This document shows, one piece after another, positions 1 through 64,000 of a stretch of DNA of 64,000 nucleotides. The position numbers and the translations under genes were made by a program. Location: positions 102,814-166,813 of the forward strand of contig JARGNG010000008.1 in the NCBI GenBank assembly GCA_029213265.1, written 5' to 3'. The DNA is from Verrucomicrobiales bacterium. Its GTDB lineage: Bacteria; Verrucomicrobiota; Verrucomicrobiia; Verrucomicrobiales; DEV007. Position 1 is the first letter of the stretch, and each line of letters opens with the position of its first letter. The notes below the pieces were generated by a model that was given only the letters and a program-made list of their open reading frames with translations, was not told the origin of the DNA and searched no databases.

Positions 1-1618
1 CATTTTCAACCGTGACTTCGCTTGGTGAGCTGTCGATCAATTTCACCGTTTTCCCCGCGAGCACAAAGATGTCACCCGGCTTGAGCCCTTTCACAAAACG
101 CTCCTCCACCGATCCGAGCCGACGGCGGTTCAGGAGGACGCCGACCATTCCGTCGGCATGAATCGTCCCGACGTTTACGAGATACTCCCGCTCCACCTTC
201 TTCGAAACGGTATGGTATAGCCCGTCCTTTTCTTCGATCTTGCCGAAGGTTTCCCGATATTGCTTTTGGAGAGATCGACCGCCGCCCTCCAGGTATTCGA
301 CGATGCGATCGAAGGTTTCCCGCGCCAGACCCCGAAACGGATAGGCGGAGCGGACAACGTCGTAGGCGTCATCGCCCGACACGCCCTCATCCATCGCCAT
401 TCCCATGATATGCTGTACAGCGACGTCCGGCGCATAGTCGAGTGTTTCAATCGGATCGAGTTGTCGCAGATGCGTCAATTTGGAACAAACGATGCATTCG
501 ATGAGATCATTGATATTGGTCGCAACGAGAACTCCATGACTTTGCGTGTGGATCGAATGCCCCGAACGCCCGACCCGCTGCAGCGCCCTGGAAATCCCCT
601 TGGGAGTGCTTACCATGATAACCGTGTCGATGTGCCCGATATCGATCCCGAGTTCGAGACTGGTCGAGCAAACGACCGCACGAAGCTCTCCGTCCTTCAG
701 TCGGTCCTCAACCTCCTGGCGAATATCCCGATCCAGGGACGAGTGATGGCACTCGATGAAGGCATTCAGCTTCGGCAGCGCGAGCTTGAGCCGGTGCGCA
801 ATCCGTTCCGCGCCGGAACGAGTGTTGGTGAAAATCAGGGTGGACCGCTTGCTGTCTACGATCCGGGCCATATCGGTGATCACCCGGGTCGCGGTGTAGC
901 CGGCGGGTGGATAGGCATGCTTTCGAATCGGCGTCATTACCTCGATGAGAGCCCGCCGCCCGCAACTTGTTTCCCGGATCGACGCCTTTGGGCCGGAGCC
1001 GGTCAAAAAATCGGCGACCCGATCGAGCGGCGCCACCGTCGCCGAAAGCCCGATTCGGCAAAGAGGATCCTGCTCTTTTCGAAGCCGTTCCAGCCTCTCC
1101 AGCGAAACGGTCAAATGGACGCCACGCTTGTTTTCGGCGAAAGCATGCAACTCGTCGACAATCACAAACTCACAGCGTTCCAACGCTTCCCGGTAGCCTT
1201 TCTGTGGCAAAATAATGGCGAGGCTCTCCGGCGTCGTAATGAGAATATGAGGCGGTTTTCGGCGCTGCTTCTGTCGCTCTGAAGTCTTCGTATCGCCCGT
1301 CCGAAGCCCGACCGTAATCACCTCTTCCAGCCCTAAACCGGCGAGCGGTTGCTGGAGGTTTTTCTCAATGTCGTAGGCGAGGGCGCGCAGCGGAGAAACA
1401 TAGACACAGCGAATCCCCTTCGGCGAAAGGGTTCCTTCGTAGTGTTCTCTCGCAAGCCGGTCGATGATTCCAAGAAAGCCGGCCAGCGTTTTGCCCGATC
1501 CGGTGGGCGAGGAAAGAAGGACGGATCGCTTCGCCGCGATATCGGGAATGCAAAGCTCCTGCGCCTCCGTCGGTTTGCCGAAGGCCTTGCGAAACCAGGC
1601 TGCAACCTTGGGATGCAG
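1..1618 (-). CDS. Lhr-family DEAD/DEAH-box ATP-dependent helicase, partial (C-terminus beyond the window)
   Basis: Superfamily 2 helicase of the Lhr type, expected to act in DNA repair or nucleic-acid remodelling in the cytoplasm. Read on the minus strand, one continuous frame shows a Q-motif region (FGKPTEAQ), Walker A (SPTGSGKT), motif II as DELH, motif III SAT, motif IV (STLIFTNTR), motif V (CSTSLELGIDIG) and motif VI (QRVGRSGHS), followed by the start of the Lhr winged-helix part. It runs off the left edge without a stop. The start is odd: the frame is open back to a TGA at 1670-1672 but has no ATG, GTG or TTG before Walker A. CTG at 1616-1618 is the best in-frame candidate. An ATG at 1723-1725 lies in another frame and would need a -1 shift. 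Divergent from mutS. Family call is firm, start is not. Confidence 0.88.
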   Translation of the reverse strand, partial: MHPKVAAWFRKAFGKPTEAQELCIPDIAAKRSVLLSSPTGSGKTLAGFLGIIDRLAREHYEGTLSPKGIRCVYVSPLRALAYDIEKNLQQPLAGLGLEEVITVGLRTGDTKTSERQKQRRKPPHILITTPESLAIILPQKGYREALERCEFVIVDELHAFAENKRGVHLTVSLERLERLRKEQDPLCRIGLSATVAPLDRVADFLTGSGPKASIRETSCGRRALIEVMTPIRKHAYPPAGYTATRVITDMARIVDSKRSTLIFTNTRSGAERIAHRLKLALPKLNAFIECHHSSLDRDIRQEVEDRLKDGELRAVVCSTSLELGIDIGHIDTVIMVSTPKGISRALQRVGRSGHSIHTQSHGVLVATNINDLIECIVCSKLTHLRQLDPIETLDYAPDVAVQHIMGMAMDEGVSGDDAYDVVRSAYPFRGLARETFDRIVEYLEGGGRSLQKQYRETFGKIEEKDGLYHTVSKKVEREYLVNVGTIHADGMVGVLLNRRRLGSVEERFVKGLKPGDIFVLAGKTVKLIDSSPSEVTVEN

Positions 1619-1750
1619 GGCATTCTCGAAAGTAGGGTCGATATTCGCAGTTACGACTGCGCCACGGGGTCAGCAAATGAAATCACTCGAAAAGGAAGGA
1701 AACCCGCTGGCAATTCGTAATCCATTCCCTAAGAGTATCCCCCACGAACG

Positions 1751-4255
1751 ATGGCCGGAGAAAATGGAAAATCGGGGAGCAAACTGACTCCCATGATGCA
1801 GCAGTACCAGTCGATGCGGCGGGAGCTGCCTGACGACGTATTGCTGTTCTATCGCCTTGGTGACTTCTACGAGCTCTTTTTTGAAGATGCTCAGGTCGCG
1901 TCTCCGATTCTCAATGTTGCGCTGACGAAACGGAACGGAATGCCGATGTGCGGAGTGCCCTACCATGCGGCAGAGGGCTACCTCGCCAAATTGATCAAGG
2001 CAGGGAAGCGCGTCGCCATTGCCGAGCAAACGACCGAACCGCAGCCCGGAAAAATCGTGGAGCGGGAGATCGCACAGATCATCAGTGCCGGAACGATTGA
2101 CGATCTCAATCTACTCGACTCGGCACGCTCCAATTATCTCGCGGCAGCCTATCAGGTGAAAGGCAAAATCGGCCTCGCTTACATAGAGCACACGACCGGG
2201 GAATTTCGCGTCACTGAATTCACTGATCGGGAATCCTTCGAAGACGAGCTCAATCGACTCCGTCCGAGCGAGCTACTCTTTTCGGAGGAGCAGGCGGCCG
2301 ACTTTGATCTTCTTCGCAATGCGCAGGACTACGATGGCTACACCTTCCTGATTGATCAGGCGGAATACACTCTCAAGCAGCATTTCAAAGTTCAGTCGCT
2401 CGACGGATTCGGCTGCATCGGAATGGTCCCTGCGATCGGAGCTGCCGGCGCGATCCTTCACTACGTGGAAACTCAACTCCGCCGCAGCGTAGCGCACCTG
2501 CGATCTCTTCAGGCCTACCAAACCGACAATTACGTTCTCATTGATGCCTCGAGCCAGGCGAACCTCGACCTCGTGACGAGTCGATCGGGCGGCGCAAAAG
2601 CCTCCCTGCTCGGCGCGATTGACCGGACCTCGACACCGATGGGAGCGAGAAAACTCCGCAACTGGGTCTTGCATCCGATTCGTGATCTCGAAGTTCTCGT
2701 TGGTCGCCAGGATCTCGTCGAAGCACTCATCAAGGAGTCCTTTCTTCTCAACGAGCTGCGGACTTCGTTTTCCGAGGTGCGGGACGTCGAACGCACCATC
2801 AGCCGACTGAGCCAGGGATCTGGAAACGCCCGCGATCTAAAAGCTCTCGAAATGTCGCTCCGCAAAGTTCCCGACGTCCGGGTGCACCTCGCGGCGATTC
2901 AGGGTGGCTCGCTCGGGGAGGATCTCGGACGGCGCCTCGGCAACTTTGAAGAACTCGTCGACATGCTCGGTCGCGCCATTTGCGAGGAGCCGCCCGCCCC
3001 ACTCAAGGAAGGCGGGATCTTTGCCGATGGCTATAGCGGGGCGATTGACGAACTGCGACGCGCCACCAGCGAAGGGAAGCAATGGGTCGCCGAGTTGCAG
3101 AATTCGGAGCAGGATCGAACCGGAATTCCCTCGCTGAAGATCAAATACAACGCGGTCTTCGGCTACTTCATTGAGATCACGAAAACCCACCTCGAAAAGG
3201 TCCCGCCGGAGTACACCCGGAAGCAGACCATGGCGAACGCCGAGCGCTTCATCACTCCCGAGCTGAAAGAGGTGGAGAACAAAATTCTCGGGGCGGATGA
3301 ACGTCTCAGGACACTCGAGTACGAGGAATTTCTCAATCTCCGGGAAACGGTGCTGGAACATCTCGACGAAATTCAAACCACCGCGGCTGCGCTCGCCGAA
3401 ATCGATGTGATGGCCTCCTTCGCGGAAACCGCCCGTCTCTTTGACTACTGCCGCCCCTTTCTCAACGATTCACACAATCTTGTCATCGAAAAGGGCCGCC
3501 ATCCGGTTCTCGATCAAAACATCGGAGAAGAAAAGTTCGTCCCCAATGAAACCCGGATGAATCCGGAGGGGAATCGCTTCATGCTCATTACCGGCCCGAA
3601 CATGGCTGGTAAATCGACCTACATCCGGCAGGTGGCTTTGATTACCCTGCTCAGCCAGATCGGCAGTTTTGTTCCCGCAGAGAGTGCCGAGATCGGCTTG
3701 GTGGACCGCATCTTCACCCGTGTCGGTGCCAGTGATGACATCGCCAAGGGCCAGTCCACTTTCATGGTCGAAATGACAGAAACGGCCCTGATCGCCAACA
3801 ACGCGACCGAGCGCAGCCTCGTCATTCTCGATGAAATCGGTCGCGGCACCGCGACCTACGACGGACTTTCGATCGCGTGGAGTGTCGTCGAGCACCTTCA
3901 TGATCGAGTCGGCTGCCGCACCCTTTTCGCGACGCACTACCACGAGCTGACACAGTTGGCTGCGTCGCGGCAGGCCGTGAACAATTTCAACATTGCTGTC
4001 CGCGAGTGGAACGACCAGATCATCTTTCTCCGCCAGATTGTTCCGGGGGCCGCCGACAAGAGCTATGGCATTCAAGTCGCCCGCCTCGCCGGTCTTCCCG
4101 ATTCAATCATCAACCGGGCTAAGGAAATCCTTGCAGGCCTGGAAGGTGAGTCTCCGACAGAAGAGTCCTCGCCCCCCCCGAAGAGGAAGCAGGCGAAGAG
4201 CCGCGAAGCCGATCCCGAAGAGGAGGAAGACGATCCTCAGATGGTGCTGTTCTGA
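1751..4255 (+). CDS. mutS: DNA mismatch repair protein MutS
   Basis: Mismatch-recognising ATPase of the MutS/MutL repair pathway, 834 aa, a normal length for bacterial MutS1. Near the N-terminus the mismatch-binding F-x-E is visible in GDFYELFFED. The lever and clamp domains fill the middle. The ABC-type ATPase follows with Walker A GPNMAGKST, Walker B LVILDEIGRGT and the helix-turn-helix dimerisation segment near KSYGIQVARLAGLP. The protein ends in an acidic stretch and QMVLF, which resembles a beta-sliding-clamp binding peptide. The start at 1751 gives the usual short lead before the first domain. It is divergent from the helicase gene, with the intervening bases presumably holding both promoters, and a sulfatase remnant follows directly after its stop. 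Confidence 0.98.
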   Translation: MAGENGKSGSKLTPMMQQYQSMRRELPDDVLLFYRLGDFYELFFEDAQVASPILNVALTKRNGMPMCGVPYHAAEGYLAKLIKAGKRVAIAEQTTEPQPGKIVEREIAQIISAGTIDDLNLLDSARSNYLAAAYQVKGKIGLAYIEHTTGEFRVTEFTDRESFEDELNRLRPSELLFSEEQAADFDLLRNAQDYDGYTFLIDQAEYTLKQHFKVQSLDGFGCIGMVPAIGAAGAILHYVETQLRRSVAHLRSLQAYQTDNYVLIDASSQANLDLVTSRSGGAKASLLGAIDRTSTPMGARKLRNWVLHPIRDLEVLVGRQDLVEALIKESFLLNELRTSFSEVRDVERTISRLSQGSGNARDLKALEMSLRKVPDVRVHLAAIQGGSLGEDLGRRLGNFEELVDMLGRAICEEPPAPLKEGGIFADGYSGAIDELRRATSEGKQWVAELQNSEQDRTGIPSLKIKYNAVFGYFIEITKTHLEKVPPEYTRKQTMANAERFITPELKEVENKILGADERLRTLEYEEFLNLRETVLEHLDEIQTTAAALAEIDVMASFAETARLFDYCRPFLNDSHNLVIEKGRHPVLDQNIGEEKFVPNETRMNPEGNRFMLITGPNMAGKSTYIRQVALITLLSQIGSFVPAESAEIGLVDRIFTRVGASDDIAKGQSTFMVEMTETALIANNATERSLVILDEIGRGTATYDGLSIAWSVVEHLHDRVGCRTLFATHYHELTQLAASRQAVNNFNIAVREWNDQIIFLRQIVPGAADKSYGIQVARLAGLPDSIINRAKEILAGLEGESPTEESSPPPKRKQAKSREADPEEEEDDPQMVLF

Positions 4256-4306
4256 GAGGGCCTGTCGCCGCTATCCCGGCTGCGATACCCGCATGCTTCG
4301 CGGACG

Positions 4307-4978
4307 CGCCTCTTTTGCGACGATCTGAACTGCGACATTGGCAGCTACGGCCATCCACAGGTGAAGACTCCGAATATCGACCGGCTCGCCGCGCAGGGCG
4401 TTCGCTTCGACCGGGCCTATTATCAGTATGCCCTCTGCGGTCCGAGTCGTGCCTCCTTTCTGACAGGAATGTACCCTGACCAGACACTCATCCACAAGAA
4501 TGCCATCTACATCCGCGAGCACGTTCCGAATGCGGTCACTCTGCCGCAGATGTTTCGCAACAACGGCTACTTCGCTACCCGCATCGGGAAACTCTATCAT
4601 TACAATGTCCCGAAGCACATCGGAACAGCGGGACATGACGATCCCTATTCCTGGAACTACACGATCAATCCACGGGGTCGTGACGTCGAAGACGAGCCGA
4701 AGATCTTTTCTCTCGTATCCGGAAGTTTCGGGGGCACGATGAGCTGGCTCGCCGCCGACGGCACAGACGAGGAGCAGACCGACGGGATGATCGCCGAAGC
4801 CGCCGTGAAGGAACTGCAACGCTACGGGGACGAAAACCGGTCCTTCTTTCTCGCTGTCGGATTGTTCCGCCCGCACACTCCCTACGTGGCACCGAAAAAA
4901 TATTTCGACCAATTGCCTGCGCCAACGAGGTTCCGGAAGGCATCCAGCAACTTCGTTTCAAAAACACGAGGCGGGTGA
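4307..4978 (+). pseudogene. Sulfatase remnant, truncated at both ends
   Basis: The reading frame resembles iduronate-2-sulfatase-type enzymes, from DDLNCDIGSYGHP through the formylglycine site C-G-P-S-R (in ALCGPSRASFLTG) to APKKYFDQL, and then diverges into an unrelated tail ending at 4978. Upstream of DDLN there is no signal peptide and no start codon in frame. The frame runs back to the mutS stop, and the first possible start (GTG 4361) already lies inside the conserved core. About 200 of the expected 450-500 residues remain. The metal-site Asp pair is present, but the C-terminal half with its other ligands is gone. I treat it as a decayed gene, not a functional short protein. It sits immediately after mutS with no terminator seen between them. 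Confidence 0.75.
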
Positions 4979-5021
4979 GATAGCAGAGGTCCCTCCGCAG
5001 TACAGCATTCCGGTACGCTTT

Positions 5022-5052
5022 TTGCCGAGAGTGGTCTTGCATTGCATACAAT
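5022..5052 (+). promoter_or_regulatory. Possible sigma70-type promoter for hppA
   Basis: TTGCCG at 5022-5027 and TACAAT at 5047-5052, separated by 19 bases, lie about 57 bases before the hppA start. The -10 is good and the spacing is longer than ideal. Identified by eye only. Confidence 0.3.
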
Positions 5053-5108
5053 TTCGGAATCAAATGTCAGTGTCTATCTAACAACCCCACCGCAACCCCC
5101 TTGTTTTT

Positions 5109-7286
5109 ATGAATACCCTTTTGGTACTCGTTCCGATTTTCGGAATTATCGCTCTCGCATTCACCTTCTGGAAATCCGCCTGGGTTGCCAAACAGGACGC
5201 GGGAACGGACACCATGAAAAAGATCGCCGACAATATTGCAGTCGGTGCCATGGCCTTCCTTCGGGCCGAATACAAAGTCCTCGCTATTTTCGTTCTCTGT
5301 ATCGCTGTGCTTCTCGCCTTCATGGGGTTCCGCGATCCGGAAAACAGCTCCCCCATGGTCGCCATTTCCTTCATTGTCGGAGCGGTATGTTCCGCACTGG
5401 CCGGCTTCATCGGAATGCGAGTTGCAACCAAAGCCAACGTCCGCACCACCCACGGAGCCCGCACCAGTCTCGGTGAGGGACTCAAGGTCGCCTTTGCCGG
5501 CGGCTCTGTCATGGGACTCGGCGTGGTTGGCCTCGGTCTTCTTGGACTCGGTCTTTTGCTCCTGATCTTTGGAAATGCCATCGGAACGGATGCGGCTTCC
5601 ATCGGGAAGGTGATGACGATTATTACCGGCTTCTCCTTTGGTGCTTCTTCCATCGCCCTCTTCGCCCGTGTCGGTGGCGGCATCTACACCAAAGCAGCTG
5701 ATGTCGGAGCCGACCTCGTCGGCAAGGTTGAAGCCGGAATTCCTGAGGATCACCCTCTCAACCCCGCCACAATTGCTGACAACGTCGGTGACAATGTTGG
5801 CGACGTCGCCGGTATGGGAGCCGACCTGTTTGAGTCCTATGTTGGTTCCATCATCGCAACGATGGTTCTTGGAGGTGTCTTCATGGTGCTTCCCGAGTTT
5901 TCTGACATGCCTCTTGGCGCCGTCCTGCTTCCTCTGCTGCTCGCGAGCCTTGGTATCGTTTCCTCCATTATCGGAACCTTCCTCGTTCGAGTGAAAGAAG
6001 GAGGAAGTCCCCACCGCGCCTTGAATATCGGAGAGATTGCTGCCGGAGCGATCCTCCTGATCGGCGCTTTCATCATCATCGGTCAGGTCCTCCCGGAAAA
6101 ATGGACCTTTGATGGAAAAGAATTTTCCTCGATGGGAGTGTTTGGATCGATTGCTCTGGGTCTCGTCTCGGGAATCGCGATCGGATACATCACCGAGCAC
6201 TATACCGGAACCGGAACCAAGCCCGTCATCGGAATCGTCCGTCAGTCTGTTACCGGATCCGCCACGAACATCATTGCGGGACTCGGAGTAGGCATGGTCT
6301 CGACCGCCCTTCCCATCATCGTTCTTGCCTCGACCATTCTCGCTTCTCATCATCTCGCCGGTCTCTATGGAATCGCCATCGCCGCTGTCGGCATGCTGAG
6401 CAACACTGGTATTCAACTCGCTGTTGATGCCTACGGCCCGATCTCGGACAATGCGGGTGGAATCGCGGAAATGGCCGAACTCGAGCCGGAAGTTCGTCAG
6501 CGCACCGATAAACTCGATGCCGTTGGAAACACCACCGCCGCGATTGGTAAAGGATTCGCGATCGGCTCCGCCGCGCTCACTGCGCTCGCCCTGTTTGCTG
6601 CATTCAAAACAACCTGGGAGGCGACCCACGACGCGAAACTCGTCATCGAAGTCACCGATCCCAAGGTCGTCGCAGCACTCTTTCTGGGAGGTATGCTGCC
6701 GTTCCTCTTCTCCGCTTTCTCGATGGAAGCCGTCGGGCGGGCCGCCATGTCCATGATCGAGGAAGTGCGCCGTCAGTTCCGCGAAATCCCCGGACTCAAA
6801 GCCGGACTCGACGCGATGAACCGCAACGGGGACAAATCGATGACGGAATGGTCCGAAGAAGATCGCGGCATTTTCGATCAGGCGATTTCCGAGGCCGAAT
6901 ACGGCAAGTGCGTCGAGATTTCGACCAAGGCCGCCATTCGCGAAATGATCAAACCCGGTCTGCTTGCTGTGGCTGCCCCGGTTGCCGTTGGATTTATCGG
7001 GGGCGCTGAGATGCTCGGCGGACTTCTCGCCGGAGTCACCGTGACAGGAGTCCTTCTCGCCCTCTTCCAATCTAACGCCGGTGGTGCGTGGGACAATGCC
7101 AAGAAGATGATCGAGGAAGGCTACGAAGTGAACGGAGTGAAACTTGGCAAAGGATCCGAAGCTCACAAGGCAGCCGTAGTCGGTGACACCGTCGGAGATC
7201 CTTTCAAGGATACTTCCGGTCCGTCGCTGAACATTCTCCTCAAGCTGATGAGCGTCGTGGCTCTCGTGATTGCCTCGATGATCTAA
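5109..7286 (+). CDS. hppA: Membrane-bound proton/sodium-translocating pyrophosphatase, K+-dependent type
   Basis: Integral membrane pump coupling PPi hydrolysis to H+ or Na+ export, 725 aa with about 16 hydrophobic segments. The PPi/Mg-binding signature is complete: [18 protein letters not shown] followed by [26 protein letters not shown], with a second Asp-rich site near the C-terminus ([15 protein letters not shown]). The residue that separates subclasses, near residue 475 in [10 protein letters not shown], is Ala, not Lys, which in this family marks K+-dependent enzymes. Ion specificity (H+ versus Na+) cannot be read with confidence. The start at 5109 leads straight into the first membrane helix. 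The gene stands alone, with a hairpin terminator shared with the convergent glycosylase gene. Confidence 0.97.
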
Positions 7287-7295
7287 GGTATCTGT

Positions 7296-7319
7296 CGCCA
7301 CCGTCGCAAGGCGGTGGCG
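7296..7319. terminator. Bidirectional hairpin between hppA and the glycosylase gene
   Basis: Perfect 8-bp inverted repeat CGCCACCG (7296-7303) / CGGTGGCG (7312-7319) with an 8-base loop, between two convergent stop codons. There is no clear T-run on either side, so termination efficiency is uncertain. Confidence 0.6.
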
Positions 7320-7328
7320 CGGCCAGCC

Positions 7329-8135
7329 TTATCTCTGACAGATCGGACACCAGCAGGTCGTCCGACCGCGCAGGTCGGCGCGCTGGAGGTCGGTTTTGCA
7401 CCCCCGCCTCGGGCAGGTGCCGCCATCTTTCCAGCGGTGATTAAAGAGCCAGGAATTGGGAGGCTTGCTCCAGTCATCTGCGATCACTCTGATAGCATCC
7501 CGCGAGACCTGTCGGGTCATTTTCCAGATCGCATCGACCTGTTCGTTGCTAAGTTTCCCGGAGGGAGTCTGTGGTGGAATCTGCAAGCGCCAGCAAATTT
7601 CATCCGCCATCCAGTTGCCGATCCCGGGAAATCCACGTTGATCGAGGAGTAGAGTTTTGATCGGTGTCCTGGGAAACCTTCGAACGAAAACGGCATGGTA
7701 CTTTTTCGTGAAACCCCGATCCAGGGTTCGAGGTGGAAGGTTGGCCCACCAGTCCGGTGAAGATCCGTCCTCCGATACGTCCAGGGTCAATTTGCCAAAC
7801 ATCCGGTAGTCGCTGAACACCAGTTGCCGTTTTCCCGACACAAGAACGAGATGATCGCTTTTCACCGGTTCGTACCCGGCATCCGCCGTGAAGAGCTTTC
7901 CGGTCATGCCGAGATGCAACCCAAGCCAGGCTCCATCAGAAAACTCGAACATCATCTGCTTTCCGTGGGTGGAACTGCGCTCGAGGGTGCGACCCTGCAG
8001 CCCTTTCCGAACCGCGGCGGCGGGGATATCACGGAAAATGCGCGCCTTCGGATGCGTGAGAACAGTCTCCACTTTCCCGCCCAGTCCGGGATCCCATTGC
8101 TTCCGGAAATATTCGACTTCAGCGAGTTCAGGCAT
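7329..8135 (-). CDS. mutM: Formamidopyrimidine-DNA glycosylase / endonuclease VIII family (Fpg/Nei)
   Basis: Base-excision repair glycosylase/AP lyase for oxidised bases, 268 aa. It begins MPELAEVE, giving the processed catalytic Pro2 and the conserved Glu3. The phosphate-binding Lys is in STHGKQMMF, the H2TH region contains GNWMADEICW with the LLLDQRGFPGIG signature, and the C-terminus has a zinc finger with Cys pairs in CPRRGC and CPICQ. The N-terminal ELAEVE motif fixes the start. It lies downstream of the sulfatase on the same strand (91-base gap) and converges on hppA. The family is secure. Whether substrate preference is Fpg-like or Nei-like is not decided by the sequence I can read, so the symbol is provisional. 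Confidence 0.9.
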   Translation of the reverse strand: MPELAEVEYFRKQWDPGLGGKVETVLTHPKARIFRDIPAAAVRKGLQGRTLERSSTHGKQMMFEFSDGAWLGLHLGMTGKLFTADAGYEPVKSDHLVLVSGKRQLVFSDYRMFGKLTLDVSEDGSSPDWWANLPPRTLDRGFTKKYHAVFVRRFPRTPIKTLLLDQRGFPGIGNWMADEICWRLQIPPQTPSGKLSNEQVDAIWKMTRQVSRDAIRVIADDWSKPPNSWLFNHRWKDGGTCPRRGCKTDLQRADLRGRTTCWCPICQR

Positions 8136-8226
8136 GATGAGGATACGCTGGAAAACTGCGGGAGGACCGATTTTGAACGGGAGATCAGCAGGACGCCGAT
8201 TCCACGTCGTTCAAGCCACCGAGCCG

Positions 8227-9639
8227 CTACTCCGATTCGTATTTCCAATATCGGAATCTCTCGATCTCCGGCTCATCGCGGGCCTCGATCATAGCATTGG
8301 TAAACTCAGCCACTTTCTCCGGGTGTTTCTTCGCGAGATTGACCTTTTCGGACGGATCTTCTCCGAGATGATAGAGCTCCATTTTTGCCTTGGGATCTTT
8401 GATGAGGTTTCGCAGAACGGCTTTCCAGTCCCCCTGCCGAAGTGCTACCTGTCCTCCGTATCCGGCGAAGTCCCAGAAAAGAAAGTCATGCTGCGGTTGT
8501 CTTTCGCCCAACAAAGTCGGCAGGTAGCTGATCCCGTCGTGCTCTTTTTCCACCTCGACTCCGGCAATGTCTGCAATCGTGGTGAGAGCATCGTAGTGGA
8601 CGCTTTGATGATCCGTCACCTGCCCCGGATCAATTCGTTCCGGCCAGCGTACGATCATGGGAACGCGTATCCCACCTTCGTATACCTCCCCTTTGAGGCC
8701 CCGGAGATTGGCAACGCTTTCAAAAAACTCGTAGTCGACCTGCTCTTTCAGGAAGGTGGTTCCATTGTCAGACGTAAAAAAGACAACCGTGTTTTCAGCC
8801 AGTCCCAGTTCATCGAGCTTGTCGAGGAGTCGACCGATCTGTTGGTCCATGTAGGAAATCATCGCGGCATAGGCGGATCGCGGAGTCGGGTGCGGCTGGT
8901 AGCTCTTGCCCACATACGGGGTTTCGTCCCACTCGTTGATGTATTGGCCCAATTCATCGTAGGGCACTTGAAGCGCGAGGTGGGGAATGACCGTCGGATA
9001 GTAGAGGAAGAAAGGATCGTCCCGGTGGTCCTCTACAAACTGAATGGCGGCATCGGCGATTTTCTCCGGGGCATAGGTCTTTCCGTAGACAGTGGCAGTG
9101 TTTCCTTCCAGCGGAACTCTCTCATCCTGATCGATGATGTATTCGGGAAAGAGATTGTGCGCGTGCCGCTGACAGTTGTAGCCGTAGAAACGATCAAAGC
9201 CCTGCTTCAGGGGGTCCCCTTCCGAACCGGGGCGGCCGATGCCCCATTTCCCGAAAGCACCTGTTGCGTAGCCGTTTTCTTTGAGGATCTCCGCAATTGT
9301 CACTTCGTCCTTCGGCATGGGAAGTTGTCCCTGGTGGGAATCCCAATCGCCAATTTCATAGTTGCTGCGGACAAGCGAGTGACCTCCGTGCTTCCCCGTC
9401 ATAAGAGAGAATCGGGCAGGCGCGCAGACCGGAGCGGACGTGTAGTGCTGCGTGAAACGCATCCCCTCCTTCGCGAGCTTATCAAGGTTCGGCGTCTTGA
9501 TCTTCGTCTGCCCGTAACTCCCCAACTCCGCCCAGCCGAGGTCGTCGGCCATAATGTAAATAATATTCGGGCGCGGGGTCTCTGCCTGGGAAACAGCGAC
9601 CGCGCTGAAAAGCAGGAAAATGGGAAAGAGAATCTTCAT
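8227..9639 (-). CDS. Secreted type I sulfatase (arylsulfatase family)
   Basis: Formylglycine-dependent sulfatase, 470 aa, expected to remove sulfate esters outside the cytoplasm. The start at 9639 gives a clear signal peptide (MKILFPIFLLFSAVAVSQA). An upstream in-frame extension exists but reads as non-coding. Metal-binding Asp32/Asp33 are in MADDLGW. The nucleophile Cys72 sits in C-A-P-A-R, the C-x-P-x-R site matured by FGE. Further family motifs are GKWGIGRPG and FFTSDNG. It lies 61 bases downstream of the DUF3179 selenoprotein on the same strand, probably co-transcribed. Substrate is unknown: carbohydrate sulfate is likely by analogy with the marine Verrucomicrobiota repertoire, but this is inference. 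No FGE gene is in the window. Confidence 0.93.
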   Translation of the reverse strand: MKILFPIFLLFSAVAVSQAETPRPNIIYIMADDLGWAELGSYGQTKIKTPNLDKLAKEGMRFTQHYTSAPVCAPARFSLMTGKHGGHSLVRSNYEIGDWDSHQGQLPMPKDEVTIAEILKENGYATGAFGKWGIGRPGSEGDPLKQGFDRFYGYNCQRHAHNLFPEYIIDQDERVPLEGNTATVYGKTYAPEKIADAAIQFVEDHRDDPFFLYYPTVIPHLALQVPYDELGQYINEWDETPYVGKSYQPHPTPRSAYAAMISYMDQQIGRLLDKLDELGLAENTVVFFTSDNGTTFLKEQVDYEFFESVANLRGLKGEVYEGGIRVPMIVRWPERIDPGQVTDHQSVHYDALTTIADIAGVEVEKEHDGISYLPTLLGERQPQHDFLFWDFAGYGGQVALRQGDWKAVLRNLIKDPKAKMELYHLGEDPSEKVNLAKKHPEKVAEFTNAMIEARDEPEIERFRYWKYESE

Positions 9640-9700
9640 CCCCCATGCAGTACTGGTTCTCTCGGCGAAAATCCAGATATTTTGCGCTCGGATTCGAGCC

Positions 9701-10642
9701 TCACTGGATGATTTCGCTCTTCGGATAAAAGGCCTCCCAAGCTTGAACAAAAGAAAGCGTTCCGGGAACCGCTTCCAAATGGAGGCCCTTGTCCGGGCCG
9801 GAAATGGCAATCCCGGTTTCGCGGCTCCAGCGGGACCCGTTCTCCTCATTCTCCATGTATCCATTCTCTTCCGCCGAAAAAGCCAGCGGACGGCCGTCCG
9901 CCTCGGCTCGAAACGCCTGCACGCTTCCGCCTCTGGATCGATGAGTGAACACATAAGAGGCGCGGCCCGTTTTAACCATGACAACGCCCTCCCGCTGCAG
10001 CTTTCTCAAACCGACTGCAGGAGATTCCCCTTTTGTATTTCCGGAAATTCCGAAAACGAATCGACGAGCTTTCTCCCATTTCCCTTCGTCATATCCCCCC
10101 GTCGTCCGTTTCATCGCGAGGACGGAAGATTGGGGATAGCGGGCTTTCCAATCCTCCCAGGTCGTAATGACTGAAGGGATGCGCTCCAATTCCGTCCCTT
10201 CCAATTCGCCGCGCATTCCTTTCCCGAGGAGGTGACTCCAGAGCGTCTCCGTCTCGACATCGCGCATAACAAGGCTGCGCTGCCACAGCATTCCCGAAAC
10301 CTGAAAGTTCAGTTCTTTTTCTCCGACGGACCTGACATACACGATGCCATTGAAGCAAAGGTGTCACCAGGTCGCCGCGATAGATCGATCCCCCAGGGTA
10401 TCGTTGATGATCTCCCTCGTCGGATTGGTCAGCTGATTGATGGGATACGCCCTCGCCTCGTCCGCTACGACGACTCCAAGAACAAGTTCCTTTGCGATGA
10501 CCCATTTCCCGGCCTCATCAGAGGTCGCGATCTCAGGGTTCTGAATCGAGGGAAAGGGCTTCACCACCTGTCGTGGATTGAAATCCTGACCCGATACGGA
10601 AAATGCAATCAGAGAGAATAGCAGAGTCGTGATCAACTTCAT
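9701..10642 (-). CDS. DUF3179 family protein with in-frame UGA (predicted selenocysteine 93)
   Basis: Read through one TGA (10364-10366), this is a 313-residue DUF3179 protein with a signal peptide (MKLITTLLFSLIAFSVSG) starting at 10642. The family has a conserved C-P-L-C type motif after IVNDT-x-GG. Here the text runs INDTLGDRSIAATW-U-HLCFNG, so UGA replaces the first Cys of a CxxC pair and Cys96 remains. The remaining family landmarks follow in the same frame, with no shift: FQVSGMLWQRSLVMRDVETETLWS and TTWEDWKARYP. A hairpin with a G-containing apical loop lies just downstream. Conventional annotation would split the gene into a short N-terminal piece and a 213-aa piece starting at GTG 10342. 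Function of DUF3179 is unknown to me; a redox role is inferred from U-x-x-C. It is first of a likely two-gene operon with the sulfatase. Confidence 0.82.
10333..10349 (-). promoter_or_regulatory. Candidate bacterial SECIS hairpin of the DUF3179 gene
   Basis: On the mRNA strand, UGGCAU (10349-10344) pairs with AUGUCA (10338-10333): six pairs including one G-U. They close the loop CGUGU (10343-10339), which starts 21 nt after the UGA. A second helix around the UGA itself is possible (GACCU with AGGUC, then GACA with UGUC). A G among the first two loop positions at this distance fits the bacterial SECIS rule. Confidence 0.55.
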
Positions 10643-10774
10643 GGTGGGTGGGACGGCAACGGCACCGAAAGCTTTCTTCGCTCTCCGATGAATTCGCCGC
10701 AGATCATTACCATTACAAACCGACTCCCTTTTTTCCATGGCATTCCCCGAAATCTTTCGGCACCATCACGAATC

Positions 10775-11956
10775 ATGGAGGTATTCTTTTTCTTCGCTCT
10801 GATTATCGTCGGAGTCGCGTTCTTCGTTTTTCGTCATTCGAAGGCGACAAACGAAGCCTGGGCTCAAGCAGCCTCCCGGTTGCGGCTTGATTTCGAAGAG
10901 GGATTGAGTATCCGGAAAATGCACGGGAAGCGAGTCGATCTTTCCCTTGAGATCAGAACAGAATCGGTTTCGAAAGCTACCTGGACGAAGTACATGGTAC
11001 AATTTGCCGAGCCGCTGCCTTTTCCCATTCGACTGCAGCCGCAGGGAATTTTCTCCGAAGTCCGCAATGCGTTTCTCGACCGGATTGATATCGAGACGGG
11101 AGATGCCGCCTTCGATTCGCAACTCGTCATCGAGAGCAAGCGTGCGGAAGACGTGCGGGGCTTTCTTGATCAACGCGCCCGAACCGCAATCATGAAGTTA
11201 CTGTCCCGCTTTGACCTCTTTGAAATGACAGAACGCGGGATTATTGCGACACAGAAACGAGTCAGTTCCAGTACCACGAAGCTTGTTGAGGACGTTCAAC
11301 TGCTGGAAGCTTCCGCCCGGAAATTACTGGAATCTGCCCGGCCCCCGGTCGAACCGGCAAGGGTTCCTCCTCCCCTGCCCCCGCGAAAGAAAACCGAAGA
11401 GCCGGCTCCGGAGTTGCCCGACGAAGAGGGAATCGTACCGTCCACAGAAACTGAAACACCTCTGCTCGAAGAAGAGATTTTCGAAGTGCCGGTTCCAAAG
11501 ATCCAGATTGAACCATCGACTTTCACGGATCCCGCCTTTTCACCCGACCAACCTCTGTCGACGCTTCCGAATGAGGACACCATCTTCGCGATGCACTGCC
11601 GCGAATTATTTTCGGATTGTCGGAGTCGATACGAAATGTCAAAAGTGTTTACTACCGAAGTGAAGGGAAATAGAATCGAAGAGAGTGCGATCCTCCTCCG
11701 GGCGGAACCTTTCTCGATGGACCGGATTCTCGGAAGAGGCCCGGGAATATTGCGAACTTTTTCGCTGGGAAAACTGAACGACGGGAACGAACTTTTTCTT
11801 GTTGCGGACACACCTGGCGACGAATCGCCCTCGAAGTGGAAACAAAGGGAAGGTCAGTCCGTCACTGTCGCCGGCACCCTCGTAGCCTTTGATCCGTTTT
11901 CCTATAGGATTTTTCTGAAAGAGCCGGTTGAAGAGGAATGTTCCACCATCCTTTGA
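10775..11956 (+). CDS. Unknown membrane-anchored protein with Pro/Glu-rich linker
   Basis: I do not recognise this 393-aa protein. From the ATG at 10775 it begins with a single N-terminal hydrophobic segment (MEVFFFFALIIVGVAFFVF), so it is probably membrane-anchored. A folded region follows to about residue 170 (…WAQAASRLRLDFEEG, then a segment predicted as alpha/beta), a Pro/Glu-rich linker (PPPLPPRKKTEEPAPELPDEEG) and a C-terminal domain of about 130 residues. An earlier in-frame ATG at 10688 would add 29 unlikely residues. It is divergent from the DUF3179 gene (132-base gap) and convergent with the lipase-like gene, with only 11 bases between stops. No catalytic motif seen. Confidence 0.75.
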   Translation: MEVFFFFALIIVGVAFFVFRHSKATNEAWAQAASRLRLDFEEGLSIRKMHGKRVDLSLEIRTESVSKATWTKYMVQFAEPLPFPIRLQPQGIFSEVRNAFLDRIDIETGDAAFDSQLVIESKRAEDVRGFLDQRARTAIMKLLSRFDLFEMTERGIIATQKRVSSSTTKLVEDVQLLEASARKLLESARPPVEPARVPPPLPPRKKTEEPAPELPDEEGIVPSTETETPLLEEEIFEVPVPKIQIEPSTFTDPAFSPDQPLSTLPNEDTIFAMHCRELFSDCRSRYEMSKVFTTEVKGNRIEESAILLRAEPFSMDRILGRGPGILRTFSLGKLNDGNELFLVADTPGDESPSKWKQREGQSVTVAGTLVAFDPFSYRIFLKEPVEEECSTIL

Positions 11957-11967
11957 GCTGTAATCCG

Positions 11968-13746
11968 CTATCGGTTTGCGTGGACCCGCAAGACCCGTTT
12001 CATCTCGTTCTTGGCATTTTCATGCACATAGGTCGAATGCCCCGTCGGCACCACAACCTCGGAAGAGGCCCCCTGCTGGTGTGAACTCCAGTAGTCAACA
12101 ATCCCGTCTGAACTCTCCTCCAGAGGACCCTCGATCCCCTGGTCTCCGATGATGGTGTGATACACCACTCCGGAGCGATAAGGAGAATCCTTCAGAGCCA
12201 GTACAATAGGGGAATCAGGGCGAAGGGACTGAACGCTTGTCATCTTTTTACGGACATCTATTTTCATTCCTTTCACCTTCGGCCCTTTTGCAAGGGCAGT
12301 TGTTGCTTCCAGCGCCTGCTGAGGCAACTTGGCGAGACGGGAAACCGCGCCGGCAATCGACAGGGTTGCCATTTCGGCGCCACCGTGAGGAGTGGACAGA
12401 AATACGGCCCGATGAACGGCCGGATCCGGGTCAAAATACGCCAGGTTCCGCAAGATTTCCCGATTCTCCTCATCCACCTTGAGCTGGTCAATCGGAACGG
12501 TTGCAACCTGGTCCCAGAGGCGATTGTCGACATCAGTAACAAGCAACCTTGTTAGAACTCCCCCCATGCTGTGCCCCATCGCAACCATGTTGGTAGAAAG
12601 CGGGTCATTCCCGTCCGGATCATATTTTCCCCGTAGTTCGGAAAGCTGATTCCGAAACAATTCCGCTGACTCAGCGATTGGATAAGAACTGGGATAGGTG
12701 AACACCAGGAACTGATATTTTTCCGCAATATCGGGTTCAGACAGAAAATCAGGAATGATATCCCGCCAGATAATGGGAACGGAAATCAATCCGTGAGTCA
12801 ATATGACCGGAATCCGGTCTTCATCGTACGGCTCAAGCAAATAAATGCCGGAGTTCTCTGCGCGCTCTCGCGCATTCAGAAACCCCGCCAAACCGGCAAT
12901 CACTTCATTGCTCCCAGCGAGCAGAATTTCCAAAGGAGCCGAAAAATCAGCAGCGAGGGGCAACCGGGTGGAACCTACCTGTACTGTTTCAGTCCGGACC
13001 GAATCGTAAATCGACAACTCAACCGTCTTTCCGTAGTCCGCCTCACGAACATTGGAAACCGCCAGGGTGACAGGAACATGCATTCCTTTGAGGGGGAAAA
13101 ACTCCAATTCTTCGGCTCGCTCTTCAGTTTGCTCGCGAATGCCGACAAGGGCGGCGCCGTATCCTTTCCGGCTTCGCTTCTCGATTCCTTTTCCTCTGAG
13201 TGAATCTGCTGAAATGGCCCGATCAAAGAAATCAGCTTCGAAATCGGAATCTTTCCCCAGAACGATATGATAGGCCTCCCCGTTGCAGGCGAAGCTATAG
13301 GGTGCGCCACCAAGTCGCCTTGGATCTCTGGACCAAAGATCGGCGAAACGGGCAAGGGAGCGATTGTGCAGATCAACGAGGATGTTCCGGCAATGTTCGT
13401 TCACGCCGGAATGGCTTGAGGCAACATGCTCTCTCGCAATGACCGCTGACGCCAGATAACAGCCTGCGGCATCCCCCTTACGCCCGAAGGTTTCGTAGCG
13501 ACGGCCCTGCTTAAGCAGCAGTTCGCATTCTTCCCCTATTTTATGAAGATCATCGGAATGTTCCTCCAGTAGAGAAAGCTCGCGAAGTTCCTTCGCGGAT
13601 TCAATCCCCCCCTTCGTTACAGCTCCGCGGTTCGTGGATACTTTGACAGTCGAGCAGGAACTGCCAATCATCGCGCCGGTCAGGGCGAGAATGGAAACGT
13701 AGAGCCTGAAGCTGCCCGGAAGGAGAATGCTGTGTTTCTTTTTCAT
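11968..13746 (-). CDS. Alpha/beta-hydrolase lipoprotein (lipase/esterase-like)
   Basis: Predicted secreted lipoprotein of 592 aa. A basic start and hydrophobic stretch end in the lipobox-like IGSSC. The N-terminal 250 residues are a helical region of unknown role. The C-terminal half is an alpha/beta hydrolase of the DUF676/triacylglycerol-lipase type, with the oxyanion segment IPVILTHGLIS, the nucleophile elbow GHSMGG, and plausible Asp and His in SDGIVDYWSSHQ and GHSTYVHEN near the end. Substrate unknown; ester cleavage at the cell surface is inferred. It is on the same strand as the transglutaminase operon but separated from it by 115 bases that include tandem repeats. Confidence 0.85.
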   Translation of the reverse strand: MKKKHSILLPGSFRLYVSILALTGAMIGSSCSTVKVSTNRGAVTKGGIESAKELRELSLLEEHSDDLHKIGEECELLLKQGRRYETFGRKGDAAGCYLASAVIAREHVASSHSGVNEHCRNILVDLHNRSLARFADLWSRDPRRLGGAPYSFACNGEAYHIVLGKDSDFEADFFDRAISADSLRGKGIEKRSRKGYGAALVGIREQTEERAEELEFFPLKGMHVPVTLAVSNVREADYGKTVELSIYDSVRTETVQVGSTRLPLAADFSAPLEILLAGSNEVIAGLAGFLNARERAENSGIYLLEPYDEDRIPVILTHGLISVPIIWRDIIPDFLSEPDIAEKYQFLVFTYPSSYPIAESAELFRNQLSELRGKYDPDGNDPLSTNMVAMGHSMGGVLTRLLVTDVDNRLWDQVATVPIDQLKVDEENREILRNLAYFDPDPAVHRAVFLSTPHGGAEMATLSIAGAVSRLAKLPQQALEATTALAKGPKVKGMKIDVRKKMTSVQSLRPDSPIVLALKDSPYRSGVVYHTIIGDQGIEGPLEESSDGIVDYWSSHQQGASSEVVVPTGHSTYVHENAKNEMKRVLRVHANR

Positions 13747-13843
13747 TCCGATCTGGTACAGGTCATGTTCAAGCAGGTAGGACCGTTCATCAAGTACAGA
13801 AATGCCTCTCCTGTTCCATGAGCGAAACCTGCACTTTCCTACT

Positions 13844-13891
13844 ATTCAGGCGCGTCCAAATTCAGGCGCGTCCAAATTCAGGCGCGTCCAA
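13844..13891. repeat. Three tandem copies of a 16-bp unit at the 3' end of a transglutaminase gene
   Basis: ATTCAGGCGCGTCCAA is repeated exactly three times (13844-13859, 13860-13875, 13876-13891). The copy nearest the gene encodes the last codons of the 13862-14749 protein, and the stop codon lies in the middle copy. Perfect identity suggests recent slippage duplication. Confidence 0.95.
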
Positions 13892-14749
13892 AACACCCAT
13901 GCGGATGGCCTCCCCCCGATTCATCAAATCCGATCTCGTCAAATGTACAAACTCATCTGAGTTCCCGGCCTGCTCAACGCTCACTTGAATCCCGTTCCCG
14001 GAAACATTTCCGAACAGCATGGCTGCCGCCACATCTCCCGCATCCCGCCCACTCGCGATTCTCACCATACCGTTCAAGGGCGCAATTTTCGTGCCGTCGA
14101 CCAGATACCACTGCCTATCGATAAATACTTCGAAAACCGCGTGAAAGTCCTGTGGCTGCAACCGATAGGCATAAACGGTCACATATCTTGCCGGAATATT
14201 CAGGGCCCTGCAAAAGGCGATTCCCAAATGGGCGAAGTCACGACAAACGCCGACTCGATCAATGAATGTGTCAGCCGCTGAGGACTGTTCAATGGAAGTG
14301 CCTATCTGATAGGAAATATTCTGAAACAACCACTCTTCTATGGCCATGGCCACGTCAAAAGGCCCTTTTATACTTCCGAACAAATCAAAGGCAGCGGTCC
14401 TCATTCGATCTGACGGCACATAACGGCTGGGAAACAAATAGGGGATTCCCGCTTCGTCCATCGCTTCGATCGACTGAAACGGAATCTTCGAAATCTCAAC
14501 GGTGTTGAAAACAGGCTCAATCTCAGCCTCATAGGTGACGGACACCTCGGAGGAGTCTTCCACGTGCCATTTTAAGATGCGGCTTCCAACCGTTCCTACC
14601 TCCAATTCCCGAAGCCTTTCCTGCGGCTGCGTCCAGATTGATTCAGAGAGAATTTTCTGACCACCCAACCGGCTGCAGGCAATCGAAAAAAAGAATGTCG
14701 TCGGACCGTAAACCTGGTAGTAGAGGTCACTTCGAAGCGCCAGTTTCAT
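13862..14749 (-). CDS. Transglutaminase-like cysteine peptidase-fold protein
   Basis: 295-aa transglutaminase-core protein with the Cys-His-Asp triad visible: Cys in GVCRDFAHLGIAFCRAL, His in DFHAVFEVF, Asp in WYLVDGTKIAP. The N-terminal half is a beta-rich domain like the bacterial transglutaminase N-terminal region. The start at 14749 overlaps the stop of the upstream gene by 4 bases, indicating translational coupling. It is the last gene of a four-gene block with a second transglutaminase, an ATP-grasp/alpha-E protein and a large transglutaminase-DUF2126 protein. Such blocks are predicted in the literature on amidoligases to make or trim peptide-like products; the actual substrate is unknown. 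The C-terminal residues are encoded by a tandem repeat. Confidence 0.9.
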   Translation of the reverse strand: MKLALRSDLYYQVYGPTTFFFSIACSRLGGQKILSESIWTQPQERLRELEVGTVGSRILKWHVEDSSEVSVTYEAEIEPVFNTVEISKIPFQSIEAMDEAGIPYLFPSRYVPSDRMRTAAFDLFGSIKGPFDVAMAIEEWLFQNISYQIGTSIEQSSAADTFIDRVGVCRDFAHLGIAFCRALNIPARYVTVYAYRLQPQDFHAVFEVFIDRQWYLVDGTKIAPLNGMVRIASGRDAGDVAAAMLFGNVSGNGIQVSVEQAGNSDEFVHLTRSDLMNRGEAIRMGVLDAPEFGRA

Positions 14750-15648
14750 TCTTTCTCCAAAGCTTCAACTCGTTCCACATCCACCTCCACAAAAAGAGCT
14801 TGCTTCCCACTTCCCAAAAAGATCCCTCGAATCGGCTGAACGTCGAAGTAGTCCCGCCCGTGGCAAATCTTGATATGCTGGTCTCCGGGAATCGTGTCGT
14901 TGGTAGGATCGAATCCGACCCAGCCACAGGCAGGGGCCCAGGCTTCGATCCAGGCATGCGACGCATCAGCACCTTGTAACTTTTCCTTCCCCGGAGGCGG
15001 CAGTGTCTCGAGATACCCGCTGACATATCGCGAAGGAATGCCAACGCCGCGCAAAGCGGCCAGCATCACGTGGGAGAAATCCTGACAAACGCCCTTTCTC
15101 TTTTCCATCACCTCAGAGAGAGCGGTGCTGGTCCCCGTCGCTCCCGGGGTGTAGTCAAATTCCCTGTAGACCCGGCTCATCAAGTCATGCACCACCTCCA
15201 TGACATCCTTCCCCGGGGAAAGAGAAGGCTCCATGAACTCACGAACACTGCCCAGAAAAGGGCAGGCACGGGTCGGGAGAATATAGTTCCCGAGAAGGAT
15301 TCCGGTCTGGTCGGTCGCCCGGTGAAATTCTTTGAGATCTTCCCAACCAATCTCCCCGGACGGAAGGGCCGGCGATGCCTCCTCCTTGCGCACGACCATA
15401 TCCGAGATCACGTCGAGTGATTCGTGGGAACTCTCGATGGAAAAGTAATGCACTTTATTTCCGAAATAGTCCTTTCGCTCCGATCTGAAATCGGGCTCCG
15501 GAAGAACCGTTAAAGAATGGCTTTCGGTTTTCTGATTTTCATCCTGCCTCGCCGCCAGGTGAGCATAACTGTGACAGAGATCAATCCTTCCGGAATACTC
15601 GTACACTGTGCGATGTCGAATTCGGTATCGACGATCAGCATTACTCAT
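14746..15648 (-). CDS. Transglutaminase-like protein (second in the block)
   Basis: 300 aa, with a beta-rich N-terminal domain beginning YRIRHRTVYEYSGRI, which is typical of these bacterial transglutaminases, and a core domain with Cys in KGVCQDFSHVMLAALR, His in ADASHAWIEAW and Asp in GWVGFDPTND. All three catalytic residues are present. The start overlaps the stop of the ATP-grasp/alpha-E gene by 4 bases and its own stop overlaps the next start by 4 bases, so the three are almost certainly translated from one message. Probably cytoplasmic, since no signal peptide is seen. The role (amide cleavage or cross-linking of the product of the neighbouring ATP-grasp) is an inference from context. 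Confidence 0.92.
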   Translation of the reverse strand: MSNADRRYRIRHRTVYEYSGRIDLCHSYAHLAARQDENQKTESHSLTVLPEPDFRSERKDYFGNKVHYFSIESSHESLDVISDMVVRKEEASPALPSGEIGWEDLKEFHRATDQTGILLGNYILPTRACPFLGSVREFMEPSLSPGKDVMEVVHDLMSRVYREFDYTPGATGTSTALSEVMEKRKGVCQDFSHVMLAALRGVGIPSRYVSGYLETLPPPGKEKLQGADASHAWIEAWAPACGWVGFDPTNDTIPGDQHIKICHGRDYFDVQPIRGIFLGSGKQALFVEVDVERVEALEKE

Positions 15649-18173
15649 AAGATAGTCCGGTTAGCATGGCTGAAATAGGATTTTGTCAGGTGGTCGCTGA
15701 GCGCATTCAACTGCGCACCGAGCGTCTCAAGATCCTCCTCCGCATAAGTTCTGATCGCCCCGGTATCGTCCCCATCACGCTCCAGCCTCTCGCAAAAGGA
15801 AAGCAGGTGTTCGCGGGCCGGCTCAATCAATTCCCCGGGATGAGTAAAGCCCACCGGCTCGGGAAGCTTGGCAAATACCAACTGAAGCCGTTCCAGAAGA
15901 AACAGGAGCGAGCGCGGATAATCACTCTCTCCGAGAAGAAGCCTCGCCATCGGTCCCGTTCTCGGTTCCTTGCGATAAGAGCTCTGGTAGGTTCCGAGAC
16001 TGTCCGAGATGAACAGGATTGATTCGTTTAAAAGAGATTCAATGGACTCTGGGGAAGCGTTGCTCACATGAAACGAAAGGAGTTTGACCGTATTGACAGC
16101 CCGCTCAATCCGCCGTCCTGCATCCAGCATGATCCACCCGTGATCTCTCGTCATACTGTCGAGATTCATTCCAAGGAAAGCGGCCAGATTGAGTTGTAGA
16201 GATTCCAGGGGGGAGGCATAACCAAAGACGCTCCGGGCATTCTCCGTGTTGTCGGACCAACCTTTGCAGATGGATTCAATCGCCAGAATACTGGCCGTTG
16301 ACCACTGCTCCCTCGTCAGATTCGTATTTCGGCGAAAATTCCGGAGATGGTAGCCAATTCCGGCGGGACAGTCCGACTCCCGCAAAACCATGAGCAGCTT
16401 TTCGTCCGCCTGATTTCCAGCATCGAGCAGACCGGTGCATTCATGGAGCGAGAAAAGGGCCTCCAAGAGAATGGACTCATGCTCAATTTCATCCGGAGTG
16501 GCATGAGCAAAACCAAGGGTTCGCCCCTGCAGGATTCGAGTCATGAAGCGGGAGATAAAATCAATCCGCTCCGCATTCCGTCCGACCCAGTAGAGATTCT
16601 CTGCCGCGTGACTTGTTACCGTCTCCGGACTGGTCAATCGGGATCGTCGCACCTGCTTGGAAATGCGAACTTTTGCGTCGTAGTTCTCATCGAGAACCCA
16701 AACGTCTTTGGACTCTCCGGCTTCGCGGGTCGAAACCACAATTCCATCCTCGGTGGTTACCCGGGCCAATCCTCCGGGCATGACATTGGGAACCCCTTCC
16801 CGACCACGAAAGGAAAACGCCCGCAAGACCGCACCTCGCGGCACGAGTCCGGAAGAAGTCGAAACGGGAACCGTCGAGAGGGCCAATTCCTCCTGCGCTA
16901 CAAATCTCTCGGGCTGCGCTTCGATCCGCGACCGAATCTCAGCCAGTTCCGCTTCTGCGAGGCGGCTGCCATAGAGAGTCGTAAAATCGCCATGAGGACC
17001 GACACCTTTCACAACCATGGACGACAGATTGGCGAGAACATGCTGTCGCGGAGCAGCATCACCGCACCACCACGTTGCAACCGAAGGAATGAGAAGAGGT
17101 TCCCCAAGAAGGAACTGACAAATTTTGGAAAGGTAGGGGAATAATCCGGGGCTTTGCAGGACTTCACATCCGGGGTGACTCGCAATGGCCACATTTCCCC
17201 GGCGAAGCGCCTCGAACATCCCCGGGATACCCCGTCCGAATCCCCGACTGGTTTCGAGAGGGTCCAGTTCCCTTCCCGCCGTGTATTTCCAAAGCACGTC
17301 GATTTTCTCAAGGCCCCCGATCGTCTTCAACCAAACCTGACCGTTTCGAACGGTGAGATCAGATGGAATGACGCGGAGAATCCCGCAGTAGTTGGCGAGA
17401 AAGCTGATCTCGGAATCCGTATCTTCCTGAGTCGCATCGAGAATCGCTACCCGGGCCGAGCTGGAATGCTTCGGTGCACACTCGGCAAGATGATCGAACC
17501 ACTCGACAAAAAAATGACCGATTCGCCGCACTTTGTTCCGTCGGAACAAGTTAGGAAGAACGGTATTCACGATGGTCCGGTTCTCGAGGGCCAGCCCGGG
17601 ACCGAAGGGCTGGTCGAATCGATCGTTAAGCGCAAAGACCCTCCCCGAGTGATCTCTCCCGAGGTCAGTCGCAGCCATACCGAGACCGACGCAACTCTCT
17701 CTGGGAGGAATGTCATGGAGAGCCCGGAGAAATCCTGGATGCGAAAGAATGATCTGAGGGGGGATCAGCTTTTCTTTGAATAACCGCTGCTGCCCTCCGT
17801 AGAGATCGCCAAGAATGGCGTCAAACAATCGCAGACGTTGGGAGACACCCCGCTCAATGGCTTTCCAGTCCTCCTTGGCAAAAACCCATGGAACAGGGCC
17901 GAGGGACCAGTTTCCGCTTGTTTCCCCGGCTTCGATGCGATCAGGGCGATAGGCCAGTCCACGCTCTCGCGAGAGACGATGGATTTCCGACTGCCAGGTG
18001 GTCAGCCCGTCCGGCCCGTGCCTCTGAATCGAATCGAAGAGGTCCGACCAGCCTGGACGCAGTAACCCATCGTCCCCGATTGCTTCATCGCGACGAGTCG
18101 CAAAGGGCTGATAGGTGACGGCGGGGTTGCCTCCGGAAGATGCCGGGGCAGGTTCGACGAGAGCCGTATCCAT
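15645..18173 (-). CDS. Circularly permuted ATP-grasp fused to alpha-E domain
   Basis: 842-aa fusion. The N-terminal half (about residues 80-480) is a circularly permuted ATP-grasp of the type seen beside transglutaminases, with recognisable blocks such as GMAATDLGRDHSGRVFALNDR, SDLTVRNGQVWLKTI and VVKGVGPHG. The C-terminal portion (about 530-840) is the all-helical alpha-E domain, opening with AAENLYWVGRNAERI. In many genomes these are two separate genes, so the fusion is a variant. ATP-grasp enzymes form amide bonds, which fits a predicted peptide-ligation role with the adjoining transglutaminases. It lies 10 bases downstream of the DUF2126 gene and overlaps the next start by 4. Confidence 0.93.
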   Translation of the reverse strand: MDTALVEPAPASSGGNPAVTYQPFATRRDEAIGDDGLLRPGWSDLFDSIQRHGPDGLTTWQSEIHRLSRERGLAYRPDRIEAGETSGNWSLGPVPWVFAKEDWKAIERGVSQRLRLFDAILGDLYGGQQRLFKEKLIPPQIILSHPGFLRALHDIPPRESCVGLGMAATDLGRDHSGRVFALNDRFDQPFGPGLALENRTIVNTVLPNLFRRNKVRRIGHFFVEWFDHLAECAPKHSSSARVAILDATQEDTDSEISFLANYCGILRVIPSDLTVRNGQVWLKTIGGLEKIDVLWKYTAGRELDPLETSRGFGRGIPGMFEALRRGNVAIASHPGCEVLQSPGLFPYLSKICQFLLGEPLLIPSVATWWCGDAAPRQHVLANLSSMVVKGVGPHGDFTTLYGSRLAEAELAEIRSRIEAQPERFVAQEELALSTVPVSTSSGLVPRGAVLRAFSFRGREGVPNVMPGGLARVTTEDGIVVSTREAGESKDVWVLDENYDAKVRISKQVRRSRLTSPETVTSHAAENLYWVGRNAERIDFISRFMTRILQGRTLGFAHATPDEIEHESILLEALFSLHECTGLLDAGNQADEKLLMVLRESDCPAGIGYHLRNFRRNTNLTREQWSTASILAIESICKGWSDNTENARSVFGYASPLESLQLNLAAFLGMNLDSMTRDHGWIMLDAGRRIERAVNTVKLLSFHVSNASPESIESLLNESILFISDSLGTYQSSYRKEPRTGPMARLLLGESDYPRSLLFLLERLQLVFAKLPEPVGFTHPGELIEPAREHLLSFCERLERDGDDTGAIRTYAEEDLETLGAQLNALSDHLTKSYFSHANRTIL

Positions 18174-18183
18174 AGGCTGGAAT

Positions 18184-21100
18184 CTACTCTATCCAGGGCA
18201 CTTGCAAGCCCGAAGGTGTTCTCAAATCAAGCGTGTGTGGGAATTCCCCAAACTTGTTTTCAGCCGGAATAATCGAAGCCGCCGAGCCGCCGGTAAACGG
18301 TTCAAATCTCACGAGACTGCCTGAGGCAACCGCCGCAGCTTCCACGACACCCGGCGTATGCCCCTCTTCCCAGAAGCGCGCAATCCTGCGCGATTCCGCC
18401 TCCCTCGCATTCACAGGGAAGGTGTCATAGCTTCGACCACCCGGATGGCTGACGTGGTATACGCATCCCCCGAGTGATTTCCGATTCCAGATATCCACCA
18501 AATCGAAGGTCAACGAAGGCTGTGCCGGAATCATCGGATGAAGAGCGGAAGGAGGATCCCAGGCCTTGAAGCGGACGCCACCAACTCGCTCCCCTTCATT
18601 GTCAGTCGGATACAGAGGAACTCGTCTCCCGTTGCAGGTGAGAATATGTCGTTCCTCCACCGCTCCTCTCAAGCGGACTTGAAGCCTCTCGAGAGAGGAA
18701 TCGACAAAACGGGCCGTGCCCTGATTGCTCGCTTCCTCACCGAGAACATGCCAGGGCTCTAAGGCGGTGCGGAGTTCGATCTCGGCGCCTCCCCGAACGA
18801 CCGCTCCCAAACGTGGAAATCGAAACTCGAGGAAGGGGCGCAGCCATTCAGTCTCAAAAGGAATATTTCCGGACTGCAATTTTTCACAGACATCAGTGAT
18901 ATCATCCCAGACAAAATACGGGAGGAGAAATTTGTCGTGGAGCGTCGTCCCCCAACGCACCGGCTTCTCCCGATATGGATTCTCCCAGAAATAGGCCAGA
19001 AGAGAACGAACGAGCAGGCTCTGAACCAGCGCCATCTCGCGATGCGGCGGCATTTCAAACCCGCGCAGTTCGACCAGCCCAAGTTGGCCGGAGGATGAAT
19101 CGGGAGAACAAAGCTTATCAATACAGATCTCGGCACGGTGGGTATTACCGGTCAAATCAGTCAACAAATGACGCATGATCCGATCGATCAAAAACGGTGG
19201 ATCGACTCCTTTGTGCAAGGCATCCAGAGCGATTTCCAGTTCAAACATTCGATCGTCCCGCCCCTCGTCGACACGTGGAGCCTGGCTCGTAGGGCCGATA
19301 AAAGCGCTCGAGAACAGGTAGGAAAGTCCCGGGTGATGCTGCCAGAACCCGACCAAACTCGCGAGAAGATCCGGCCGGCGCAGAAAGGGGCTGTCCGACG
19401 GAGTCGCACCGCCAATCACCACGTGATTCCCCCCGCCCGTTCCGGTATGCTTTCCGTCGAGCATGAATTTTTCGGTTCCCAATCGGGACTCGCGGGCAGC
19501 CTGGTAGAGCGTAGATGTATTTTTTACCAGTTCCTCCCAGTTCGAAGACGGGTGAATGTTCACCTCAATCACTCCGGGGTCGGGAGTCACTTTTAAATTC
19601 TCGACGCGCGAATCTGCGGGCGGCTCATACCCTTCGATCACGACTTTGATCCCGGTCTTTTCCGCGGCCTCTTCCACAGCCGCCAGCAACACGAGGTAGT
19701 GTTCGAGGCAGCTCGTCGGAGGCATAAATACATGAACGCGACCGTCCCGGTTCTCCGCACAGAGAGCGGTTCGGGGGATCCACTTCCCATCATAGCTGTT
19801 TCCGGACTCACGGGTTCGATAGGGGGCGAGCGGATCCGCGGCAAGATCCGGAATGTCCGTCTCCATCGGGGAACGAATTTCCACGATATCTTCTTCGGTC
19901 GCTTCCCGAATGGAATCCAGCGGAAGCCGCAATCCAATGGAGGAAGCTCCCGGAATCAGGAAAAGGCTTTCCCGGCGCAGCTTCCATTTCGCACCGGTCC
20001 AGAGACCAGTCGCATCGTCCATAAAGATCGGAAGCAGGCTTCCGGTCGGCACATTCAGTCCCCGCTCCTCCAACTCAGCCAGGGTCCTCCGCTCGAGGGA
20101 GTCTTCTTCGCTGGCAACTACCGGATCCTCGAAGGTCGGCAATGCCATTGCCTTCCACTGATAGTAATAGGCATCTTCGAGAGCAGGAGACACGAGATCG
20201 GACGGAATCCGGAGAGCTTCCGCGATAGCTTCCAGAAGCTTGCCCGGCTCATCGTATCCGTACTCACCGGCGATTGCAGGATCGGCCTGCAGTTCCGGCT
20301 TCTTCCAAAGGGGCTCCCCGTCTTTCCTCCAGAAAATCCCGTAGGCCCAACGGGGAACCAGCTCTCCCGGATACCATTTTCCCTCCCCGACCCAGATCAG
20401 GCCGCCGGGGCCAAACTGGTCCCGGAGTCGAAATGCCAACTCCATCGCGAGCTCCCGCTTTCGAGGGCTGTCAGCGGTCGTGTTCCATTCCGCCCCTTCC
20501 ATATCATCTATGGAAACAAAAGTGGGTTCCCCTCCCATCGTGAGACGAACGTCATTGGATTCGAGTTTGACGTCGACCCACTTCCCCACCCCATGAATGG
20601 CACTCCAGGTTTCGGTAGAATAAGGTTTCGTAACTCTGGGATCCTCGTGAAAACGCCGTACCGAATTCTCAAAGGAGAACTCACACTCACAGTCCTCGAC
20701 TCCTCCGGAGATGGGGGCGGCGCTACTCGGTTCCGGAGTACAGGCCAGCGGGATGTGCCCCTCGGTCGCCATCAGGCCGGAGGTCGGATCCATCCCAACC
20801 CAGCCGGCTCCGGGAAGATACACTTCCGCCCAGGCATGAAGATCTGTGAAATCAGCCTCTGGGCCCGACGGTCCCTCGATCGGTTTTTCATCCTCCACCA
20901 ACTGCACGAGATAGCCGGAAACGAAGCGGGCTGCCAAACCGATTCTACGAAGGAGCTGGACCAACAGAAAGGCGGAATCACGGCAGGACCCTGAACCAAG
21001 ACGCATGGTCTCCTCGCAGGTCTGCACCCCGACTTCGAGACGTAGTTTGTATTCGACCATCGACTGCACTTTCTGATTGATTCGCACCAGGTAATCAATC

Positions 21101-21525
21101 GTCCTGGGGTTGCCTTCCGGCTTCAGCTCGTTCGCAAGATGATCCAACCCTTCCGCCTCATCGGAGATTCGAAGGTAGGGGCTCAGCTCCGTTTTGAGAG
21201 CCTCATCATAGAAAAAGGGAAATGTCTCGGCGTGCTCTTCCAGGAAAAAATCAAACGGATTGATCGTCGTCATTTGAGCGATCAGATCGACGACGACTTC
21301 AAACTTCTTTGTCTTTTCAGGGAAAACGAGTCGGGCGAGATAGTTGCCAAACGGATCCTGCTGCCAGTTGAAGAATTGCTCCCCCGGCTCAACGCGCAGC
21401 GCAAAGGAAAGGATGGGAGTGCGGCAGTGGGGTGCGGGCCTCAGACGAATCACCTGCGGGTGCACAGTGATCTCCTGATCGTATTCGTAAGTGGTTCGGT
21501 GACAGAGGGCAACTTGGATGGACAT
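18184..21525 (-). CDS. Large transglutaminase-DUF2126 (putative amidoligase) protein
   Basis: 1113 aa, the usual length for this architecture. The N-terminal beta domain (VALCHRTTYEYDQEI) is followed by a transglutaminase core with Cys in GSGSCRDSAFLLVQLL, His in FTDLHAWAEVY and Asp in GWVGMDPTSG. From about residue 325 comes DUF2126, starting DVRLTMGGEPTFVSIDD and continuing through GGGNHVVIGGATPSDSP and LVELRGFEMPPH. First gene of the block, so the promoter should lie in the 119 bases between it and the transporter gene upstream on the same strand. Members are linked in the literature to predicted amide-bond chemistry, but no product has been established to my knowledge. No signal peptide. 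Confidence 0.93.
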   Translation of the reverse strand: MSIQVALCHRTTYEYDQEITVHPQVIRLRPAPHCRTPILSFALRVEPGEQFFNWQQDPFGNYLARLVFPEKTKKFEVVVDLIAQMTTINPFDFFLEEHAETFPFFYDEALKTELSPYLRISDEAEGLDHLANELKPEGNPRTIDYLVRINQKVQSMVEYKLRLEVGVQTCEETMRLGSGSCRDSAFLLVQLLRRIGLAARFVSGYLVQLVEDEKPIEGPSGPEADFTDLHAWAEVYLPGAGWVGMDPTSGLMATEGHIPLACTPEPSSAAPISGGVEDCECEFSFENSVRRFHEDPRVTKPYSTETWSAIHGVGKWVDVKLESNDVRLTMGGEPTFVSIDDMEGAEWNTTADSPRKRELAMELAFRLRDQFGPGGLIWVGEGKWYPGELVPRWAYGIFWRKDGEPLWKKPELQADPAIAGEYGYDEPGKLLEAIAEALRIPSDLVSPALEDAYYYQWKAMALPTFEDPVVASEEDSLERRTLAELEERGLNVPTGSLLPIFMDDATGLWTGAKWKLRRESLFLIPGASSIGLRLPLDSIREATEEDIVEIRSPMETDIPDLAADPLAPYRTRESGNSYDGKWIPRTALCAENRDGRVHVFMPPTSCLEHYLVLLAAVEEAAEKTGIKVVIEGYEPPADSRVENLKVTPDPGVIEVNIHPSSNWEELVKNTSTLYQAARESRLGTEKFMLDGKHTGTGGGNHVVIGGATPSDSPFLRRPDLLASLVGFWQHHPGLSYLFSSAFIGPTSQAPRVDEGRDDRMFELEIALDALHKGVDPPFLIDRIMRHLLTDLTGNTHRAEICIDKLCSPDSSSGQLGLVELRGFEMPPHREMALVQSLLVRSLLAYFWENPYREKPVRWGTTLHDKFLLPYFVWDDITDVCEKLQSGNIPFETEWLRPFLEFRFPRLGAVVRGGAEIELRTALEPWHVLGEEASNQGTARFVDSSLERLQVRLRGAVEERHILTCNGRRVPLYPTDNEGERVGGVRFKAWDPPSALHPMIPAQPSLTFDLVDIWNRKSLGGCVYHVSHPGGRSYDTFPVNAREAESRRIARFWEEGHTPGVVEAAAVASGSLVRFEPFTGGSAASIIPAENKFGEFPHTLDLRTPSGLQVPWIE

Positions 21526-21644
21526 AGGAAAAGAGGTCCCTCGTGGGGGGGAATACCGGGGAACTCACCTTACGTTGAGCAAATCCAATGCCAAGAGCTT
21601 CGTACAGATGCGGCGGAACGGAATCTTTCGGCTTACCTGAACGT

Positions 21645-24008
21645 TCAGCCATACTTCCACGCGATCAACGGAAGGACGGTCACCATCACCACCAGAGCGA
21701 GAAGCAGCCCCATCTTGACGTAGTCGATGAAGCGGTATCCACCCGGGCCCATCACGAGGACATTGGCGGGATGGGAAATCGGACTGGTGAAACTCGCGGA
21801 AGCAGCCATTGCCACCGCCATCACCACCATCTGCGGCGGCATGTCGAGTGCAGCCGCGGCATCCATGCCGATATGAGCCATAATGAGAACCAGGGCCGCT
21901 GTGGGAACAATCGTCGTCGCCAGCGCGGTCATCAGATAAAGACCGATGATAATCCCCCACATGCCGAATGGCCTTGCCACAGTCGCGACACCCTCTGCCA
22001 GCCAGGCTGCCGCCCCGGTGTCTTTCATCGCGGCACCCAGCGGAATCATACAGGCAATCAGGAACACCGACTTCCATTCGATCGCCCGATATGCCTCCTC
22101 AATATCGAGGCACTTCGTAATGATCATCAAAGTAGATCCCGCGATCGCCGCAATCGCAATTGGCAGCCAACCAAGCAGAACCGTAATCACGACAGCAAGC
22201 ATGATTGTTGCGGAGAGAGCGGCCCGAACTGGCGATACCTTTTCCGAAGCCTCATACGCAGCCCGGGAAAGAACGAGAAAATCACGATCGGAGGACAATT
22301 CCTCCAGCTTTTCATACGGTCCCGAGAGCAACATCGCATCGCCGAACTTCAGGCGGAAATTTCTCAAGTGGGATCCGTACGACTTTCCCCGCCTCCAGAT
22401 CGAAAGCACGGTAAGGCCATAGCGATTTCGGAAATCGAGTTCGCGCAGCGTATTTCCCACCAGAGAACTCTGCGGCGACAAGGTGATTTCGGTGTAGCCT
22501 TCATTAGGAATCGCGGAGAGACCTTTGCCCCTTTCGGACTCAAGAAGTTCCAAGGACTGCAAACCCTGCATGAGTTTGATTGCTTTCCTGCCACCGTGGA
22601 CCAGCAACTTGTCGCCCACTTCGAATTTCTCTTCAGCATCTGGAAAAAAGATCGATCCTGACTTTCTGCCGATTCCAATGATCCGCATATGAAGGGCATC
22701 GCCGATTCCGCTTTCGGCAATTGTAAGCCCCACGAGATGGGATTCCGCAGGAATTTTCAGCTCAAGCAGCGAATCAGATTCGCGATAAATCTGATCAATA
22801 CTTTCCTCACTGATGACGGTAACGGTCGCGAAATCAGTCGAACCGGTCACGTATTCCATGGATTCCTTCTTCATCTCGATCTGAATCGAATCACCCGCAC
22901 GAAGAACGTAGTCAGCAAAGGGTCCCCGGGAGATTTTCCCGTCCCGGCGAATCGTGATGATATGTCCACGATATCGCCTCCCGAAATCGGCTTCGGCGAC
23001 CGTGAGCCCCTCAATCTCGGCCCCTTCCTTGATCGTCGCTGAGAGCAGAACAAGACGATTGAGAGAAAGCAGCTCCACAATCTCCGAACCGGAAGCCATT
23101 TCAAAGGCCTGCCACTGAATGAAGTCACGAAAATCCTCTACCCGTCCCTGTACTGCCAACACATCACCGGAAGCGAGGACAAACTCTCCATCCACTCCGA
23201 TAATGGACTGTCCATCCCGATCAACCGACTGCACTCCCAATCCCAGGATCACGCCGAGACCGGACTGGCTGAGCTCCTGCCCATCGAGAGGAGAATCTTT
23301 CGAAAGCTTGAGACGAAAACGATACTGATCCAGATCATGGGAAAAGCGGAACGCATCGCCGACATCATCCGTCGGCAGCTGAAATCCCTCCGGCATTTCT
23401 TTTGGTAATATGTGCTTTCCAATAAAGGCGACAAAAAGCGAACCAAGAACCAAGGCCGGCAGACCGATCGGGGTAAACGTAAAGAGCGAAAACGGTTCGT
23501 GCCCGGCCTGCTCCAGTGCTTGCGCCGCGACCAGGTTGGGAGGCGTTCCCACCATCGTTGTCAATCCACCTAACAAAGTGCCATAGGCCATCGGCATAAG
23601 TAGGCGTGAAGGGGAAGTTTCGGTTCGGCGCGCAATGTCCATAACGACGGGGAGCATCAGGGCCGCCACTCCGATGTTGTTCATGAATGCCGAGAGGATG
23701 CCTCCCGTCATCATGATCACAATGATCATTCGCGACTCGTTTGTTCCGGCCATTTTCAGGACCTGCTTCCCGATGATGTCGGCCACGCCCGTAGCACTCA
23801 ATCCGGCACTGAGAATAAACATCGACCAGACCGTCACCACCGCCGGATTACTGAACCCGGAAAGCGCTCCCTCCAGAGACACAAATTCTCCCACCGCCAG
23901 CGCACTGAGGACTAACAAAGCCACCACATCCATTCGCAGCTTCTCGGTGATGAAGAGCACCAGGGAAACGGCGAGAATCAGGAGAACAGCGGCGATATCA
24001 AATGTCAT
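21645..24008 (-). CDS. SLC13/DASS-type permease with four RCK-C (TrkA-C) domains
   Basis: 787-aa inner-membrane transporter. About five hydrophobic segments at the N-terminus (from VLLILAVSLVLFITEKLRMD) and a further set at the C-terminus flank a soluble insert. The insert (about residues 215-560) holds four repeats of the TrkA-C/RCK-C pattern, recognisable by VxGLTxAExxxG and FxVGDxLLxxG elements. The permease signature includes MLPVVMDIARR and VGTPPNLVAAQAL, with the matching second half near SFTSPISHPANVLVMGPGGY. Related proteins carry sulfate, dicarboxylates or other anions, and the substrate cannot be read here. A sulfate role would suit the sulfatases but is speculation. Starts at 24008, divergent from the first ceramidase-like gene. 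Confidence 0.88.
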   Translation of the reverse strand: MTFDIAAVLLILAVSLVLFITEKLRMDVVALLVLSALAVGEFVSLEGALSGFSNPAVVTVWSMFILSAGLSATGVADIIGKQVLKMAGTNESRMIIVIMMTGGILSAFMNNIGVAALMLPVVMDIARRTETSPSRLLMPMAYGTLLGGLTTMVGTPPNLVAAQALEQAGHEPFSLFTFTPIGLPALVLGSLFVAFIGKHILPKEMPEGFQLPTDDVGDAFRFSHDLDQYRFRLKLSKDSPLDGQELSQSGLGVILGLGVQSVDRDGQSIIGVDGEFVLASGDVLAVQGRVEDFRDFIQWQAFEMASGSEIVELLSLNRLVLLSATIKEGAEIEGLTVAEADFGRRYRGHIITIRRDGKISRGPFADYVLRAGDSIQIEMKKESMEYVTGSTDFATVTVISEESIDQIYRESDSLLELKIPAESHLVGLTIAESGIGDALHMRIIGIGRKSGSIFFPDAEEKFEVGDKLLVHGGRKAIKLMQGLQSLELLESERGKGLSAIPNEGYTEITLSPQSSLVGNTLRELDFRNRYGLTVLSIWRRGKSYGSHLRNFRLKFGDAMLLSGPYEKLEELSSDRDFLVLSRAAYEASEKVSPVRAALSATIMLAVVITVLLGWLPIAIAAIAGSTLMIITKCLDIEEAYRAIEWKSVFLIACMIPLGAAMKDTGAAAWLAEGVATVARPFGMWGIIIGLYLMTALATTIVPTAALVLIMAHIGMDAAAALDMPPQMVVMAVAMAASASFTSPISHPANVLVMGPGGYRFIDYVKMGLLLALVVMVTVLPLIAWKYG

Positions 24009-24214
24009 AAATGAAGGCAGGATCTTGACGCGGCAGAAACTTTTTGCCTAGTTTTTTCCTCGCTTTCGGGAAGCCCGAGGTTGTTTGGTGAGTATTCACA
24101 AGGCGCTGTTCTTTTTGTCATCGAAGGGTTCCCCATCCAAAGGGAATCACTCCCCTCGTTTACGTCCCATCCTGATCTGGTCAAAGGCCTGCCTTCTCCT
24201 TCAGGGTAGTGAGC

Positions 24215-25726
24215 ATGAAGCTCATGATCTATCTTGGGGGCCTGCTCGTTTTTCTCTCTCTACCTGTTTGGGGAGCCCCCCTCAAAACCGGCTTCGCCGA
24301 GGCGGACATCTCCCCCGATATCGGGATGGAAAGACCCGGAGGTTACGGGAAAGGCTACCACCAGAAGTTTCACGATCCCTGCAAAGCTCGCGCCGTCGTC
24401 TTTGATGATGGGGAAAAGCCTGTCGCTCTCGTAGGCCTCGATGCCTTGCTCATCATCGAACAGCACGTCGCCGAAGTTAGAAAGCGCGTTGCCGAAAAAA
24501 CGGACATCCCACCGGAAGCCATTCTGATCGGAGCCTCTCACTCTCACTCGTCCGGTCCGACCGGTATGGTGGTGCCGGGAGATTTCGATCATGCCGATGA
24601 GTTGGTGCAGGACCTGGCCTACGAACAGTCGTCCTCCGCCGATCCTGTTTACGTCGCCCGAATGATCGACGGGATTTGTTACGCTATTATTCATGCCTGG
24701 GAAACAAGGGCCGAACAGGAGATCGGCTTTGGGCGGGGCGAGGAAGGAGATGTCAGCTTCAACCGGAGATGGCGCATGAAAAACGGCCTCACTTTCACCC
24801 ACCCGCGGTACGGAAATCCGGAGGCCATCGAAACCGCAGGCCCCATCGACCCGGAAGTCGGGGTGATTGGTGCCTGGAACGAAGAAGGGAAATTGACCGG
24901 ATGCGTCGTGAACTTTGCCTGCCATGCCACGGCAAGCCCTCCTGGAATTTCTGCAAATTGGCCCTGGGCCATGGAAAAAGTGATTCGCGGCGCTTTCGGT
25001 GATGATGTCGTGGTCGTGTTTCTGAATGGCAATTCCGGTGACGTGACCCAGGTCGACAATGCCTCCCCCTTTCGTCGCATCGGTGGCGATTCGGATGCCC
25101 TCCGAGTAGGAGGCAGCGTCGGAGCCGAAGTAGTCAAGGTGCTGGTCGGACTGAGCCCGACGGCCCGAACGACAGAACTGACACTCGATCATCGCCGGGA
25201 ATTTCTCTCTATCCCCCGCCGCAAACCGTCCCCGCAGCGCCTTGCGGCCTGTCTCGACCTGGTGAAAGAAAAGCCAACCGAAGCGAAAGCGATCAATGAC
25301 TGGATCTGGGCGAAAGAAATCGTCCTGCTGGATGCATTGATTCAAAAAGAGCCCGTCCGACAGGTAGAAGTACAGGCAATCCAGGTGGGGCCGGCCGTTT
25401 TCATCAGCAATCCGGCGGAGTATTTCTGCGAATTCGGACTCCAGCAAAAAGAAGGGTCGAAGTTTCCCTTCACCTGGCCGGTCAGTCTTGCCAACGGCTG
25501 CGTTGGATACGTTCCCACCACGGAAGCGTTGGGGCCCAAAGGCGGCGGCTACGAGACTCGACTCACCGCCTACAGCAATCTGATTCCCGAGGCAGGCGAT
25601 CAAATCCGGGACAAGGGAATCGCCCTGGCCAACGAGCTCACCCCGGATGCCCCACCGGAACCCGACCCGGCCCCTGCTTTCACCGACGGTTGGCAATACG
25701 GAAGTGTTCCTCCCGAACTGGAATAG
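24215..25726 (+). CDS. Neutral/alkaline ceramidase-like secreted hydrolase
   Basis: 503 aa from the ATG at 24215, which opens a good signal peptide (MKLMIYLGGLLVFLSLPVWG); a GTG six bases upstream is also possible. The fold is that of the neutral/alkaline ceramidase N-terminal domain. TGFAEADISPD is the usual opening, metal-binding His residues are in SHSHSSGPTG, a further His is in FACHATASPPG, and NGNSGDVTQVDN follows. The catalytic C-terminal parts of true ceramidases are less clear, so the substrate (ceramide or another amide) is uncertain. It is followed after 39 bases by a paralogue on the same strand, a likely operon. Divergent from the SLC13 permease. Confidence 0.85.
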   Translation: MKLMIYLGGLLVFLSLPVWGAPLKTGFAEADISPDIGMERPGGYGKGYHQKFHDPCKARAVVFDDGEKPVALVGLDALLIIEQHVAEVRKRVAEKTDIPPEAILIGASHSHSSGPTGMVVPGDFDHADELVQDLAYEQSSSADPVYVARMIDGICYAIIHAWETRAEQEIGFGRGEEGDVSFNRRWRMKNGLTFTHPRYGNPEAIETAGPIDPEVGVIGAWNEEGKLTGCVVNFACHATASPPGISANWPWAMEKVIRGAFGDDVVVVFLNGNSGDVTQVDNASPFRRIGGDSDALRVGGSVGAEVVKVLVGLSPTARTTELTLDHRREFLSIPRRKPSPQRLAACLDLVKEKPTEAKAINDWIWAKEIVLLDALIQKEPVRQVEVQAIQVGPAVFISNPAEYFCEFGLQQKEGSKFPFTWPVSLANGCVGYVPTTEALGPKGGGYETRLTAYSNLIPEAGDQIRDKGIALANELTPDAPPEPDPAPAFTDGWQYGSVPPELE

Positions 25727-25765
25727 AAGCCGACCGCCCTCTACACCATCCTTTCCCAGACACCC

Positions 25766-27133
25766 ATGAACCTCACTCCCCCCTTTCGACTCCTCCTCAT
25801 TCTGACCGCCTTGCTCTGGCTGGTTTCTCCCGCCCATGCCGATGATACCTGGAAGGCCGGCTCCGCCTCTGTCGTCATCACGCCGGAACAGCCCATGTGG
25901 ATGGCCGGCTACGGCGGACGGGACGCCCCTGCCGCGGGCAAACGAACCGATCTCTACGCAAAGGCACTGGCCCTCGAAGACGCGGAAGGAAACCGGGGTG
26001 TCATTCTGACCATGGATCTCGTCGGAATCGGCCGGGATTTCGCCCTGACACTCACCCAGGAACTAAAGGAGAAACACGGGCTGGATCGTTCCCGGATTGC
26101 TCTCTCAACATCGCACACGCACAGCGGACCGGTCGTCGGAAAGAACCTCGGCCCGCTCCACTACTGGTCCGTTGAACCGGAGCAGCAGAAACGGATCGAT
26201 GCCTACGTGGTCACGCTCCGGGAAAAACTCGTCGCGCTTGCGGGAGAGGCGCTTGGCAGACTTACTCCGTCCCGCCTGCAACATGGGAGCGGGAAATGCA
26301 CCTTTGCCGTGAACCGGCGCGAGAACAAACCCTACACCGAAGTTCCTGCGAACCGGGAAAAGGGGCTGCTGAAAGGACCCGTTGACCACGACGTCCCCGT
26401 TCTCAGTGTTCGCGACAGTGAAGGAAATTTGACGGCAATTCTCTTTGGCTATGCCTGTCACGCAACGGTGCTGCAAGCGAGCGAATGGAACGGTGACTAT
26501 CCCGGCTACGCGCAGGCGGAACTCGAAGAGCGGTATCCGGGAGCTGTTGCTCTCTTCTGGGCCGGATGTGGAGGTGACCAGAATCCCCTGCCGAGAAGTG
26601 AAGTGCCGCTTGCGGAGCAATACGGGGCCGAACTTGCCCTCCGCGTCAGTGATATCATCAAGGCGCCCATGGAGGAGCTGAAACCAGGGCTCTCGACCTC
26701 CTTCCGCGAGATTGCGTTACCTTTGCAAAAAGTGCCAACAGCAAAAGAACTCGCGACGACCGCGAAGTCGACGAACCGCTTTGAAGTGGCCCGATCCAAA
26801 TACCTTCAGAGAAAGTTGAAGGATCAGGGAGCGATCCATGACACCTACCCGTTTCCGATCGGGGTCTGGAACCTCGGAGGCACCGTTGACTTCGTCTTTC
26901 TCGGCGGAGAGGTCGTGATCGATTATGCTCTTCGCTTGAAGCAGGAGCGGAAAGGGACCCATACCTGGGTTGCCGCCTATTCCAATGATGTCATGGCCTA
27001 CATTCCTTCGCTTCGAGTGCTGAAAGAAGGAGGCTATGAAGGCGGCGGTTCGAATGTCTACTACGGCCTCCCCTCGCTCTGGGCGGAGTCCGTGGAAGAG
27101 GTGATCATCAAGGGCGCTGCAGAAACGAAGTAG
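25766..27133 (+). CDS. Neutral/alkaline ceramidase-like secreted hydrolase (paralogue)
   Basis: 455 aa with a signal peptide ending near SPAHA. Same domain as the preceding gene: KAGSASVVITPEQPMWMAGYGG, the metal site in SHTHSGPVVGKNL, His in GYACHATVLQ and the Gly-rich WAGCGGDQNP block. It is about 50 residues shorter than its neighbour. The two genes appear to be an old tandem duplication, since sequence identity outside the motifs is low by eye. Exported hydrolase of an amide or ester substrate; a sphingolipid substrate is only suggested by the family name. Ends 66 bases before the convergent SDR gene. Confidence 0.87.
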   Translation: MNLTPPFRLLLILTALLWLVSPAHADDTWKAGSASVVITPEQPMWMAGYGGRDAPAAGKRTDLYAKALALEDAEGNRGVILTMDLVGIGRDFALTLTQELKEKHGLDRSRIALSTSHTHSGPVVGKNLGPLHYWSVEPEQQKRIDAYVVTLREKLVALAGEALGRLTPSRLQHGSGKCTFAVNRRENKPYTEVPANREKGLLKGPVDHDVPVLSVRDSEGNLTAILFGYACHATVLQASEWNGDYPGYAQAELEERYPGAVALFWAGCGGDQNPLPRSEVPLAEQYGAELALRVSDIIKAPMEELKPGLSTSFREIALPLQKVPTAKELATTAKSTNRFEVARSKYLQRKLKDQGAIHDTYPFPIGVWNLGGTVDFVFLGGEVVIDYALRLKQERKGTHTWVAAYSNDVMAYIPSLRVLKEGGYEGGGSNVYYGLPSLWAESVEEVIIKGAAETK

Positions 27134-27199
27134 CCGAATCTGGATAGATTCAGCTTCCGGCAGCTTTCCTTTCGTTGACCAAGCGGAAGGTCTCAGGCG

Positions 27200-27988
27200 C
27201 TAGTAGGCCTCCACCATCGCTCCATCGATGAGCACATTCTGCCCACTCACATAGGCATTTGCCCCGGAGCAGAGAAAGGTCACGATGCGTCCGAATTCGG
27301 CGGGTTCGCCATATTTGCAAAGTGGAATGGAGGCTTGAGATTTCTCGCGCTGCTCGTCGTAGGTGAGGCCGTCCCGCTCCGCCCAGATCGTATCGAGTTG
27401 CTCAATCCGTTCGGTGTCAATTCGACCCGGCCCCACCGTATTGACGAGAATTCCTTCCGGGCCGAACTCGCGGGCCAGCGACTTTCCCAGCCCCACCAGC
27501 CCTGAACGGAAGACGTTGGAAAGGAGAAGCCCATCAATGGCCTGCTTTGTCGAAACAGAAGTGTTGTTGACGATACGGCCGCCTCCGCCCGCTTTCATGT
27601 GAGGAATCGCTGCCCTGATCGCCCGGACATATCCCAGCATCGTGAGCTCAAAAGCGGACTGCCAAGCCGCATCATCGAATTGAGTAAATCCCCCTGCGGG
27701 AGGTCCTCCGGTGTTATTGAAGAGAGCCCAGAGACCGCCGAATTCCTCTGCCGTCCGGGCAACCACGTTTTCCACGTCCCGGGCATCCGTAATATCGCCC
27801 GCGCTGAAGAGGGGGCGGTTCCCGGTCTCCGCCTCGATGGCACCTGCAGCCTTTTTCAGCTTTTCCTCCGAACGGGCAAAGAGCATGACGCGAGCGCCCT
27901 CACGTGCAAATTCCATCGCTACTCCTTTCCCGATTCCTCCACTGGAGGCCATCACGAGAACACCTTTCTGCTGAAGCCCAAGATCCAT
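27200..27988 (-). CDS. Short-chain dehydrogenase/reductase (SDR)
   Basis: 262-aa NAD(P)-dependent oxidoreductase with a Rossmann fold. The cofactor loop reads VLVMASSGGIGKGVA, a variant of TGxxxGIG with Ala-Ser in place of Thr-Gly, as seen in the beta-ketoacyl-ACP-reductase-like 'FabG-like' subgroup. ALFNNTGGPPAGG replaces the NNAG motif. The usual Ser-Tyr-x-x-x-Lys is unclear: NNTSVSTKQAIDGLLLSNVFRSGL offers Ser but no obvious Tyr, so catalysis may be altered, as in other members of this subgroup with the NTGGP motif. The start at 27988 is preferred over an upstream GTG/ATG at 28021 because it begins directly before the fold. Single gene, substrate unknown. Confidence 0.88.
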   Translation of the reverse strand: MDLGLQQKGVLVMASSGGIGKGVAMEFAREGARVMLFARSEEKLKKAAGAIEAETGNRPLFSAGDITDARDVENVVARTAEEFGGLWALFNNTGGPPAGGFTQFDDAAWQSAFELTMLGYVRAIRAAIPHMKAGGGGRIVNNTSVSTKQAIDGLLLSNVFRSGLVGLGKSLAREFGPEGILVNTVGPGRIDTERIEQLDTIWAERDGLTYDEQREKSQASIPLCKYGEPAEFGRIVTFLCSGANAYVSGQNVLIDGAMVEAY

Positions 27989-28125
27989 GTCGAAGGATAG
28001 CGGCGGGTTTCCCGTCGACAAACAGGATTTCGCTCAATCTTCGGGAATCCCACAAGATTCGAAACCAGCTTCACAGAATCGCGGCTCACATTTTCTCAAT
28101 TATGCGACTAATTTGTAAAAAAGTA

Positions 28126-28153
28126 TTGATTATGATAATTATCGCGATAAAAT
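28126..28153 (+). promoter_or_regulatory. Promoter with overlapping palindromes (Fur-like) before the haem peroxidase gene
   Basis: TTGATT (28126-28131) and TAAAAT (28148-28153), 16 bases apart, form a plausible sigma70 promoter 24 bases before the start codon. The spacer contains the perfect palindrome GATAATTATC (28134-28143) overlapping a second perfect palindrome TTATCGCGATAA (28139-28150). The segment from 28128 matches 13 of 19 positions of the classical Fur box by my count. Repressor identity is inference. Confidence 0.45.
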
Positions 28154-28177
28154 TGGTCCAATTACCACACATTTGAC

Positions 28178-30382
28178 ATGATTCCCAGCCCATTCCAAAC
28201 CGCTCTCCGGCTATCTGCCCATAGACTTCTACCAATCGCCGCATTGGCTTTCCCGGCTCTACCCGTGCTCAGCCTTGATACCGACGGGATCAATGACTAC
28301 CGGACTGCGGATGGCAGTGGAAACAATCCGGGAGCTCCGAATCTCGGTATCACGGACTCCCCTTTGATCCGGATCGCGACTCCAGGATACGGAGACGCGA
28401 TCGATCTTCCCCGGGGAGTCGCAGTGGAAGATGAAGGGAACGGAGACGTCGAAGTCGACGAGCAGTCCCTGCCGAGTGCCCGTCGGATCAGCAATTTCGT
28501 ACACGATCAGGGTTCTCAGGATATCCCCAGCAAGAATGACCTCAATCAGCTGTTCTTTCAGTTCGGACAGTTCTTAAGCCACGACACCGGCCTCAGCGAA
28601 CCGAACGGGAGCCTCACGACCGGCGCAGGAACCGGGCTATCGGGAAATGAATTTTTTCCAGTCGAAGTGGAAGCAGGCGATCCTGACTTCCTCTTTCCCG
28701 AAATCGGACTGACCCGTACGATTTCCAAATCCGCGGCGAGTTCGGCCAGTGGATACCGCGAGCAAATCAACACGATTACCAGCTTCATCGACGGATCGAA
28801 CATCTATGGTTCCGATTTGACGCGAGCTAATCTCCTCCGCTCTTTCTTCGGCGGAAAAATGAAGGTGCAGGCAGGTCCGGACGGGGACCTGCCTCCTTTC
28901 AATACCTTCGGGCTCACCAACGCCAACAATCTCGGCCTACCCGAGACTTCGCTTTTCGCGGCGGGGGACGTCCGTGCTAACGAACAGATTGGATTGACCG
29001 CATTTCACACCCTCTTTCTTCGTGAGCACAATCGACTCGCCGACGAAATCGCAGCCTATCAATTTCCCTACGACAATCTTTCCGACCCTGCGATCGACGA
29101 AGAGATCTACCAACGCGCCCGGGCCATCGTCGGCGCGCTCCTCCAGAAAATCACTTACCACGAATGGCTTCCCGCCCTTCTTGGAAAGCATGCCCTCAAC
29201 CACTACGGAGGCTACGATCCCAATGTCGACCCCTCGATCTCCAACGAGTTCTCGACCGCTGCCTTTCGAATCGGCCACACCATGCTGCCATCCGAATACC
29301 AAGTCCTCGACGACTTCGGGACCGCCACTCCGGTCGCACTTCAGAACGCTTTCTTCAATCCGGATTTTCTTTCGGCGTATGGAGTCAGCGGGATCATTCG
29401 CGGCCAGGCTCTCTATCGGCAGCAGGAACTGGATCGGTTTGTCGTCGACGATGTGAGAAACTTTCTTTTCGGCCCCGGCTTCGGCGGGCTTGATCTCGCT
29501 GCGCTGAATATCCAGCGCGGCCGCGACCATGGAATCCCCTCCTATAATGCCGTTCGGGCGGCCTTCGGATTGGGAGAAAGGAACGGATTTGAAGAAGTCA
29601 CAGGGGACTACGACTCCGCCTTTGATGCCCTCGAACAAGCCTACGGTGCCGGAGCGATCGATGAGCTCGACCTCTGGACGGGCGGCCTCAGTGAGCCTCA
29701 CCTGCCCGGCTCCAATCTGGGGGAAACCTTCAGCCGCATCTTTGTCGATCAATTTACGCGGCTGCGGGACGGAGACCGTTTCTACTTCGAAAACTCTGAC
29801 ATCTATCCATCACATTTCGTCCAATTGATCTTCGATACCACCCTGACCGATATCATTCGCAGAAACACAACTATCAACGATCACGAGCTCAATGGGTATG
29901 CCTTCTACATTCCGGGAGCCGGCTCCGATTTCCATCAAACGGATCTTCGTATCGGCACAGACAAGGCACCTTATCTTCACAAAGGCAATGACATCTACAA
30001 TCTGTCCGCCGCAGGACAAACCGTCCGCAACCGGGCGCCCCTCCACGGAGCCGGGATCATCCACGTCTCCGTGGAAAACGATGGAAACGCCCACGGAACA
30101 ACACGGCTCCAGACGAACCGGCTGTCCCGTAAGAAATTCCAAAGCCGCTACATTGCACTTCACGACTACGGGAGAGAGAACATCTCCGCACAAATTGTTT
30201 CAGGACAGTTCTACAAGGATCTCGATCCCGGCGAAATCCTTCAAATTCAGAGCCGCGTTCGAGTTCGCAATCCACACTACTATCGCCGGTTGAAAGCGAA
30301 CCTCCTCTTCACTGCCTTTCACGGCGATCACTACGATGCCGGGGATAAGGTGAAGGCTATGACCCGGTTCCGCGGCTATTGA
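28178..30382 (+). CDS. Secreted animal-type haem peroxidase
   Basis: 734 aa with a signal-like N-terminus (RLLPIAALAFPALPVLS). It belongs to the animal haem-peroxidase superfamily (myeloperoxidase/thyroid peroxidase type, bacterial peroxicin branch). The distal His-Asp is in FGQFLSHDTGL, the Ca-loop region follows, the conserved Glu-His is in LFLREHNRLADEI, the proximal His is in AFRIGHTMLPSEY and the family signature is LNIQRGRDHGIPSYN. The last 140 residues form an extra C-terminal domain without similarity I can name. Likely exported and able to oxidise halides or organic donors with H2O2; the physiological donor is unknown. An AT-rich palindromic promoter region precedes it. Monocistronic, followed by a convergent rlpA remnant whose stop is just inside the gene end. 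Confidence 0.93.
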   Translation: MIPSPFQTALRLSAHRLLPIAALAFPALPVLSLDTDGINDYRTADGSGNNPGAPNLGITDSPLIRIATPGYGDAIDLPRGVAVEDEGNGDVEVDEQSLPSARRISNFVHDQGSQDIPSKNDLNQLFFQFGQFLSHDTGLSEPNGSLTTGAGTGLSGNEFFPVEVEAGDPDFLFPEIGLTRTISKSAASSASGYREQINTITSFIDGSNIYGSDLTRANLLRSFFGGKMKVQAGPDGDLPPFNTFGLTNANNLGLPETSLFAAGDVRANEQIGLTAFHTLFLREHNRLADEIAAYQFPYDNLSDPAIDEEIYQRARAIVGALLQKITYHEWLPALLGKHALNHYGGYDPNVDPSISNEFSTAAFRIGHTMLPSEYQVLDDFGTATPVALQNAFFNPDFLSAYGVSGIIRGQALYRQQELDRFVVDDVRNFLFGPGFGGLDLAALNIQRGRDHGIPSYNAVRAAFGLGERNGFEEVTGDYDSAFDALEQAYGAGAIDELDLWTGGLSEPHLPGSNLGETFSRIFVDQFTRLRDGDRFYFENSDIYPSHFVQLIFDTTLTDIIRRNTTINDHELNGYAFYIPGAGSDFHQTDLRIGTDKAPYLHKGNDIYNLSAAGQTVRNRAPLHGAGIIHVSVENDGNAHGTTRLQTNRLSRKKFQSRYIALHDYGRENISAQIVSGQFYKDLDPGEILQIQSRVRVRNPHYYRRLKANLLFTAFHGDHYDAGDKVKAMTRFRGY

Positions 30383-30620
30383 TCCCTGCGGAGAGAGGGC
30401 TCCAGTAACTCGCGATTCGACAGTGGAACAACACCGCGCCCGACAAAGTCCAGCTTGCCGGCAACGCCAATCGAAACACCGATGATGCGGCCTCCGACGA
30501 ACGGGCCTCGATCATTGATTCGCACAATCGCACTGCGACTGTTGGCCAAGTTGGTCACCTCCAGTTTCACAGCAGGAACGCCGGTAGCACCAGGAGAGTC
30601 GACAGGAGTATACGCTTCAT
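30376..30620 (-). pseudogene. RlpA-like lipoprotein remnant (internal deletion, out of frame)
   Basis: The ATG at 30618-30620 opens a typical signal peptide (MKRILLSTLLVLPAFLL) that meets a stop at 30567-30569. In a different frame the sequence continues with the double-psi beta-barrel of RlpA: VTNLANSRSAIVRINDRGPFV and KLDFVGRGVVPL, ending at 30376. The region normally between signal peptide and barrel is missing, so this looks like an internal deletion that also broke the frame. Intact RlpA acts as a septal lytic transglycosylase in some bacteria. Nothing functional is expected here. The end overlaps the haem peroxidase stop region. Confidence 0.7.
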
Positions 30621-30759
30621 AGAGTTCGAACAATCATTCCCCGCCAAACGACTCGCCGGGGAGCGCGAGTTCTTCGGGGGTGAGTCGTTGGCCCGGCATC
30701 CTCGCGGAAACAGCCGTGCCCGGGTGGCTCCCGACGCATGAAAAATTTTGGATTTGAAA

Positions 30760-33474
30760 CTAGCTCCCTAGGTTCTCGATCATGCGACCGAGTTCATCGA
30801 CGCGCTCCTGCCAATGCTTCTGGCGCTCTTTCATTTCGCTGACGACTTCTACCGGCGCACGAGTCACAAAATTTTCATTCGTGAGCTTGGAATTCACCTT
30901 CTTGATTTCGTCTTCTGCTTTCGCGAGCTCTTTCCCGAGGCGATCCCGCTCCGCATCGAGGTCGATCAGACCATCCAGGGGGAGATAAATTTTCCCGATC
31001 CCGGTCAGGGCTGTCGGAATACCCTTTTCCGCTTCGAATCCCGACTCCAGAGTTATGCCGCCGGCTCCGACGAGTTGCTGGAACACGTCAGTCTCCTCGA
31101 AGCCCTCTTCGGGATCAATGATGAAAGCAACCTCCTTGTTGGCGGACAGACCATATTCAGCCTTCAGATTTCGGGCCCGGCTGACAGCTTCGTAAATCGC
31201 TTTCACTTTTGCCTGCGCCTTCTCCACCACAGCATCATCCAGGTCCGCGAGAGTGGCCTCCGTCGGAACCGGAGTCTGCATCAAAAATTCCGGATCCCCT
31301 TCTTCACGGAACCGGAGATTTTCCCAGAGCTGCTCCGTAATGTGAGGCATAAAGGGATGCAACTGGAGCAGAACCCGTTTCAGAACAAGATCCATCGTTG
31401 CCACGGTAGACGCTCTCAGAGCGGGATCGGCATCTTCCGCAAAAGCCCCTTTGGAGGACTCCAGATACCATGAGCAGTAGTTACTCCAAAAGAAGTCGTA
31501 AAGCAGCTGGGACAGTTCGTTAAAACGGTAGTCCTCGTAGGCTGCCGCCATTTCCTTTTCCAGCTGATCGAGTTTCGCCAGAATATCGATGGAATAGATC
31601 GACAGCGCGGCGGGATCAAATTCTCCGCTCCCCTCCTGCATCTGGCGATAGCGCGCCGCATTCCAGAGTTTGTTGGCAAAGTTCCGGCCTTCGACCACTT
31701 GCGGGTAGATCTCCTTGCCGCCTTCGTTCGCGATTTCAAAGCGAATATCCGCACCGAGCGGAGCCGTTCTCATGACCGCAAAACGGAGAGCATCCGCTCC
31801 ATACTCAGCAACGATGTGAAGAGGATCCGGAGAATTTCCGAGGCTCTTGGACATCTTGCGTCCCCGGCCGTCACGCACGATTCCGGTGAAGTAGACATTC
31901 TTGAACGGCAGTTCCCCGCGCCAGCGGTAACCGGCCATGATCATCCGCGCGACCCAGAAGAAAAGAATCTCCGGTGCGGTCACGAGGTCCGTCGTCGGAT
32001 AGAACTTTTTCTCCGTCGCAGAGGGTTCCTCATCACAATTCGTCATCGTTGCGAAAGGCCAAAGCCAGCTCGAAAACCAGGTGTCGAGTACGTCTTCATC
32101 GCGCACCCAGTTTTCCTCGTCGGAAGGCGGCTCGATGCCTACATAGAGATTGTCCCCCGCGCCGTCGGCATCGAGGCTCTCCATCGCCTGCAATTCGTCC
32201 GCTTTCTCCTTCCGGTACCAAACCGGAATCTGGTGTCCCCACCAGAGTTGACGACTGATGCACCAGTCCTGAATGCCACCCATCCAGTGAGCGTAGGTTT
32301 TCTTCCAACGCTCCGGGCGGAAACGAATTTCATCGTTGGCCACGGCAGCGGCGGCCTCCTTCACGCAAGGGTATTTCAAAAACCACTGCATCGAAATACG
32401 TGGCTCAATCGGGACATCAGCACGCTCGCTGAAGCCCACGTTGTTTTCGTAGTCCTCCACTTTCACAAGCTGGCCCATTTCCTCCAGCTTTTCGGCAGCT
32501 TTCTTGCGAGCTTCAAAGCGATCCATTCCCTCGAACTCGGGGCCGGCATGCTCATTCAGCGTTCCGTCCGGGTGAAAAACGTCGATAATCTCGAGGTCGT
32601 TTTTCATTCCGATATCAAAGTCGGCTTTGTCGTGTGCCGGAGTTACCTTGAGCACGCCGGTTCCGAATTCCGGATCGATGTGTTCGTCAGCCACCACGGG
32701 AATTTCCTGCTCGGGGAAAGGACGAATCACCTTCTTGCCGACAAGGTCCGCGTAACGTTCGTCTTTTGGATTCACGGCAACCCCTGTATCGCCCATGAGC
32801 GTTTCGGGGCGGGTCGTTGCGATTTCAACCCAGCGATCTTTTTCACCCGCCACTTTATAGCGCATGTAGTAAAGCTTGGACTTCTGAGGCTTCATGATGA
32901 CCTCCTCGTCGCTCAGAGCCGTGAGCGATTTCGGGCACCAGTTCACCATCCGCTTGCCGCGGTAGATCAGGCCTTCCTCAAAAAGGTCGACGAAGATTTT
33001 CGAGATCCATTTGGAATACTCTTCGTCCATCGTGAAGCGCTCACGCTCCCAGTCACAGGAACAGCCGAGACGCTTTAACTGCTCGATAATAATTCCGCCG
33101 TGCTTTTCTTTCCATTCCCAGACCTTTTCCAGAAAAGGTTCCCGTCCCAGATCGCGACGGGTCTTCTTTTCCTCCCTGCGAAGCTTCTGCTCCACTTTCG
33201 ACTGGGTGGCGATTCCGGCATGATCAGTCCCCGGAAGCCAGAGCACGTCTTTGCCCTCCATGCGGGCGCGGCGGGCGAGAATGTCCTGAATCGTGTTGTT
33301 CAAGACGTGCCCGAGATGCAGAATCCCTGTCACATTGGGAGGAGGGATGACGATCGAATAGGACTCGCTCTCCCCGTTTTCGTCGCCGCGGAAGCACCCT
33401 GCCTCGACCCAGCGGTCGTACCACTGAGTTTCCACTTCGCCGGGTTGATAGCCTTTCGATAGTTCTGTTGTCAT
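30760..33474 (-). CDS. valS: Valyl-tRNA synthetase
   Basis: Class Ia aminoacyl-tRNA synthetase charging tRNA-Val, 904 aa, normal length. The HIGH motif appears as LHLGHVLNN after PPPNVTG. An editing domain (CP1) follows, with DTGVAVNPKDERY and HAGPEFEGMDRFEARK. KMSKS appears as GRKMSKSLGNSPDPL. Then come the anticodon-binding domain and a C-terminal coiled-coil arm beginning LIDLDAERDRLGKELAKAEDEI. The start at 33474 gives MTTELSKGYQPGEVE, the standard opening. Divergent from the amidase gene with 152 bases between starts. No T-box-like leader was recognised. Confidence 0.98.
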   Translation of the reverse strand: MTTELSKGYQPGEVETQWYDRWVEAGCFRGDENGESESYSIVIPPPNVTGILHLGHVLNNTIQDILARRARMEGKDVLWLPGTDHAGIATQSKVEQKLRREEKKTRRDLGREPFLEKVWEWKEKHGGIIIEQLKRLGCSCDWERERFTMDEEYSKWISKIFVDLFEEGLIYRGKRMVNWCPKSLTALSDEEVIMKPQKSKLYYMRYKVAGEKDRWVEIATTRPETLMGDTGVAVNPKDERYADLVGKKVIRPFPEQEIPVVADEHIDPEFGTGVLKVTPAHDKADFDIGMKNDLEIIDVFHPDGTLNEHAGPEFEGMDRFEARKKAAEKLEEMGQLVKVEDYENNVGFSERADVPIEPRISMQWFLKYPCVKEAAAAVANDEIRFRPERWKKTYAHWMGGIQDWCISRQLWWGHQIPVWYRKEKADELQAMESLDADGAGDNLYVGIEPPSDEENWVRDEDVLDTWFSSWLWPFATMTNCDEEPSATEKKFYPTTDLVTAPEILFFWVARMIMAGYRWRGELPFKNVYFTGIVRDGRGRKMSKSLGNSPDPLHIVAEYGADALRFAVMRTAPLGADIRFEIANEGGKEIYPQVVEGRNFANKLWNAARYRQMQEGSGEFDPAALSIYSIDILAKLDQLEKEMAAAYEDYRFNELSQLLYDFFWSNYCSWYLESSKGAFAEDADPALRASTVATMDLVLKRVLLQLHPFMPHITEQLWENLRFREEGDPEFLMQTPVPTEATLADLDDAVVEKAQAKVKAIYEAVSRARNLKAEYGLSANKEVAFIIDPEEGFEETDVFQQLVGAGGITLESGFEAEKGIPTALTGIGKIYLPLDGLIDLDAERDRLGKELAKAEDEIKKVNSKLTNENFVTRAPVEVVSEMKERQKHWQERVDELGRMIENLGS

Positions 33475-33626
33475 GATGTTTCCCCCGTTAGCAGGAGGGC
33501 CGAAACTATTTGTTGCCTGAGTGCCTTTGTAAAACTGAAATCCCGATTTCGACGATTGCGTTTATCTGCGGGATCGACTACTTTTCCTGCTCTGAATCCG
33601 TCGATTCTCCTCCGGCAACACCACCC

Positions 33627-34649
33627 ATGCGATCCCTCGCACGAAAATATTGTCCCACCACACAGGTGAAAGACGCCCTGACATCGGGGCTTCTTTTTGT
33701 TGTTACGACTGCGCTCGTCCTGATTTCAGGCACGGCTCAGGCCAAAGACTGGCAGGTCTACTCTCTCGGTGGGCGGGAATATGTTTCCGACGACAATGTC
33801 GCCAAGTTTTACGGTTTTCAGCGTTTCGCGAAGGAAGGTGACAATCGGATTTTCAAGCATCCCCACCTGGTGATGACGTGGAAAATCGGCTCGCAGTCGA
33901 TTTATGTGAACAACATCAAGTTCAACCTGAGCTTCCCTGTCGTCGACAATGGAGGAAAGGCAATGCTTTCGACGGTCGACCTCGCCAAGCTCGTCGATCC
34001 CGTCGTGCGGCCCAGCTACATCAAGAAGCCAATCAACTTTGACACCGTCGTGATCGATGCCGGTCACGGTGCCCACGATTCCGGGGCAATCGGCCCTTAC
34101 GGGCGCGAAAAGGACTACGCTCTCGATATGGCGCTGCGCCTGGAGAAGTCCCTTCAATCAAAAGGCTTCAAAACACTTCTCACCCGCCGGACCGATACCT
34201 TTCTCACGCTGGGGCAGCGGGTCGCCATCGCCAACGGGCAACGCAATGCGATTTTCATCAGCATGCATTTCAACTCTTCCGGTTCCCGCGATGCGAACGG
34301 GATCGAGACCTATGCGCTCGCCCCTCAGGGAACCCGCTCCACCAATGGAGGCAGCCCCTGGAGCTCCCTTCTCAGCGGAAACCTCCGCGATGCCGAGAAC
34401 ATTGCCCTCGCCACCGCCGTTCACGCACATGTCATTACCGACCTCCGTTCGGTCGATCGCGGAATCAAACGGGCCCGTTTTAACGTCCTCCGTGGTATCA
34501 ACAAGCCCGCCATCCTTTTCGAAGGCGGCTTCGTCACGAACAAATCCGAAGGCAAATTGATCGATGATCCGGCTCACCGCCAACGCATCGCTGATTCCAT
34601 CTCAAACGCGGTCGTGAAATTTCGCACGGCAGTCGGAAGCAAAAAGTAA
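33627..34649 (+). CDS. N-acetylmuramoyl-L-alanine amidase (Amidase_3 family)
   Basis: Exported peptidoglycan amidase, 340 aa from the ATG at 33627; an earlier start at 33510 would add an implausible leader. A signal peptide (about residues 1-36, ending SGTAQA) precedes a domain resembling the copper-amine-oxidase-like N-terminal fold (WQVYSLGGREYVSDDNVAKFYGF). The zinc amidase domain follows, with His in VVIDAGHGAHDSGAIG, Glu in REKDYALDMALRL, His in FISMHFNSS and catalytic Glu in KPAILFEGGFVTN. Probably cleaves the peptide from MurNAc during septation or remodelling. Divergent from valS. Its stop lies 5 bases before the convergent Kelch gene. Confidence 0.93.
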   Translation: MRSLARKYCPTTQVKDALTSGLLFVVTTALVLISGTAQAKDWQVYSLGGREYVSDDNVAKFYGFQRFAKEGDNRIFKHPHLVMTWKIGSQSIYVNNIKFNLSFPVVDNGGKAMLSTVDLAKLVDPVVRPSYIKKPINFDTVVIDAGHGAHDSGAIGPYGREKDYALDMALRLEKSLQSKGFKTLLTRRTDTFLTLGQRVAIANGQRNAIFISMHFNSSGSRDANGIETYALAPQGTRSTNGGSPWSSLLSGNLRDAENIALATAVHAHVITDLRSVDRGIKRARFNVLRGINKPAILFEGGFVTNKSEGKLIDDPAHRQRIADSISNAVVKFRTAVGSKK

Positions 34650-34654
34650 GCCGG

Positions 34655-35701
34655 TTACTTTTTCGGAGATACCATCCACACCTTCGGTGTGCGCACACGC
34701 GGCCGGACTTCCCCGCTTGCAATGAGGAAGCCATCATTCCAGGCCTTCGCCTCGGTCGTGACTTGATTTTGCGGAGCCTCCCCCCCTTCACTCCACGAAT
34801 CCGTTCCCGGATCATACCACAACACGGTCTTCGGAAAGCCGGGGTGATCATCCTTCAGTTCATCGGAGCGTGCGAACAACGAGCCATCGGCCCCGGCGGG
34901 AACCACGATCTTCCCGTTTCCCAGCCAACTCGCCGTTCCCGCAGCCATCGGTTTCGGAAGATTCGCTTTTTTCTCCCACCCCGAATCGGGTAGGAAACGA
35001 TACATACCTGCCAAAAATTCGACCTCGCCCGAGGCGTCGAGATTTCTACCTCCCAGCAAATAGAGAGATTCCGAATCGGAAACCAGCGATCCAAAAGCAA
35101 TCGGGCCACCGGGCCACGAGGAAACAGGTTCCCAAACTAATTCTTCGGGCCGGTCTTTTTTGGACCAGTCGAGCCGCAAACACGTCGTCGTAGCCGTCTC
35201 CAGACCGGAGCCGGTCTGCCCACCGGCAACATAGATCGAATCACCAATCATGGTCGAAGAGGCGTAGCAAAGCGCCGTCGGCAGGGAGGGAAGAGTAACC
35301 GTTTCGACTTTCCCCTCCCTAAGCGAGAGCAGAAACACATCGGCATAGACCTTTTCCGCATCATTTCCTCCGATACAGATCAAGCCCTCCGGGACGGAAA
35401 CCGTGGTTCCATATCCAAGCGGACGAGGCAATACTCCGACAGCACTCCATTCCGGGCTCCCCTCCCCGAGTGGGAGAGCATAGACGGTATCGTGCCAAAT
35501 CTTTTCATTCTCCCAAACCGGCCTGGGAAAATTCGCCCCTCCCGCTACGAGAAGAGTTCCGTTGTGAATCCCCACATACGGGCCGGCCACACCGAGCTCG
35601 GAAGGGAGATCCGGTAAGGCAGTCCAGACCAGTTCCCCCGCCGCGACAGTGAGCGTCACAGCGAGGATGACCAAGACAGAGAGAGCCGGAGAGCGCATCA
35701 C
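34655..35701 (-). CDS. Secreted Kelch-repeat beta-propeller protein (NanM-like)
   Basis: 348 aa with a signal peptide (PALSVLVILAVTLTVAAG). Several Kelch blades are visible, each with a Gly-Gly turn and spaced aromatic residues: GTLLVAGGANFPRP, GLICIGGNDA, SIYVAGGQTGSG, SLYLLGGRNLDASG and IVVPAGADGS. The opening WTALPDLPSELGVAGPYVGIHNGTLLVAGGANF is characteristic of N-acetylneuraminate epimerase / cyclically permuted mutarotase relatives. A sialic-acid epimerase role is possible, but no nan catabolic genes are nearby, so the specific function is left open. It overlaps the upstream small lipoprotein gene by 4 bases, suggesting coupling. Confidence 0.85.
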   Translation of the reverse strand: MMRSPALSVLVILAVTLTVAAGELVWTALPDLPSELGVAGPYVGIHNGTLLVAGGANFPRPVWENEKIWHDTVYALPLGEGSPEWSAVGVLPRPLGYGTTVSVPEGLICIGGNDAEKVYADVFLLSLREGKVETVTLPSLPTALCYASSTMIGDSIYVAGGQTGSGLETATTTCLRLDWSKKDRPEELVWEPVSSWPGGPIAFGSLVSDSESLYLLGGRNLDASGEVEFLAGMYRFLPDSGWEKKANLPKPMAAGTASWLGNGKIVVPAGADGSLFARSDELKDDHPGFPKTVLWYDPGTDSWSEGGEAPQNQVTTEAKAWNDGFLIASGEVRPRVRTPKVWMVSPKK

Positions 35702-35988
35702 CCGCGGACGGCATGAGATACCACGCCATTTCTGATATCAAAGTTCACGCGGTTCGGGCGGAGATCCTTCGTTGCGGGCTGCAACTGCCCATCGACCCGG
35801 ACGACACGAGGCTCCAACCCGCGCGACCGGGCGAGCGCCTCCGCCTCATACAAGCCCATTCCGAGATAGGCAGTATCTTTGTGCGGCAGCTGCGACGCTT
35901 TGTGGGGGAGCGGAGGAGGAGGCGGACCGGAAGTCTCGCAGGAAGCGAGCGGGAGAAGGAAAAGCAGGGCAAGCAGAAAGCGATTCAT
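35698..35988 (-). CDS. Small lipoprotein, inhibitor-I78-like fold
   Basis: 96 aa. The signal peptide ends in a lipobox (PLASCETSG), so it is probably anchored at the membrane. After a Pro-rich spacer, the C-terminal 55 residues (YLGMGLYEAEALARSRG … RPNRVNFDIRNGVVSHAVRG) follow the pattern of potato-inhibitor-I-like / I78 peptidase-inhibitor proteins, a short helix followed by the DRxNxxxxxGxV strand. Activity as an inhibitor is not proven by sequence. It is translationally coupled to the Kelch gene (4-base overlap). Confidence 0.75.
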   Translation of the reverse strand: MNRFLLALLFLLPLASCETSGPPPPPLPHKASQLPHKDTAYLGMGLYEAEALARSRGLEPRVVRVDGQLQPATKDLRPNRVNFDIRNGVVSHAVRG

Positions 35989-36097
35989 TGTTTGTATCCT
36001 ACCGATGCCCGAAAGATTCCGTCAAGACTTCGCACGCACCGCATTGAGGACTGACTTGCGGCGATCACCTTCGTTGCGAAGGCGGGCACATGAAATT

Positions 36098-36130
36098 CAA
36101 CCCTGTTGAGCCGGAGAGCCAACAGGGTTG
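36098..36130. terminator. 11-bp perfect inverted repeat after the DUF1552 gene
   Basis: CAACCCTGTTG (36098-36108) and CAACAGGGTTG (36120-36130) flank an 11-base loop, two bases past the DUF1552 stop. No T-run. The same arm sequence forms another hairpin at 57249-57279, so this may be a dispersed element used as a terminator. Confidence 0.65.
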
Positions 36131-36132
36131 GA

Positions 36133-37473
36133 TCACGACATCCCCGCCAGCGGTCCGGTCGAATCGACAAAGCTCTCCTGCTCGATCCCGAGCGAGCGCA
36201 GCATCGAAACAAACAGATTCGACATCGGGGTGCCGGCGTCGTAGTGGAGGAAGTGATTGTGCTTCAGCCCGAAGTCTTTGCCTCCCGCAAGCAGAAGCGG
36301 GTAGTTCACGTTCTGATGCGTTTTGGAATTACTCGATCCATAAAGGACGAGCGTGCGGTCCAGCAGGCTGCTCCCACTCTCCCCTTCCGGAGTTTCTTTC
36401 ATGCGCGTGAGAAAGCGCGCCAGATTCTGCGCGAGAAACTGATCAAATTTTCCAATCGCCTCCGGGCCACCCTTTTTCCCGGCCTTGTGAGCGAGGCTGT
36501 GCCAGTTCGCCTCCAAGCCAAGACATCCGGGAAAGGTTCGCGCACGGGTCGGCCCGTAGCTCCCCAACTGAAACGCCGAAACGCGGGTGAGGTCGGTTTG
36601 ATAGGCCAGAAACAACAGGTCGTAGATCGCAGCGATGTATTCCTTTGGAGACTCCGGGTCGGATTCAAGGGCAAGTGCTGAGGCATCGATCTCAGGCAGC
36701 GGCACATCGAGCCAATCCCGGGCGCGCTCGACGCGTTGCTCGACCTGCCGAACCGAGGTCTCGTATTCGTCCAGTTTTTCCTGATCCCCTTTGCCGAGAG
36801 AATGCTTCAAGGTCTTCGATTGTTCGAGAACTAGATCGAGGATGCTTCCGGAATTTTCCAGGCGAGCCCGGTCGCGTTTGCTCGCATGGTCCTCCCCGAA
36901 GAGGCGTTGAAAGATCAGCCTCGGATCGGCCAGGGCCGGAATCGGCTGGCCTTTTGCGGTGTAGGAAAGGGTCGTCGATCGAGTACGCGGGCCGATCCCG
37001 CCGTCGGTCGAAACGGTCAGCGAGGCGAGACGGGTTTGCTCCCCAAGGTGACCTGCCACGAGTTGATCGAGCGAGACGGTATTCTTGTAGGTTCCCTGCG
37101 CGAGATTGTTTCCCGTCAAAAAGGTGTCGCCCGTATCGTGACCATTCATCGTGCGACAACGCGGATGGGAGAGCCCACGGAAGATGGAGACGTCCTCCAT
37201 CAGGGGCGCAAGCGGCTGAAGAACATTGGTGAGCTGATAGTCTTTGCCTTTGCCAGTGGGAAACCATCCCCACTGCCGCGATGGATCATCGTCCCCGGGA
37301 ACCGCGACCCCATAGGGAAACATGACGCAGCAGAGACGTTTCGGAAGATCGGCGCTAGCGGCCTTTTGCGCAGCCGACAACCCGGCCGTCATGCCTTCCA
37401 TCCAGGGAAGAGCGAGGGTCACTCCCGCTCCTTTGAGTGCGGTACGTCGATCGAGATGCCAGGGCTTTTTCAT
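36133..37473 (-). CDS. DUF1552 protein, Tat-exported
   Basis: 446 aa, typical of the DUF1552 family, which in Planctomycetota and Verrucomicrobiota is nearly always paired with a DUF1592-type cytochrome. The N-terminus carries a twin-arginine signal (DRRTALKGAGVTLALPWMEG), implying export of a folded, possibly cofactor-binding protein. Family blocks include FRGLSHPRCRTMNGHDTGDTFLTG and LYGSSNSKTHQNVNYPLLLAGG. It starts 6 bases after the stop of the DUF1592 gene, so the two form an operon. Biochemical function is unknown; an electron-transfer or polysaccharide-related role is often guessed but not shown. Confidence 0.95.
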   Translation of the reverse strand: MKKPWHLDRRTALKGAGVTLALPWMEGMTAGLSAAQKAASADLPKRLCCVMFPYGVAVPGDDDPSRQWGWFPTGKGKDYQLTNVLQPLAPLMEDVSIFRGLSHPRCRTMNGHDTGDTFLTGNNLAQGTYKNTVSLDQLVAGHLGEQTRLASLTVSTDGGIGPRTRSTTLSYTAKGQPIPALADPRLIFQRLFGEDHASKRDRARLENSGSILDLVLEQSKTLKHSLGKGDQEKLDEYETSVRQVEQRVERARDWLDVPLPEIDASALALESDPESPKEYIAAIYDLLFLAYQTDLTRVSAFQLGSYGPTRARTFPGCLGLEANWHSLAHKAGKKGGPEAIGKFDQFLAQNLARFLTRMKETPEGESGSSLLDRTLVLYGSSNSKTHQNVNYPLLLAGGKDFGLKHNHFLHYDAGTPMSNLFVSMLRSLGIEQESFVDSTGPLAGMS

Positions 37474-37479
37474 GTCGGG

Positions 37480-39966
37480 CTAAGAATCGGTAAAAAGTTC
37501 GCTCGTGACAAGATCCACAATGAGGCCCCGCAGACGAAAGCCGTCGCGTTCAAAATCCGCAGTGAGAGATTCGATGGCCTCGCGGTCCGCCAACTCGAGG
37601 GAGCGCCCGAGCGCATAGGTCGCAAGGCGTTTCGTCACGGCGCGGGCAAAGTGAGTGCGTCGCTCCCGGAGGAGAAACTGTTTCAAATCGTCGATGCCAT
37701 TGATTTTCGTCCCGTCGGGAAGTGTCGTGGCGGGATCCAGAGCCGGGCCCCGGGGAACCGATCCGTTCTTTCGAATTCTCATCGCGGCATGGGAACGCGA
37801 AAGACCTACTGCATCAAAGTTTTCCAGGGCGATTCCCCACGGATCGATGCCCTCATGGCAACTTCGACAGGATTCCTTTTCCCGATGAACCGCGAGCTGC
37901 TGCTTCACGCTGAGACCGGCGAGGTCGGGATTCTCCGGGTTGAGTTCGGGAACATCGGGAGGAGGAGGAGCCGGAGGCGAATCGAGAAGTCGATCGAGAA
38001 TCCAGAAGGCGCGTTTGATTGGGTGAGAAGCTTCCCCGTTCGAATTGCTGAGGAGAAAGGCCCCCTGACCCAGCAGTCCCCCACGCTGATCGTCCTTCGT
38101 CAGAGCAATCCGTTCAAAAGCTCCCGAACGTGGGCGGTTTCTCAAGCCGTAGTGTGTCGCGAGGGCGCGATTTGCCATCGTCCAGTTGGAATCAATCAGT
38201 TCGAGACAACTGAGATCACCTCGCAGGATTTCACCAAAGACTTCCCGGGTTTCCTGTCGCATTGCCTCCTTGAGGTCATTGTCGAAGTCAGGGAAAAACT
38301 CCGGATTCACTGCGACCCGGTCGAGTCCACCGAGATCGAACCACTGATCCGTAAAACAATTCACAAATTCGGAGGCCCGGGGGTCATTCATGAGACGGGC
38401 CGTTTCCTCTGCGAGCGTTTCCGGCTGGCGTAGTTTTCCATTTTCCGCGAGCTTCATCAGTTCTTCATCCGGAGCCGCGCTCCAGAGCAAATAGGAAAGT
38501 CGGTTCGCGATAGCGTAGTCATCGCGTGTGTCGACGAGATGGAGAAAGTGAGGCGAGACAAGAACCGCAGCAAAGGTTTCCCGGATCGCCTCGGGGAAAG
38601 ACTGGCAGCCGGGACGGATTGCCTGGAACAGGCTCACGAACGGCTCCACTTCAGCAGGCTGCACCGGCCGCCGAAAGGCGCGGGGAAGAAACGATTCGAG
38701 GGCCGCTTTTGCGGTTTCTTTTTCATCGGCTCCGGAACCGGCGGAACCCAATAAAGCAACATGACTGGGCGGTGGCCAGGTTGTCACAACCGGAGCTTCG
38801 TAGCGGACGGATCGGACAACAATGTCGAGGAGGGGCCCTTCCGGAGCGGGAGGAAGTTCAGGAACCGGACCGCCCTTCTTTTTGGGCTTCGAAGGTGGAT
38901 CCGAATAGCGGCGATGCGGATAACGAAGCTCCTTTCCATCTGCGTCGAAGAAATCCAGCATTACGATGACCCCGTTGAAGTCGACGCCTCCCCCAAATCT
39001 CGTTTCACCCGCCTGCGGGAAATCTTCCATTCGCCCTCGAAAGACAAAGGTTTCAGGCTTGTCTGCCGGAGCCCTTATATCGACCTTCCCCACGAGCTTG
39101 CGGGGCACGTGGATGATGCCCGGAACACAGCCGAGCCAGACTTCCATGCGGGGAAAATCATTTCCTTCGGGAATCACGGCACCCGCCTCGACCCGGATCT
39201 CGAACTCTCCCGTTCGGGGGAACTCGTCCACATCCAGCACAAACTCCGGGTTGATCGGGATCGCTCCACCGTCCTTTTTCCGCGGGAGCCGCCCCACCGC
39301 TGTCTTGTCCTGCTGGACGACATGAACTTCCGGTTTTTTCCCTTCGATGATCGCGAGACTGAGTGCCTTCCGGGCGACCGCGAGGTAGGTTTCGATTTGT
39401 GTGGGCGAGAATTCCAGGGTGCGGCCGTTATTGAGAAAACCTTCGGGCGAGGTCGGTTCGGGGGGCAATTCGCGGGCATAGTCGAAGCTCACCCCGACCA
39501 GGTCCCGCATCGTATTGGCGTATTCGTATCGAGTCAGGCGCCGCGAAGAGACGCGGCCTCCCAAATGGCGAGTCGCCGCAACGACTTCCTCAAGGCCCTC
39601 GTTGATCCACGAGGTAAGAATCTGCCGCTCTTCCTTTGTCAGCTGCTTCCCTGCCTTTTCCGGGGGCATTTCCCCAAGATGGATCTGATCCAGCGAATCG
39701 TGCCAGGTATCAACGTCGCCTCCCCGGAGAAAATCGGGATTCAACTGATCAAGGCGAAGATCCGCCTTCTGCTTTTCCGGGCCGTGGCAGTCCACGCAGA
39801 CCCGCTCGAGAATCGGTCGAATTCCGGAATCGAAATCAGTTCCGAGGGAAAGACTTCCCACGGCGAGATTCAGAAGAACGAAGGATGTGACGATTCTGCG
39901 CACCCGATACCAATGCCGAAAAAAAACCGACCGTCCAGATGCGTAATGGCGGGGCAACTCCAGCAT
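37480..39966 (-). CDS. DUF1587/1592/1588/1585-type cytochrome c protein
   Basis: 828 aa from the ATG at 39966; a start at 40026 would add 20 residues. The N-terminal hydrophobic segment is a signal or anchor. A haem-binding CVDCH (PSCyt1-type) lies near residue 60, then a DUF1587-like start (SSRRLTRYEYANTMRDLVG), DUF1592/DUF1588 blocks (NRLSYLLWSAAPDEEL, FTDQWFDLGGLDRV, THYGLRNRPRSGAFERI) and a second CRSCH (CRSCHEGIDPWGIALENFDAVG) before DUF1585. The two CxxCH sites support haem c attachment in the periplasm. Operon with DUF1552. Function undetermined. Its start region abuts a divergent pseudogene. Confidence 0.95.
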   Translation of the reverse strand: MLELPRHYASGRSVFFRHWYRVRRIVTSFVLLNLAVGSLSLGTDFDSGIRPILERVCVDCHGPEKQKADLRLDQLNPDFLRGGDVDTWHDSLDQIHLGEMPPEKAGKQLTKEERQILTSWINEGLEEVVAATRHLGGRVSSRRLTRYEYANTMRDLVGVSFDYARELPPEPTSPEGFLNNGRTLEFSPTQIETYLAVARKALSLAIIEGKKPEVHVVQQDKTAVGRLPRKKDGGAIPINPEFVLDVDEFPRTGEFEIRVEAGAVIPEGNDFPRMEVWLGCVPGIIHVPRKLVGKVDIRAPADKPETFVFRGRMEDFPQAGETRFGGGVDFNGVIVMLDFFDADGKELRYPHRRYSDPPSKPKKKGGPVPELPPAPEGPLLDIVVRSVRYEAPVVTTWPPPSHVALLGSAGSGADEKETAKAALESFLPRAFRRPVQPAEVEPFVSLFQAIRPGCQSFPEAIRETFAAVLVSPHFLHLVDTRDDYAIANRLSYLLWSAAPDEELMKLAENGKLRQPETLAEETARLMNDPRASEFVNCFTDQWFDLGGLDRVAVNPEFFPDFDNDLKEAMRQETREVFGEILRGDLSCLELIDSNWTMANRALATHYGLRNRPRSGAFERIALTKDDQRGGLLGQGAFLLSNSNGEASHPIKRAFWILDRLLDSPPAPPPPDVPELNPENPDLAGLSVKQQLAVHREKESCRSCHEGIDPWGIALENFDAVGLSRSHAAMRIRKNGSVPRGPALDPATTLPDGTKINGIDDLKQFLLRERRTHFARAVTKRLATYALGRSLELADREAIESLTADFERDGFRLRGLIVDLVTSELFTDS

Positions 39967-40018
39967 TATGAAATGGAAGGACCCTGTGCAGAATCGAAAA
40001 ACCCGCCCCGCCAGCTTA

Positions 40019-40762
40019 ATGTCCATCTTCCATTACCTTTTGCTCTCTGTCTTTCTGTCCGCAGGAATCGGACTTCCCGCGCTCGAAGCGGAGGAGTTGG
40101 TCCTCGTTGCAAAGGGCAAAGCGACGGTACCCATCTCGACTTCGCCCGACTCGGGGGAAGAGGAAACGAATCTCGCGAAGGAGTTGGCAACTTAACTTCA
40201 GCGAATTTCAGTAGCGGAATTTGCGATGATGGAGGGAGCGCCCGGAAAGGCGATCCACCTTCGGATTTCTTCCGGGGACGAACCTGCCGCCAGCGAGCGG
40301 GAGACACTGATCCGGGATGATGCGAGCGTGCCTCCGGACGGAAAGGAGAAAACGGTCACTCTTCCCGTATCAGAGCCCGGCGTCTACCGGATCGACCTTG
40401 GGGATGGCCGCGATCTAACCTCGGTGACCTGGCCGGAAGGACAGCGCATGAGCTGGAAGATGGCTCTCGAAGATCACCCTGACAGCATGTCCGGCCGCTG
40501 GAATCTCTACTTTTTCGTTCCCAAAGGAACCCGGCGTATCGGGCTCTACTCGGCTACCAGAGGAGGAACTCTGCGCCTTCCGGATGGAACGGACGCACTG
40601 AACCTGAAAACCAAAAGTGGAGGGTTCTTCAGTGCAGCCGTCCCGGAAGGCACCGACGGGAAGCTCTGGAAACTCCATCATGTTTCCGGAAAAATCTGCC
40701 TCGTGAACGTTCCCCTTTTTCTGGCTCGATCCGCCGAAGAACTGGTGTTGCCCGTCGATTAG
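40019..40762 (+). pseudogene. DUF4838-like glycosidase-family remnant with in-frame TAA
   Basis: The frame from 40019 has a signal peptide (YLLLSVFLSAGIGLPALEA) and the opening ELVLVAKGKATVPI … LAKELAT, which matches the N-terminal domain of DUF4838-type secreted proteins. TAA at 40193-40195 then falls where the family has an aromatic residue (AKELATYL). The same frame continues with LQRISVAEF, and after a large internal loss a C-terminal jelly-roll-like part (SGRWNLYFFVPKGTRRIGLYS) runs to 40762. The central catalytic domain is absent. Since the stop is TAA and no Cys context exists, recoding is not an option and the gene is dead. The family call rests on the N-terminal pattern only. Confidence 0.65.
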
Positions 40763-40781
40763 GGCGGGCCTCCGGAAAAGA

Positions 40782-42092
40782 TCAGGGACTTCTCCGGTTT
40801 TTCCAAAAGACTTCCAGTTCTTCCTTTTTCAGAATCCCGTCTTCGTTCGTATCGATCTGGTCGAACCTCTCTGTCATAGGACCGCGGGCTTCGTCTCTGG
40901 AAATGGAACCGTCTGAATTCGCGTCCATCCGCGTAAAAATGGAAGCGGCATCCGGCATTCCCTTCCCGGCGCCTCTTCCGGGACCGCCGCCCCTTCTAGC
41001 ACCCGCGGCCTGTATTCTTCCTGCGTCCCGGTCGACATCCCAGTGGAGCTGGAACTCCTGTGTGATCGATTTGCACCAGGTATCACCATCGTCACAGGCA
41101 AAGTAGGTAACACTCACAAGAAGGGCTTCCTCTGACGAACCTCGATTGACTTCGATCAGGAAATCGCGGGGATCCCGATCCGCTTCGTGCTCCGCTACTT
41201 CCTCCGCTTCTGCTGTCGCAGGGGAAACCGCAATGCCCTCTGGAGCTGTGATCGCAAATTTCATCGGCGGAGCCAGGTTGTTCCAATGCACCTGATGAAT
41301 CGGATCAAGAGCGAAGGAAAGATGGAGTGATCCGTTTCCCTCCCGGAGAAGCGATTTCGGAGCTTCCGCCCTAAGCTTCAGGTAACGCGGATTGTCGCCC
41401 GGCCTGGTCGACGTGACTTCAAGAGCCTGGGAGTCAGCCGGACGGGGCACGCGTGGGACCACTCCTTCGGCGATCTTCGACTCCTTTTCGATGACCGGAG
41501 GCCCGGTCGTCGCCTCGGTCAGTGTGCCCGCCTTTCCAACCAGCCCTTCCAGATCGGTTCGCAAAGTCTCCGGATCACTCCAACTCCGTGCGATGAGAAC
41601 TTCCCCCTCCGGAGAAATGACAAATTCGGAATTGTTTCGATCGCCAAAAGCGTGCTTGAGGTCGTTTGCCATCGTATCCGCAAGCCAGGGGATCTTCGTA
41701 TTCAGTTTCTTCTTTGCGATTTCGATGTGAGCGAGACGTTCCTCAATCGCCACAGGCTGCACAAAGCCATTTTTCTCCGGATGAGCGAGTGATTTGTAGA
41801 CGTAGAAAAAAACGACTTCTTTGCTTTGGTAATCCTGATAGACCGCCTCCAGACCGGGGACGTTTCGTAGAAAAGGTGGTCATGTCAGACAGCCGAAAAC
41901 AATGACCCCGTGTTTTCCTTCGAGTAGTTGCCCCAGCGAGACCTCGTTTCCTTTTTCGTCCACTGCGGTCACTTCAGGAAGCGATTTCCCCTGAAGCGGA
42001 AGGGAACCTCCTGACTTTCCTTTTCCAGGGCCCTGCCCCAGCAAGGGATGAGCCAGAAAAAGAAGGAGAACGGTAAGCAGGCCGGCTTTCAT
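40782..42092 (-). CDS. Deiodinase-like selenoprotein (Sec71) fused to DsbD-alpha-like and EF-hand domains
   Basis: Read through TGA at 41880-41882 this is one 436-residue secreted protein. The signal peptide (MKAGLLTVLLLFLAHPLLGQ) is set by the ATG at 42092. Residues 30-190 are a thioredoxin-fold domain with VFGCLT-U-PPFLRNVPGLEAVY, matching the iodothyronine-deiodinase active-site pattern SCT-U-PPF, and then VYKSLAHPEKNG, like the family's REAHP segment. Residues 230-350 resemble the DsbD N-terminal domain, with a Cys pair in FACDDGDTWC (333/340). EF-hand loops follow at 390-401 and 414-425. All parts are in the same frame across the UGA, and a GGUCU-loop hairpin follows it. Located 37 bases downstream of a sulfatase on the same strand. 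Substrate is unknown; deiodination should not be assumed, since bacterial relatives may be general reductases. Confidence 0.87.
41844..41862 (-). promoter_or_regulatory. Candidate bacterial SECIS hairpin of the deiodinase-like gene
   Basis: On the mRNA strand CGUCCCC (41862-41856) pairs with GGAGGCG (41850-41844), with one C-A mismatch and one G-U pair. The loop GGUCU (41855-41851) begins 25 nt after the UGA. GGUCU matches the apical-loop sequence I recall for the Escherichia coli fdhF SECIS, where G and U contact SelB. Confidence 0.65.
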
Positions 42093-42129
42093 GACCGATC
42101 CAACACCGGGATTTCGAATCGGTTTCGCT

Positions 42130-43470
42130 CTACTTCCACTGCGATTCCCATTCGGAAAAGCAGGACTCCAGTTCAGACAAAACCCCCGGCTTTGCGGCCG
42201 CGAGATCCTCGCTTTCCGCTGAATCCAAAGAGAGATCAAAGAGCTGCCAGGGATGGGCCGGTTTCTCCCGGACCATCTTCCAATCCCCTTTTCGCAAGGC
42301 TGCGTGAGTTCGATACCGGAAGTAGAAGGAATCGTGCGGAGACTCCGCTCCCCTCGTCAATACAGGAAGGGGATCTTTCCCGTCATAGGCCACGCCGTCC
42401 GGCAGATCCGCTCCGGCAAGTTTGGCGCAGGCAATGAGAAGATCCGGAGACCAGAGCGGGGCATCGACTACGGTCCCCGGAGTGATTTCCCCGGGCCACC
42501 TCACGATCGCCGGAACACGGAGCCCCCCTTCCCAACAGGTCACGCCGCCGGAACGAAGCGGCTCATTGATCCCGATATCGAGACCCTTTCGATTCAGTCG
42601 AAACCCTCCGTTGTCGGACATGAAAAAGAGAAACGTGTTTTCCGCTTCGCCGGTTTCTTCGAGGGCATCAAGGACCCGACCGATCGCGTGATCAAGAGCA
42701 AAGACCACCGCATCGTATCTCTTCTTTGGATCCGTCTCTCCCGGAGAATGCCCGATCACCTCAAATGCCCAGTCCGGTGCCTGCCACTCGTCTGACTGAC
42801 CGGGCAGCTTGTTGCGTTTGTTGGGGAAATGGGGCGAGTTAAACGGTAGATAACAAAACCAGGGAGCCTCCTCTTTGCTTTTCCGGATGAAAAAATCAAT
42901 CGCCGCATCCGCAAAAAGATCCGTCGCATACAGGCCATCTCGAATGATCGGTTTAATGCCCAGGAAGAGATCCCGCTCTCCATTGTAACGGTGATGGTAG
43001 TAATCAATGTTGCCAGAGGCATGCCCGAGAAACTCGTCGAAGCCCCGCTCCGTCGGACGGGATCCCGGAGCAAATCCAATATTCCACTTTCCAAAGCAGC
43101 CGGTCGCATAGGGTGTCTGTGCGGTCTTGAGAATTCCGGGAATCAGGATTTCTCTCTGGTGGAGTCCCACGCCGTAATTGCCTTCGATTCCGCCCAACTG
43201 CTCCGTGAGCCCGTGTCGTTGCGGAATCCGGCCGGTAAGAAGACAGGCCCTCGACACCGTGCAAGTCGGCGATGCCGTATAGAATTGCGTGAGCCTGGCA
43301 CCCTCCGAGGCGAGACGATCCAGATTCGGCGCCTGGATCGAGGATTCCGGTCGATAGCAGGGAAGATCCCCGTAGCCCAGATTGTCGCAGGTAATAAGTA
43401 GAATGTTAGGACGATCCTCTCCGACCGAAGCGGCGCACGCAAAAAGAAGGGCAAGGAGCAGGACTCTCAT
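42130..43470 (-). CDS. Secreted type I sulfatase
   Basis: 446 aa from the ATG at 43470, which opens a signal peptide (MRVLLLALLFACAASVG); a start 36 bases upstream is less likely. The metal-binding pair is Asp29-Asn30 in ITCDNLGYGD, with Asn in place of the second Asp. The formylglycine site is C-T-V-S-R at Cys70 in ASPTCTVSRACLLTGR. FGKWNIGFAPG and FFMSDNGGFRLN match the remaining core. Together with the 37-base gap, the shared strand makes it the first gene of an operon with the deiodinase-like selenoprotein. Substrate unknown. It differs clearly from the sulfatase at 8227-9639, so it is not a recent duplicate. Confidence 0.92.
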   Translation of the reverse strand: MRVLLLALLFACAASVGEDRPNILLITCDNLGYGDLPCYRPESSIQAPNLDRLASEGARLTQFYTASPTCTVSRACLLTGRIPQRHGLTEQLGGIEGNYGVGLHQREILIPGILKTAQTPYATGCFGKWNIGFAPGSRPTERGFDEFLGHASGNIDYYHHRYNGERDLFLGIKPIIRDGLYATDLFADAAIDFFIRKSKEEAPWFCYLPFNSPHFPNKRNKLPGQSDEWQAPDWAFEVIGHSPGETDPKKRYDAVVFALDHAIGRVLDALEETGEAENTFLFFMSDNGGFRLNRKGLDIGINEPLRSGGVTCWEGGLRVPAIVRWPGEITPGTVVDAPLWSPDLLIACAKLAGADLPDGVAYDGKDPLPVLTRGAESPHDSFYFRYRTHAALRKGDWKMVREKPAHPWQLFDLSLDSAESEDLAAAKPGVLSELESCFSEWESQWK

Positions 43471-43528
43471 GGATAGATTTTGCCATGGGCAAGGGCCATC
43501 CGGCAATTGCCTGATCGCGGGGTGTGTT

Positions 43529-44917
43529 CTACTTCAGCAGTTTCCTGAGCCGCTCCAGCTCCTCGCCGTAAGGTGGTTTGACAAAGAACGGATCTTTGCA
43601 AAACCACCTCCGAGTCAGCGCCCGCTCGTAGGTGAACGCTCGAAAACCAAACTCACCTCGGTATCGGCCGGAACCGCTTTGGCCGACGCCACCGAAGGGC
43701 AAACTCAGATTGGTCGCCTGCTTGAGGACATCATTAAAGCAGACCGAACCGGATCGCACCGAAGCTGAAATCCCGGCAAGGGTCTCACGATTTTTCGAAA
43801 ACGCATAGAGCGCGAGCGGTGAAGGTCGTCGGGCGAGGATATCCAGCGCCTCATCGAGATCACGGTAGCGAACGACCGGGAGGATCGGGCCGAAAATTTC
43901 CTCTTCCATGACTGGATCGTCCCACTCTACATCGGGAATCACAGTGGGAGCAAAGAATCGATCTTCGGGATCATTCCCACCAACCTGAATCGCGGATTCC
44001 GGGAGCAGTTCGCAGAGCCGGTCGTAGTGGGAGGCATTCACAATCCGGGCGAGGTCGGTCCCGGCTTCCACCCCGTAGGAAGATTTCATTTCGGCGACGG
44101 CACGCTCGATAAATTCATCGTGGAGCGAATCCGGAATCAGGACGAAATCGGGAGCGAGACAAACCTGGCCGGCGTTGAAAAACTTCGTCGCGACAATTCG
44201 TTCGACCGTTCTTTCCATGTCGATTTCGGTATCAACGACACAGGGACATTTTCCTCCGAGTTCCAAAATCGCCGGGGCAAGGTGCTCAGCGGCAGCCTTG
44301 GCATAGAGCCTCCCGATTTTTTCACTGCCTGTGTAAAACCAGACGTCAAAAGGCAGCTCCAGCAACTTTTCTGCCACTTCGACGCCTCCGGTAACGACCG
44401 CGACATGCTCCGGTTGAAACACGGCGCCGATGATCTCTTCGAGAATCGCGGCGCTGGCGGGTGCGTGTTCCGAAGGTTTCAATATGACAGTATTTCCCGC
44501 CGCCACCGCAGAAAGAAGCGGTGCCAGAGACAATTGAACTGGATAATTCCAGGGAGCCACAATGAGAGCACACCCGTAGGGCTCATAACGGATCTCGCTC
44601 CGGGCGGGCCAGTAGAAAAACGGAGTTCCAACCCGCTTCGGCTTTGCCCATTTCCTCAACTTTTTCTCAAAGAGTTTGATCTCCAATCGCGTGAAAAAGA
44701 TTTCCGAGACATAAGCCTCGACACCCGGTTTTCCCAGATCCCGGGAAAGTGCTTCGAGGAGATCGTTCTCGCGTCGCTCGATTTCCTCCCGTAGTCTGCG
44801 AAGTAGATTGAGCCGAAATGCAACGGAACGGGGAGTGCCAGAACGAAAGAACTCTTTCTGCGCTTCCAGTTGTGCTGCGGGATCGTATCGATCCCAGTCT
44901 TGTAGGGCTTTTGCCAT
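43529..44917 (-). CDS. Aldehyde dehydrogenase (class 3-like), possibly carotenoid-aldehyde oxidising
   Basis: 462 aa from the ATG at 44917. NAD(P)-dependent ALDH with catalytic Cys in FFNAGQVCLAPDFV, Glu in ILELGGKCPCVV and cofactor Gly motif FYTGSEKIG. The overall type is the class 3 / AlkH group, with the C-terminal hydrophobic tail typical of fatty-aldehyde enzymes only weakly developed. It is divergent from two CrtI-family genes. In staphyloxanthin-type pathways an ALDH of this class turns a terminal carotenoid aldehyde into the acid, which is the role I infer. Fatty aldehyde oxidation is the main alternative. Confidence 0.9.
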   Translation of the reverse strand: MAKALQDWDRYDPAAQLEAQKEFFRSGTPRSVAFRLNLLRRLREEIERRENDLLEALSRDLGKPGVEAYVSEIFFTRLEIKLFEKKLRKWAKPKRVGTPFFYWPARSEIRYEPYGCALIVAPWNYPVQLSLAPLLSAVAAGNTVILKPSEHAPASAAILEEIIGAVFQPEHVAVVTGGVEVAEKLLELPFDVWFYTGSEKIGRLYAKAAAEHLAPAILELGGKCPCVVDTEIDMERTVERIVATKFFNAGQVCLAPDFVLIPDSLHDEFIERAVAEMKSSYGVEAGTDLARIVNASHYDRLCELLPESAIQVGGNDPEDRFFAPTVIPDVEWDDPVMEEEIFGPILPVVRYRDLDEALDILARRPSPLALYAFSKNRETLAGISASVRSGSVCFNDVLKQATNLSLPFGGVGQSGSGRYRGEFGFRAFTYERALTRRWFCKDPFFVKPPYGEELERLRKLLK

Positions 44918-45057
44918 TCCAATGATTGACAGAATCAGATGAGGAGAGCTGATTTGCAAGAGTGTTACGGTCGGACTGGACGAAAAGCCCGATTTGAGCG
45001 AAATAAGAACAGTATTCGAAACGGTAAGTCATTTCCACAAGTGACAGGTAATTTCAT

Positions 45058-46599
45058 ATGAGAGGCCCAGACAACAACGGATCACCGGGTGATCGCAAAA
45101 AGATCGTGGTTATCGGCGGTGGCCCGGGCGGCGTGGCGAGCGCACTTCTCCTCGCAAGCCGCGGTTTCGACGTCGAACTCTTTGAAAAGCAGGACCGCCT
45201 CGGGGGCAGAACCGGCGCGTTGGAGATGGAAGGCTACAAGTTCGATATCGGGCCCACCTTCCTGATGATGAAATCTCTGCTCGACCGGATCTTCGAAGAA
45301 TCCGGCAAGCGGTCGGGGGACTACCTCGACTTTGTTCGTCTCGATCCCATGTATGAGCTTCGTTTTGATGACGAAGTGTTTCGCGCCGGGAACAACACGG
45401 AGGACACGAAAGCCGAAATCGAGCGACTTTTTCCCGGGCAGGGCCCGAAGCTGGACGACTTTCTCAAGCGGGAGAGGGCCAGGCTCAAGCAACTTCTCCC
45501 CGCCTTCGAACGCGACTTTTCCAAACCGTCCCGGGCTCTCGCCCCGTCCCTTCTCCCCGCCCTGCCGCATCTCTCACTCGGGACAACGGTGTATGACAAT
45601 CTGAAAAAGTATTTCACCGACGAAAAGCTCGCCCTGCTTTTCTCTTTCCAAAGCAAATACCTCGGGATGTCTGCCTGGGAGTGCCCGGGTGCCTTTGCGA
45701 TGCTTTCCTACATGGAACATGCGCACGGCGTCTGGCACACGATGGGAGGACTCGCTGAAATTCCAGTGGCCCTTGGAAAAGCCGCTGCGGAATGCGGCGC
45801 AAAGATCCACACGGGAAAAGCAGTCAAGCAACTCCTCCTCGACGACCGAAAAGTCTGCGGGGTCGAGTTGGTGAACGGCGAAACGGTTCTTGCGGACACC
45901 GTCGTGATCAACGCTGACTTCGGAAATGCGATGATGAATCTGGTTCCCTCCGATTCCCTTCGCAAATACACGAAGAAGAAGCTCGATTCGATGAAATTCA
46001 GTTGCTCCACTTTCATGATGCACCTCGGCGTGGATTGTGAACTGGATCTTCCTCATCACACCATCGTGTTTGCGAGGGATTACCGGAAAAATGTGGATGA
46101 GATTTTCACGTCAGGACGCGCCTCCGATGACATTTCTTTCTACGTGCGCAATGCGAGCGTGACCGATCGAACTCTCGCCCCTCAAGGAAAGTCGAGCCTC
46201 TACATTCTCGTTCCCACTCCCAACCTGGATGGCGACATCAACTGGGAGGAAGCCCGATCCCGCTATCGGGCTCTCGCCTTGGAGGCGATCCAGAATCGAC
46301 TCGGCATCGACGATCTCGAAAGCCACATCGAAGTGGAGAAGATCTACACCCCGAAGACGTGGAGCGAGGAGCTCGACGTTTTCAAGGGAGCAACTTTCAA
46401 TCTTTCCCATTGCCTCAGCCAACTGGCCTTCCTGCGCCCCGGGAACCGCTTTGAGGAATTCAAGAACTGCTATCTCGTCGGCGGAGGCACCCATCCCGGA
46501 AGCGGACTGCCCACCATTTTCGAGTCAGCGAGAATTTCATCCAACCTGATCTCCGACTCTTTCGGGGTCTCCTATACCAAAAATCCTATTTCCTTATGA
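45058..46599 (+). CDS. CrtI/CrtN-family phytoene (diapophytoene) desaturase
   Basis: 513-aa FAD-dependent amine-oxidase-fold desaturase. The dinucleotide-binding motif IVVIGGGPGGVASALLLASRGFDVELFEK opens the protein, followed by GGRTGALEMEGYKFDIGPTF. The C-terminal FAD signature is YLVGGGTHPGSGLPTIFESAR, diagnostic for carotenoid desaturases. Whether it acts on C30 or C40 substrate cannot be read directly; the pairing with a CrtP-like oxidase and an ALDH favours a diapocarotenoid (C30) route. The stop overlaps the next start by 4 bases (translational coupling). Membrane-associated enzyme. Confidence 0.92.
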   Translation: MRGPDNNGSPGDRKKIVVIGGGPGGVASALLLASRGFDVELFEKQDRLGGRTGALEMEGYKFDIGPTFLMMKSLLDRIFEESGKRSGDYLDFVRLDPMYELRFDDEVFRAGNNTEDTKAEIERLFPGQGPKLDDFLKRERARLKQLLPAFERDFSKPSRALAPSLLPALPHLSLGTTVYDNLKKYFTDEKLALLFSFQSKYLGMSAWECPGAFAMLSYMEHAHGVWHTMGGLAEIPVALGKAAAECGAKIHTGKAVKQLLLDDRKVCGVELVNGETVLADTVVINADFGNAMMNLVPSDSLRKYTKKKLDSMKFSCSTFMMHLGVDCELDLPHHTIVFARDYRKNVDEIFTSGRASDDISFYVRNASVTDRTLAPQGKSSLYILVPTPNLDGDINWEEARSRYRALALEAIQNRLGIDDLESHIEVEKIYTPKTWSEELDVFKGATFNLSHCLSQLAFLRPGNRFEEFKNCYLVGGGTHPGSGLPTIFESARISSNLISDSFGVSYTKNPISL

Positions 46600-48104
46600 C
46601 GCAGAGCACGCCCTCGCGAAACAAGTCCGTCCTCGTCGTCGGAGCCGGCCTCGGAGGACTCTCTGCCGCGATTTCCCTGCGCGCCGAGGGATTCGATGTC
46701 GAGATTCTCGAGAAAAACGAGAAGCCCGGGGGAAAACTGAATTTCGTCGAGATCGAGGGATTCGGATTCGATCTCGGGCCGTCCATTTTTACCCTCCCCC
46801 AGTTTTTCGAAAGTCTCTGGGAAAGGGCCGGGAAAAAGATGTCGGACTACGTCGAGCTGGAATCGGTTCATCCTCACTGGCGAAATTTTTTCGAAGACGG
46901 GCAGGTTCTTGACCTCATCGAAGACCAGGCTGACATGCGGGAAGAATTGAAGAAACTCCCCGGCGACCCGGAGCATCACTGGAAGCAATTCGAGGACTTT
47001 CTTACCTACGCGCGGGAACAATACGAACTTGTAGACGAGGGATACTTCCGTGAAGGCCTCGACACTCTTTGGGAGATGATTCGCTACTACAAGTTGCGAC
47101 TCGCACTGAAGATGGACCACTCCAACTCGATGTCCGAATCCATCGAGCAGCGTTTCGACGAGCCGCATCTGCGGATGATCTTCGAATATTTCATCAAGTA
47201 TGTCGGCTCCTCGGCCAAGGATGCGCCCGGATACATGAACTTGATGCCGATCATCCAGTTCGACTACGGCCTCTGGTATGTGAAAGGCGGGATGTACAAT
47301 CTCGCCCGCGGGCTCGCCCGTCTCCTCGATGATCTCTCCATCCCGGTTCGTTACAATTCTGAAGTGGTAGAGATTACCAAAGAGGGAAAACACGTCCGCG
47401 GCGTAAAGCTGCAGAGCGGCGAGTCTCTCACTGCAGACTATGTCGTCTGCAACATGGAAGTCATTCCCGCCTACGCAAAGTTGCTCAGTGAGCCGCCGAA
47501 GTTCCTGAAGAAGATCGAGAAATACGCCCCGGCCTGCTCCGGACTCGTTGTCCATCTCGGGACCGACCGGATTTACGACCAGCTTGCCCACCACAATTTC
47601 TTTTTCTCGAGGGACCAGAACAAGCACTTCGATACTGTTTTCCAGCAGGGAAAGATTCCGGAAGATCCCACCATCTATCTGGTCGCCCCTACCCGGACCG
47701 ATCCCTCCAAGGCGCCCGAGGGACATGACAACATCAAGATCCTTCCTCACATTCCGCCGATCGATCCTGACAACCCTCCCTCTCACGAAGATTACATGGC
47801 CTTGAAAGACCGCGTCATCGACAAGCTGGAGAGAATGGGCCTGACCGATCTACGAAAGCACACCGTCGTGGAAGATGTCCTTACACCGGTCGACATCGAG
47901 CGAATGTACAATTCAAACCGTGGGTCTATCTACGGCGTCGTTTCGGACTGGAAAAAGAACCAGGCCTTCAAATTTCCCAAGCAGTCCTCCCGCTACAAGA
48001 ATCTCTTTTTCACCGGCGGGAGTGTGAATCCCGGAGGTGGCATGCCCATGGTCATTCTCTGCGGGCAGAAAGTCGCAGACCGGGTTGTGAAAGCGGAAGG
48101 CTGA
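46596..48104 (+). CDS. CrtP/CrtNb-like carotenoid oxidase or desaturase
   Basis: 502 aa, paralogous to the preceding gene: VLVVGAGLGGLSAAISLRAEGFDVEILEK, GFDLGPSIFTLPQFFESLW, and a C-terminal NLFFTGGSVNPGGGMPMVILCGQKVADRV. The NPGGGMPMV variant of this last motif is the form found in CrtP/CrtNb oxidases that convert terminal methyl groups to aldehydes, whereas desaturases have HPGSGLP as in the neighbour. Coupled to the desaturase by a 4-base overlap. With the divergent ALDH this would give the sequence desaturation, terminal oxidation, aldehyde-to-acid. The phytoene/squalene synthase gene is not in the window. Confidence 0.85.
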   Translation: MTQSTPSRNKSVLVVGAGLGGLSAAISLRAEGFDVEILEKNEKPGGKLNFVEIEGFGFDLGPSIFTLPQFFESLWERAGKKMSDYVELESVHPHWRNFFEDGQVLDLIEDQADMREELKKLPGDPEHHWKQFEDFLTYAREQYELVDEGYFREGLDTLWEMIRYYKLRLALKMDHSNSMSESIEQRFDEPHLRMIFEYFIKYVGSSAKDAPGYMNLMPIIQFDYGLWYVKGGMYNLARGLARLLDDLSIPVRYNSEVVEITKEGKHVRGVKLQSGESLTADYVVCNMEVIPAYAKLLSEPPKFLKKIEKYAPACSGLVVHLGTDRIYDQLAHHNFFFSRDQNKHFDTVFQQGKIPEDPTIYLVAPTRTDPSKAPEGHDNIKILPHIPPIDPDNPPSHEDYMALKDRVIDKLERMGLTDLRKHTVVEDVLTPVDIERMYNSNRGSIYGVVSDWKKNQAFKFPKQSSRYKNLFFTGGSVNPGGGMPMVILCGQKVADRVVKAEG

Positions 48105-48112
48105 GGACTCCT

Positions 48113-49039
48113 CTATTTCGGAGGCGCCTCATTGTTCTTCGGCTCCTCGAAGAAAAGTGCGCCGGAAGTCTTTGTCTTTCGACGGTAGATTTTTCCTCCG
48201 TTCGCCACGTAGAGCCAGGCATGGTCCGGGCCGGCGAAACAAGCGCTGACAAGTGGCAAAGACGGGTCTGGCTTCGCGATGACGCCTCCCATGCGACCGG
48301 TCGGGTCAAACATCTGCAAGCCCTCGGCACTCGTCACGTAGTAGCGCCCATGCACATCCGTAGCCATTCCATCGCCCTTCGCGATCTCCGGATCTGCCAC
48401 CGGGGTGCGCATCGTCATGTAGTTTCCAGGATGAGCCAGGCTGCCGTCTTTCTCGATCCGAAACGTCCAAACGAACTTCCCCCCGTGATCCGAGACAGCG
48501 AGCGTTCCCTGATCCCGGGACAGCGTGATGCCATTCGGCTTGTTCACGACCCCTTCACTGACGACGGTCATTTTACCTTCCGGATCAATCCGCCGGATCT
48601 CTTTCGTGGGCGTCATCGTGAAGTAGAGATTTCCCTCATGCGTCACGACGAGGTCATTCGGGCGAACCTCGTTCACGAGTTCGGTCTCGACTCCGTCTTT
48701 TGAAAAGCGAACGACACGCTGCTCTCTGGCAACACAGGCATACAGATTTCCGTCGCCCCCCCACTGCAGTCCGCTGATGCCCGGAGCGTCTTTGACAAAC
48801 TCGGTGACTTCACCCTCAAGGTCAGCCTTGTAAACCGCAGTACCTCCTTTGACATCGGAGAAGTAAAGATTGCCTTCCGCGTCCGTGGAAAGCCCGTCCG
48901 TGAACTCGAATCCCTCGACGGCAACCTCCCAGTCTTCGCCCTCGATAAGAACCTGGCTCAAGGGCATATCCTGCGCCTTCAATCCAGCGGTAAAAAGAAG
49001 TCCGGTTGCGAGAACGGTAGTAAGTGAATGCATTTTCAT
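48113..49039 (-). CDS. Secreted SMP-30/gluconolactonase-like beta-propeller
   Basis: 308 aa with signal peptide (TTVLATGLLFTAGLKAQ). Six-bladed SMP-30/gluconolactonase/LRE-like region: FEFTDGLSTDAEGNLYFSDV, ISGLQWGGDGNLYACV, RPNDLVVTHEGNLYFTMTP, VVNKPNGITLSRDQGTLAVSD and GDGMATDVHGRYYVTSAEGL. The acidic metal-binding pattern (Glu/Asn/Asp) is compatible with a lactonase. Family members hydrolyse sugar lactones or unrelated esters, so the substrate is open. Convergent with the CrtP-like gene (8 bases between stops). An esterase gene lies upstream on the same strand with 24 bases between, possibly one transcript. Confidence 0.88.
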   Translation of the reverse strand: MKMHSLTTVLATGLLFTAGLKAQDMPLSQVLIEGEDWEVAVEGFEFTDGLSTDAEGNLYFSDVKGGTAVYKADLEGEVTEFVKDAPGISGLQWGGDGNLYACVAREQRVVRFSKDGVETELVNEVRPNDLVVTHEGNLYFTMTPTKEIRRIDPEGKMTVVSEGVVNKPNGITLSRDQGTLAVSDHGGKFVWTFRIEKDGSLAHPGNYMTMRTPVADPEIAKGDGMATDVHGRYYVTSAEGLQMFDPTGRMGGVIAKPDPSLPLVSACFAGPDHAWLYVANGGKIYRRKTKTSGALFFEEPKNNEAPPK

Positions 49040-49063
49040 AAATCGAATAGAAATCGGTCAGGG

Positions 49064-49954
49064 TCAGTTTTTCTTCCAGTCACGCCAGATCCAGCGAAGA
49101 GTATCGGGAAAAATTGCGCCGCCGTGACGGCCACTGTGACGCCCCGTTCCCATGACAAATTGATAGTCATACCCGGCGTATTTCAGAGCCGACGCCATCT
49201 GTTGATTAGCGAGCGGCCAGTTTCCATGAAGATTATCGAGATCGTTCTCCCCCTCCTGCAGAAATACGCGAAGCGGTTTGGGATCTGTTTTCCGAATCAG
49301 GGCAGGATACACATGCCCGCCCCGGATATTGGTGAAGCTGCCGATGTGACTGATCACCTTTCGAAACGCGTCGGGACGTTCCCAGGCAGCGGTAAAGGCG
49401 CAGATCCCACCGGAGCTGTTTCCACAAATGACGCGATGTTCCGGGTTGTCGGTGAGTTTGTGCTTCGAACTCACTTCCGGAAGAATTTCCTCAAGGAGAA
49501 AGCGCGCATATTGATCGCTCAGGGTGTCGTATTCAAAACTCCGGTTTTTCCGGGCTTGCTGGCCTTCCTTCGCGGCGGGAACGACACCGGGATTGATGAA
49601 AATTCCAATCGTCACCGGGATGTCCCCCGCGTGGATGAGGTTGTCGAGGACAGTAGGAGCACGGAAGGCCCCGTTCCCGCGGACGAATCCGCCTCCATCC
49701 TGACAGATCAATACTGATGCGGAAGTTTTTCCGTCGTATTGCTTCGGAACATAAATCCAATAGTCCCGAACCGTCCCGGGAAAAATCTCACTCATCCACT
49801 CGTGTTGAGTCACTTCGCCCCTGGGAACGCCGTCTTTCGGCATCGCATCGGGACCGGGACGGTAGTCTTCGTCGGCAGCGATCGAGACGGAGCAGAGGAG
49901 GGCAGATATCGCTGTCGAAACAACGAAAGCAAACAGGGTTGGGTGCACTTTCAT
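49064..49954 (-). CDS. Secreted esterase of the enterochelin-esterase/Fes-like type
   Basis: 296 aa from the ATG at 49954, which opens a signal peptide (FAFVVSTAISALLCSVSIA). Alpha/beta-hydrolase fold of the putative-esterase (D) family. The oxyanion part is in RDYWIYVPKQYDG, the nucleophile elbow in VICGNSSGGICAFTAAW (G-x-S-x-G with Ser), and the catalytic His in GTGRHSGRHGG near the C-terminus. The usual acid residue may be Asp in EGENDLDN. Such enzymes cleave feruloyl, acetyl or siderophore esters. Nothing nearby settles the choice. Upstream of the SMP-30 gene on the same strand. Confidence 0.87.
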   Translation of the reverse strand: MKVHPTLFAFVVSTAISALLCSVSIAADEDYRPGPDAMPKDGVPRGEVTQHEWMSEIFPGTVRDYWIYVPKQYDGKTSASVLICQDGGGFVRGNGAFRAPTVLDNLIHAGDIPVTIGIFINPGVVPAAKEGQQARKNRSFEYDTLSDQYARFLLEEILPEVSSKHKLTDNPEHRVICGNSSGGICAFTAAWERPDAFRKVISHIGSFTNIRGGHVYPALIRKTDPKPLRVFLQEGENDLDNLHGNWPLANQQMASALKYAGYDYQFVMGTGRHSGRHGGAIFPDTLRWIWRDWKKN

Positions 49955-49993
49955 ACGGGGTTGGGGACAGAGGGTGGAGCATTCCACCGCTTC

Positions 49994-50566
49994 TTACCAA
50001 CCAAAAAAGAGCGACAATCCGCCAATCAGGCCCTGGCTCCGAAACGAAAAATTTCGCGGCCCGCAGGAAGAAAACCGATGACCGGAACAGCCGTAGGAAA
50101 ACGGGGAATATCCTAAAAAGGGAGAGCGGTAGTAGTACTCGCGATGAACCGGATAGGAATAGCGGAACTGATAGACAGTGGTTGGCTGGTAAGGCACGCT
50201 CAAGTTTGCCTCCGGCCGGGGAGCCGGACTTTCCACCGGAGTGCGCCCATCGGAGGGCTTGTCCGCACCGTAGCCAAAGCGGGGCTGCGGGACTGCCGGG
50301 ACTGGCTCCGGCTCAGGTTCCGTTGTCTTTGCCACGGAAAAGCCGGGGACGGCATGAATCGGAGAAAGAATCCGGATGGAAGAGCGGGAGGACCTTCGCT
50401 TCCCGAGGCTCCGCATGTTTTTCGATCCCTGCAGCACGGTTCCGGAAGCCACTTTACCAGTTCCTTTTTCCACAAATTGCCGCTCGATAATGTCCCCTCG
50501 GGCGTCAGCGAGAAACAAGACAGCGCCGATGGAACAGGCGATGCAATATTTCCCTTTTGAGTTCAT
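49994..50566 (-). CDS. Hypothetical secreted protein, Pro- and Tyr-rich
   Basis: 190 aa, not recognised. The N-terminus (YCIACSIGAVLFLADARG) looks like a signal peptide. The middle is Pro/Glu-rich and low in complexity (EPEPEPVPAVPQPR). The C-terminal part is rich in Tyr, Phe, Ser and Gly (YQFRYSYPVHREYYYRSPFLGYSPFSYG) and ends in a short hydrophobic GLSLFFGW, a pattern seen in outer-surface or beta-rich exported proteins. No catalytic motif. It is divergent from leuD (144 bases between starts). The short gap to the esterase start downstream allows co-transcription. Confidence 0.6.
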   Translation of the reverse strand: MNSKGKYCIACSIGAVLFLADARGDIIERQFVEKGTGKVASGTVLQGSKNMRSLGKRRSSRSSIRILSPIHAVPGFSVAKTTEPEPEPVPAVPQPRFGYGADKPSDGRTPVESPAPRPEANLSVPYQPTTVYQFRYSYPVHREYYYRSPFLGYSPFSYGCSGHRFSSCGPRNFSFRSQGLIGGLSLFFGW

Positions 50567-50710
50567 TTCAGAATCCTACCGTAGTTTCGATTCGGCTTCC
50601 AGAGCAAAGCTCCCCCCCTTTTTGTCACGAAACTGCGGATCCGTGACGAGAGTTTCCACTTGAGTTTGCCTGTCTCAGGATCGAATGATTGCCAACAATT
50701 GAAATTTGCT

Positions 50711-51313
50711 ATGGCACTGGAAACAATTACCTCAGTCTCAGGAAAAGGCGTCTACGTCCCCGGTTCGGACATCGACACGGATCGCATCATTCCAGCGCGC
50801 TTTATGAAGTGCGTCACTTTCGACGGTCTCGGCGAATACCTTTTTTACGATGTCCGGCACGAAGCCGACGGAAGCAAGAAGGCCCACCCTCTCAACGAAG
50901 AGCGTTTTTCCGATGCCAGCATTTTGATTTCGGGAATCAATTTCGGCTGTGGCAGCTCCCGCGAGCACGCACCCCAGGCAATCTACCGGGCTGGTTTCCG
51001 CGCCGTAATTGCCCAGAGTTTTGCCGAAATCTTTTTTGGTAACTGCGCCACACTCGGGGTTCCCTGCGCCATTGGCACGGCCGCAGACATCGAAAAACTC
51101 GCCGCAGCAGTGGAGGCCGATCCCTCTCTTGAACTCACGATCGACGTAAAGGAGAAATGCGTTCGCTTTGGCGACGACTCCATTCCTGTCGAAATTCCCG
51201 ACACGGCACGCGATGCGTTTCTCAGCGCAAAGTGGGATCCGATCGGCGAGCTCCTCGAAGGAACCCCCGAGATTGAAGAGACGGTTTCCCGCCTCTCCTA
51301 TATCGGAAGCTGA
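50711..51313 (+). CDS. leuD: 3-isopropylmalate dehydratase small subunit
   Basis: Small subunit of the LeuCD isomerase of leucine biosynthesis, which carries the swivel domain that joins the 4Fe-4S large subunit. 200 aa, the normal length, from the ATG at 50711; an in-frame start at 50660 would add 17 unusual residues. Signature segments are VPGSDIDTDRIIPARFMK and ISGINFGCGSSREHAPQAI with the substrate-binding GCGSSREH loop, then AVIAQSFAEIFFGNC. leuC is not nearby, so the two subunits are encoded separately. Convergent with the zinc-ribbon gene, 12 bases between stops. Confidence 0.96.
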   Translation: MALETITSVSGKGVYVPGSDIDTDRIIPARFMKCVTFDGLGEYLFYDVRHEADGSKKAHPLNEERFSDASILISGINFGCGSSREHAPQAIYRAGFRAVIAQSFAEIFFGNCATLGVPCAIGTAADIEKLAAAVEADPSLELTIDVKEKCVRFGDDSIPVEIPDTARDAFLSAKWDPIGELLEGTPEIEETVSRLSYIGS

Positions 51314-51325
51314 TTGACGGGCCGC

Positions 51326-53089
51326 CTACTCGGCCTCAGGGGCTGCAGATTCTGTCTCCGCTCCCCCCGGATTGACGCCCGGCAGGCTGAAAGGGAGCTT
51401 GGGAATGTTCGGCATATCCATTTTTTCCTGCTCTTCACGATCCGGAATGGCTACGCCGGTCTCCTCCAAGTTGGCCTCGGAAGCATCGAGATACGCATCC
51501 ATGTCGTCGGTGAGATTATTGAGACCATCGATCGCCTTGATCTTGAACTCTTTCTCTCCTTCTTCACCACCTTCAACGTCCCTGATTTCAAAAGGAAGGA
51601 AGTCCAGGAGAACGGTGCCGGGCTCAAGCCAGTCGAGGGCCATGTTCTTCCACTCTTTGATCTTCTCCTCGGGCGTGAACACGTAGGCCCCGTATCCCAC
51701 GCCGCAAAGGATCGCGATCGTGAGAACGAAGCGGGTGATATGCGTTACCCAGGGAGGGCGCTTGTGGCAGCCTCCCACTTGCATTGACTCTCTCGCAAAT
51801 GCGTCCTTTTCCTCATCGGACATCGGCTTCAGAGGACGACCGTCTCCATCAAGGACGACTTCCTCTCTGGGTTTCGCAGAGGCTTCCTGTACTGCGGAGG
51901 CAAAGAGACCTCCTCCTACCCCCCCTGCCGAATCAGCGGAATCTCCAAAAGGCGATTTTGGCTCAAACGTAGCGGGGGGAACATCGGAAGCCTTTTCGCG
52001 GAACAGTGTTTCGGCGAATCCAGCGGAGTTTTCCGGCTTGTTATTCGTGAACGGGGAAATACTGGCGTGGTTCTGCGTCGGAACTTTGGTTCCCCACGAA
52101 GGATTCATCTCCGCTCGATTTTCACTTCCCCCGGATGGCTCGTCGGCCACGGAACTACCGGCTTGTCCGAAAAGCGCTGAACTGATGTTGGAGAGCGGTG
52201 CGTCGTTCTCCAAGGAAATCGGTTTATTGGAGAATCCAGAGCCTCTTTCCTCTGCCTTGGACGGAAGCTCAGTTGTGGCCTTCTCATCTTCTCCGGGTTT
52301 CTCCACCGGAGGCTTCGCAGCAGAGTCAGGTTGGAGATTTGGATTCGGGACCGAAGAGGAATCAAAAAAGCTGGAACCTCCTCCAAACTCCTTACTCGGC
52401 GGAGAGTCTGCCGGCGCTACCTGCGCAGACAATCCACTGGACGAATCGGGCTCGCCCGGGGAAGTATCCTGCGCCGGACCAGCTGGTAGTTTGCCGGCAG
52501 GAATCGACGCCATGAACGAACTCAACGCATCGGACGGCTCCTCCTCCAGCTCAGGCGGAGAATTGACCGCCGCAACGGGAGAAGCAGGATCCTCTTCCCG
52601 CCCCGGAAACCCCCAGGAGGGACCATTCTCCTCTTTCGGAGCATCAGACGTAGGTGGCGCCTGGGGCACCTCAAGCGCGGGAAGGGGGGCTGCCTCCATT
52701 ACAGGGGCAACGCTCGAAAAAGAGGGTTCCGCGCGCATCTCGGGAGCCGGGCTTGCAGCGCCGGTCGGCGGTATGTCAGCAATCTCCGGATTTACGACAG
52801 GACTCGCCGGAGCAACCTGAGAAGAACTGGAAGCCTCAGCGGCAGAGGAGGCCAGGGCTCTGTCTGCCAGCGGAGGGGCGGCAGGCAAATCCGTGCGTAC
52901 GAGAGTGACGATTCCATCGACATCCCGCGCGGTGACGGACGTCTTGCACTGGACACACTTTCCTTCGATTCCAACGTGCTTGCGGCGAAGATTCAGACCG
53001 CCCGAACAAACAGGGCAGGAGAGCTTCAAAACTTCTTCTGGATCCCGGGAAGGGGCAACCGAACCAATGGGGGGAGTTGAGGATGACAT
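51326..53089 (-). CDS. Zinc-ribbon, low-complexity, single-pass membrane protein (paralogue A)
   Basis: 587 aa, no known family recognised. An N-terminal zinc-ribbon-like module has Cys25/Cys28 and Cys45/Cys48 (SCPVCSGGLNLRRKHVGIEG, then CVQC). A long Pro/Ala/Ser/Glu-rich, presumably disordered region (about 65-430) leads to one transmembrane segment near residues 448-470 (ITRFVLTIAILCGVGYGAYVF) and a C-terminal domain of about 115 residues rich in acidic residues. The next gene upstream has the same layout, so the two are tandem paralogues 18 bases apart. Topology suggests the ribbon is cytoplasmic. Function unknown. Confidence 0.8.
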   Translation of the reverse strand: MSSSTPPIGSVAPSRDPEEVLKLSCPVCSGGLNLRRKHVGIEGKCVQCKTSVTARDVDGIVTLVRTDLPAAPPLADRALASSAAEASSSSQVAPASPVVNPEIADIPPTGAASPAPEMRAEPSFSSVAPVMEAAPLPALEVPQAPPTSDAPKEENGPSWGFPGREEDPASPVAAVNSPPELEEEPSDALSSFMASIPAGKLPAGPAQDTSPGEPDSSSGLSAQVAPADSPPSKEFGGGSSFFDSSSVPNPNLQPDSAAKPPVEKPGEDEKATTELPSKAEERGSGFSNKPISLENDAPLSNISSALFGQAGSSVADEPSGGSENRAEMNPSWGTKVPTQNHASISPFTNNKPENSAGFAETLFREKASDVPPATFEPKSPFGDSADSAGGVGGGLFASAVQEASAKPREEVVLDGDGRPLKPMSDEEKDAFARESMQVGGCHKRPPWVTHITRFVLTIAILCGVGYGAYVFTPEEKIKEWKNMALDWLEPGTVLLDFLPFEIRDVEGGEEGEKEFKIKAIDGLNNLTDDMDAYLDASEANLEETGVAIPDREEQEKMDMPNIPKLPFSLPGVNPGGAETESAAPEAE

Positions 53090-53107
53090 GGCAGGAGAAA
53101 ATAGGGC

Positions 53108-55789
53108 TTAGGATTCCGGAGCAGTCGGCATAGTCGATGCAGGGGAGGCTGGCGCGGGGGAAACAGGCTCGGTCCCTACGGGAGCGGGAAGAGGGAATTG
53201 AGATCCTCCATTGCCTGCGTCAGTGGCTGCCTCGCCGCCTGATAGAATCGGAGCGAAGGCAGCGGGATCGAATTTCTCCTGCATAAGGGTTTGTGCTTTC
53301 ACAATATAATCCTCGATGGGAAGCAGGAATGATGCCGCAGCAGCTCCGCAAACGAAACCGACCAGGATCACAAGAAAAACAACGAGCCCTTTTCGTGGTT
53401 TCCGTCCAGATTTCAAAAGCTTGCGCTGAGCCTTCCTTTCTTTTTTCGAGCCGAGTTTTCCGATTGGGGATTTCTCCACAGTGCCTCCTTCAGGACCGGC
53501 TTCAGAATCACCAGCAGAGCTGCTGATCGGAGCAAACAAGCCTCCCTTTGCAGCTTCCGGTTTGGCAATCGGAACCGGAGGTGGAGAAGAAGCCGGGGCT
53601 TCCAGGGGCTTTGATTCACCCCACGGAGCAGGCAGAGCCTTATTCGAATTCTTGAGCGGCACCTCTCCGGCCAGCTCATTGGCGACGGCAGAAATAGAAT
53701 CAGATTCCGGCTCGACCAATGGAGCCGCTTCCGAAGGGAGCATTTCCACAGAAGCGATTTCCGCAGGGGCATCCGCAGGGGCAGGCAATGATGCCCCGAA
53801 AGCAAATGCCTCCGCCTGATTTGCAGAAGGGATGGAGAATCCTCCTTCGGAAGATCCCAGAGTTGGCATTTCAGACTCAGAGGCGGCTTCTTCGAAAGCT
53901 GCCGGTGCTGCCACATCTACGTGGCTCTCTGGCAGATAAGCCCCGGAGGGTTCAGAGTTGGAAAAAATCGGGGGTTCTCCTGTCGCTGGTGGAGTGCCGA
54001 AATCAGTTGGTGCCGCCAGTTCAGGTCCACCTTCCATTTGAGGGAACGCTTCCATTGCACCCGGCTCCTTTGCTTCGAAAGGAGGAGTGGCTCCCCACGC
54101 CGTGGTGGGATCTGTCGGCTCTGGCGAAGGCTCCGGCGCGGGAGTCGGCATAGCATCCATCGATGGCACAGCGCCGAATCCATCCTGGAATCCAAAAGGC
54201 GCCGCTGCAGGCTCTTCCGCTTCAGGAACCACAGTGTCAGCCGAAGCAGAATCCTCCAAGGAAGCAGCGCCCGTTGCGGAAAACCCTTCCGGGGCGGGCA
54301 ATTCTGTCGGAGGAGAGGAAAAACTGGTCGGGGCGGCATCGCTCCCGAAACCCGCGGAGGGCTCAAGTGAAGCCGTGGCGGCCTCGTCAGCCTCCGGCAT
54401 TGAAGGGGCCTGATCCTGGAACCCCGATGCGATGGGAGCCGGGGGCTCTTCCGCGGCGGGTGCGGGACTTCCAAATCCTGCCAGATGATTGTCAGAGCCG
54501 TCGGGAGTAGCTACTTCAGCAGAAGGAGCAGATGCTGAAGACGGGGTCTCCAATTCTGCGGCAGCTCCAAAACCATTCGTCTCGACCTCTGTCGTTTCAC
54601 GGGATGGCGCAGAGACAGGATTCTCAAATCCGGCCGCCTGCCCGGCAAATCCACTTTCAACAGCAGACGGCTCCGCTTCCGGTTCTTTCGAAGCTGCTTC
54701 CGGCAACGAATTCGCCCAGGAATCCGCCGCGCTGAAGGCGGCCTCTTCTTCTGCAGGTGGCTCTGATGTCGGGGCCGGTGCGCTTTCCTCCGGAGCGCTG
54801 AAAGAACTTTGCCAGATGGCCTGCGTTTCGAAGCCCGCATCGAGAGCTGGCCCTTCAGAAGAAGGAGACTCTTCCTCAGCGGCGGGCAGTGCAGGCTCAA
54901 CGGGAGCAGTAAGCTCTGGCGCTTCTTTTGAATCAGCGACCGTTTCCTCTGCGGGGGAGGGAGCGTCGCTCTTTGATTTCTCGACCAGAATGTCCGGCTG
55001 AAAAACGGGAAACACGCGAATCTCCTGATCGAGACCGGACTCCGCAGCCACGATCTTGGTCTCGCACCAAACACAGGCACCTTCGACTCCGAGGTGCTCC
55101 CGGCGAAGAATGAGTTCGCCCTCACATTTCGGGCAAAAAAGATGCAGGGGGGCATTGGGATCGACGCCTGCGTTTTCGGCACTCTCCTCTTCGACACCTT
55201 CTTCTACCGCGTCCTCAACGAGAGCGGTCTCTTCCACTTTTTCCGCCACATCGGTTACCTTGTTTTCCGGGACTGAGGGTAATGCGTCTACCGTAGGTTC
55301 AATTTTCTCCGACCCAGAAGGGACCTGCTCAAGAGGAGGAGGGATCTCGCCAGCAGGTGCGGTACTATTCGAGAGTGGCGGCGGCTCTTCAAGGGAAACG
55401 ATCGAAGGAAGCTCCCCTTGAATTTCCTCCTTCGGCGAAGGACTTGGTTCCGGGCTGGCATTCTCCTTGGTGGCGGAACCCTTTAACGAGTCTACACGAT
55501 TCAAAACCGCGTTCGCTCCTAATTGAACTCCCACCACGCGGGCACCTGTTGGCGCCTTGGCATTCGCCCCGGGAAGACTGATTTCTTCCGATAGCGAAGA
55601 CAAAACGACTCCGTTCTCCTCTTCGATCCCGGCTTGCGGCCCGGTTTGGTGAGGCTGCTCCGGACTGTTGGGAGATGGATCGGCGGGAGCCGGAGAAAGG
55701 CTGCCAAGTCCCATAGATTCAAGAAAGCGGGAGCGTGCGGCTTCGTTTCCGGCAGGAGTAGATGAGGAATTGTGTGTGTCAGGTTCCAT
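53108..55789 (-). CDS. Zinc-ribbon, low-complexity, single-pass membrane protein (paralogue B)
   Basis: 893 aa, no known family recognised. Cys219/222 and Cys239/242 (FCPKCEGELILRREHLGVEG, then CVWC) form the same zinc-ribbon module as in the downstream paralogue, but 200 residues further in. Most of the protein (about 250-780) is Pro/Ala/Glu/Ser-rich low complexity with weak repeats of FG- and AGF-containing segments. A basic patch (KSGRKPRKG) precedes a single membrane segment near 798-822, and a short Pro/Ala tail follows. Divergent AT-rich promoter region shared with the lipoprotein gene at 55905. Function unknown. Confidence 0.78.
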   Translation of the reverse strand: MEPDTHNSSSTPAGNEAARSRFLESMGLGSLSPAPADPSPNSPEQPHQTGPQAGIEEENGVVLSSLSEEISLPGANAKAPTGARVVGVQLGANAVLNRVDSLKGSATKENASPEPSPSPKEEIQGELPSIVSLEEPPPLSNSTAPAGEIPPPLEQVPSGSEKIEPTVDALPSVPENKVTDVAEKVEETALVEDAVEEGVEEESAENAGVDPNAPLHLFCPKCEGELILRREHLGVEGACVWCETKIVAAESGLDQEIRVFPVFQPDILVEKSKSDAPSPAEETVADSKEAPELTAPVEPALPAAEEESPSSEGPALDAGFETQAIWQSSFSAPEESAPAPTSEPPAEEEAAFSAADSWANSLPEAASKEPEAEPSAVESGFAGQAAGFENPVSAPSRETTEVETNGFGAAAELETPSSASAPSAEVATPDGSDNHLAGFGSPAPAAEEPPAPIASGFQDQAPSMPEADEAATASLEPSAGFGSDAAPTSFSSPPTELPAPEGFSATGAASLEDSASADTVVPEAEEPAAAPFGFQDGFGAVPSMDAMPTPAPEPSPEPTDPTTAWGATPPFEAKEPGAMEAFPQMEGGPELAAPTDFGTPPATGEPPIFSNSEPSGAYLPESHVDVAAPAAFEEAASESEMPTLGSSEGGFSIPSANQAEAFAFGASLPAPADAPAEIASVEMLPSEAAPLVEPESDSISAVANELAGEVPLKNSNKALPAPWGESKPLEAPASSPPPVPIAKPEAAKGGLFAPISSSAGDSEAGPEGGTVEKSPIGKLGSKKERKAQRKLLKSGRKPRKGLVVFLVILVGFVCGAAAASFLLPIEDYIVKAQTLMQEKFDPAAFAPILSGGEAATDAGNGGSQFPLPAPVGTEPVSPAPASPASTMPTAPES

Positions 55790-55904
55790 GTGATTTTGAT
55801 CCAGGAATCAAATTTATTTTATTACGATAATATTAATTATGGAAATTACAAAAACTTTTTCGCCGTCAGTTTGATTTTTTATATTTCTTAACGACACTTG
55901 ACTG

Positions 55905-56735
55905 ATGCACTTCTCCCTCCGCTGGCTTTTCCTTAGCTTTTCTCTCCCGCTAGTTGGCTGTGTCTCAGTGGATTCGGCCCCCGGTCCCACTCCTCCGGCG
56001 GCCGGAATCTCTCTTTCCGAGGCCGATGCGAACGCGATCGGCCGGAAGATCTGGAAGAATGAATGCAATGGAACCGTTGAGGGGCTTACATCCTGGAACA
56101 ACGGAGAAGACTTCCCCTCGCTCGGGATCGGCCACTTTATCTGGTATGTAAAGGGCCGCCCCGGTCCCTTTGACGAAAGTTTTCCCAGCCTGATCGCCTA
56201 CATGAAACAACGGGGAGTCGCCATGCCCCGCTGGGTCGCAGAGGCAGATGGGAGCCCCTGGAAATCGCGTTCGGAGTTTCTCGCGCAGCAAAATTCTCCT
56301 AAAATGAAGGAACTCCGTAATTTTTTGGCGAGCACGGTTTCCGTACAAACGGGATTCATAGTCCGGCGTCTCGAACTGGCGCTGCCCAAGATGAAAGCCG
56401 CCACTTCCGGGGAAGCAGACCGCCAGCGGCTCCAGGAAAATTTTTATAAAGTTGCCTCACACCGCAACGGTGTCTACGCCCTCATCGATTACGTGAACTT
56501 TAAAGGAGAGGGTGTCAAAAAGGAGGAGAAATACAATGGCCAGGGCTGGGGACTTCGGGACGTTCTTCTCGATATGAAACGCACCGATGGCGGACAGGCC
56601 GCCGTAAACGAATTCAGTGAGTCGGCGAAACGCACCCTGCAGCGCCGCATTGCCAACTCCCCACCGTCCCGGGGGGAGTCGCGCTGGAATGCCGGATGGA
56701 TGAACCGCTGCGAAGGCTACAAGCAGGGCATCTGA
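55905..56735 (+). CDS. Lipoprotein with lysozyme-like domain (tentative)
   Basis: 276 aa. The signal peptide ends in a lipobox (SLPLVGC), so it should be lipid-anchored. The mature part starts with a helix (EADANAIGRKIWKNECNGT) and then LTSWNNGEDFPSLGIGHFIWY. This Glu-containing helix followed by a Gly-rich, Gly-Ile-Gly-His turn is reminiscent of lysozyme-like glycosidases (Glu of KNECNG as possible catalyst), but I cannot place it in a named family. A second half (GVYALIDYVNFKGEGVKKEEKYNGQGWGLRDVL) resembles the C-terminal lobe of such folds. Preceded by an AT-rich region divergent from paralogue B, and followed by ndk on the same strand. Confidence 0.6.
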   Translation: MHFSLRWLFLSFSLPLVGCVSVDSAPGPTPPAAGISLSEADANAIGRKIWKNECNGTVEGLTSWNNGEDFPSLGIGHFIWYVKGRPGPFDESFPSLIAYMKQRGVAMPRWVAEADGSPWKSRSEFLAQQNSPKMKELRNFLASTVSVQTGFIVRRLELALPKMKAATSGEADRQRLQENFYKVASHRNGVYALIDYVNFKGEGVKKEEKYNGQGWGLRDVLLDMKRTDGGQAAVNEFSESAKRTLQRRIANSPPSRGESRWNAGWMNRCEGYKQGI

Positions 56736-56807
56736 ATTTTCCCTTTCAATCCGTCATAAACTGCCTACAGGTAGGCGATCTGACAAAAACACCTACATAC
56801 AATCTCC

Positions 56808-57233
56808 ATGTCTACTGAACGATCTCTCATTCTCCTCAAACCCGACTGCGTTTCCAAAAAACACTGTGGATCCGTGATTGATCGGTATGAGCAGGCTGGT
56901 TTCGCCATTCGCGGCATCAAGATGATGCGCCTCAGCGACGAGCTTCTTGCCGAGCACTACAGCCACATCGCCGACAAGCCCTTCTTCCCCAACATTGCTG
57001 AGTTCATGCAGTCCACCCCTGTGATTGCGATCATTCTCGAAGGCGATGACGTTGTCGGAAAAGTCCGCGACATGCTCGGGCCCACAAATTCCAAGGAAGC
57101 GGAAAAGGGAACCATCCGCGGCGATCTCGGCGAAGACATGATGATCAACATCTGCCACGCCTCCGATTCCCCCGAAAACGGTGAAATCGAAGTAAAACGC
57201 TTTTTCGACGAAAGCGAAATCTTCGACTACTGA
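56808..57233 (+). CDS. ndk: Nucleoside diphosphate kinase
   Basis: Cytoplasmic enzyme exchanging the gamma-phosphate between NTPs and NDPs, 141 aa, full length. The catalytic His is in NICHASDSPENG. Substrate-binding segments ERSLILLKPDCV and MLGPTNSKEAEKGTIRGDLG are intact. It begins MSTERSLILLKPD, so the start is secure. It is followed by a strong hairpin (57241-57287), which ends the transcript before the Sec-peroxiredoxin gene. Confidence 0.98.
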   Translation: MSTERSLILLKPDCVSKKHCGSVIDRYEQAGFAIRGIKMMRLSDELLAEHYSHIADKPFFPNIAEFMQSTPVIAIILEGDDVVGKVRDMLGPTNSKEAEKGTIRGDLGEDMMINICHASDSPENGEIEVKRFFDESEIFDY

Positions 57234-57240
57234 CCCGTCT

Positions 57241-57287
57241 CCAGACGTAACAGGGTTGGGCCAAATACCGAACCCTGTTGAGTCTGG
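57241..57287. terminator. Long hairpin after ndk, sharing arms with 36098-36130
   Basis: Inner arms AACAGGGTT (57249-57257) and AACCCTGTT (57271-57279), perfect over 9 bp, are extended by CCAGAC (57241-57246) with GTCTGG (57282-57287). The 13-base loop is GGGCCAAATACCG. No T-run. Confidence 0.7.
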
Positions 57288-57304
57288 ATTCAGTCACTTC
57301 GAAG

Positions 57305-58066
57305 ATGAGCTTTGCTAAGAAATACGCTTTTTGCCTCGCGCCGCTTCTCGGCTCTTTCGGCTTTCTGAGTTACTTTCTGATCTTCGCAAAGTATCCGGCT
57401 TTCCGCGACCTGCCGGTGCTGAATTTTTTTCTCGTCCTGGTGTCCGTTGCGCTCGCGATTGTGGGCCTGCGTTCCGTCCGGGGAGCGAACTGGAAACGCA
57501 AGGCCATTCACAGTCTCGGCCTCCTCTTATCACTCGGTTGTGCGGCAATGCTGTTTTTCTATGTGTTCGGCATTTCCTATCAAATGCCCGAACCGACCAC
57601 CGAAACGCTCGCACTGGAATCTGCTCCGGACTTTTCCCTGACCGATGCCAACGGGCAGATCGTACCGCTCGCCTCGTTTCGCGGGAAGAAGGTAGTTCTA
57701 TCGTTCTTTCGCGGATTCTGGTGACCTTTCTGCGTTTCAGAACTGCAAGGTTTGCAGTCGCAGCTAGAGGAATTTCGGGCCAACGGAATAGAGGTGATCG
57801 CGATCAGTGCGAGCACAGGGGAGGACCTGAAGGAGAAGTTGCTTTCGAAAGGGATCACTTTCCCGCTACTCGCCGACCCGGAACTCCGGGCGATCGATGC
57901 CTACGGACTCCGCCACGAAGGAGGCAATCCGTTTGGCGGCGACATTTCCCGACCCGCTGTTTTTCTGATCGATGAGGAAGGAAAGATCATTGCCAATATC
58001 CTGACGGATAACTGGAGAGTCCGACCCACCGCGAAAGACATTCTCGACCGTTTCGATAAAGGTTAG
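57305..58066 (+). CDS. Membrane-anchored peroxiredoxin-like selenoprotein (Sec140)
   Basis: 253 residues including one UGA (57722-57724). About three transmembrane segments (near residues 8-30, 38-60, 72-95) precede an AhpC/TSA-type domain outside the membrane: APDFSLTDANGQIV, then KVVLSFFRGFW-U-PFCVSELQGLQ, SRPAVFLIDEEGKI and NILTDNWRVRPTAKD. In Cys homologues this site reads W-C-P-F-C, so UGA replaces the first Cys, leaving Cys143. The domain continues in the same frame for more than 110 residues after the UGA, so premature termination would remove the active site. A GGU-loop hairpin lies 18 to 33 nt after the UGA. The start at 57305 was chosen because an upstream TTG lies in the ndk hairpin. 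Likely peroxide or thiol reductase. Convergent with the EF-hand esterase, one base apart. Confidence 0.9.
57743..57757 (+). promoter_or_regulatory. Candidate bacterial SECIS hairpin of the Sec-peroxiredoxin gene
   Basis: CUGCAA (57743-57748) pairs perfectly with UUGCAG (57752-57757) around the loop GGU (57749-57751), which starts 25 nt after the UGA. The stem sequence and GGU loop resemble the fdhF SECIS apex as I recall it. An alternative short hairpin UCUG-CGUUU-CAGA nearby would compete. Confidence 0.65.
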
Positions 58067-58067
58067 C

Positions 58068-59183
58068 CTACCTTCCCGAGGCAATGGTGGCATCGTTGAC
58101 AGTTTTTTCCTGCCCCCGGAGATGGTGATCAAGAAAGACTTTCACCGCTTCCGTTACCGCAGGTCCGAAACCTTTGCCGTGTCCTCCGCCCTCTACGGTG
58201 AGAAGCACTGTCGGAACTCCGGCACCTTCCAACTTCTTCTCAAACTCGACTGACTGGGGATACGGCACAAGCTGATCTTCCGTTCCGTGGACAATCAAAG
58301 ACGGTTTGTCATCCGGGGAAACCCAGTGAATCGGGGATGCTTTTTTTGCTTTGTCAGGATTCTCCTGAATCGCCCCGCCAATGAGGAGACTCTCCGGTGA
58401 CGTTGTCGCATCGTGATCAATCGTCGAAGGATGGTCGTTCATCGTCAGCAGTTCGGAAGGCCCGAAAAAATTCACCACACAGGTCACCCCGGAGGAAACT
58501 TCGCCATGGGTCCCGATCGAGCCCTCCAGTTCCCCGACACCGCTGGAAACTCCTAACATTGCAACAAGGTGCCCTCCGGCAGACGATCCCCAGACCGCAA
58601 TTTTCTCCGGATCATATCCATACCCGGAGGCGTGAGCCCGCAACCACCGAACCGCCGCCTTGCAGTCATGAATCTGTGCCGGCCATTGCGCTTCCCCGCT
58701 CAGTCGATAGCCGATTGAGGCGGCCGCGTAATCGCCGCTCTCAACCAGTTCCCGAAGGCGCGTCCATCCCGATGACTTGTCGCCATTCCGCCAGCCGCCT
58801 CCGTGAATGAAAACAACGAGAGGAAGCGGAGCGGCCTCGGCAGAACGCTCTTTCGGGAGAAAAAGATCCAGAGCCTGCCTCGGGTTTTTTGTCCCCGCAT
58901 AGTCAAGGTCGGCCAGTTTCTCAACGGAATCGGGAAGGCCCGGCCCTTTCCCTTTCCCTTTCCCGGAACGATCCCGTATCGCCGCATCTTCTTCCCTGGA
59001 GATCACTCCGTCTCCGTCGCGATCGACCCGGGAGAAATTTTTGCGAAGTATTTCCGGCAGTTCTTCGACTGTCAATGTGCCGTCTTTGTTGCGATCCCAT
59101 TGTTCAAAGCGGGAGGCACGCTCCTGAGCAAAGGAGATAAGTCCGCTTCCAAGGACTAGGAGAAAAAGGCAGCTTTTTTTCAT
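58068..59183 (-). CDS. Secreted alpha/beta-hydrolase with N-terminal EF-hand pair
   Basis: 371 aa from the ATG at 59183, which opens a signal peptide (MKKSCLFLLVLGSGLISFAQ). Two EF-hand loops follow (DRNKDGTLTVEE and DRDGDGVISREE), then an esterase/lipase of the BD-FAE / hormone-sensitive-lipase type. It has oxyanion HGGGW in VVFIHGGGWRNGD, nucleophile GSSAGGHLVAML, and a likely Asp/His pair in VHGTEDQLVPY and GGGHGKGFG. Ca-binding by the EF-hands in an exported enzyme is a common design in marine Verrucomicrobiota and Planctomycetota. Substrate unknown, perhaps acetylated or feruloylated polysaccharide. Convergent with the selenoprotein gene. Confidence 0.9.
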   Translation of the reverse strand: MKKSCLFLLVLGSGLISFAQERASRFEQWDRNKDGTLTVEELPEILRKNFSRVDRDGDGVISREEDAAIRDRSGKGKGKGPGLPDSVEKLADLDYAGTKNPRQALDLFLPKERSAEAAPLPLVVFIHGGGWRNGDKSSGWTRLRELVESGDYAAASIGYRLSGEAQWPAQIHDCKAAVRWLRAHASGYGYDPEKIAVWGSSAGGHLVAMLGVSSGVGELEGSIGTHGEVSSGVTCVVNFFGPSELLTMNDHPSTIDHDATTSPESLLIGGAIQENPDKAKKASPIHWVSPDDKPSLIVHGTEDQLVPYPQSVEFEKKLEGAGVPTVLLTVEGGGHGKGFGPAVTEAVKVFLDHHLRGQEKTVNDATIASGR

Positions 59184-59347
59184 GAAGGAAAGAACCACTG
59201 AAACGAAACAAAGTTGCTCACGAGTCTGCGAATTTCCGGGGCCGGACGTACGGTTACATTGCACCCCTCCGACGGAATCGAGTTGGGACAACCTGTATCA
59301 TTGAAAATACTAAAGTTTCCATGTACTGTTTTTTCAGGATCCGCTTT

Positions 59348-59839
59348 ATGAAAACCTGCTTCCACTCTTTCCTTTCCGCCTGCCTCTGCCTGAGCGCACT
59401 TCCCTCCCTGATGCTGGTCGGATGCCGAACCATCGATGGAGAAGGAGATGGCTTTTCCTTCGATCAGTCCGCTTTTTCCAAAGCCGATACCGACGGAAAC
59501 GGAAAGCTGACTGACCATGAGCTGGCGCTCTACCAACATCGGGAAGCTCTCGCAGAATTTGATCTCGACAACGACACTCACATTTCGGCAGCCGAATGGG
59601 CAGCCGCCCGACCCAGCGAAGGGGAACAGGATGAGAACTTCAATAAGCTCGACAAAAACGGAGACGGAAAAATCAGTGAGCAGGAAGGTGCCCTTTTCAT
59701 CACCGAACATGTGAGCTTCAGCGATACCTTCAAGAAATTCGATGAGAACGGCGACTTTCACCTCCACTGGGAGGAAATCGATGAAGGCTCGCCGGCTGAG
59801 TTGAATGTGACCCTCTTCTCGGTTCACCCGGATTCCTAA
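59348..59839 (+). CDS. EF-hand lipoprotein
   Basis: 163 aa from the ATG at 59348; a start nine codons earlier is possible. The signal peptide ends in a lipobox (SLMLVGC), predicting a lipid anchor. Four EF-hand loops lie in sequence: DTDGNGKLTDHE, DLDNDTHISAAE, DKNGDGKISEQE and DENGDFHLHWEE. The first and third have the full DxDxDG pattern. The second and fourth are degenerate, with a missing Gly or a non-acidic ligand. This is a calmodulin-like array without an enzymatic domain; a role in Ca-dependent surface binding is an inference. Divergent from the EF-hand esterase. Confidence 0.85.
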   Translation: MKTCFHSFLSACLCLSALPSLMLVGCRTIDGEGDGFSFDQSAFSKADTDGNGKLTDHELALYQHREALAEFDLDNDTHISAAEWAAARPSEGEQDENFNKLDKNGDGKISEQEGALFITEHVSFSDTFKKFDENGDFHLHWEEIDEGSPAELNVTLFSVHPDS

Positions 59840-59900
59840 TTTCGCGGGTTCGGTAATTGCGGAAGGCTGCCTGTTCCAGAAAGCAGGAACAGGAAAAGTG

Positions 59901-59936
59901 TTGCATTATTCTTACGGAAATGTTTATTATCATAAT
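59901..59936 (+). promoter_or_regulatory. Promoter with ATTATGATAAT motif before the FadL-type gene
   Basis: TTGCAT (59901-59906) and TATTAT (59925-59930), 18 apart. Overlapping the -10 is ATTATCATAAT (59926-59936), the reverse complement of the ATTATGATAAT found in the promoter of the haem peroxidase gene (28129-28139). Possible shared operator. Confidence 0.4.
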
Positions 59937-59956
59937 TTCCTTGTCTTATTGAAATT

Positions 59957-61195
59957 ATGAACCGCCTCATAGTCCCATTATTTTTAGTGTTTTGTGCCAC
60001 CACTTTTTCCTTCGCTGCCGATGGCGTTCGCACCCTTCCCGACACGGCAGAAGCGATGGGAATGGCCGGGGGAAAACTGATCCTACTCGACGATGCTTCC
60101 GTTGTCAGAACCAATCCGGCGACCCTTACCGACATTGAACAATCCACCCTGACCGTCACTTTCCAGCCCTGGCATGGAAAGACGGATTTCACAAGTCCGA
60201 CCGGAGTGACCGATTCCATGGTCAATCCCTGGAAACTCACCGGGAGCCTCTACTACGCGACTCCCATCAATGACACACTGAGCGCCGGTCTCGGCATTTC
60301 AGCCCCCTATGGCGTTTCGATCAGTTGGCCAAGGGAAGGCGCGTTCCGTTACTCCGGAGCCTACGACGCCGTTTTGCAGACTGTGGCCATCAACCCGGCA
60401 CTGGGTTTGAAAATCAATGATAAGGTTTCGATCGGTGCCGGTCTCGACATTTACCGTTCCAAACTGAGGCTCGAGCAGCGCTTTCCCTGGTCCATCGCGA
60501 CGGGAGTTCCGGGACTTCGTGACGGCGATCTCGTTTTTGATGGCGACGGATGGGGAATCGGAGGCTATTTCGGAGTCAACTTTGACGTCGGAGAGAGGCA
60601 CCACTTCGCGGTGACCGCCCGCCTTCCCGTTTCTGTGAAATACGAAGGACAGTTCGACGCTTCCAATCCCAGCGTTCCCGGCCTCGACCCGGCATCCACT
60701 CCTTTCACCTCGGAAATCGAGCACCCGGGTTCCGTAGCCGTCGGTTACGGATTCGATGTCACTGAGAAGCTTTCGATCGGGGTGGATTTTGAGTGGAGCC
60801 AGAACTCCACTCACGATGATGTTCCGCTTAACATTGGCGCCAATCAGCCCCTTTTGGGAGGAGCCACCGCGATCCCTCTCAATTGGGAGGACTCGATTAA
60901 TATCGGTGTTGGTGCCGAATATGAACTCACTGAGAATCTCACCCTTCGGGCCGGCTATCTCTACTCGGACTCTCCGATGTCGCAGGCTACCTACAATCCA
61001 TCCGTTCCTGCCGACGACCGGCATATCATCAGCGTCGGTGCAGGATATACCTGGGGTCTCAACACCATTGATATTGCCTACAGTATGCTGACCATGGATT
61101 CATCTGACATCCGCGGAAATGTCGTTCCGGCATTCAACGGAAACTACGACTACGACTGGGATATCCTTACCATCAGCTACACTCGTCGCTTCTAA
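59957..61195 (+). CDS. OmpP1/FadL/TodX family outer-membrane channel
   Basis: 412 aa with a signal peptide (LIVPLFLVFCATTFSFA). Outer-membrane beta-barrel for hydrophobic substrates. The plug region carries the family NPA motif (SVVRTNPATLTDIEQ) after GMAGGKLILLDDA. The rest alternates strands (GSLYYATPINDTLSAGLGIS, GVNFDVGERHHFAVTARLPV, GVDFEWSQNSTHDD, TLRAGYLYSDSPMSQATYNP, YTWGLNTIDIAYSML) and ends with a terminal aromatic (…SYTRRF), as required for BAM insertion. Substrate could be fatty acids or aromatic hydrocarbons. The following hydrolase and dioxygenase-like genes, on the same strand 25 bases later, hint at uptake and breakdown of a hydrophobic ester or aromatic, which is inference. 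Confidence 0.92.
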   Translation: MNRLIVPLFLVFCATTFSFAADGVRTLPDTAEAMGMAGGKLILLDDASVVRTNPATLTDIEQSTLTVTFQPWHGKTDFTSPTGVTDSMVNPWKLTGSLYYATPINDTLSAGLGISAPYGVSISWPREGAFRYSGAYDAVLQTVAINPALGLKINDKVSIGAGLDIYRSKLRLEQRFPWSIATGVPGLRDGDLVFDGDGWGIGGYFGVNFDVGERHHFAVTARLPVSVKYEGQFDASNPSVPGLDPASTPFTSEIEHPGSVAVGYGFDVTEKLSIGVDFEWSQNSTHDDVPLNIGANQPLLGGATAIPLNWEDSINIGVGAEYELTENLTLRAGYLYSDSPMSQATYNPSVPADDRHIISVGAGYTWGLNTIDIAYSMLTMDSSDIRGNVVPAFNGNYDYDWDILTISYTRRF

Positions 61196-61220
61196 CTCTA
61201 AGCGGCTGAACCTGTCCAGT

Positions 61221-62168
61221 ATGGCTGATATTGTCCTTATCCACGGAATATGGAGTCACCGGGGAGTAGCGGAGCCGCTCCGCAAGCACCTCGAAGGAGC
61301 AGGCCACCGGGTATTCTCCCCGAGCCTGCCCGGCCACGATCCCCGATCCCGTCCCGACTGGAGGACTCACGGCAAACGCTCCATTCATGAGTATGTCGCT
61401 TTTCTGGAAACCTTCATTGCGAAGCAGAATTTCGTACAGCCTCCCATTCTCATTGGTCATTCGATGGGTGGATTGATCGCTCAGATCGTTGCCGCGCGGG
61501 TTCCTGTTCGCGGGTTAGCGCTGTTGAATTCGGCGGCCCCGGCAGGCATCAATCATATCTTTCCCCGGCCTGTTTATTTCTTTCGAAAAACCCTTCTCAC
61601 CCCGTGGTTCTGGAGTCTGCCGACCAAACCGTCTTTCAAGGCGGCCATGGAAGGCCTTTTCCACAATGTCGATCCTGACAAAGCAGCAGAAATCTACAAA
61701 ACTCTCGTTCCTGAATCGGGACGATGCTTTTTTGAAATGGTTTTCTGGTGGCTCAATTTCCGTGAACCGACCCGAATTCGAAACGCAACCAGGGCACCTC
61801 TGTTCATTGTCTGTAGCGGGAAAGACAAAGTGGTCGATCCTTCCGTCGCCTATGCCCTGACAAAGCGCTATCCACAGGCGGAATTCCAGCTCTTTCCTGA
61901 AAACGGACACTGGATTTTCCACGAGGAGGGTGAGAAAACGATCTACGAAGCCATTGAATGGTGGATCGCCGCAACTTTTGACGGAGAGGAGAGTTCCATC
62001 AGGGAATCCCACCACCTTCCCAATGAAGCATCAAGATCCCTTCCTTCGCCGCAACTTTCTCCGGACCAGCCTTCTCGCAGCCCCGGCAATCTGGACGACA
62101 CCGGGACTCTTCGCGGAAATGCTCACGAAGACGCCGAAGCAGGCGGAGGGGCCCTTCTACCCCGATAA
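61221..62168 (+). CDS. Alpha/beta-hydrolase (cytoplasmic)
   Basis: 315 aa from the ATG at 61221; an upstream start at 61119 lies inside the FadL gene and is rejected. Typical fold: VLIHGIWSHRGVAEPL as the HG oxyanion strand, nucleophile in PILIGHSMGGLIAQIV, Asp in VVDPSVAYAL and His in ENGHWIFHEEGE. The enzymatic domain ends near IEWWIA. A further 55-residue tail overlaps the next gene by 146 bases, and this low-quality tail may result from a lost stop or frameshift. No signal peptide. Acts on an unknown ester, or as a hydrolase of ring-cleavage products, given the dioxygenase downstream. Confidence 0.85.
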   Translation: MADIVLIHGIWSHRGVAEPLRKHLEGAGHRVFSPSLPGHDPRSRPDWRTHGKRSIHEYVAFLETFIAKQNFVQPPILIGHSMGGLIAQIVAARVPVRGLALLNSAAPAGINHIFPRPVYFFRKTLLTPWFWSLPTKPSFKAAMEGLFHNVDPDKAAEIYKTLVPESGRCFFEMVFWWLNFREPTRIRNATRAPLFIVCSGKDKVVDPSVAYALTKRYPQAEFQLFPENGHWIFHEEGEKTIYEAIEWWIAATFDGEESSIRESHHLPNEASRSLPSPQLSPDQPSRSPGNLDDTGTLRGNAHEDAEAGGGALLPR

Positions 62169-62682
62169 GCTCCCGCTCGATACCGACAACGATCTGATCC
62201 TGATCAATGATTCACTCACTCCGGGAATCGGAGAGGTGACCCACTTCAGTGGTTCGGTGAAAACTCCTGCCGGAAGCCCGGTAGGAAACGCAGTCGTCGA
62301 GATCTGGCAGGCAGACACAGACGGAAACTACATTCACAGCAAAAGCCGCGGGGGAGGTGAAAAAGACAACAACTTCCAGGGCTATGGTCGATTCCTGACC
62401 GGTGCGACCGGCGAATACTACTTTCGTTGTCTCAAACCCACACCCTACACACGGCGGGCACCTCATATCCACGTCGCGGTTTCGGTGAAAGGAAAGCGCG
62501 TCCTCACGACGCAGTGCTATGACAGCAGCTACGAGGGAAACAAAGATGATTTTCTTCTGAACCGGGCACCCGCAGAACTACGCGATCTTCTGATTGTCGA
62601 TTTCCAACCCCTTGCCGGATCAGAGACGGGCGAACTCGCCGCCCGCTTCGATATCGTCATCGGGTTGACTCCACAAGGCTGA
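62023..62682 (+). CDS. Intradiol ring-cleavage dioxygenase-like protein
   Basis: 219 aa from the ATG at 62023. A Tat-like N-terminus (LRRNFLRTSLLAAPAIWTTPG) suggests export. The intradiol dioxygenase beta-sandwich core is recognised from EGPFYPDKLPLDTDNDLI, GSVKTPAGSPVGNAVVEIWQAD and FLTGATGEYYFRCLKPTPY. The non-haem iron ligands fit Tyr/Tyr and two His (RRAPHIHVAV). Secreted members of the family are widespread in this phylum. Their aromatic or other substrates are unverified. The start lies inside the 3' part of the hydrolase reading frame (146-base overlap). Confidence 0.85.
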   Translation: MKHQDPFLRRNFLRTSLLAAPAIWTTPGLFAEMLTKTPKQAEGPFYPDKLPLDTDNDLILINDSLTPGIGEVTHFSGSVKTPAGSPVGNAVVEIWQADTDGNYIHSKSRGGGEKDNNFQGYGRFLTGATGEYYFRCLKPTPYTRRAPHIHVAVSVKGKRVLTTQCYDSSYEGNKDDFLLNRAPAELRDLLIVDFQPLAGSETGELAARFDIVIGLTPQG

Positions 62683-62705
62683 GCCTCCTGCCAAAGCAGC
62701 CCGAA

Positions 62706-63575
62706 TCAGTTCTGGCAAAGCGACTTCAGTTGCCTGTTGAGAGTGCTGATTTTTCGTTTCGCCTTTTTTAGTGCGGATTTCTTTTCGCCCTTTTTGCCTT
62801 CTTCAGCGCCTTTTTCTGTTTCTTGATCTGTCGCTTAATCGAGGCAATTCGAGCCGAATTGTCATTGGCCTGAAATCGCGTCACCCGGTTGTAACTCTCA
62901 TCCGCTACCCAGATACGACCGTTGCCGTCGCAGGTAACGCCAACGGGTTTCTGGAGAGACGTAGCGGAAGCCGGCGCCGCATCATTACTTGTGAAAACAC
63001 TCTTGCCGAGAACTCCGTCCGCAGGAGCCCCGCCCGGCTTGGAAGCGGCCGCCCGAAAGACCAGAGCCCGCCGATTCACACTGTTTGCCACAAACAGCCG
63101 GCCGGCCGGATTGATCGACAAACTCTCCGGCATATTGAAACTGGCATTGGAAAGCCCGGCCGTCACCGGCCCGAACGACGCCTGCCCCAGCGCACCATCC
63201 GCAGAAGCTCCGTTCATCTTGGTATTCACATTGTCAAAACGTACAACCCGGTTGTTGGCCATGCCTGCCACCCAGAGCGTTTCATCCGCAGCGAACTTAC
63301 TTCCGAGGGAAAGTAAAGCCTGCTGGCAGTCGTTCCGCTGGCAGCCTGCGTGAATACCGAGTTTCCGAGAACCTTGTCGGCCATTCCATCCTCGGAAGAA
63401 GGAAGATAAAAGAGAAAAACCCGGGGTGGTTGGATGAATCAGCCACCCAGAGATTGGCCTGCGTATCGAACACCAGCCCCCTCGGTGAACTGAATTTATC
63501 GGCCGCCGTTCCGGACGTGGTGGTCAATTCCACTTTTCTGATCTTTTTCAGAATCAGCATTTCGTCCTGAATCAC
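62706..63575 (-). pseudogene. NHL-repeat propeller gene broken by frameshifts
   Basis: NHL-type blades are recognisable in three frames, read from the right: KFSSPRGLVFDTQANLWVAD, then VFLFYLPSSEDGMADKVLGNSVFT, then KFAADETLWVAGMANNRVVRFD and VGVTCDGNGRIWVADESYNRVTRF. Joining them needs about two extra bases near 63420 (run CCCCGGG) and one missing base near 63297. A further shift near 62790 would join the Lys-rich tail to 62706-62708 (ALKKAKRKISTLNRQLKSL). The N-terminus also lacks a signal peptide and starts at GTG 63573-63575, so the gene is shortened too. Decay or assembly errors cannot be told apart here. Confidence 0.75.
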
Positions 63576-64000
63576 TATTTTATGATCACTTCATCCACGA
63601 AGACCTCCAGCGGCAGGCCATGGGATTCGGTCACGATGAAAAAACCCGACTTAATCCGGCTGAGATCCTCCCCCCTCAAATCAATTGTATATTGTTTCCA
63701 GTCATGCGACAGAATCAGATCAACGGACACTCGCGCCGTGTCGTGAAACGTCCGGTCTTCCTCGATGATCCCCATTCCGAAGGTCGCCTTTTCTCCGCCC
63801 TTCTCACCCCGGGCCCAGAATTGAAGGGTTGACGACCCGCTCAGATCGAACCCGCCGGGCTGGTCGCCCCAGTCTCCGGCTGGACTTTGCCAAACGATCC
63901 CTCCCCAGCCGGCTGGCTCCGTAAAGGCGAGCTTGAGGCAGGTCTCGCCCTCTTTCGGATTCTCCCGGCAATCGTGCGTCAGCTTCATCTTGTCGGTGTC
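63575..64000 (-). CDS. Secreted carbohydrate-binding-type protein, partial (N-terminus beyond the window)
   Basis: The frame enters from the right edge: DTDKMKLTHDCRENPKEGETCLKLAF, then GWGGIVWQSPAGDWGDQPGGFDLSG, STLQFWARGEKGGEKATFGMG, DWKQYTIDLRGEDLSRIKSGFFIV and FVDEVIIK. This matches the C-terminal beta-sandwich of exported Verrucomicrobiota/Planctomycetota proteins that sit beside sulfatases or glycosidases, a carbohydrate-binding-like fold. An internal ATG at 63988 exists, but the upstream DTDK matches the family, so the true start is probably outside the window. The stop at 63575-63577 overlaps the start of the broken NHL gene by one base. Confidence 0.75.
   Translation of the reverse strand, partial: DTDKMKLTHDCRENPKEGETCLKLAFTEPAGWGGIVWQSPAGDWGDQPGGFDLSGSSTLQFWARGEKGGEKATFGMGIIEEDRTFHDTARVSVDLILSHDWKQYTIDLRGEDLSRIKSGFFIVTESHGLPLEVFVDEVIIK

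Follow-up and report, generated by a model that had tools for sequence, protein, structure and literature searches.

We analysed a 64,000-nt window of contig JARGNG010000008.1 from a Verrucomicrobiales bacterium (DEV007; assembly GCA_029213265.1), in which an earlier note had described three genes each broken by one UGA at a redox position. Read with TGA as U, each of the three contains exactly one internal UGA, located as described (Table 1). The first gene encodes a DUF3179 protein (Pfam PF11376, 198.5 bits against a cut-off of 27) that reads ...AATWUHLCFNG across the UGA, and its ATG precedes a stretch judged by eye to resemble a signal peptide. The second gene encodes a deiodinase-like protein (...VFGCLTUPPFLRN) with a signal-like stretch (by eye), a thioredoxin-fold domain at residues 31-187, a β-rich domain holding a second cysteine pair (C333 and C340), and an EF-hand-like C-terminus. 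It matches AhpC-TSA, Redoxin, and EF-hand in Pfam; its T4_deiodinase (PF00837) score of 24.6-24.9 bits falls below the gathering cut-off of 27, and its score against NCBIfam NF038285 is 62.3 of the 250 required. T4_deiodinase is matched at an E-value of 0.01 or better in 23 of 27 aligned members of this family. The third protein, which is peroxiredoxin/ResA-like (...RGFWUPFCVSE), carries an AhpC-TSA domain with a UxxC motif, WUPFC (106.1 bits against a cut-off of 26), preceded by hydrophobic stretches at the N-terminus suggestive of a membrane anchor. A UxxC pair, the signal cited in the earlier note, is present in the DUF3179 and peroxiredoxin-like proteins; the redox pair of the deiodinase-like protein is CxxU. 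Many other U..C and C..U patterns are listed across the six frames of the window, and a dicodon scan covering the whole contig returned no further Sec-like gene.

Table 1 Positions of the three genes, their UGA codons, and the candidate hairpins in the window
Feature	Position	Strand	Details
DUF3179 (PF11376) selenoprotein gene, predicted	9701..10642	-	ATG at 10642; one in-frame UGA
UGA codon, first redox position of WUHLC	10364..10366	-	aligned loci
SECIS-like hairpin, DUF3179 gene	10333..10349	-	loop CGUGU, starts 21 nt past UGA
Deiodinase-like selenoprotein gene, predicted	40782..42092	-	one in-frame UGA
UGA codon in CLTUPPF	41880..41882	-	aligned loci
SECIS-like hairpin, deiodinase-like gene	41844..41862	-	loop GGUCU, starts 25 nt past UGA
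Peroxiredoxin/ResA-like selenoprotein gene (AhpC-TSA, PF00578), predicted	57305..58066	+	one in-frame UGA
UGA codon in WUPFC	57722..57724	+	aligned loci
SECIS-like hairpin, peroxiredoxin-like gene	57742..57758	+	loop GGU, starts 25 nt past UGA

The genome contains all four genes that the earlier note had proposed to search for, selA, selB, selC (tRNA-Sec), and selD. The tRNA-Sec has the anticodon UCA (C79:2579-2673, 61.5 bits), selA scores 514.7 bits, selB on contig C141 scores 307 bits counted together with its neighbouring piece, and selD (379.2 bits) itself carries one in-frame UGA (SSCAGUASK). Two more AhpC/TSA genes with a UGA lie elsewhere in the genome. The proposed selenoprotein set stands for the three window genes but is larger than the three first counted, with at least six UGA genes including selD. 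Across 189 genomes, selA occurs in all 33 with a UGA form and in 27 of the 156 others (Fisher 1e-20, kinship ignored), and tRNA-Sec was detected in only 24 of the 33, where stricter filters applied. Within the family of the window genome, UGA forms are found in 31 of 39 selA-positive genomes and in none of the 19 that lack selA.

A hairpin with a G-bearing loop, predicted to lie 21-25 nt past the UGA, can be drawn in all three genes, with the first loop base at 21, 25, and 25 nt. The small loop with a G just past the UGA is that of selenoprotein stem-loops, apart from an internal C-A mismatch in the window's own deiodinase-like stem (6 of 7 pairs) and the limits of folding: when the 55 nt starting at the UGA are folded, the minimum-energy structure includes the drawn hairpin in the peroxiredoxin-like gene only. 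The DUF3179 and deiodinase-like hairpins have other minimum-energy folds, so both rest on comparison. The hairpins are conserved, and two of four sets show covariation, their compensatory pairing being reached by 0 of 500 shuffles; one of these two is the deiodinase-like hairpin, scored with 71 sequences. The hairpins of the DUF3179 set and the first peroxiredoxin group show hardly any variation, so covariation cannot be judged there. In three of four sets, synonymous codons past the UGA are more conserved than those in the rest of the gene (2, 14, and 0 of 20,000 permutations); codon conservation past the UGA is not raised in the second peroxiredoxin group (4586 of 20,000). Sec genes form 5-7 of 7 pairs in the deiodinase-like stem versus 2-4 in Cys homologues, 4-5 of 5 versus 1-3 in the DUF3179 stem, and 6-7 of 7 and 4-5 of 5 versus 2-5 and 3 in the two peroxiredoxin-like stems. 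The position of the hairpin differs by one codon between the two peroxiredoxin-like subgroups. Under loose rules, the Cys homologues L030 and L080 also show a hairpin. The Rfam model SECIS_1 has no match in the genome and none in 14 control genomes either.

In other settings, Cys or Trp is known to be inserted at UGA. Such cases lend some plausibility to read-through by a near-cognate tRNA, or to a selenium-dependent UGA switch yielding a Cys or Trp product at low selenium. We consider either very improbable here, as Sec insertion fits better with the presence of selA in all 33 genomes that have a UGA form and with the conservation of the hairpins.

Alignment of the translations with TGA as U confirmed the expected Sec/Cys pairing in all three families. 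The 64 loci fetched from the order have TGA at the site in 50 cases and TGC/TGT in 13, the remaining locus being a fragment that starts past it; TAA and TAG are absent from the site in these 64. UGA occupies the site in 7 of 12 DUF3179 loci (Cys in 5), in 16 deiodinase-like loci, and in 27 of 30 peroxiredoxin-like loci (Cys in 3). Database proteins that reach the site have Cys in 63 of 66 cases for DUF3179 and 5 of 7 for the deiodinase-like family. We also scanned 84,980 species genomes for deiodinase-like loci with two search patterns, one of which demanded Cys at the site. Of 109 confirmed loci, the best 80 were retained, and all 80, from several phyla, have TGA in GCLTUP. Frameshifts or other stops at these positions, named beforehand as evidence against selenoproteins, are absent from the homologues; the sole exception is the relative G098, which has a Cys codon, with an indel of 1 nt next to the deiodinase site, and retains the hairpin.

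That indel, and the origin of the window in a draft of 182 contigs, are what could be cited for the UGAs being recent nonsense mutations in pseudogenes, or sequencing or assembly errors. Such an origin is very unlikely given that 7, 16, and 27 loci of the order share this codon at the equivalent residue, as do all 80 retained deiodinase-like loci, that UAA or UAG never takes its place, and that the protein is conserved on either side. A genome-wide code change making UGA a sense codon such as Trp, a reading favoured by the Trp at the site of one deiodinase-like database relative (P0127), has a negligible chance of being correct, as the sense homologues carry Cys (13 of 13 loci, besides the database proteins above) and UGA, the commonest ordinary stop, ends 51 of 101 long ORFs in three contigs, in agreement with the unchanged code asserted earlier.

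Because the UGAs fall at active-site Cys positions and the genome holds the genes for Sec insertion, the products of the three genes are most likely redox proteins that contain selenium. What we observed directly are the sequences, the genes of the insertion machinery, the Sec/Cys pairing, the conservation of the hairpins, and the co-occurrence with selA. From sequence, we infer actual Sec insertion and SelB binding at the three UGAs, and we put the probability at about 96% that Sec is inserted at these redox-active positions by tRNA-Sec, SelA, SelB, and SelD, likely steered by the hairpins. In this scheme, SelD would make selenophosphate, SelA would convert Ser-tRNA-Sec to Sec-tRNA-Sec, and SelB, once bound to the hairpin, would bring Sec to the UGA so that translation does not terminate there. 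The products are likely extracytoplasmic redox proteins, with locations and enzyme activities deduced from their features: a UxxC reductase on a membrane anchor (peroxiredoxin/ResA-like), an extracytoplasmic protein with a UxxC pair (DUF3179), and an extracytoplasmic CxxU thioredoxin-fold protein (deiodinase-like), in which the second Cys pair could act as an electron donor to the CxxU site.

According to the catalogues and reports cited here, all three families are already reported as selenoproteins and none is new, which makes the find solid but ordinary. DUF3179 domain-containing selenoproteins (PF11376, UxxC/T) are catalogued in PMC9312934 (2022) and PMC13188914 (2026), and the present gene shares their Pfam family and UxxC motif (WUHLC); one database protein is already named DUF3179 domain-containing (seleno)protein. 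The C-terminal half of our DUF3179 protein is predicted to adopt a Rieske-like fold, which goes unmentioned in the catalogue descriptions considered here. The catalogued Prx-like thiol:disulfide oxidoreductase selenoprotein (PF00578, UxxC; PMC9312934) shares the AhpC-TSA domain (106 bits here) and UxxC (WUPFC) with the peroxiredoxin-like gene but, as catalogued, differs from it in the N-terminal hydrophobic stretches found here. Bacterial deiodinase-like selenoproteins (PF00837) were reported in PMC1088965 (2005) and PMC2398784 (2008), and a deiodinase/EF-hand fusion in PMC9402790 (2021). As far as its description goes, the fusion shares with our protein a thioredoxin fold, Sec followed by PPF, and an EF-hand C-terminus; catalogue tables give the deiodinase-like motif as UxxC or none, whereas it is CxxU here.

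The predicted model of the deiodinase-like protein has the thioredoxin fold and the Sec followed by a PPF-like stretch of iodothyronine deiodinases. In one of two structure rankings, its fold is closest to mouse Dio2 and Dio3 (PDB 9h48, 4tr3); in the Foldseek E-value ranking, DipZ and ResA chains lead, with Dio3 9th and Dio2 15th. Sequence identity to vertebrate deiodinases 2 and 3 is 23-24%. The Dio2 proton relay (Ser127, Thr129, Tyr157, Glu160, His162, and His182), mapped by eye except for His182, is partly kept, as Thr70, Tyr99, and His104, with Glu160 replaced by Leu102 and Ser127 by Cys68.

Added to these known families are a lineage, the near-exclusive use of UGA in the deiodinase-like family, the scale of database truncation, and two predicted structural features, the deiodinase 2/3-like fold (in one of two rankings) and the Rieske-like fold in part of DUF3179. 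Of the 120 best database relatives of each protein, 113 for the deiodinase-like one and 54 for DUF3179 start past the UGA, and the few named entries carry labels such as hypothetical or EF-hand protein. The expectation that standard annotation breaks these genes therefore held for two of them (DUF3179 and deiodinase-like), many database relatives being the piece past the UGA. On a large scale, gene calls in this lineage leave out the portion of selenoproteins that bears the active site.

These results extend known families and overturn nothing. We tentatively propose, as an unlikely but possible scenario, that the CLTUPPF family of Verrucomicrobiota, Planctomycetota, Acidobacteriota, and Poribacteria may be the bacterial stock of animal deiodinases, a Sec-dependent reductase acting outside the cytoplasm and equipped with a Cys-pair relay domain of its own, which would disappear along with the Sec machinery instead of switching to Cys. 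With UGA in every one of its retained loci, this family provides a bacterial model of how animal deiodinases arose.

When TGA is read as selenocysteine (U), the frames of three genes in the window, encoding DUF3179, deiodinase-like and peroxiredoxin-like proteins, each stay open through exactly one internal UGA, as the earlier note had claimed (start codons were picked by eye). The DUF3179 read-through protein matches the Pfam DUF3179 family at 198.5 bits, and its C-terminal half has a predicted Rieske-like fold. The peroxiredoxin-like protein matches AhpC-TSA at 106.1 bits, and the deiodinase-like protein matches AhpC-TSA, Redoxin and EF-hands, with a T4_deiodinase match below threshold (24.6 versus 27 bits).

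Positions of the UGA-interrupted genes (window coordinates) and of the selenocysteine machinery (contig coordinates of the same genome)
Feature	Position	UGA	Strand	Details
DUF3179 gene	10642-9701	10366-10364	minus	WUHLC
Deiodinase-like gene	42092-40782	41882-41880	minus	CLTUPPF
Peroxiredoxin-like gene	57305-58066	57722-57724	plus	WUPFC
tRNA-Sec	C79:2579-2673			61.5 bits, above family cut-off; ARAGORN anticodon TCA
selB	C141:30439-32361
selA	C141:36231-37592			514.7 bits
selD	C141:37819-38748	one, in frame		SSCAGUASK

The window that holds the deiodinase-like gene also encodes a 734-aa animal-type haem peroxidase (28178-30379, plus; PF03098, 485 bits); thyroid peroxidase belongs to this family too. 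A possible peptide-modifying operon lies at 13862-21525 (minus), where genes of the transglutaminase-like, circularly permuted ATP-grasp/alpha-E and DUF2126 amidoligase types sit near one another.

Published catalogues list all three kinds, and the window genes are therefore new members of already-reported selenoprotein kinds, not new kinds. DUF3179 (UxxC/T) and deiodinase-like (UxxC) selenoproteins appear in tables of PMC9312934 and PMC13188914, the former table also containing a Prx-like (UxxC) selenoprotein. Bacterial deiodinase-like selenoproteins were reported in 2005 (PMC1088965) and listed again in PMC2398784, and a deiodinase/EF-hand fusion was reported in 2021 (PMC9402790). No lineage name for this fusion was found in the passages covered, those of PMC9402790 among them, and a word search for ‘Verrucomicrobia’ found none in the main text of PMC9312934, PMC13188914, PMC2398784 and PMC9402790.

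The window corresponds to C159:102814-166813 of a 5.87-Mb draft genome, which contains all four components for which the earlier note had proposed a search: selA, selB, selD and tRNA-Sec (selC). An AhpC-TSA search of this genome returned 18 places, three of them with one UGA: the window gene and two AhpC/TSA genes outside the window, with in-frame UGA in FTGGUTAEC (L178, contig C88) and SWUAPC (L190, contig C121). Together with DUF3179, the deiodinase-like gene and selD, these bring the in-frame-UGA genes of the genome to at least six. UGA is still the commonest stop, ending 51 of 101 long ORFs on three contigs, in agreement with the earlier view that ordinary genes here use it as such.

Each protein was searched against the same 189 genomes of the order (E 1e-15). 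DUF3179 was found at 12 places in 11 genomes (UGA in 7), the deiodinase-like protein at 22 places in 19 genomes (UGA within the motif in 16) and the peroxiredoxin-like protein at 31 places in 28 genomes (UGA in 27). The aligned codon at the UGA/Cys site is TGA in 50 of 64 fetched loci and TGC/TGT in 13, the remaining locus being a fragment that begins past the site; this count leaves out one further place without an internal stop. Other stops or frameshifts at the site had been named beforehand as contrary evidence. TAA or TAG occupies the site in none of the 64 loci, and the seven matches that do contain TAA/TAG carry it upstream of the motif, close to where the match begins. An indel beside the site occurs in G098 alone, a draft of about 470 contigs, whose deiodinase-like gene (L051/L054, one of the 13 Cys cases) carries a Cys codon and a 1-nt indel just downstream, with the hairpin intact.

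Hairpins can be drawn behind each UGA at the distances of 21 to 25 nt claimed earlier, with the first loop base at 21 nt for DUF3179 and 25 nt for the other two. In minimum-energy folds of 55 nt from the window copies, the drawn hairpin is present for the peroxiredoxin-like gene only; the window's deiodinase-like stem has a C-A mismatch (6/7 pairs). Codon identity at invariant amino acids was compared between the stretch just behind the UGA and the rest of the gene with 20,000 permutations. It was 0.89 versus 0.38 for DUF3179 (n=7; 2 permutations as high), 0.70 versus 0.42 for the deiodinase-like gene (n=16; 14 permutations) and 0.84 versus 0.37 for the first of two peroxiredoxin-like subgroups (loci L055-L066 and L068-L084; n=12; 0 permutations). 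The second subgroup shows no excess (n=13; 4586 permutations). The hairpin position differs by one codon between these subgroups, and a GU core is kept in the loop region of most members.

For the deiodinase-like hairpin, 87.7% of cells pair across 71 sequences (the window's copy plus 70 of the 80 loci described below), with a covariation score matched by 0/500 shuffles; 6/500 reach the score for the 16 sequences of the order. No shuffle of 500 does so for the second peroxiredoxin subgroup (14 sequences) and 50/500 do for the first, where sequences vary too little; variation is also too low to judge covariation in DUF3179. Cys homologues form fewer hairpin pairs than the UGA genes: 1-3 of 5 for DUF3179, 2/7 in four deiodinase-like homologues and 4/7 in G098, and 2-5 of 7 for the peroxiredoxin-like gene. 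Under loose rules, a different hairpin is present in two of them (L030, L080).

Scanning the deiodinase-like alignment against 84,980 species genomes confirmed 109 of 125 stretches. Among the best 80 of these 109, those most similar to the window's protein, all 80 have TGA in GCLTUP; the titles of their records give the group as Verrucomicrobia, Planctomycetota, Acidobacteria and Poribacteria, or in some cases just ‘bacterium’. A quick tree of 107 rows requires two changes for the 8 rows labelled Cys, one further Cys row carrying no label.

The expectation that standard annotation breaks such genes holds for many relatives of the two genes covered. Among the best 120 database proteins for each query, 113 deiodinase-like proteins are too short for the site and start after it, as do 54 DUF3179 proteins. 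The 66 DUF3179 proteins that reach it have Cys (63) or Ser (3), and the seven deiodinase-like proteins have Cys (5), Ser (P0172) or Trp (P0127). This Trp may reflect UGG or translation by another code.

selA is present in 60 of the 189 genomes, including 33/33 in which at least one of the three genes has its UGA form and 27/156 of the others (Fisher 1e-20, kinship not corrected for). tRNA-Sec was detected under stricter filters in 24 of these 33; in the other nine it may have escaped detection because of these filters and gaps in the draft assemblies. Within the family of the window's genome, the UGA form occurs in 31/39 selA-positive versus 0/19 selA-negative genomes. Counted in any form, DUF3179 shows no significant difference (8/39 versus 2/19), and the deiodinase-like gene is found in 18/39 versus 0/19 and the peroxiredoxin-like gene in 25/39 versus 1/19. 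Two of the three genes therefore seem to have been lost along with the machinery instead of changing to Cys forms.
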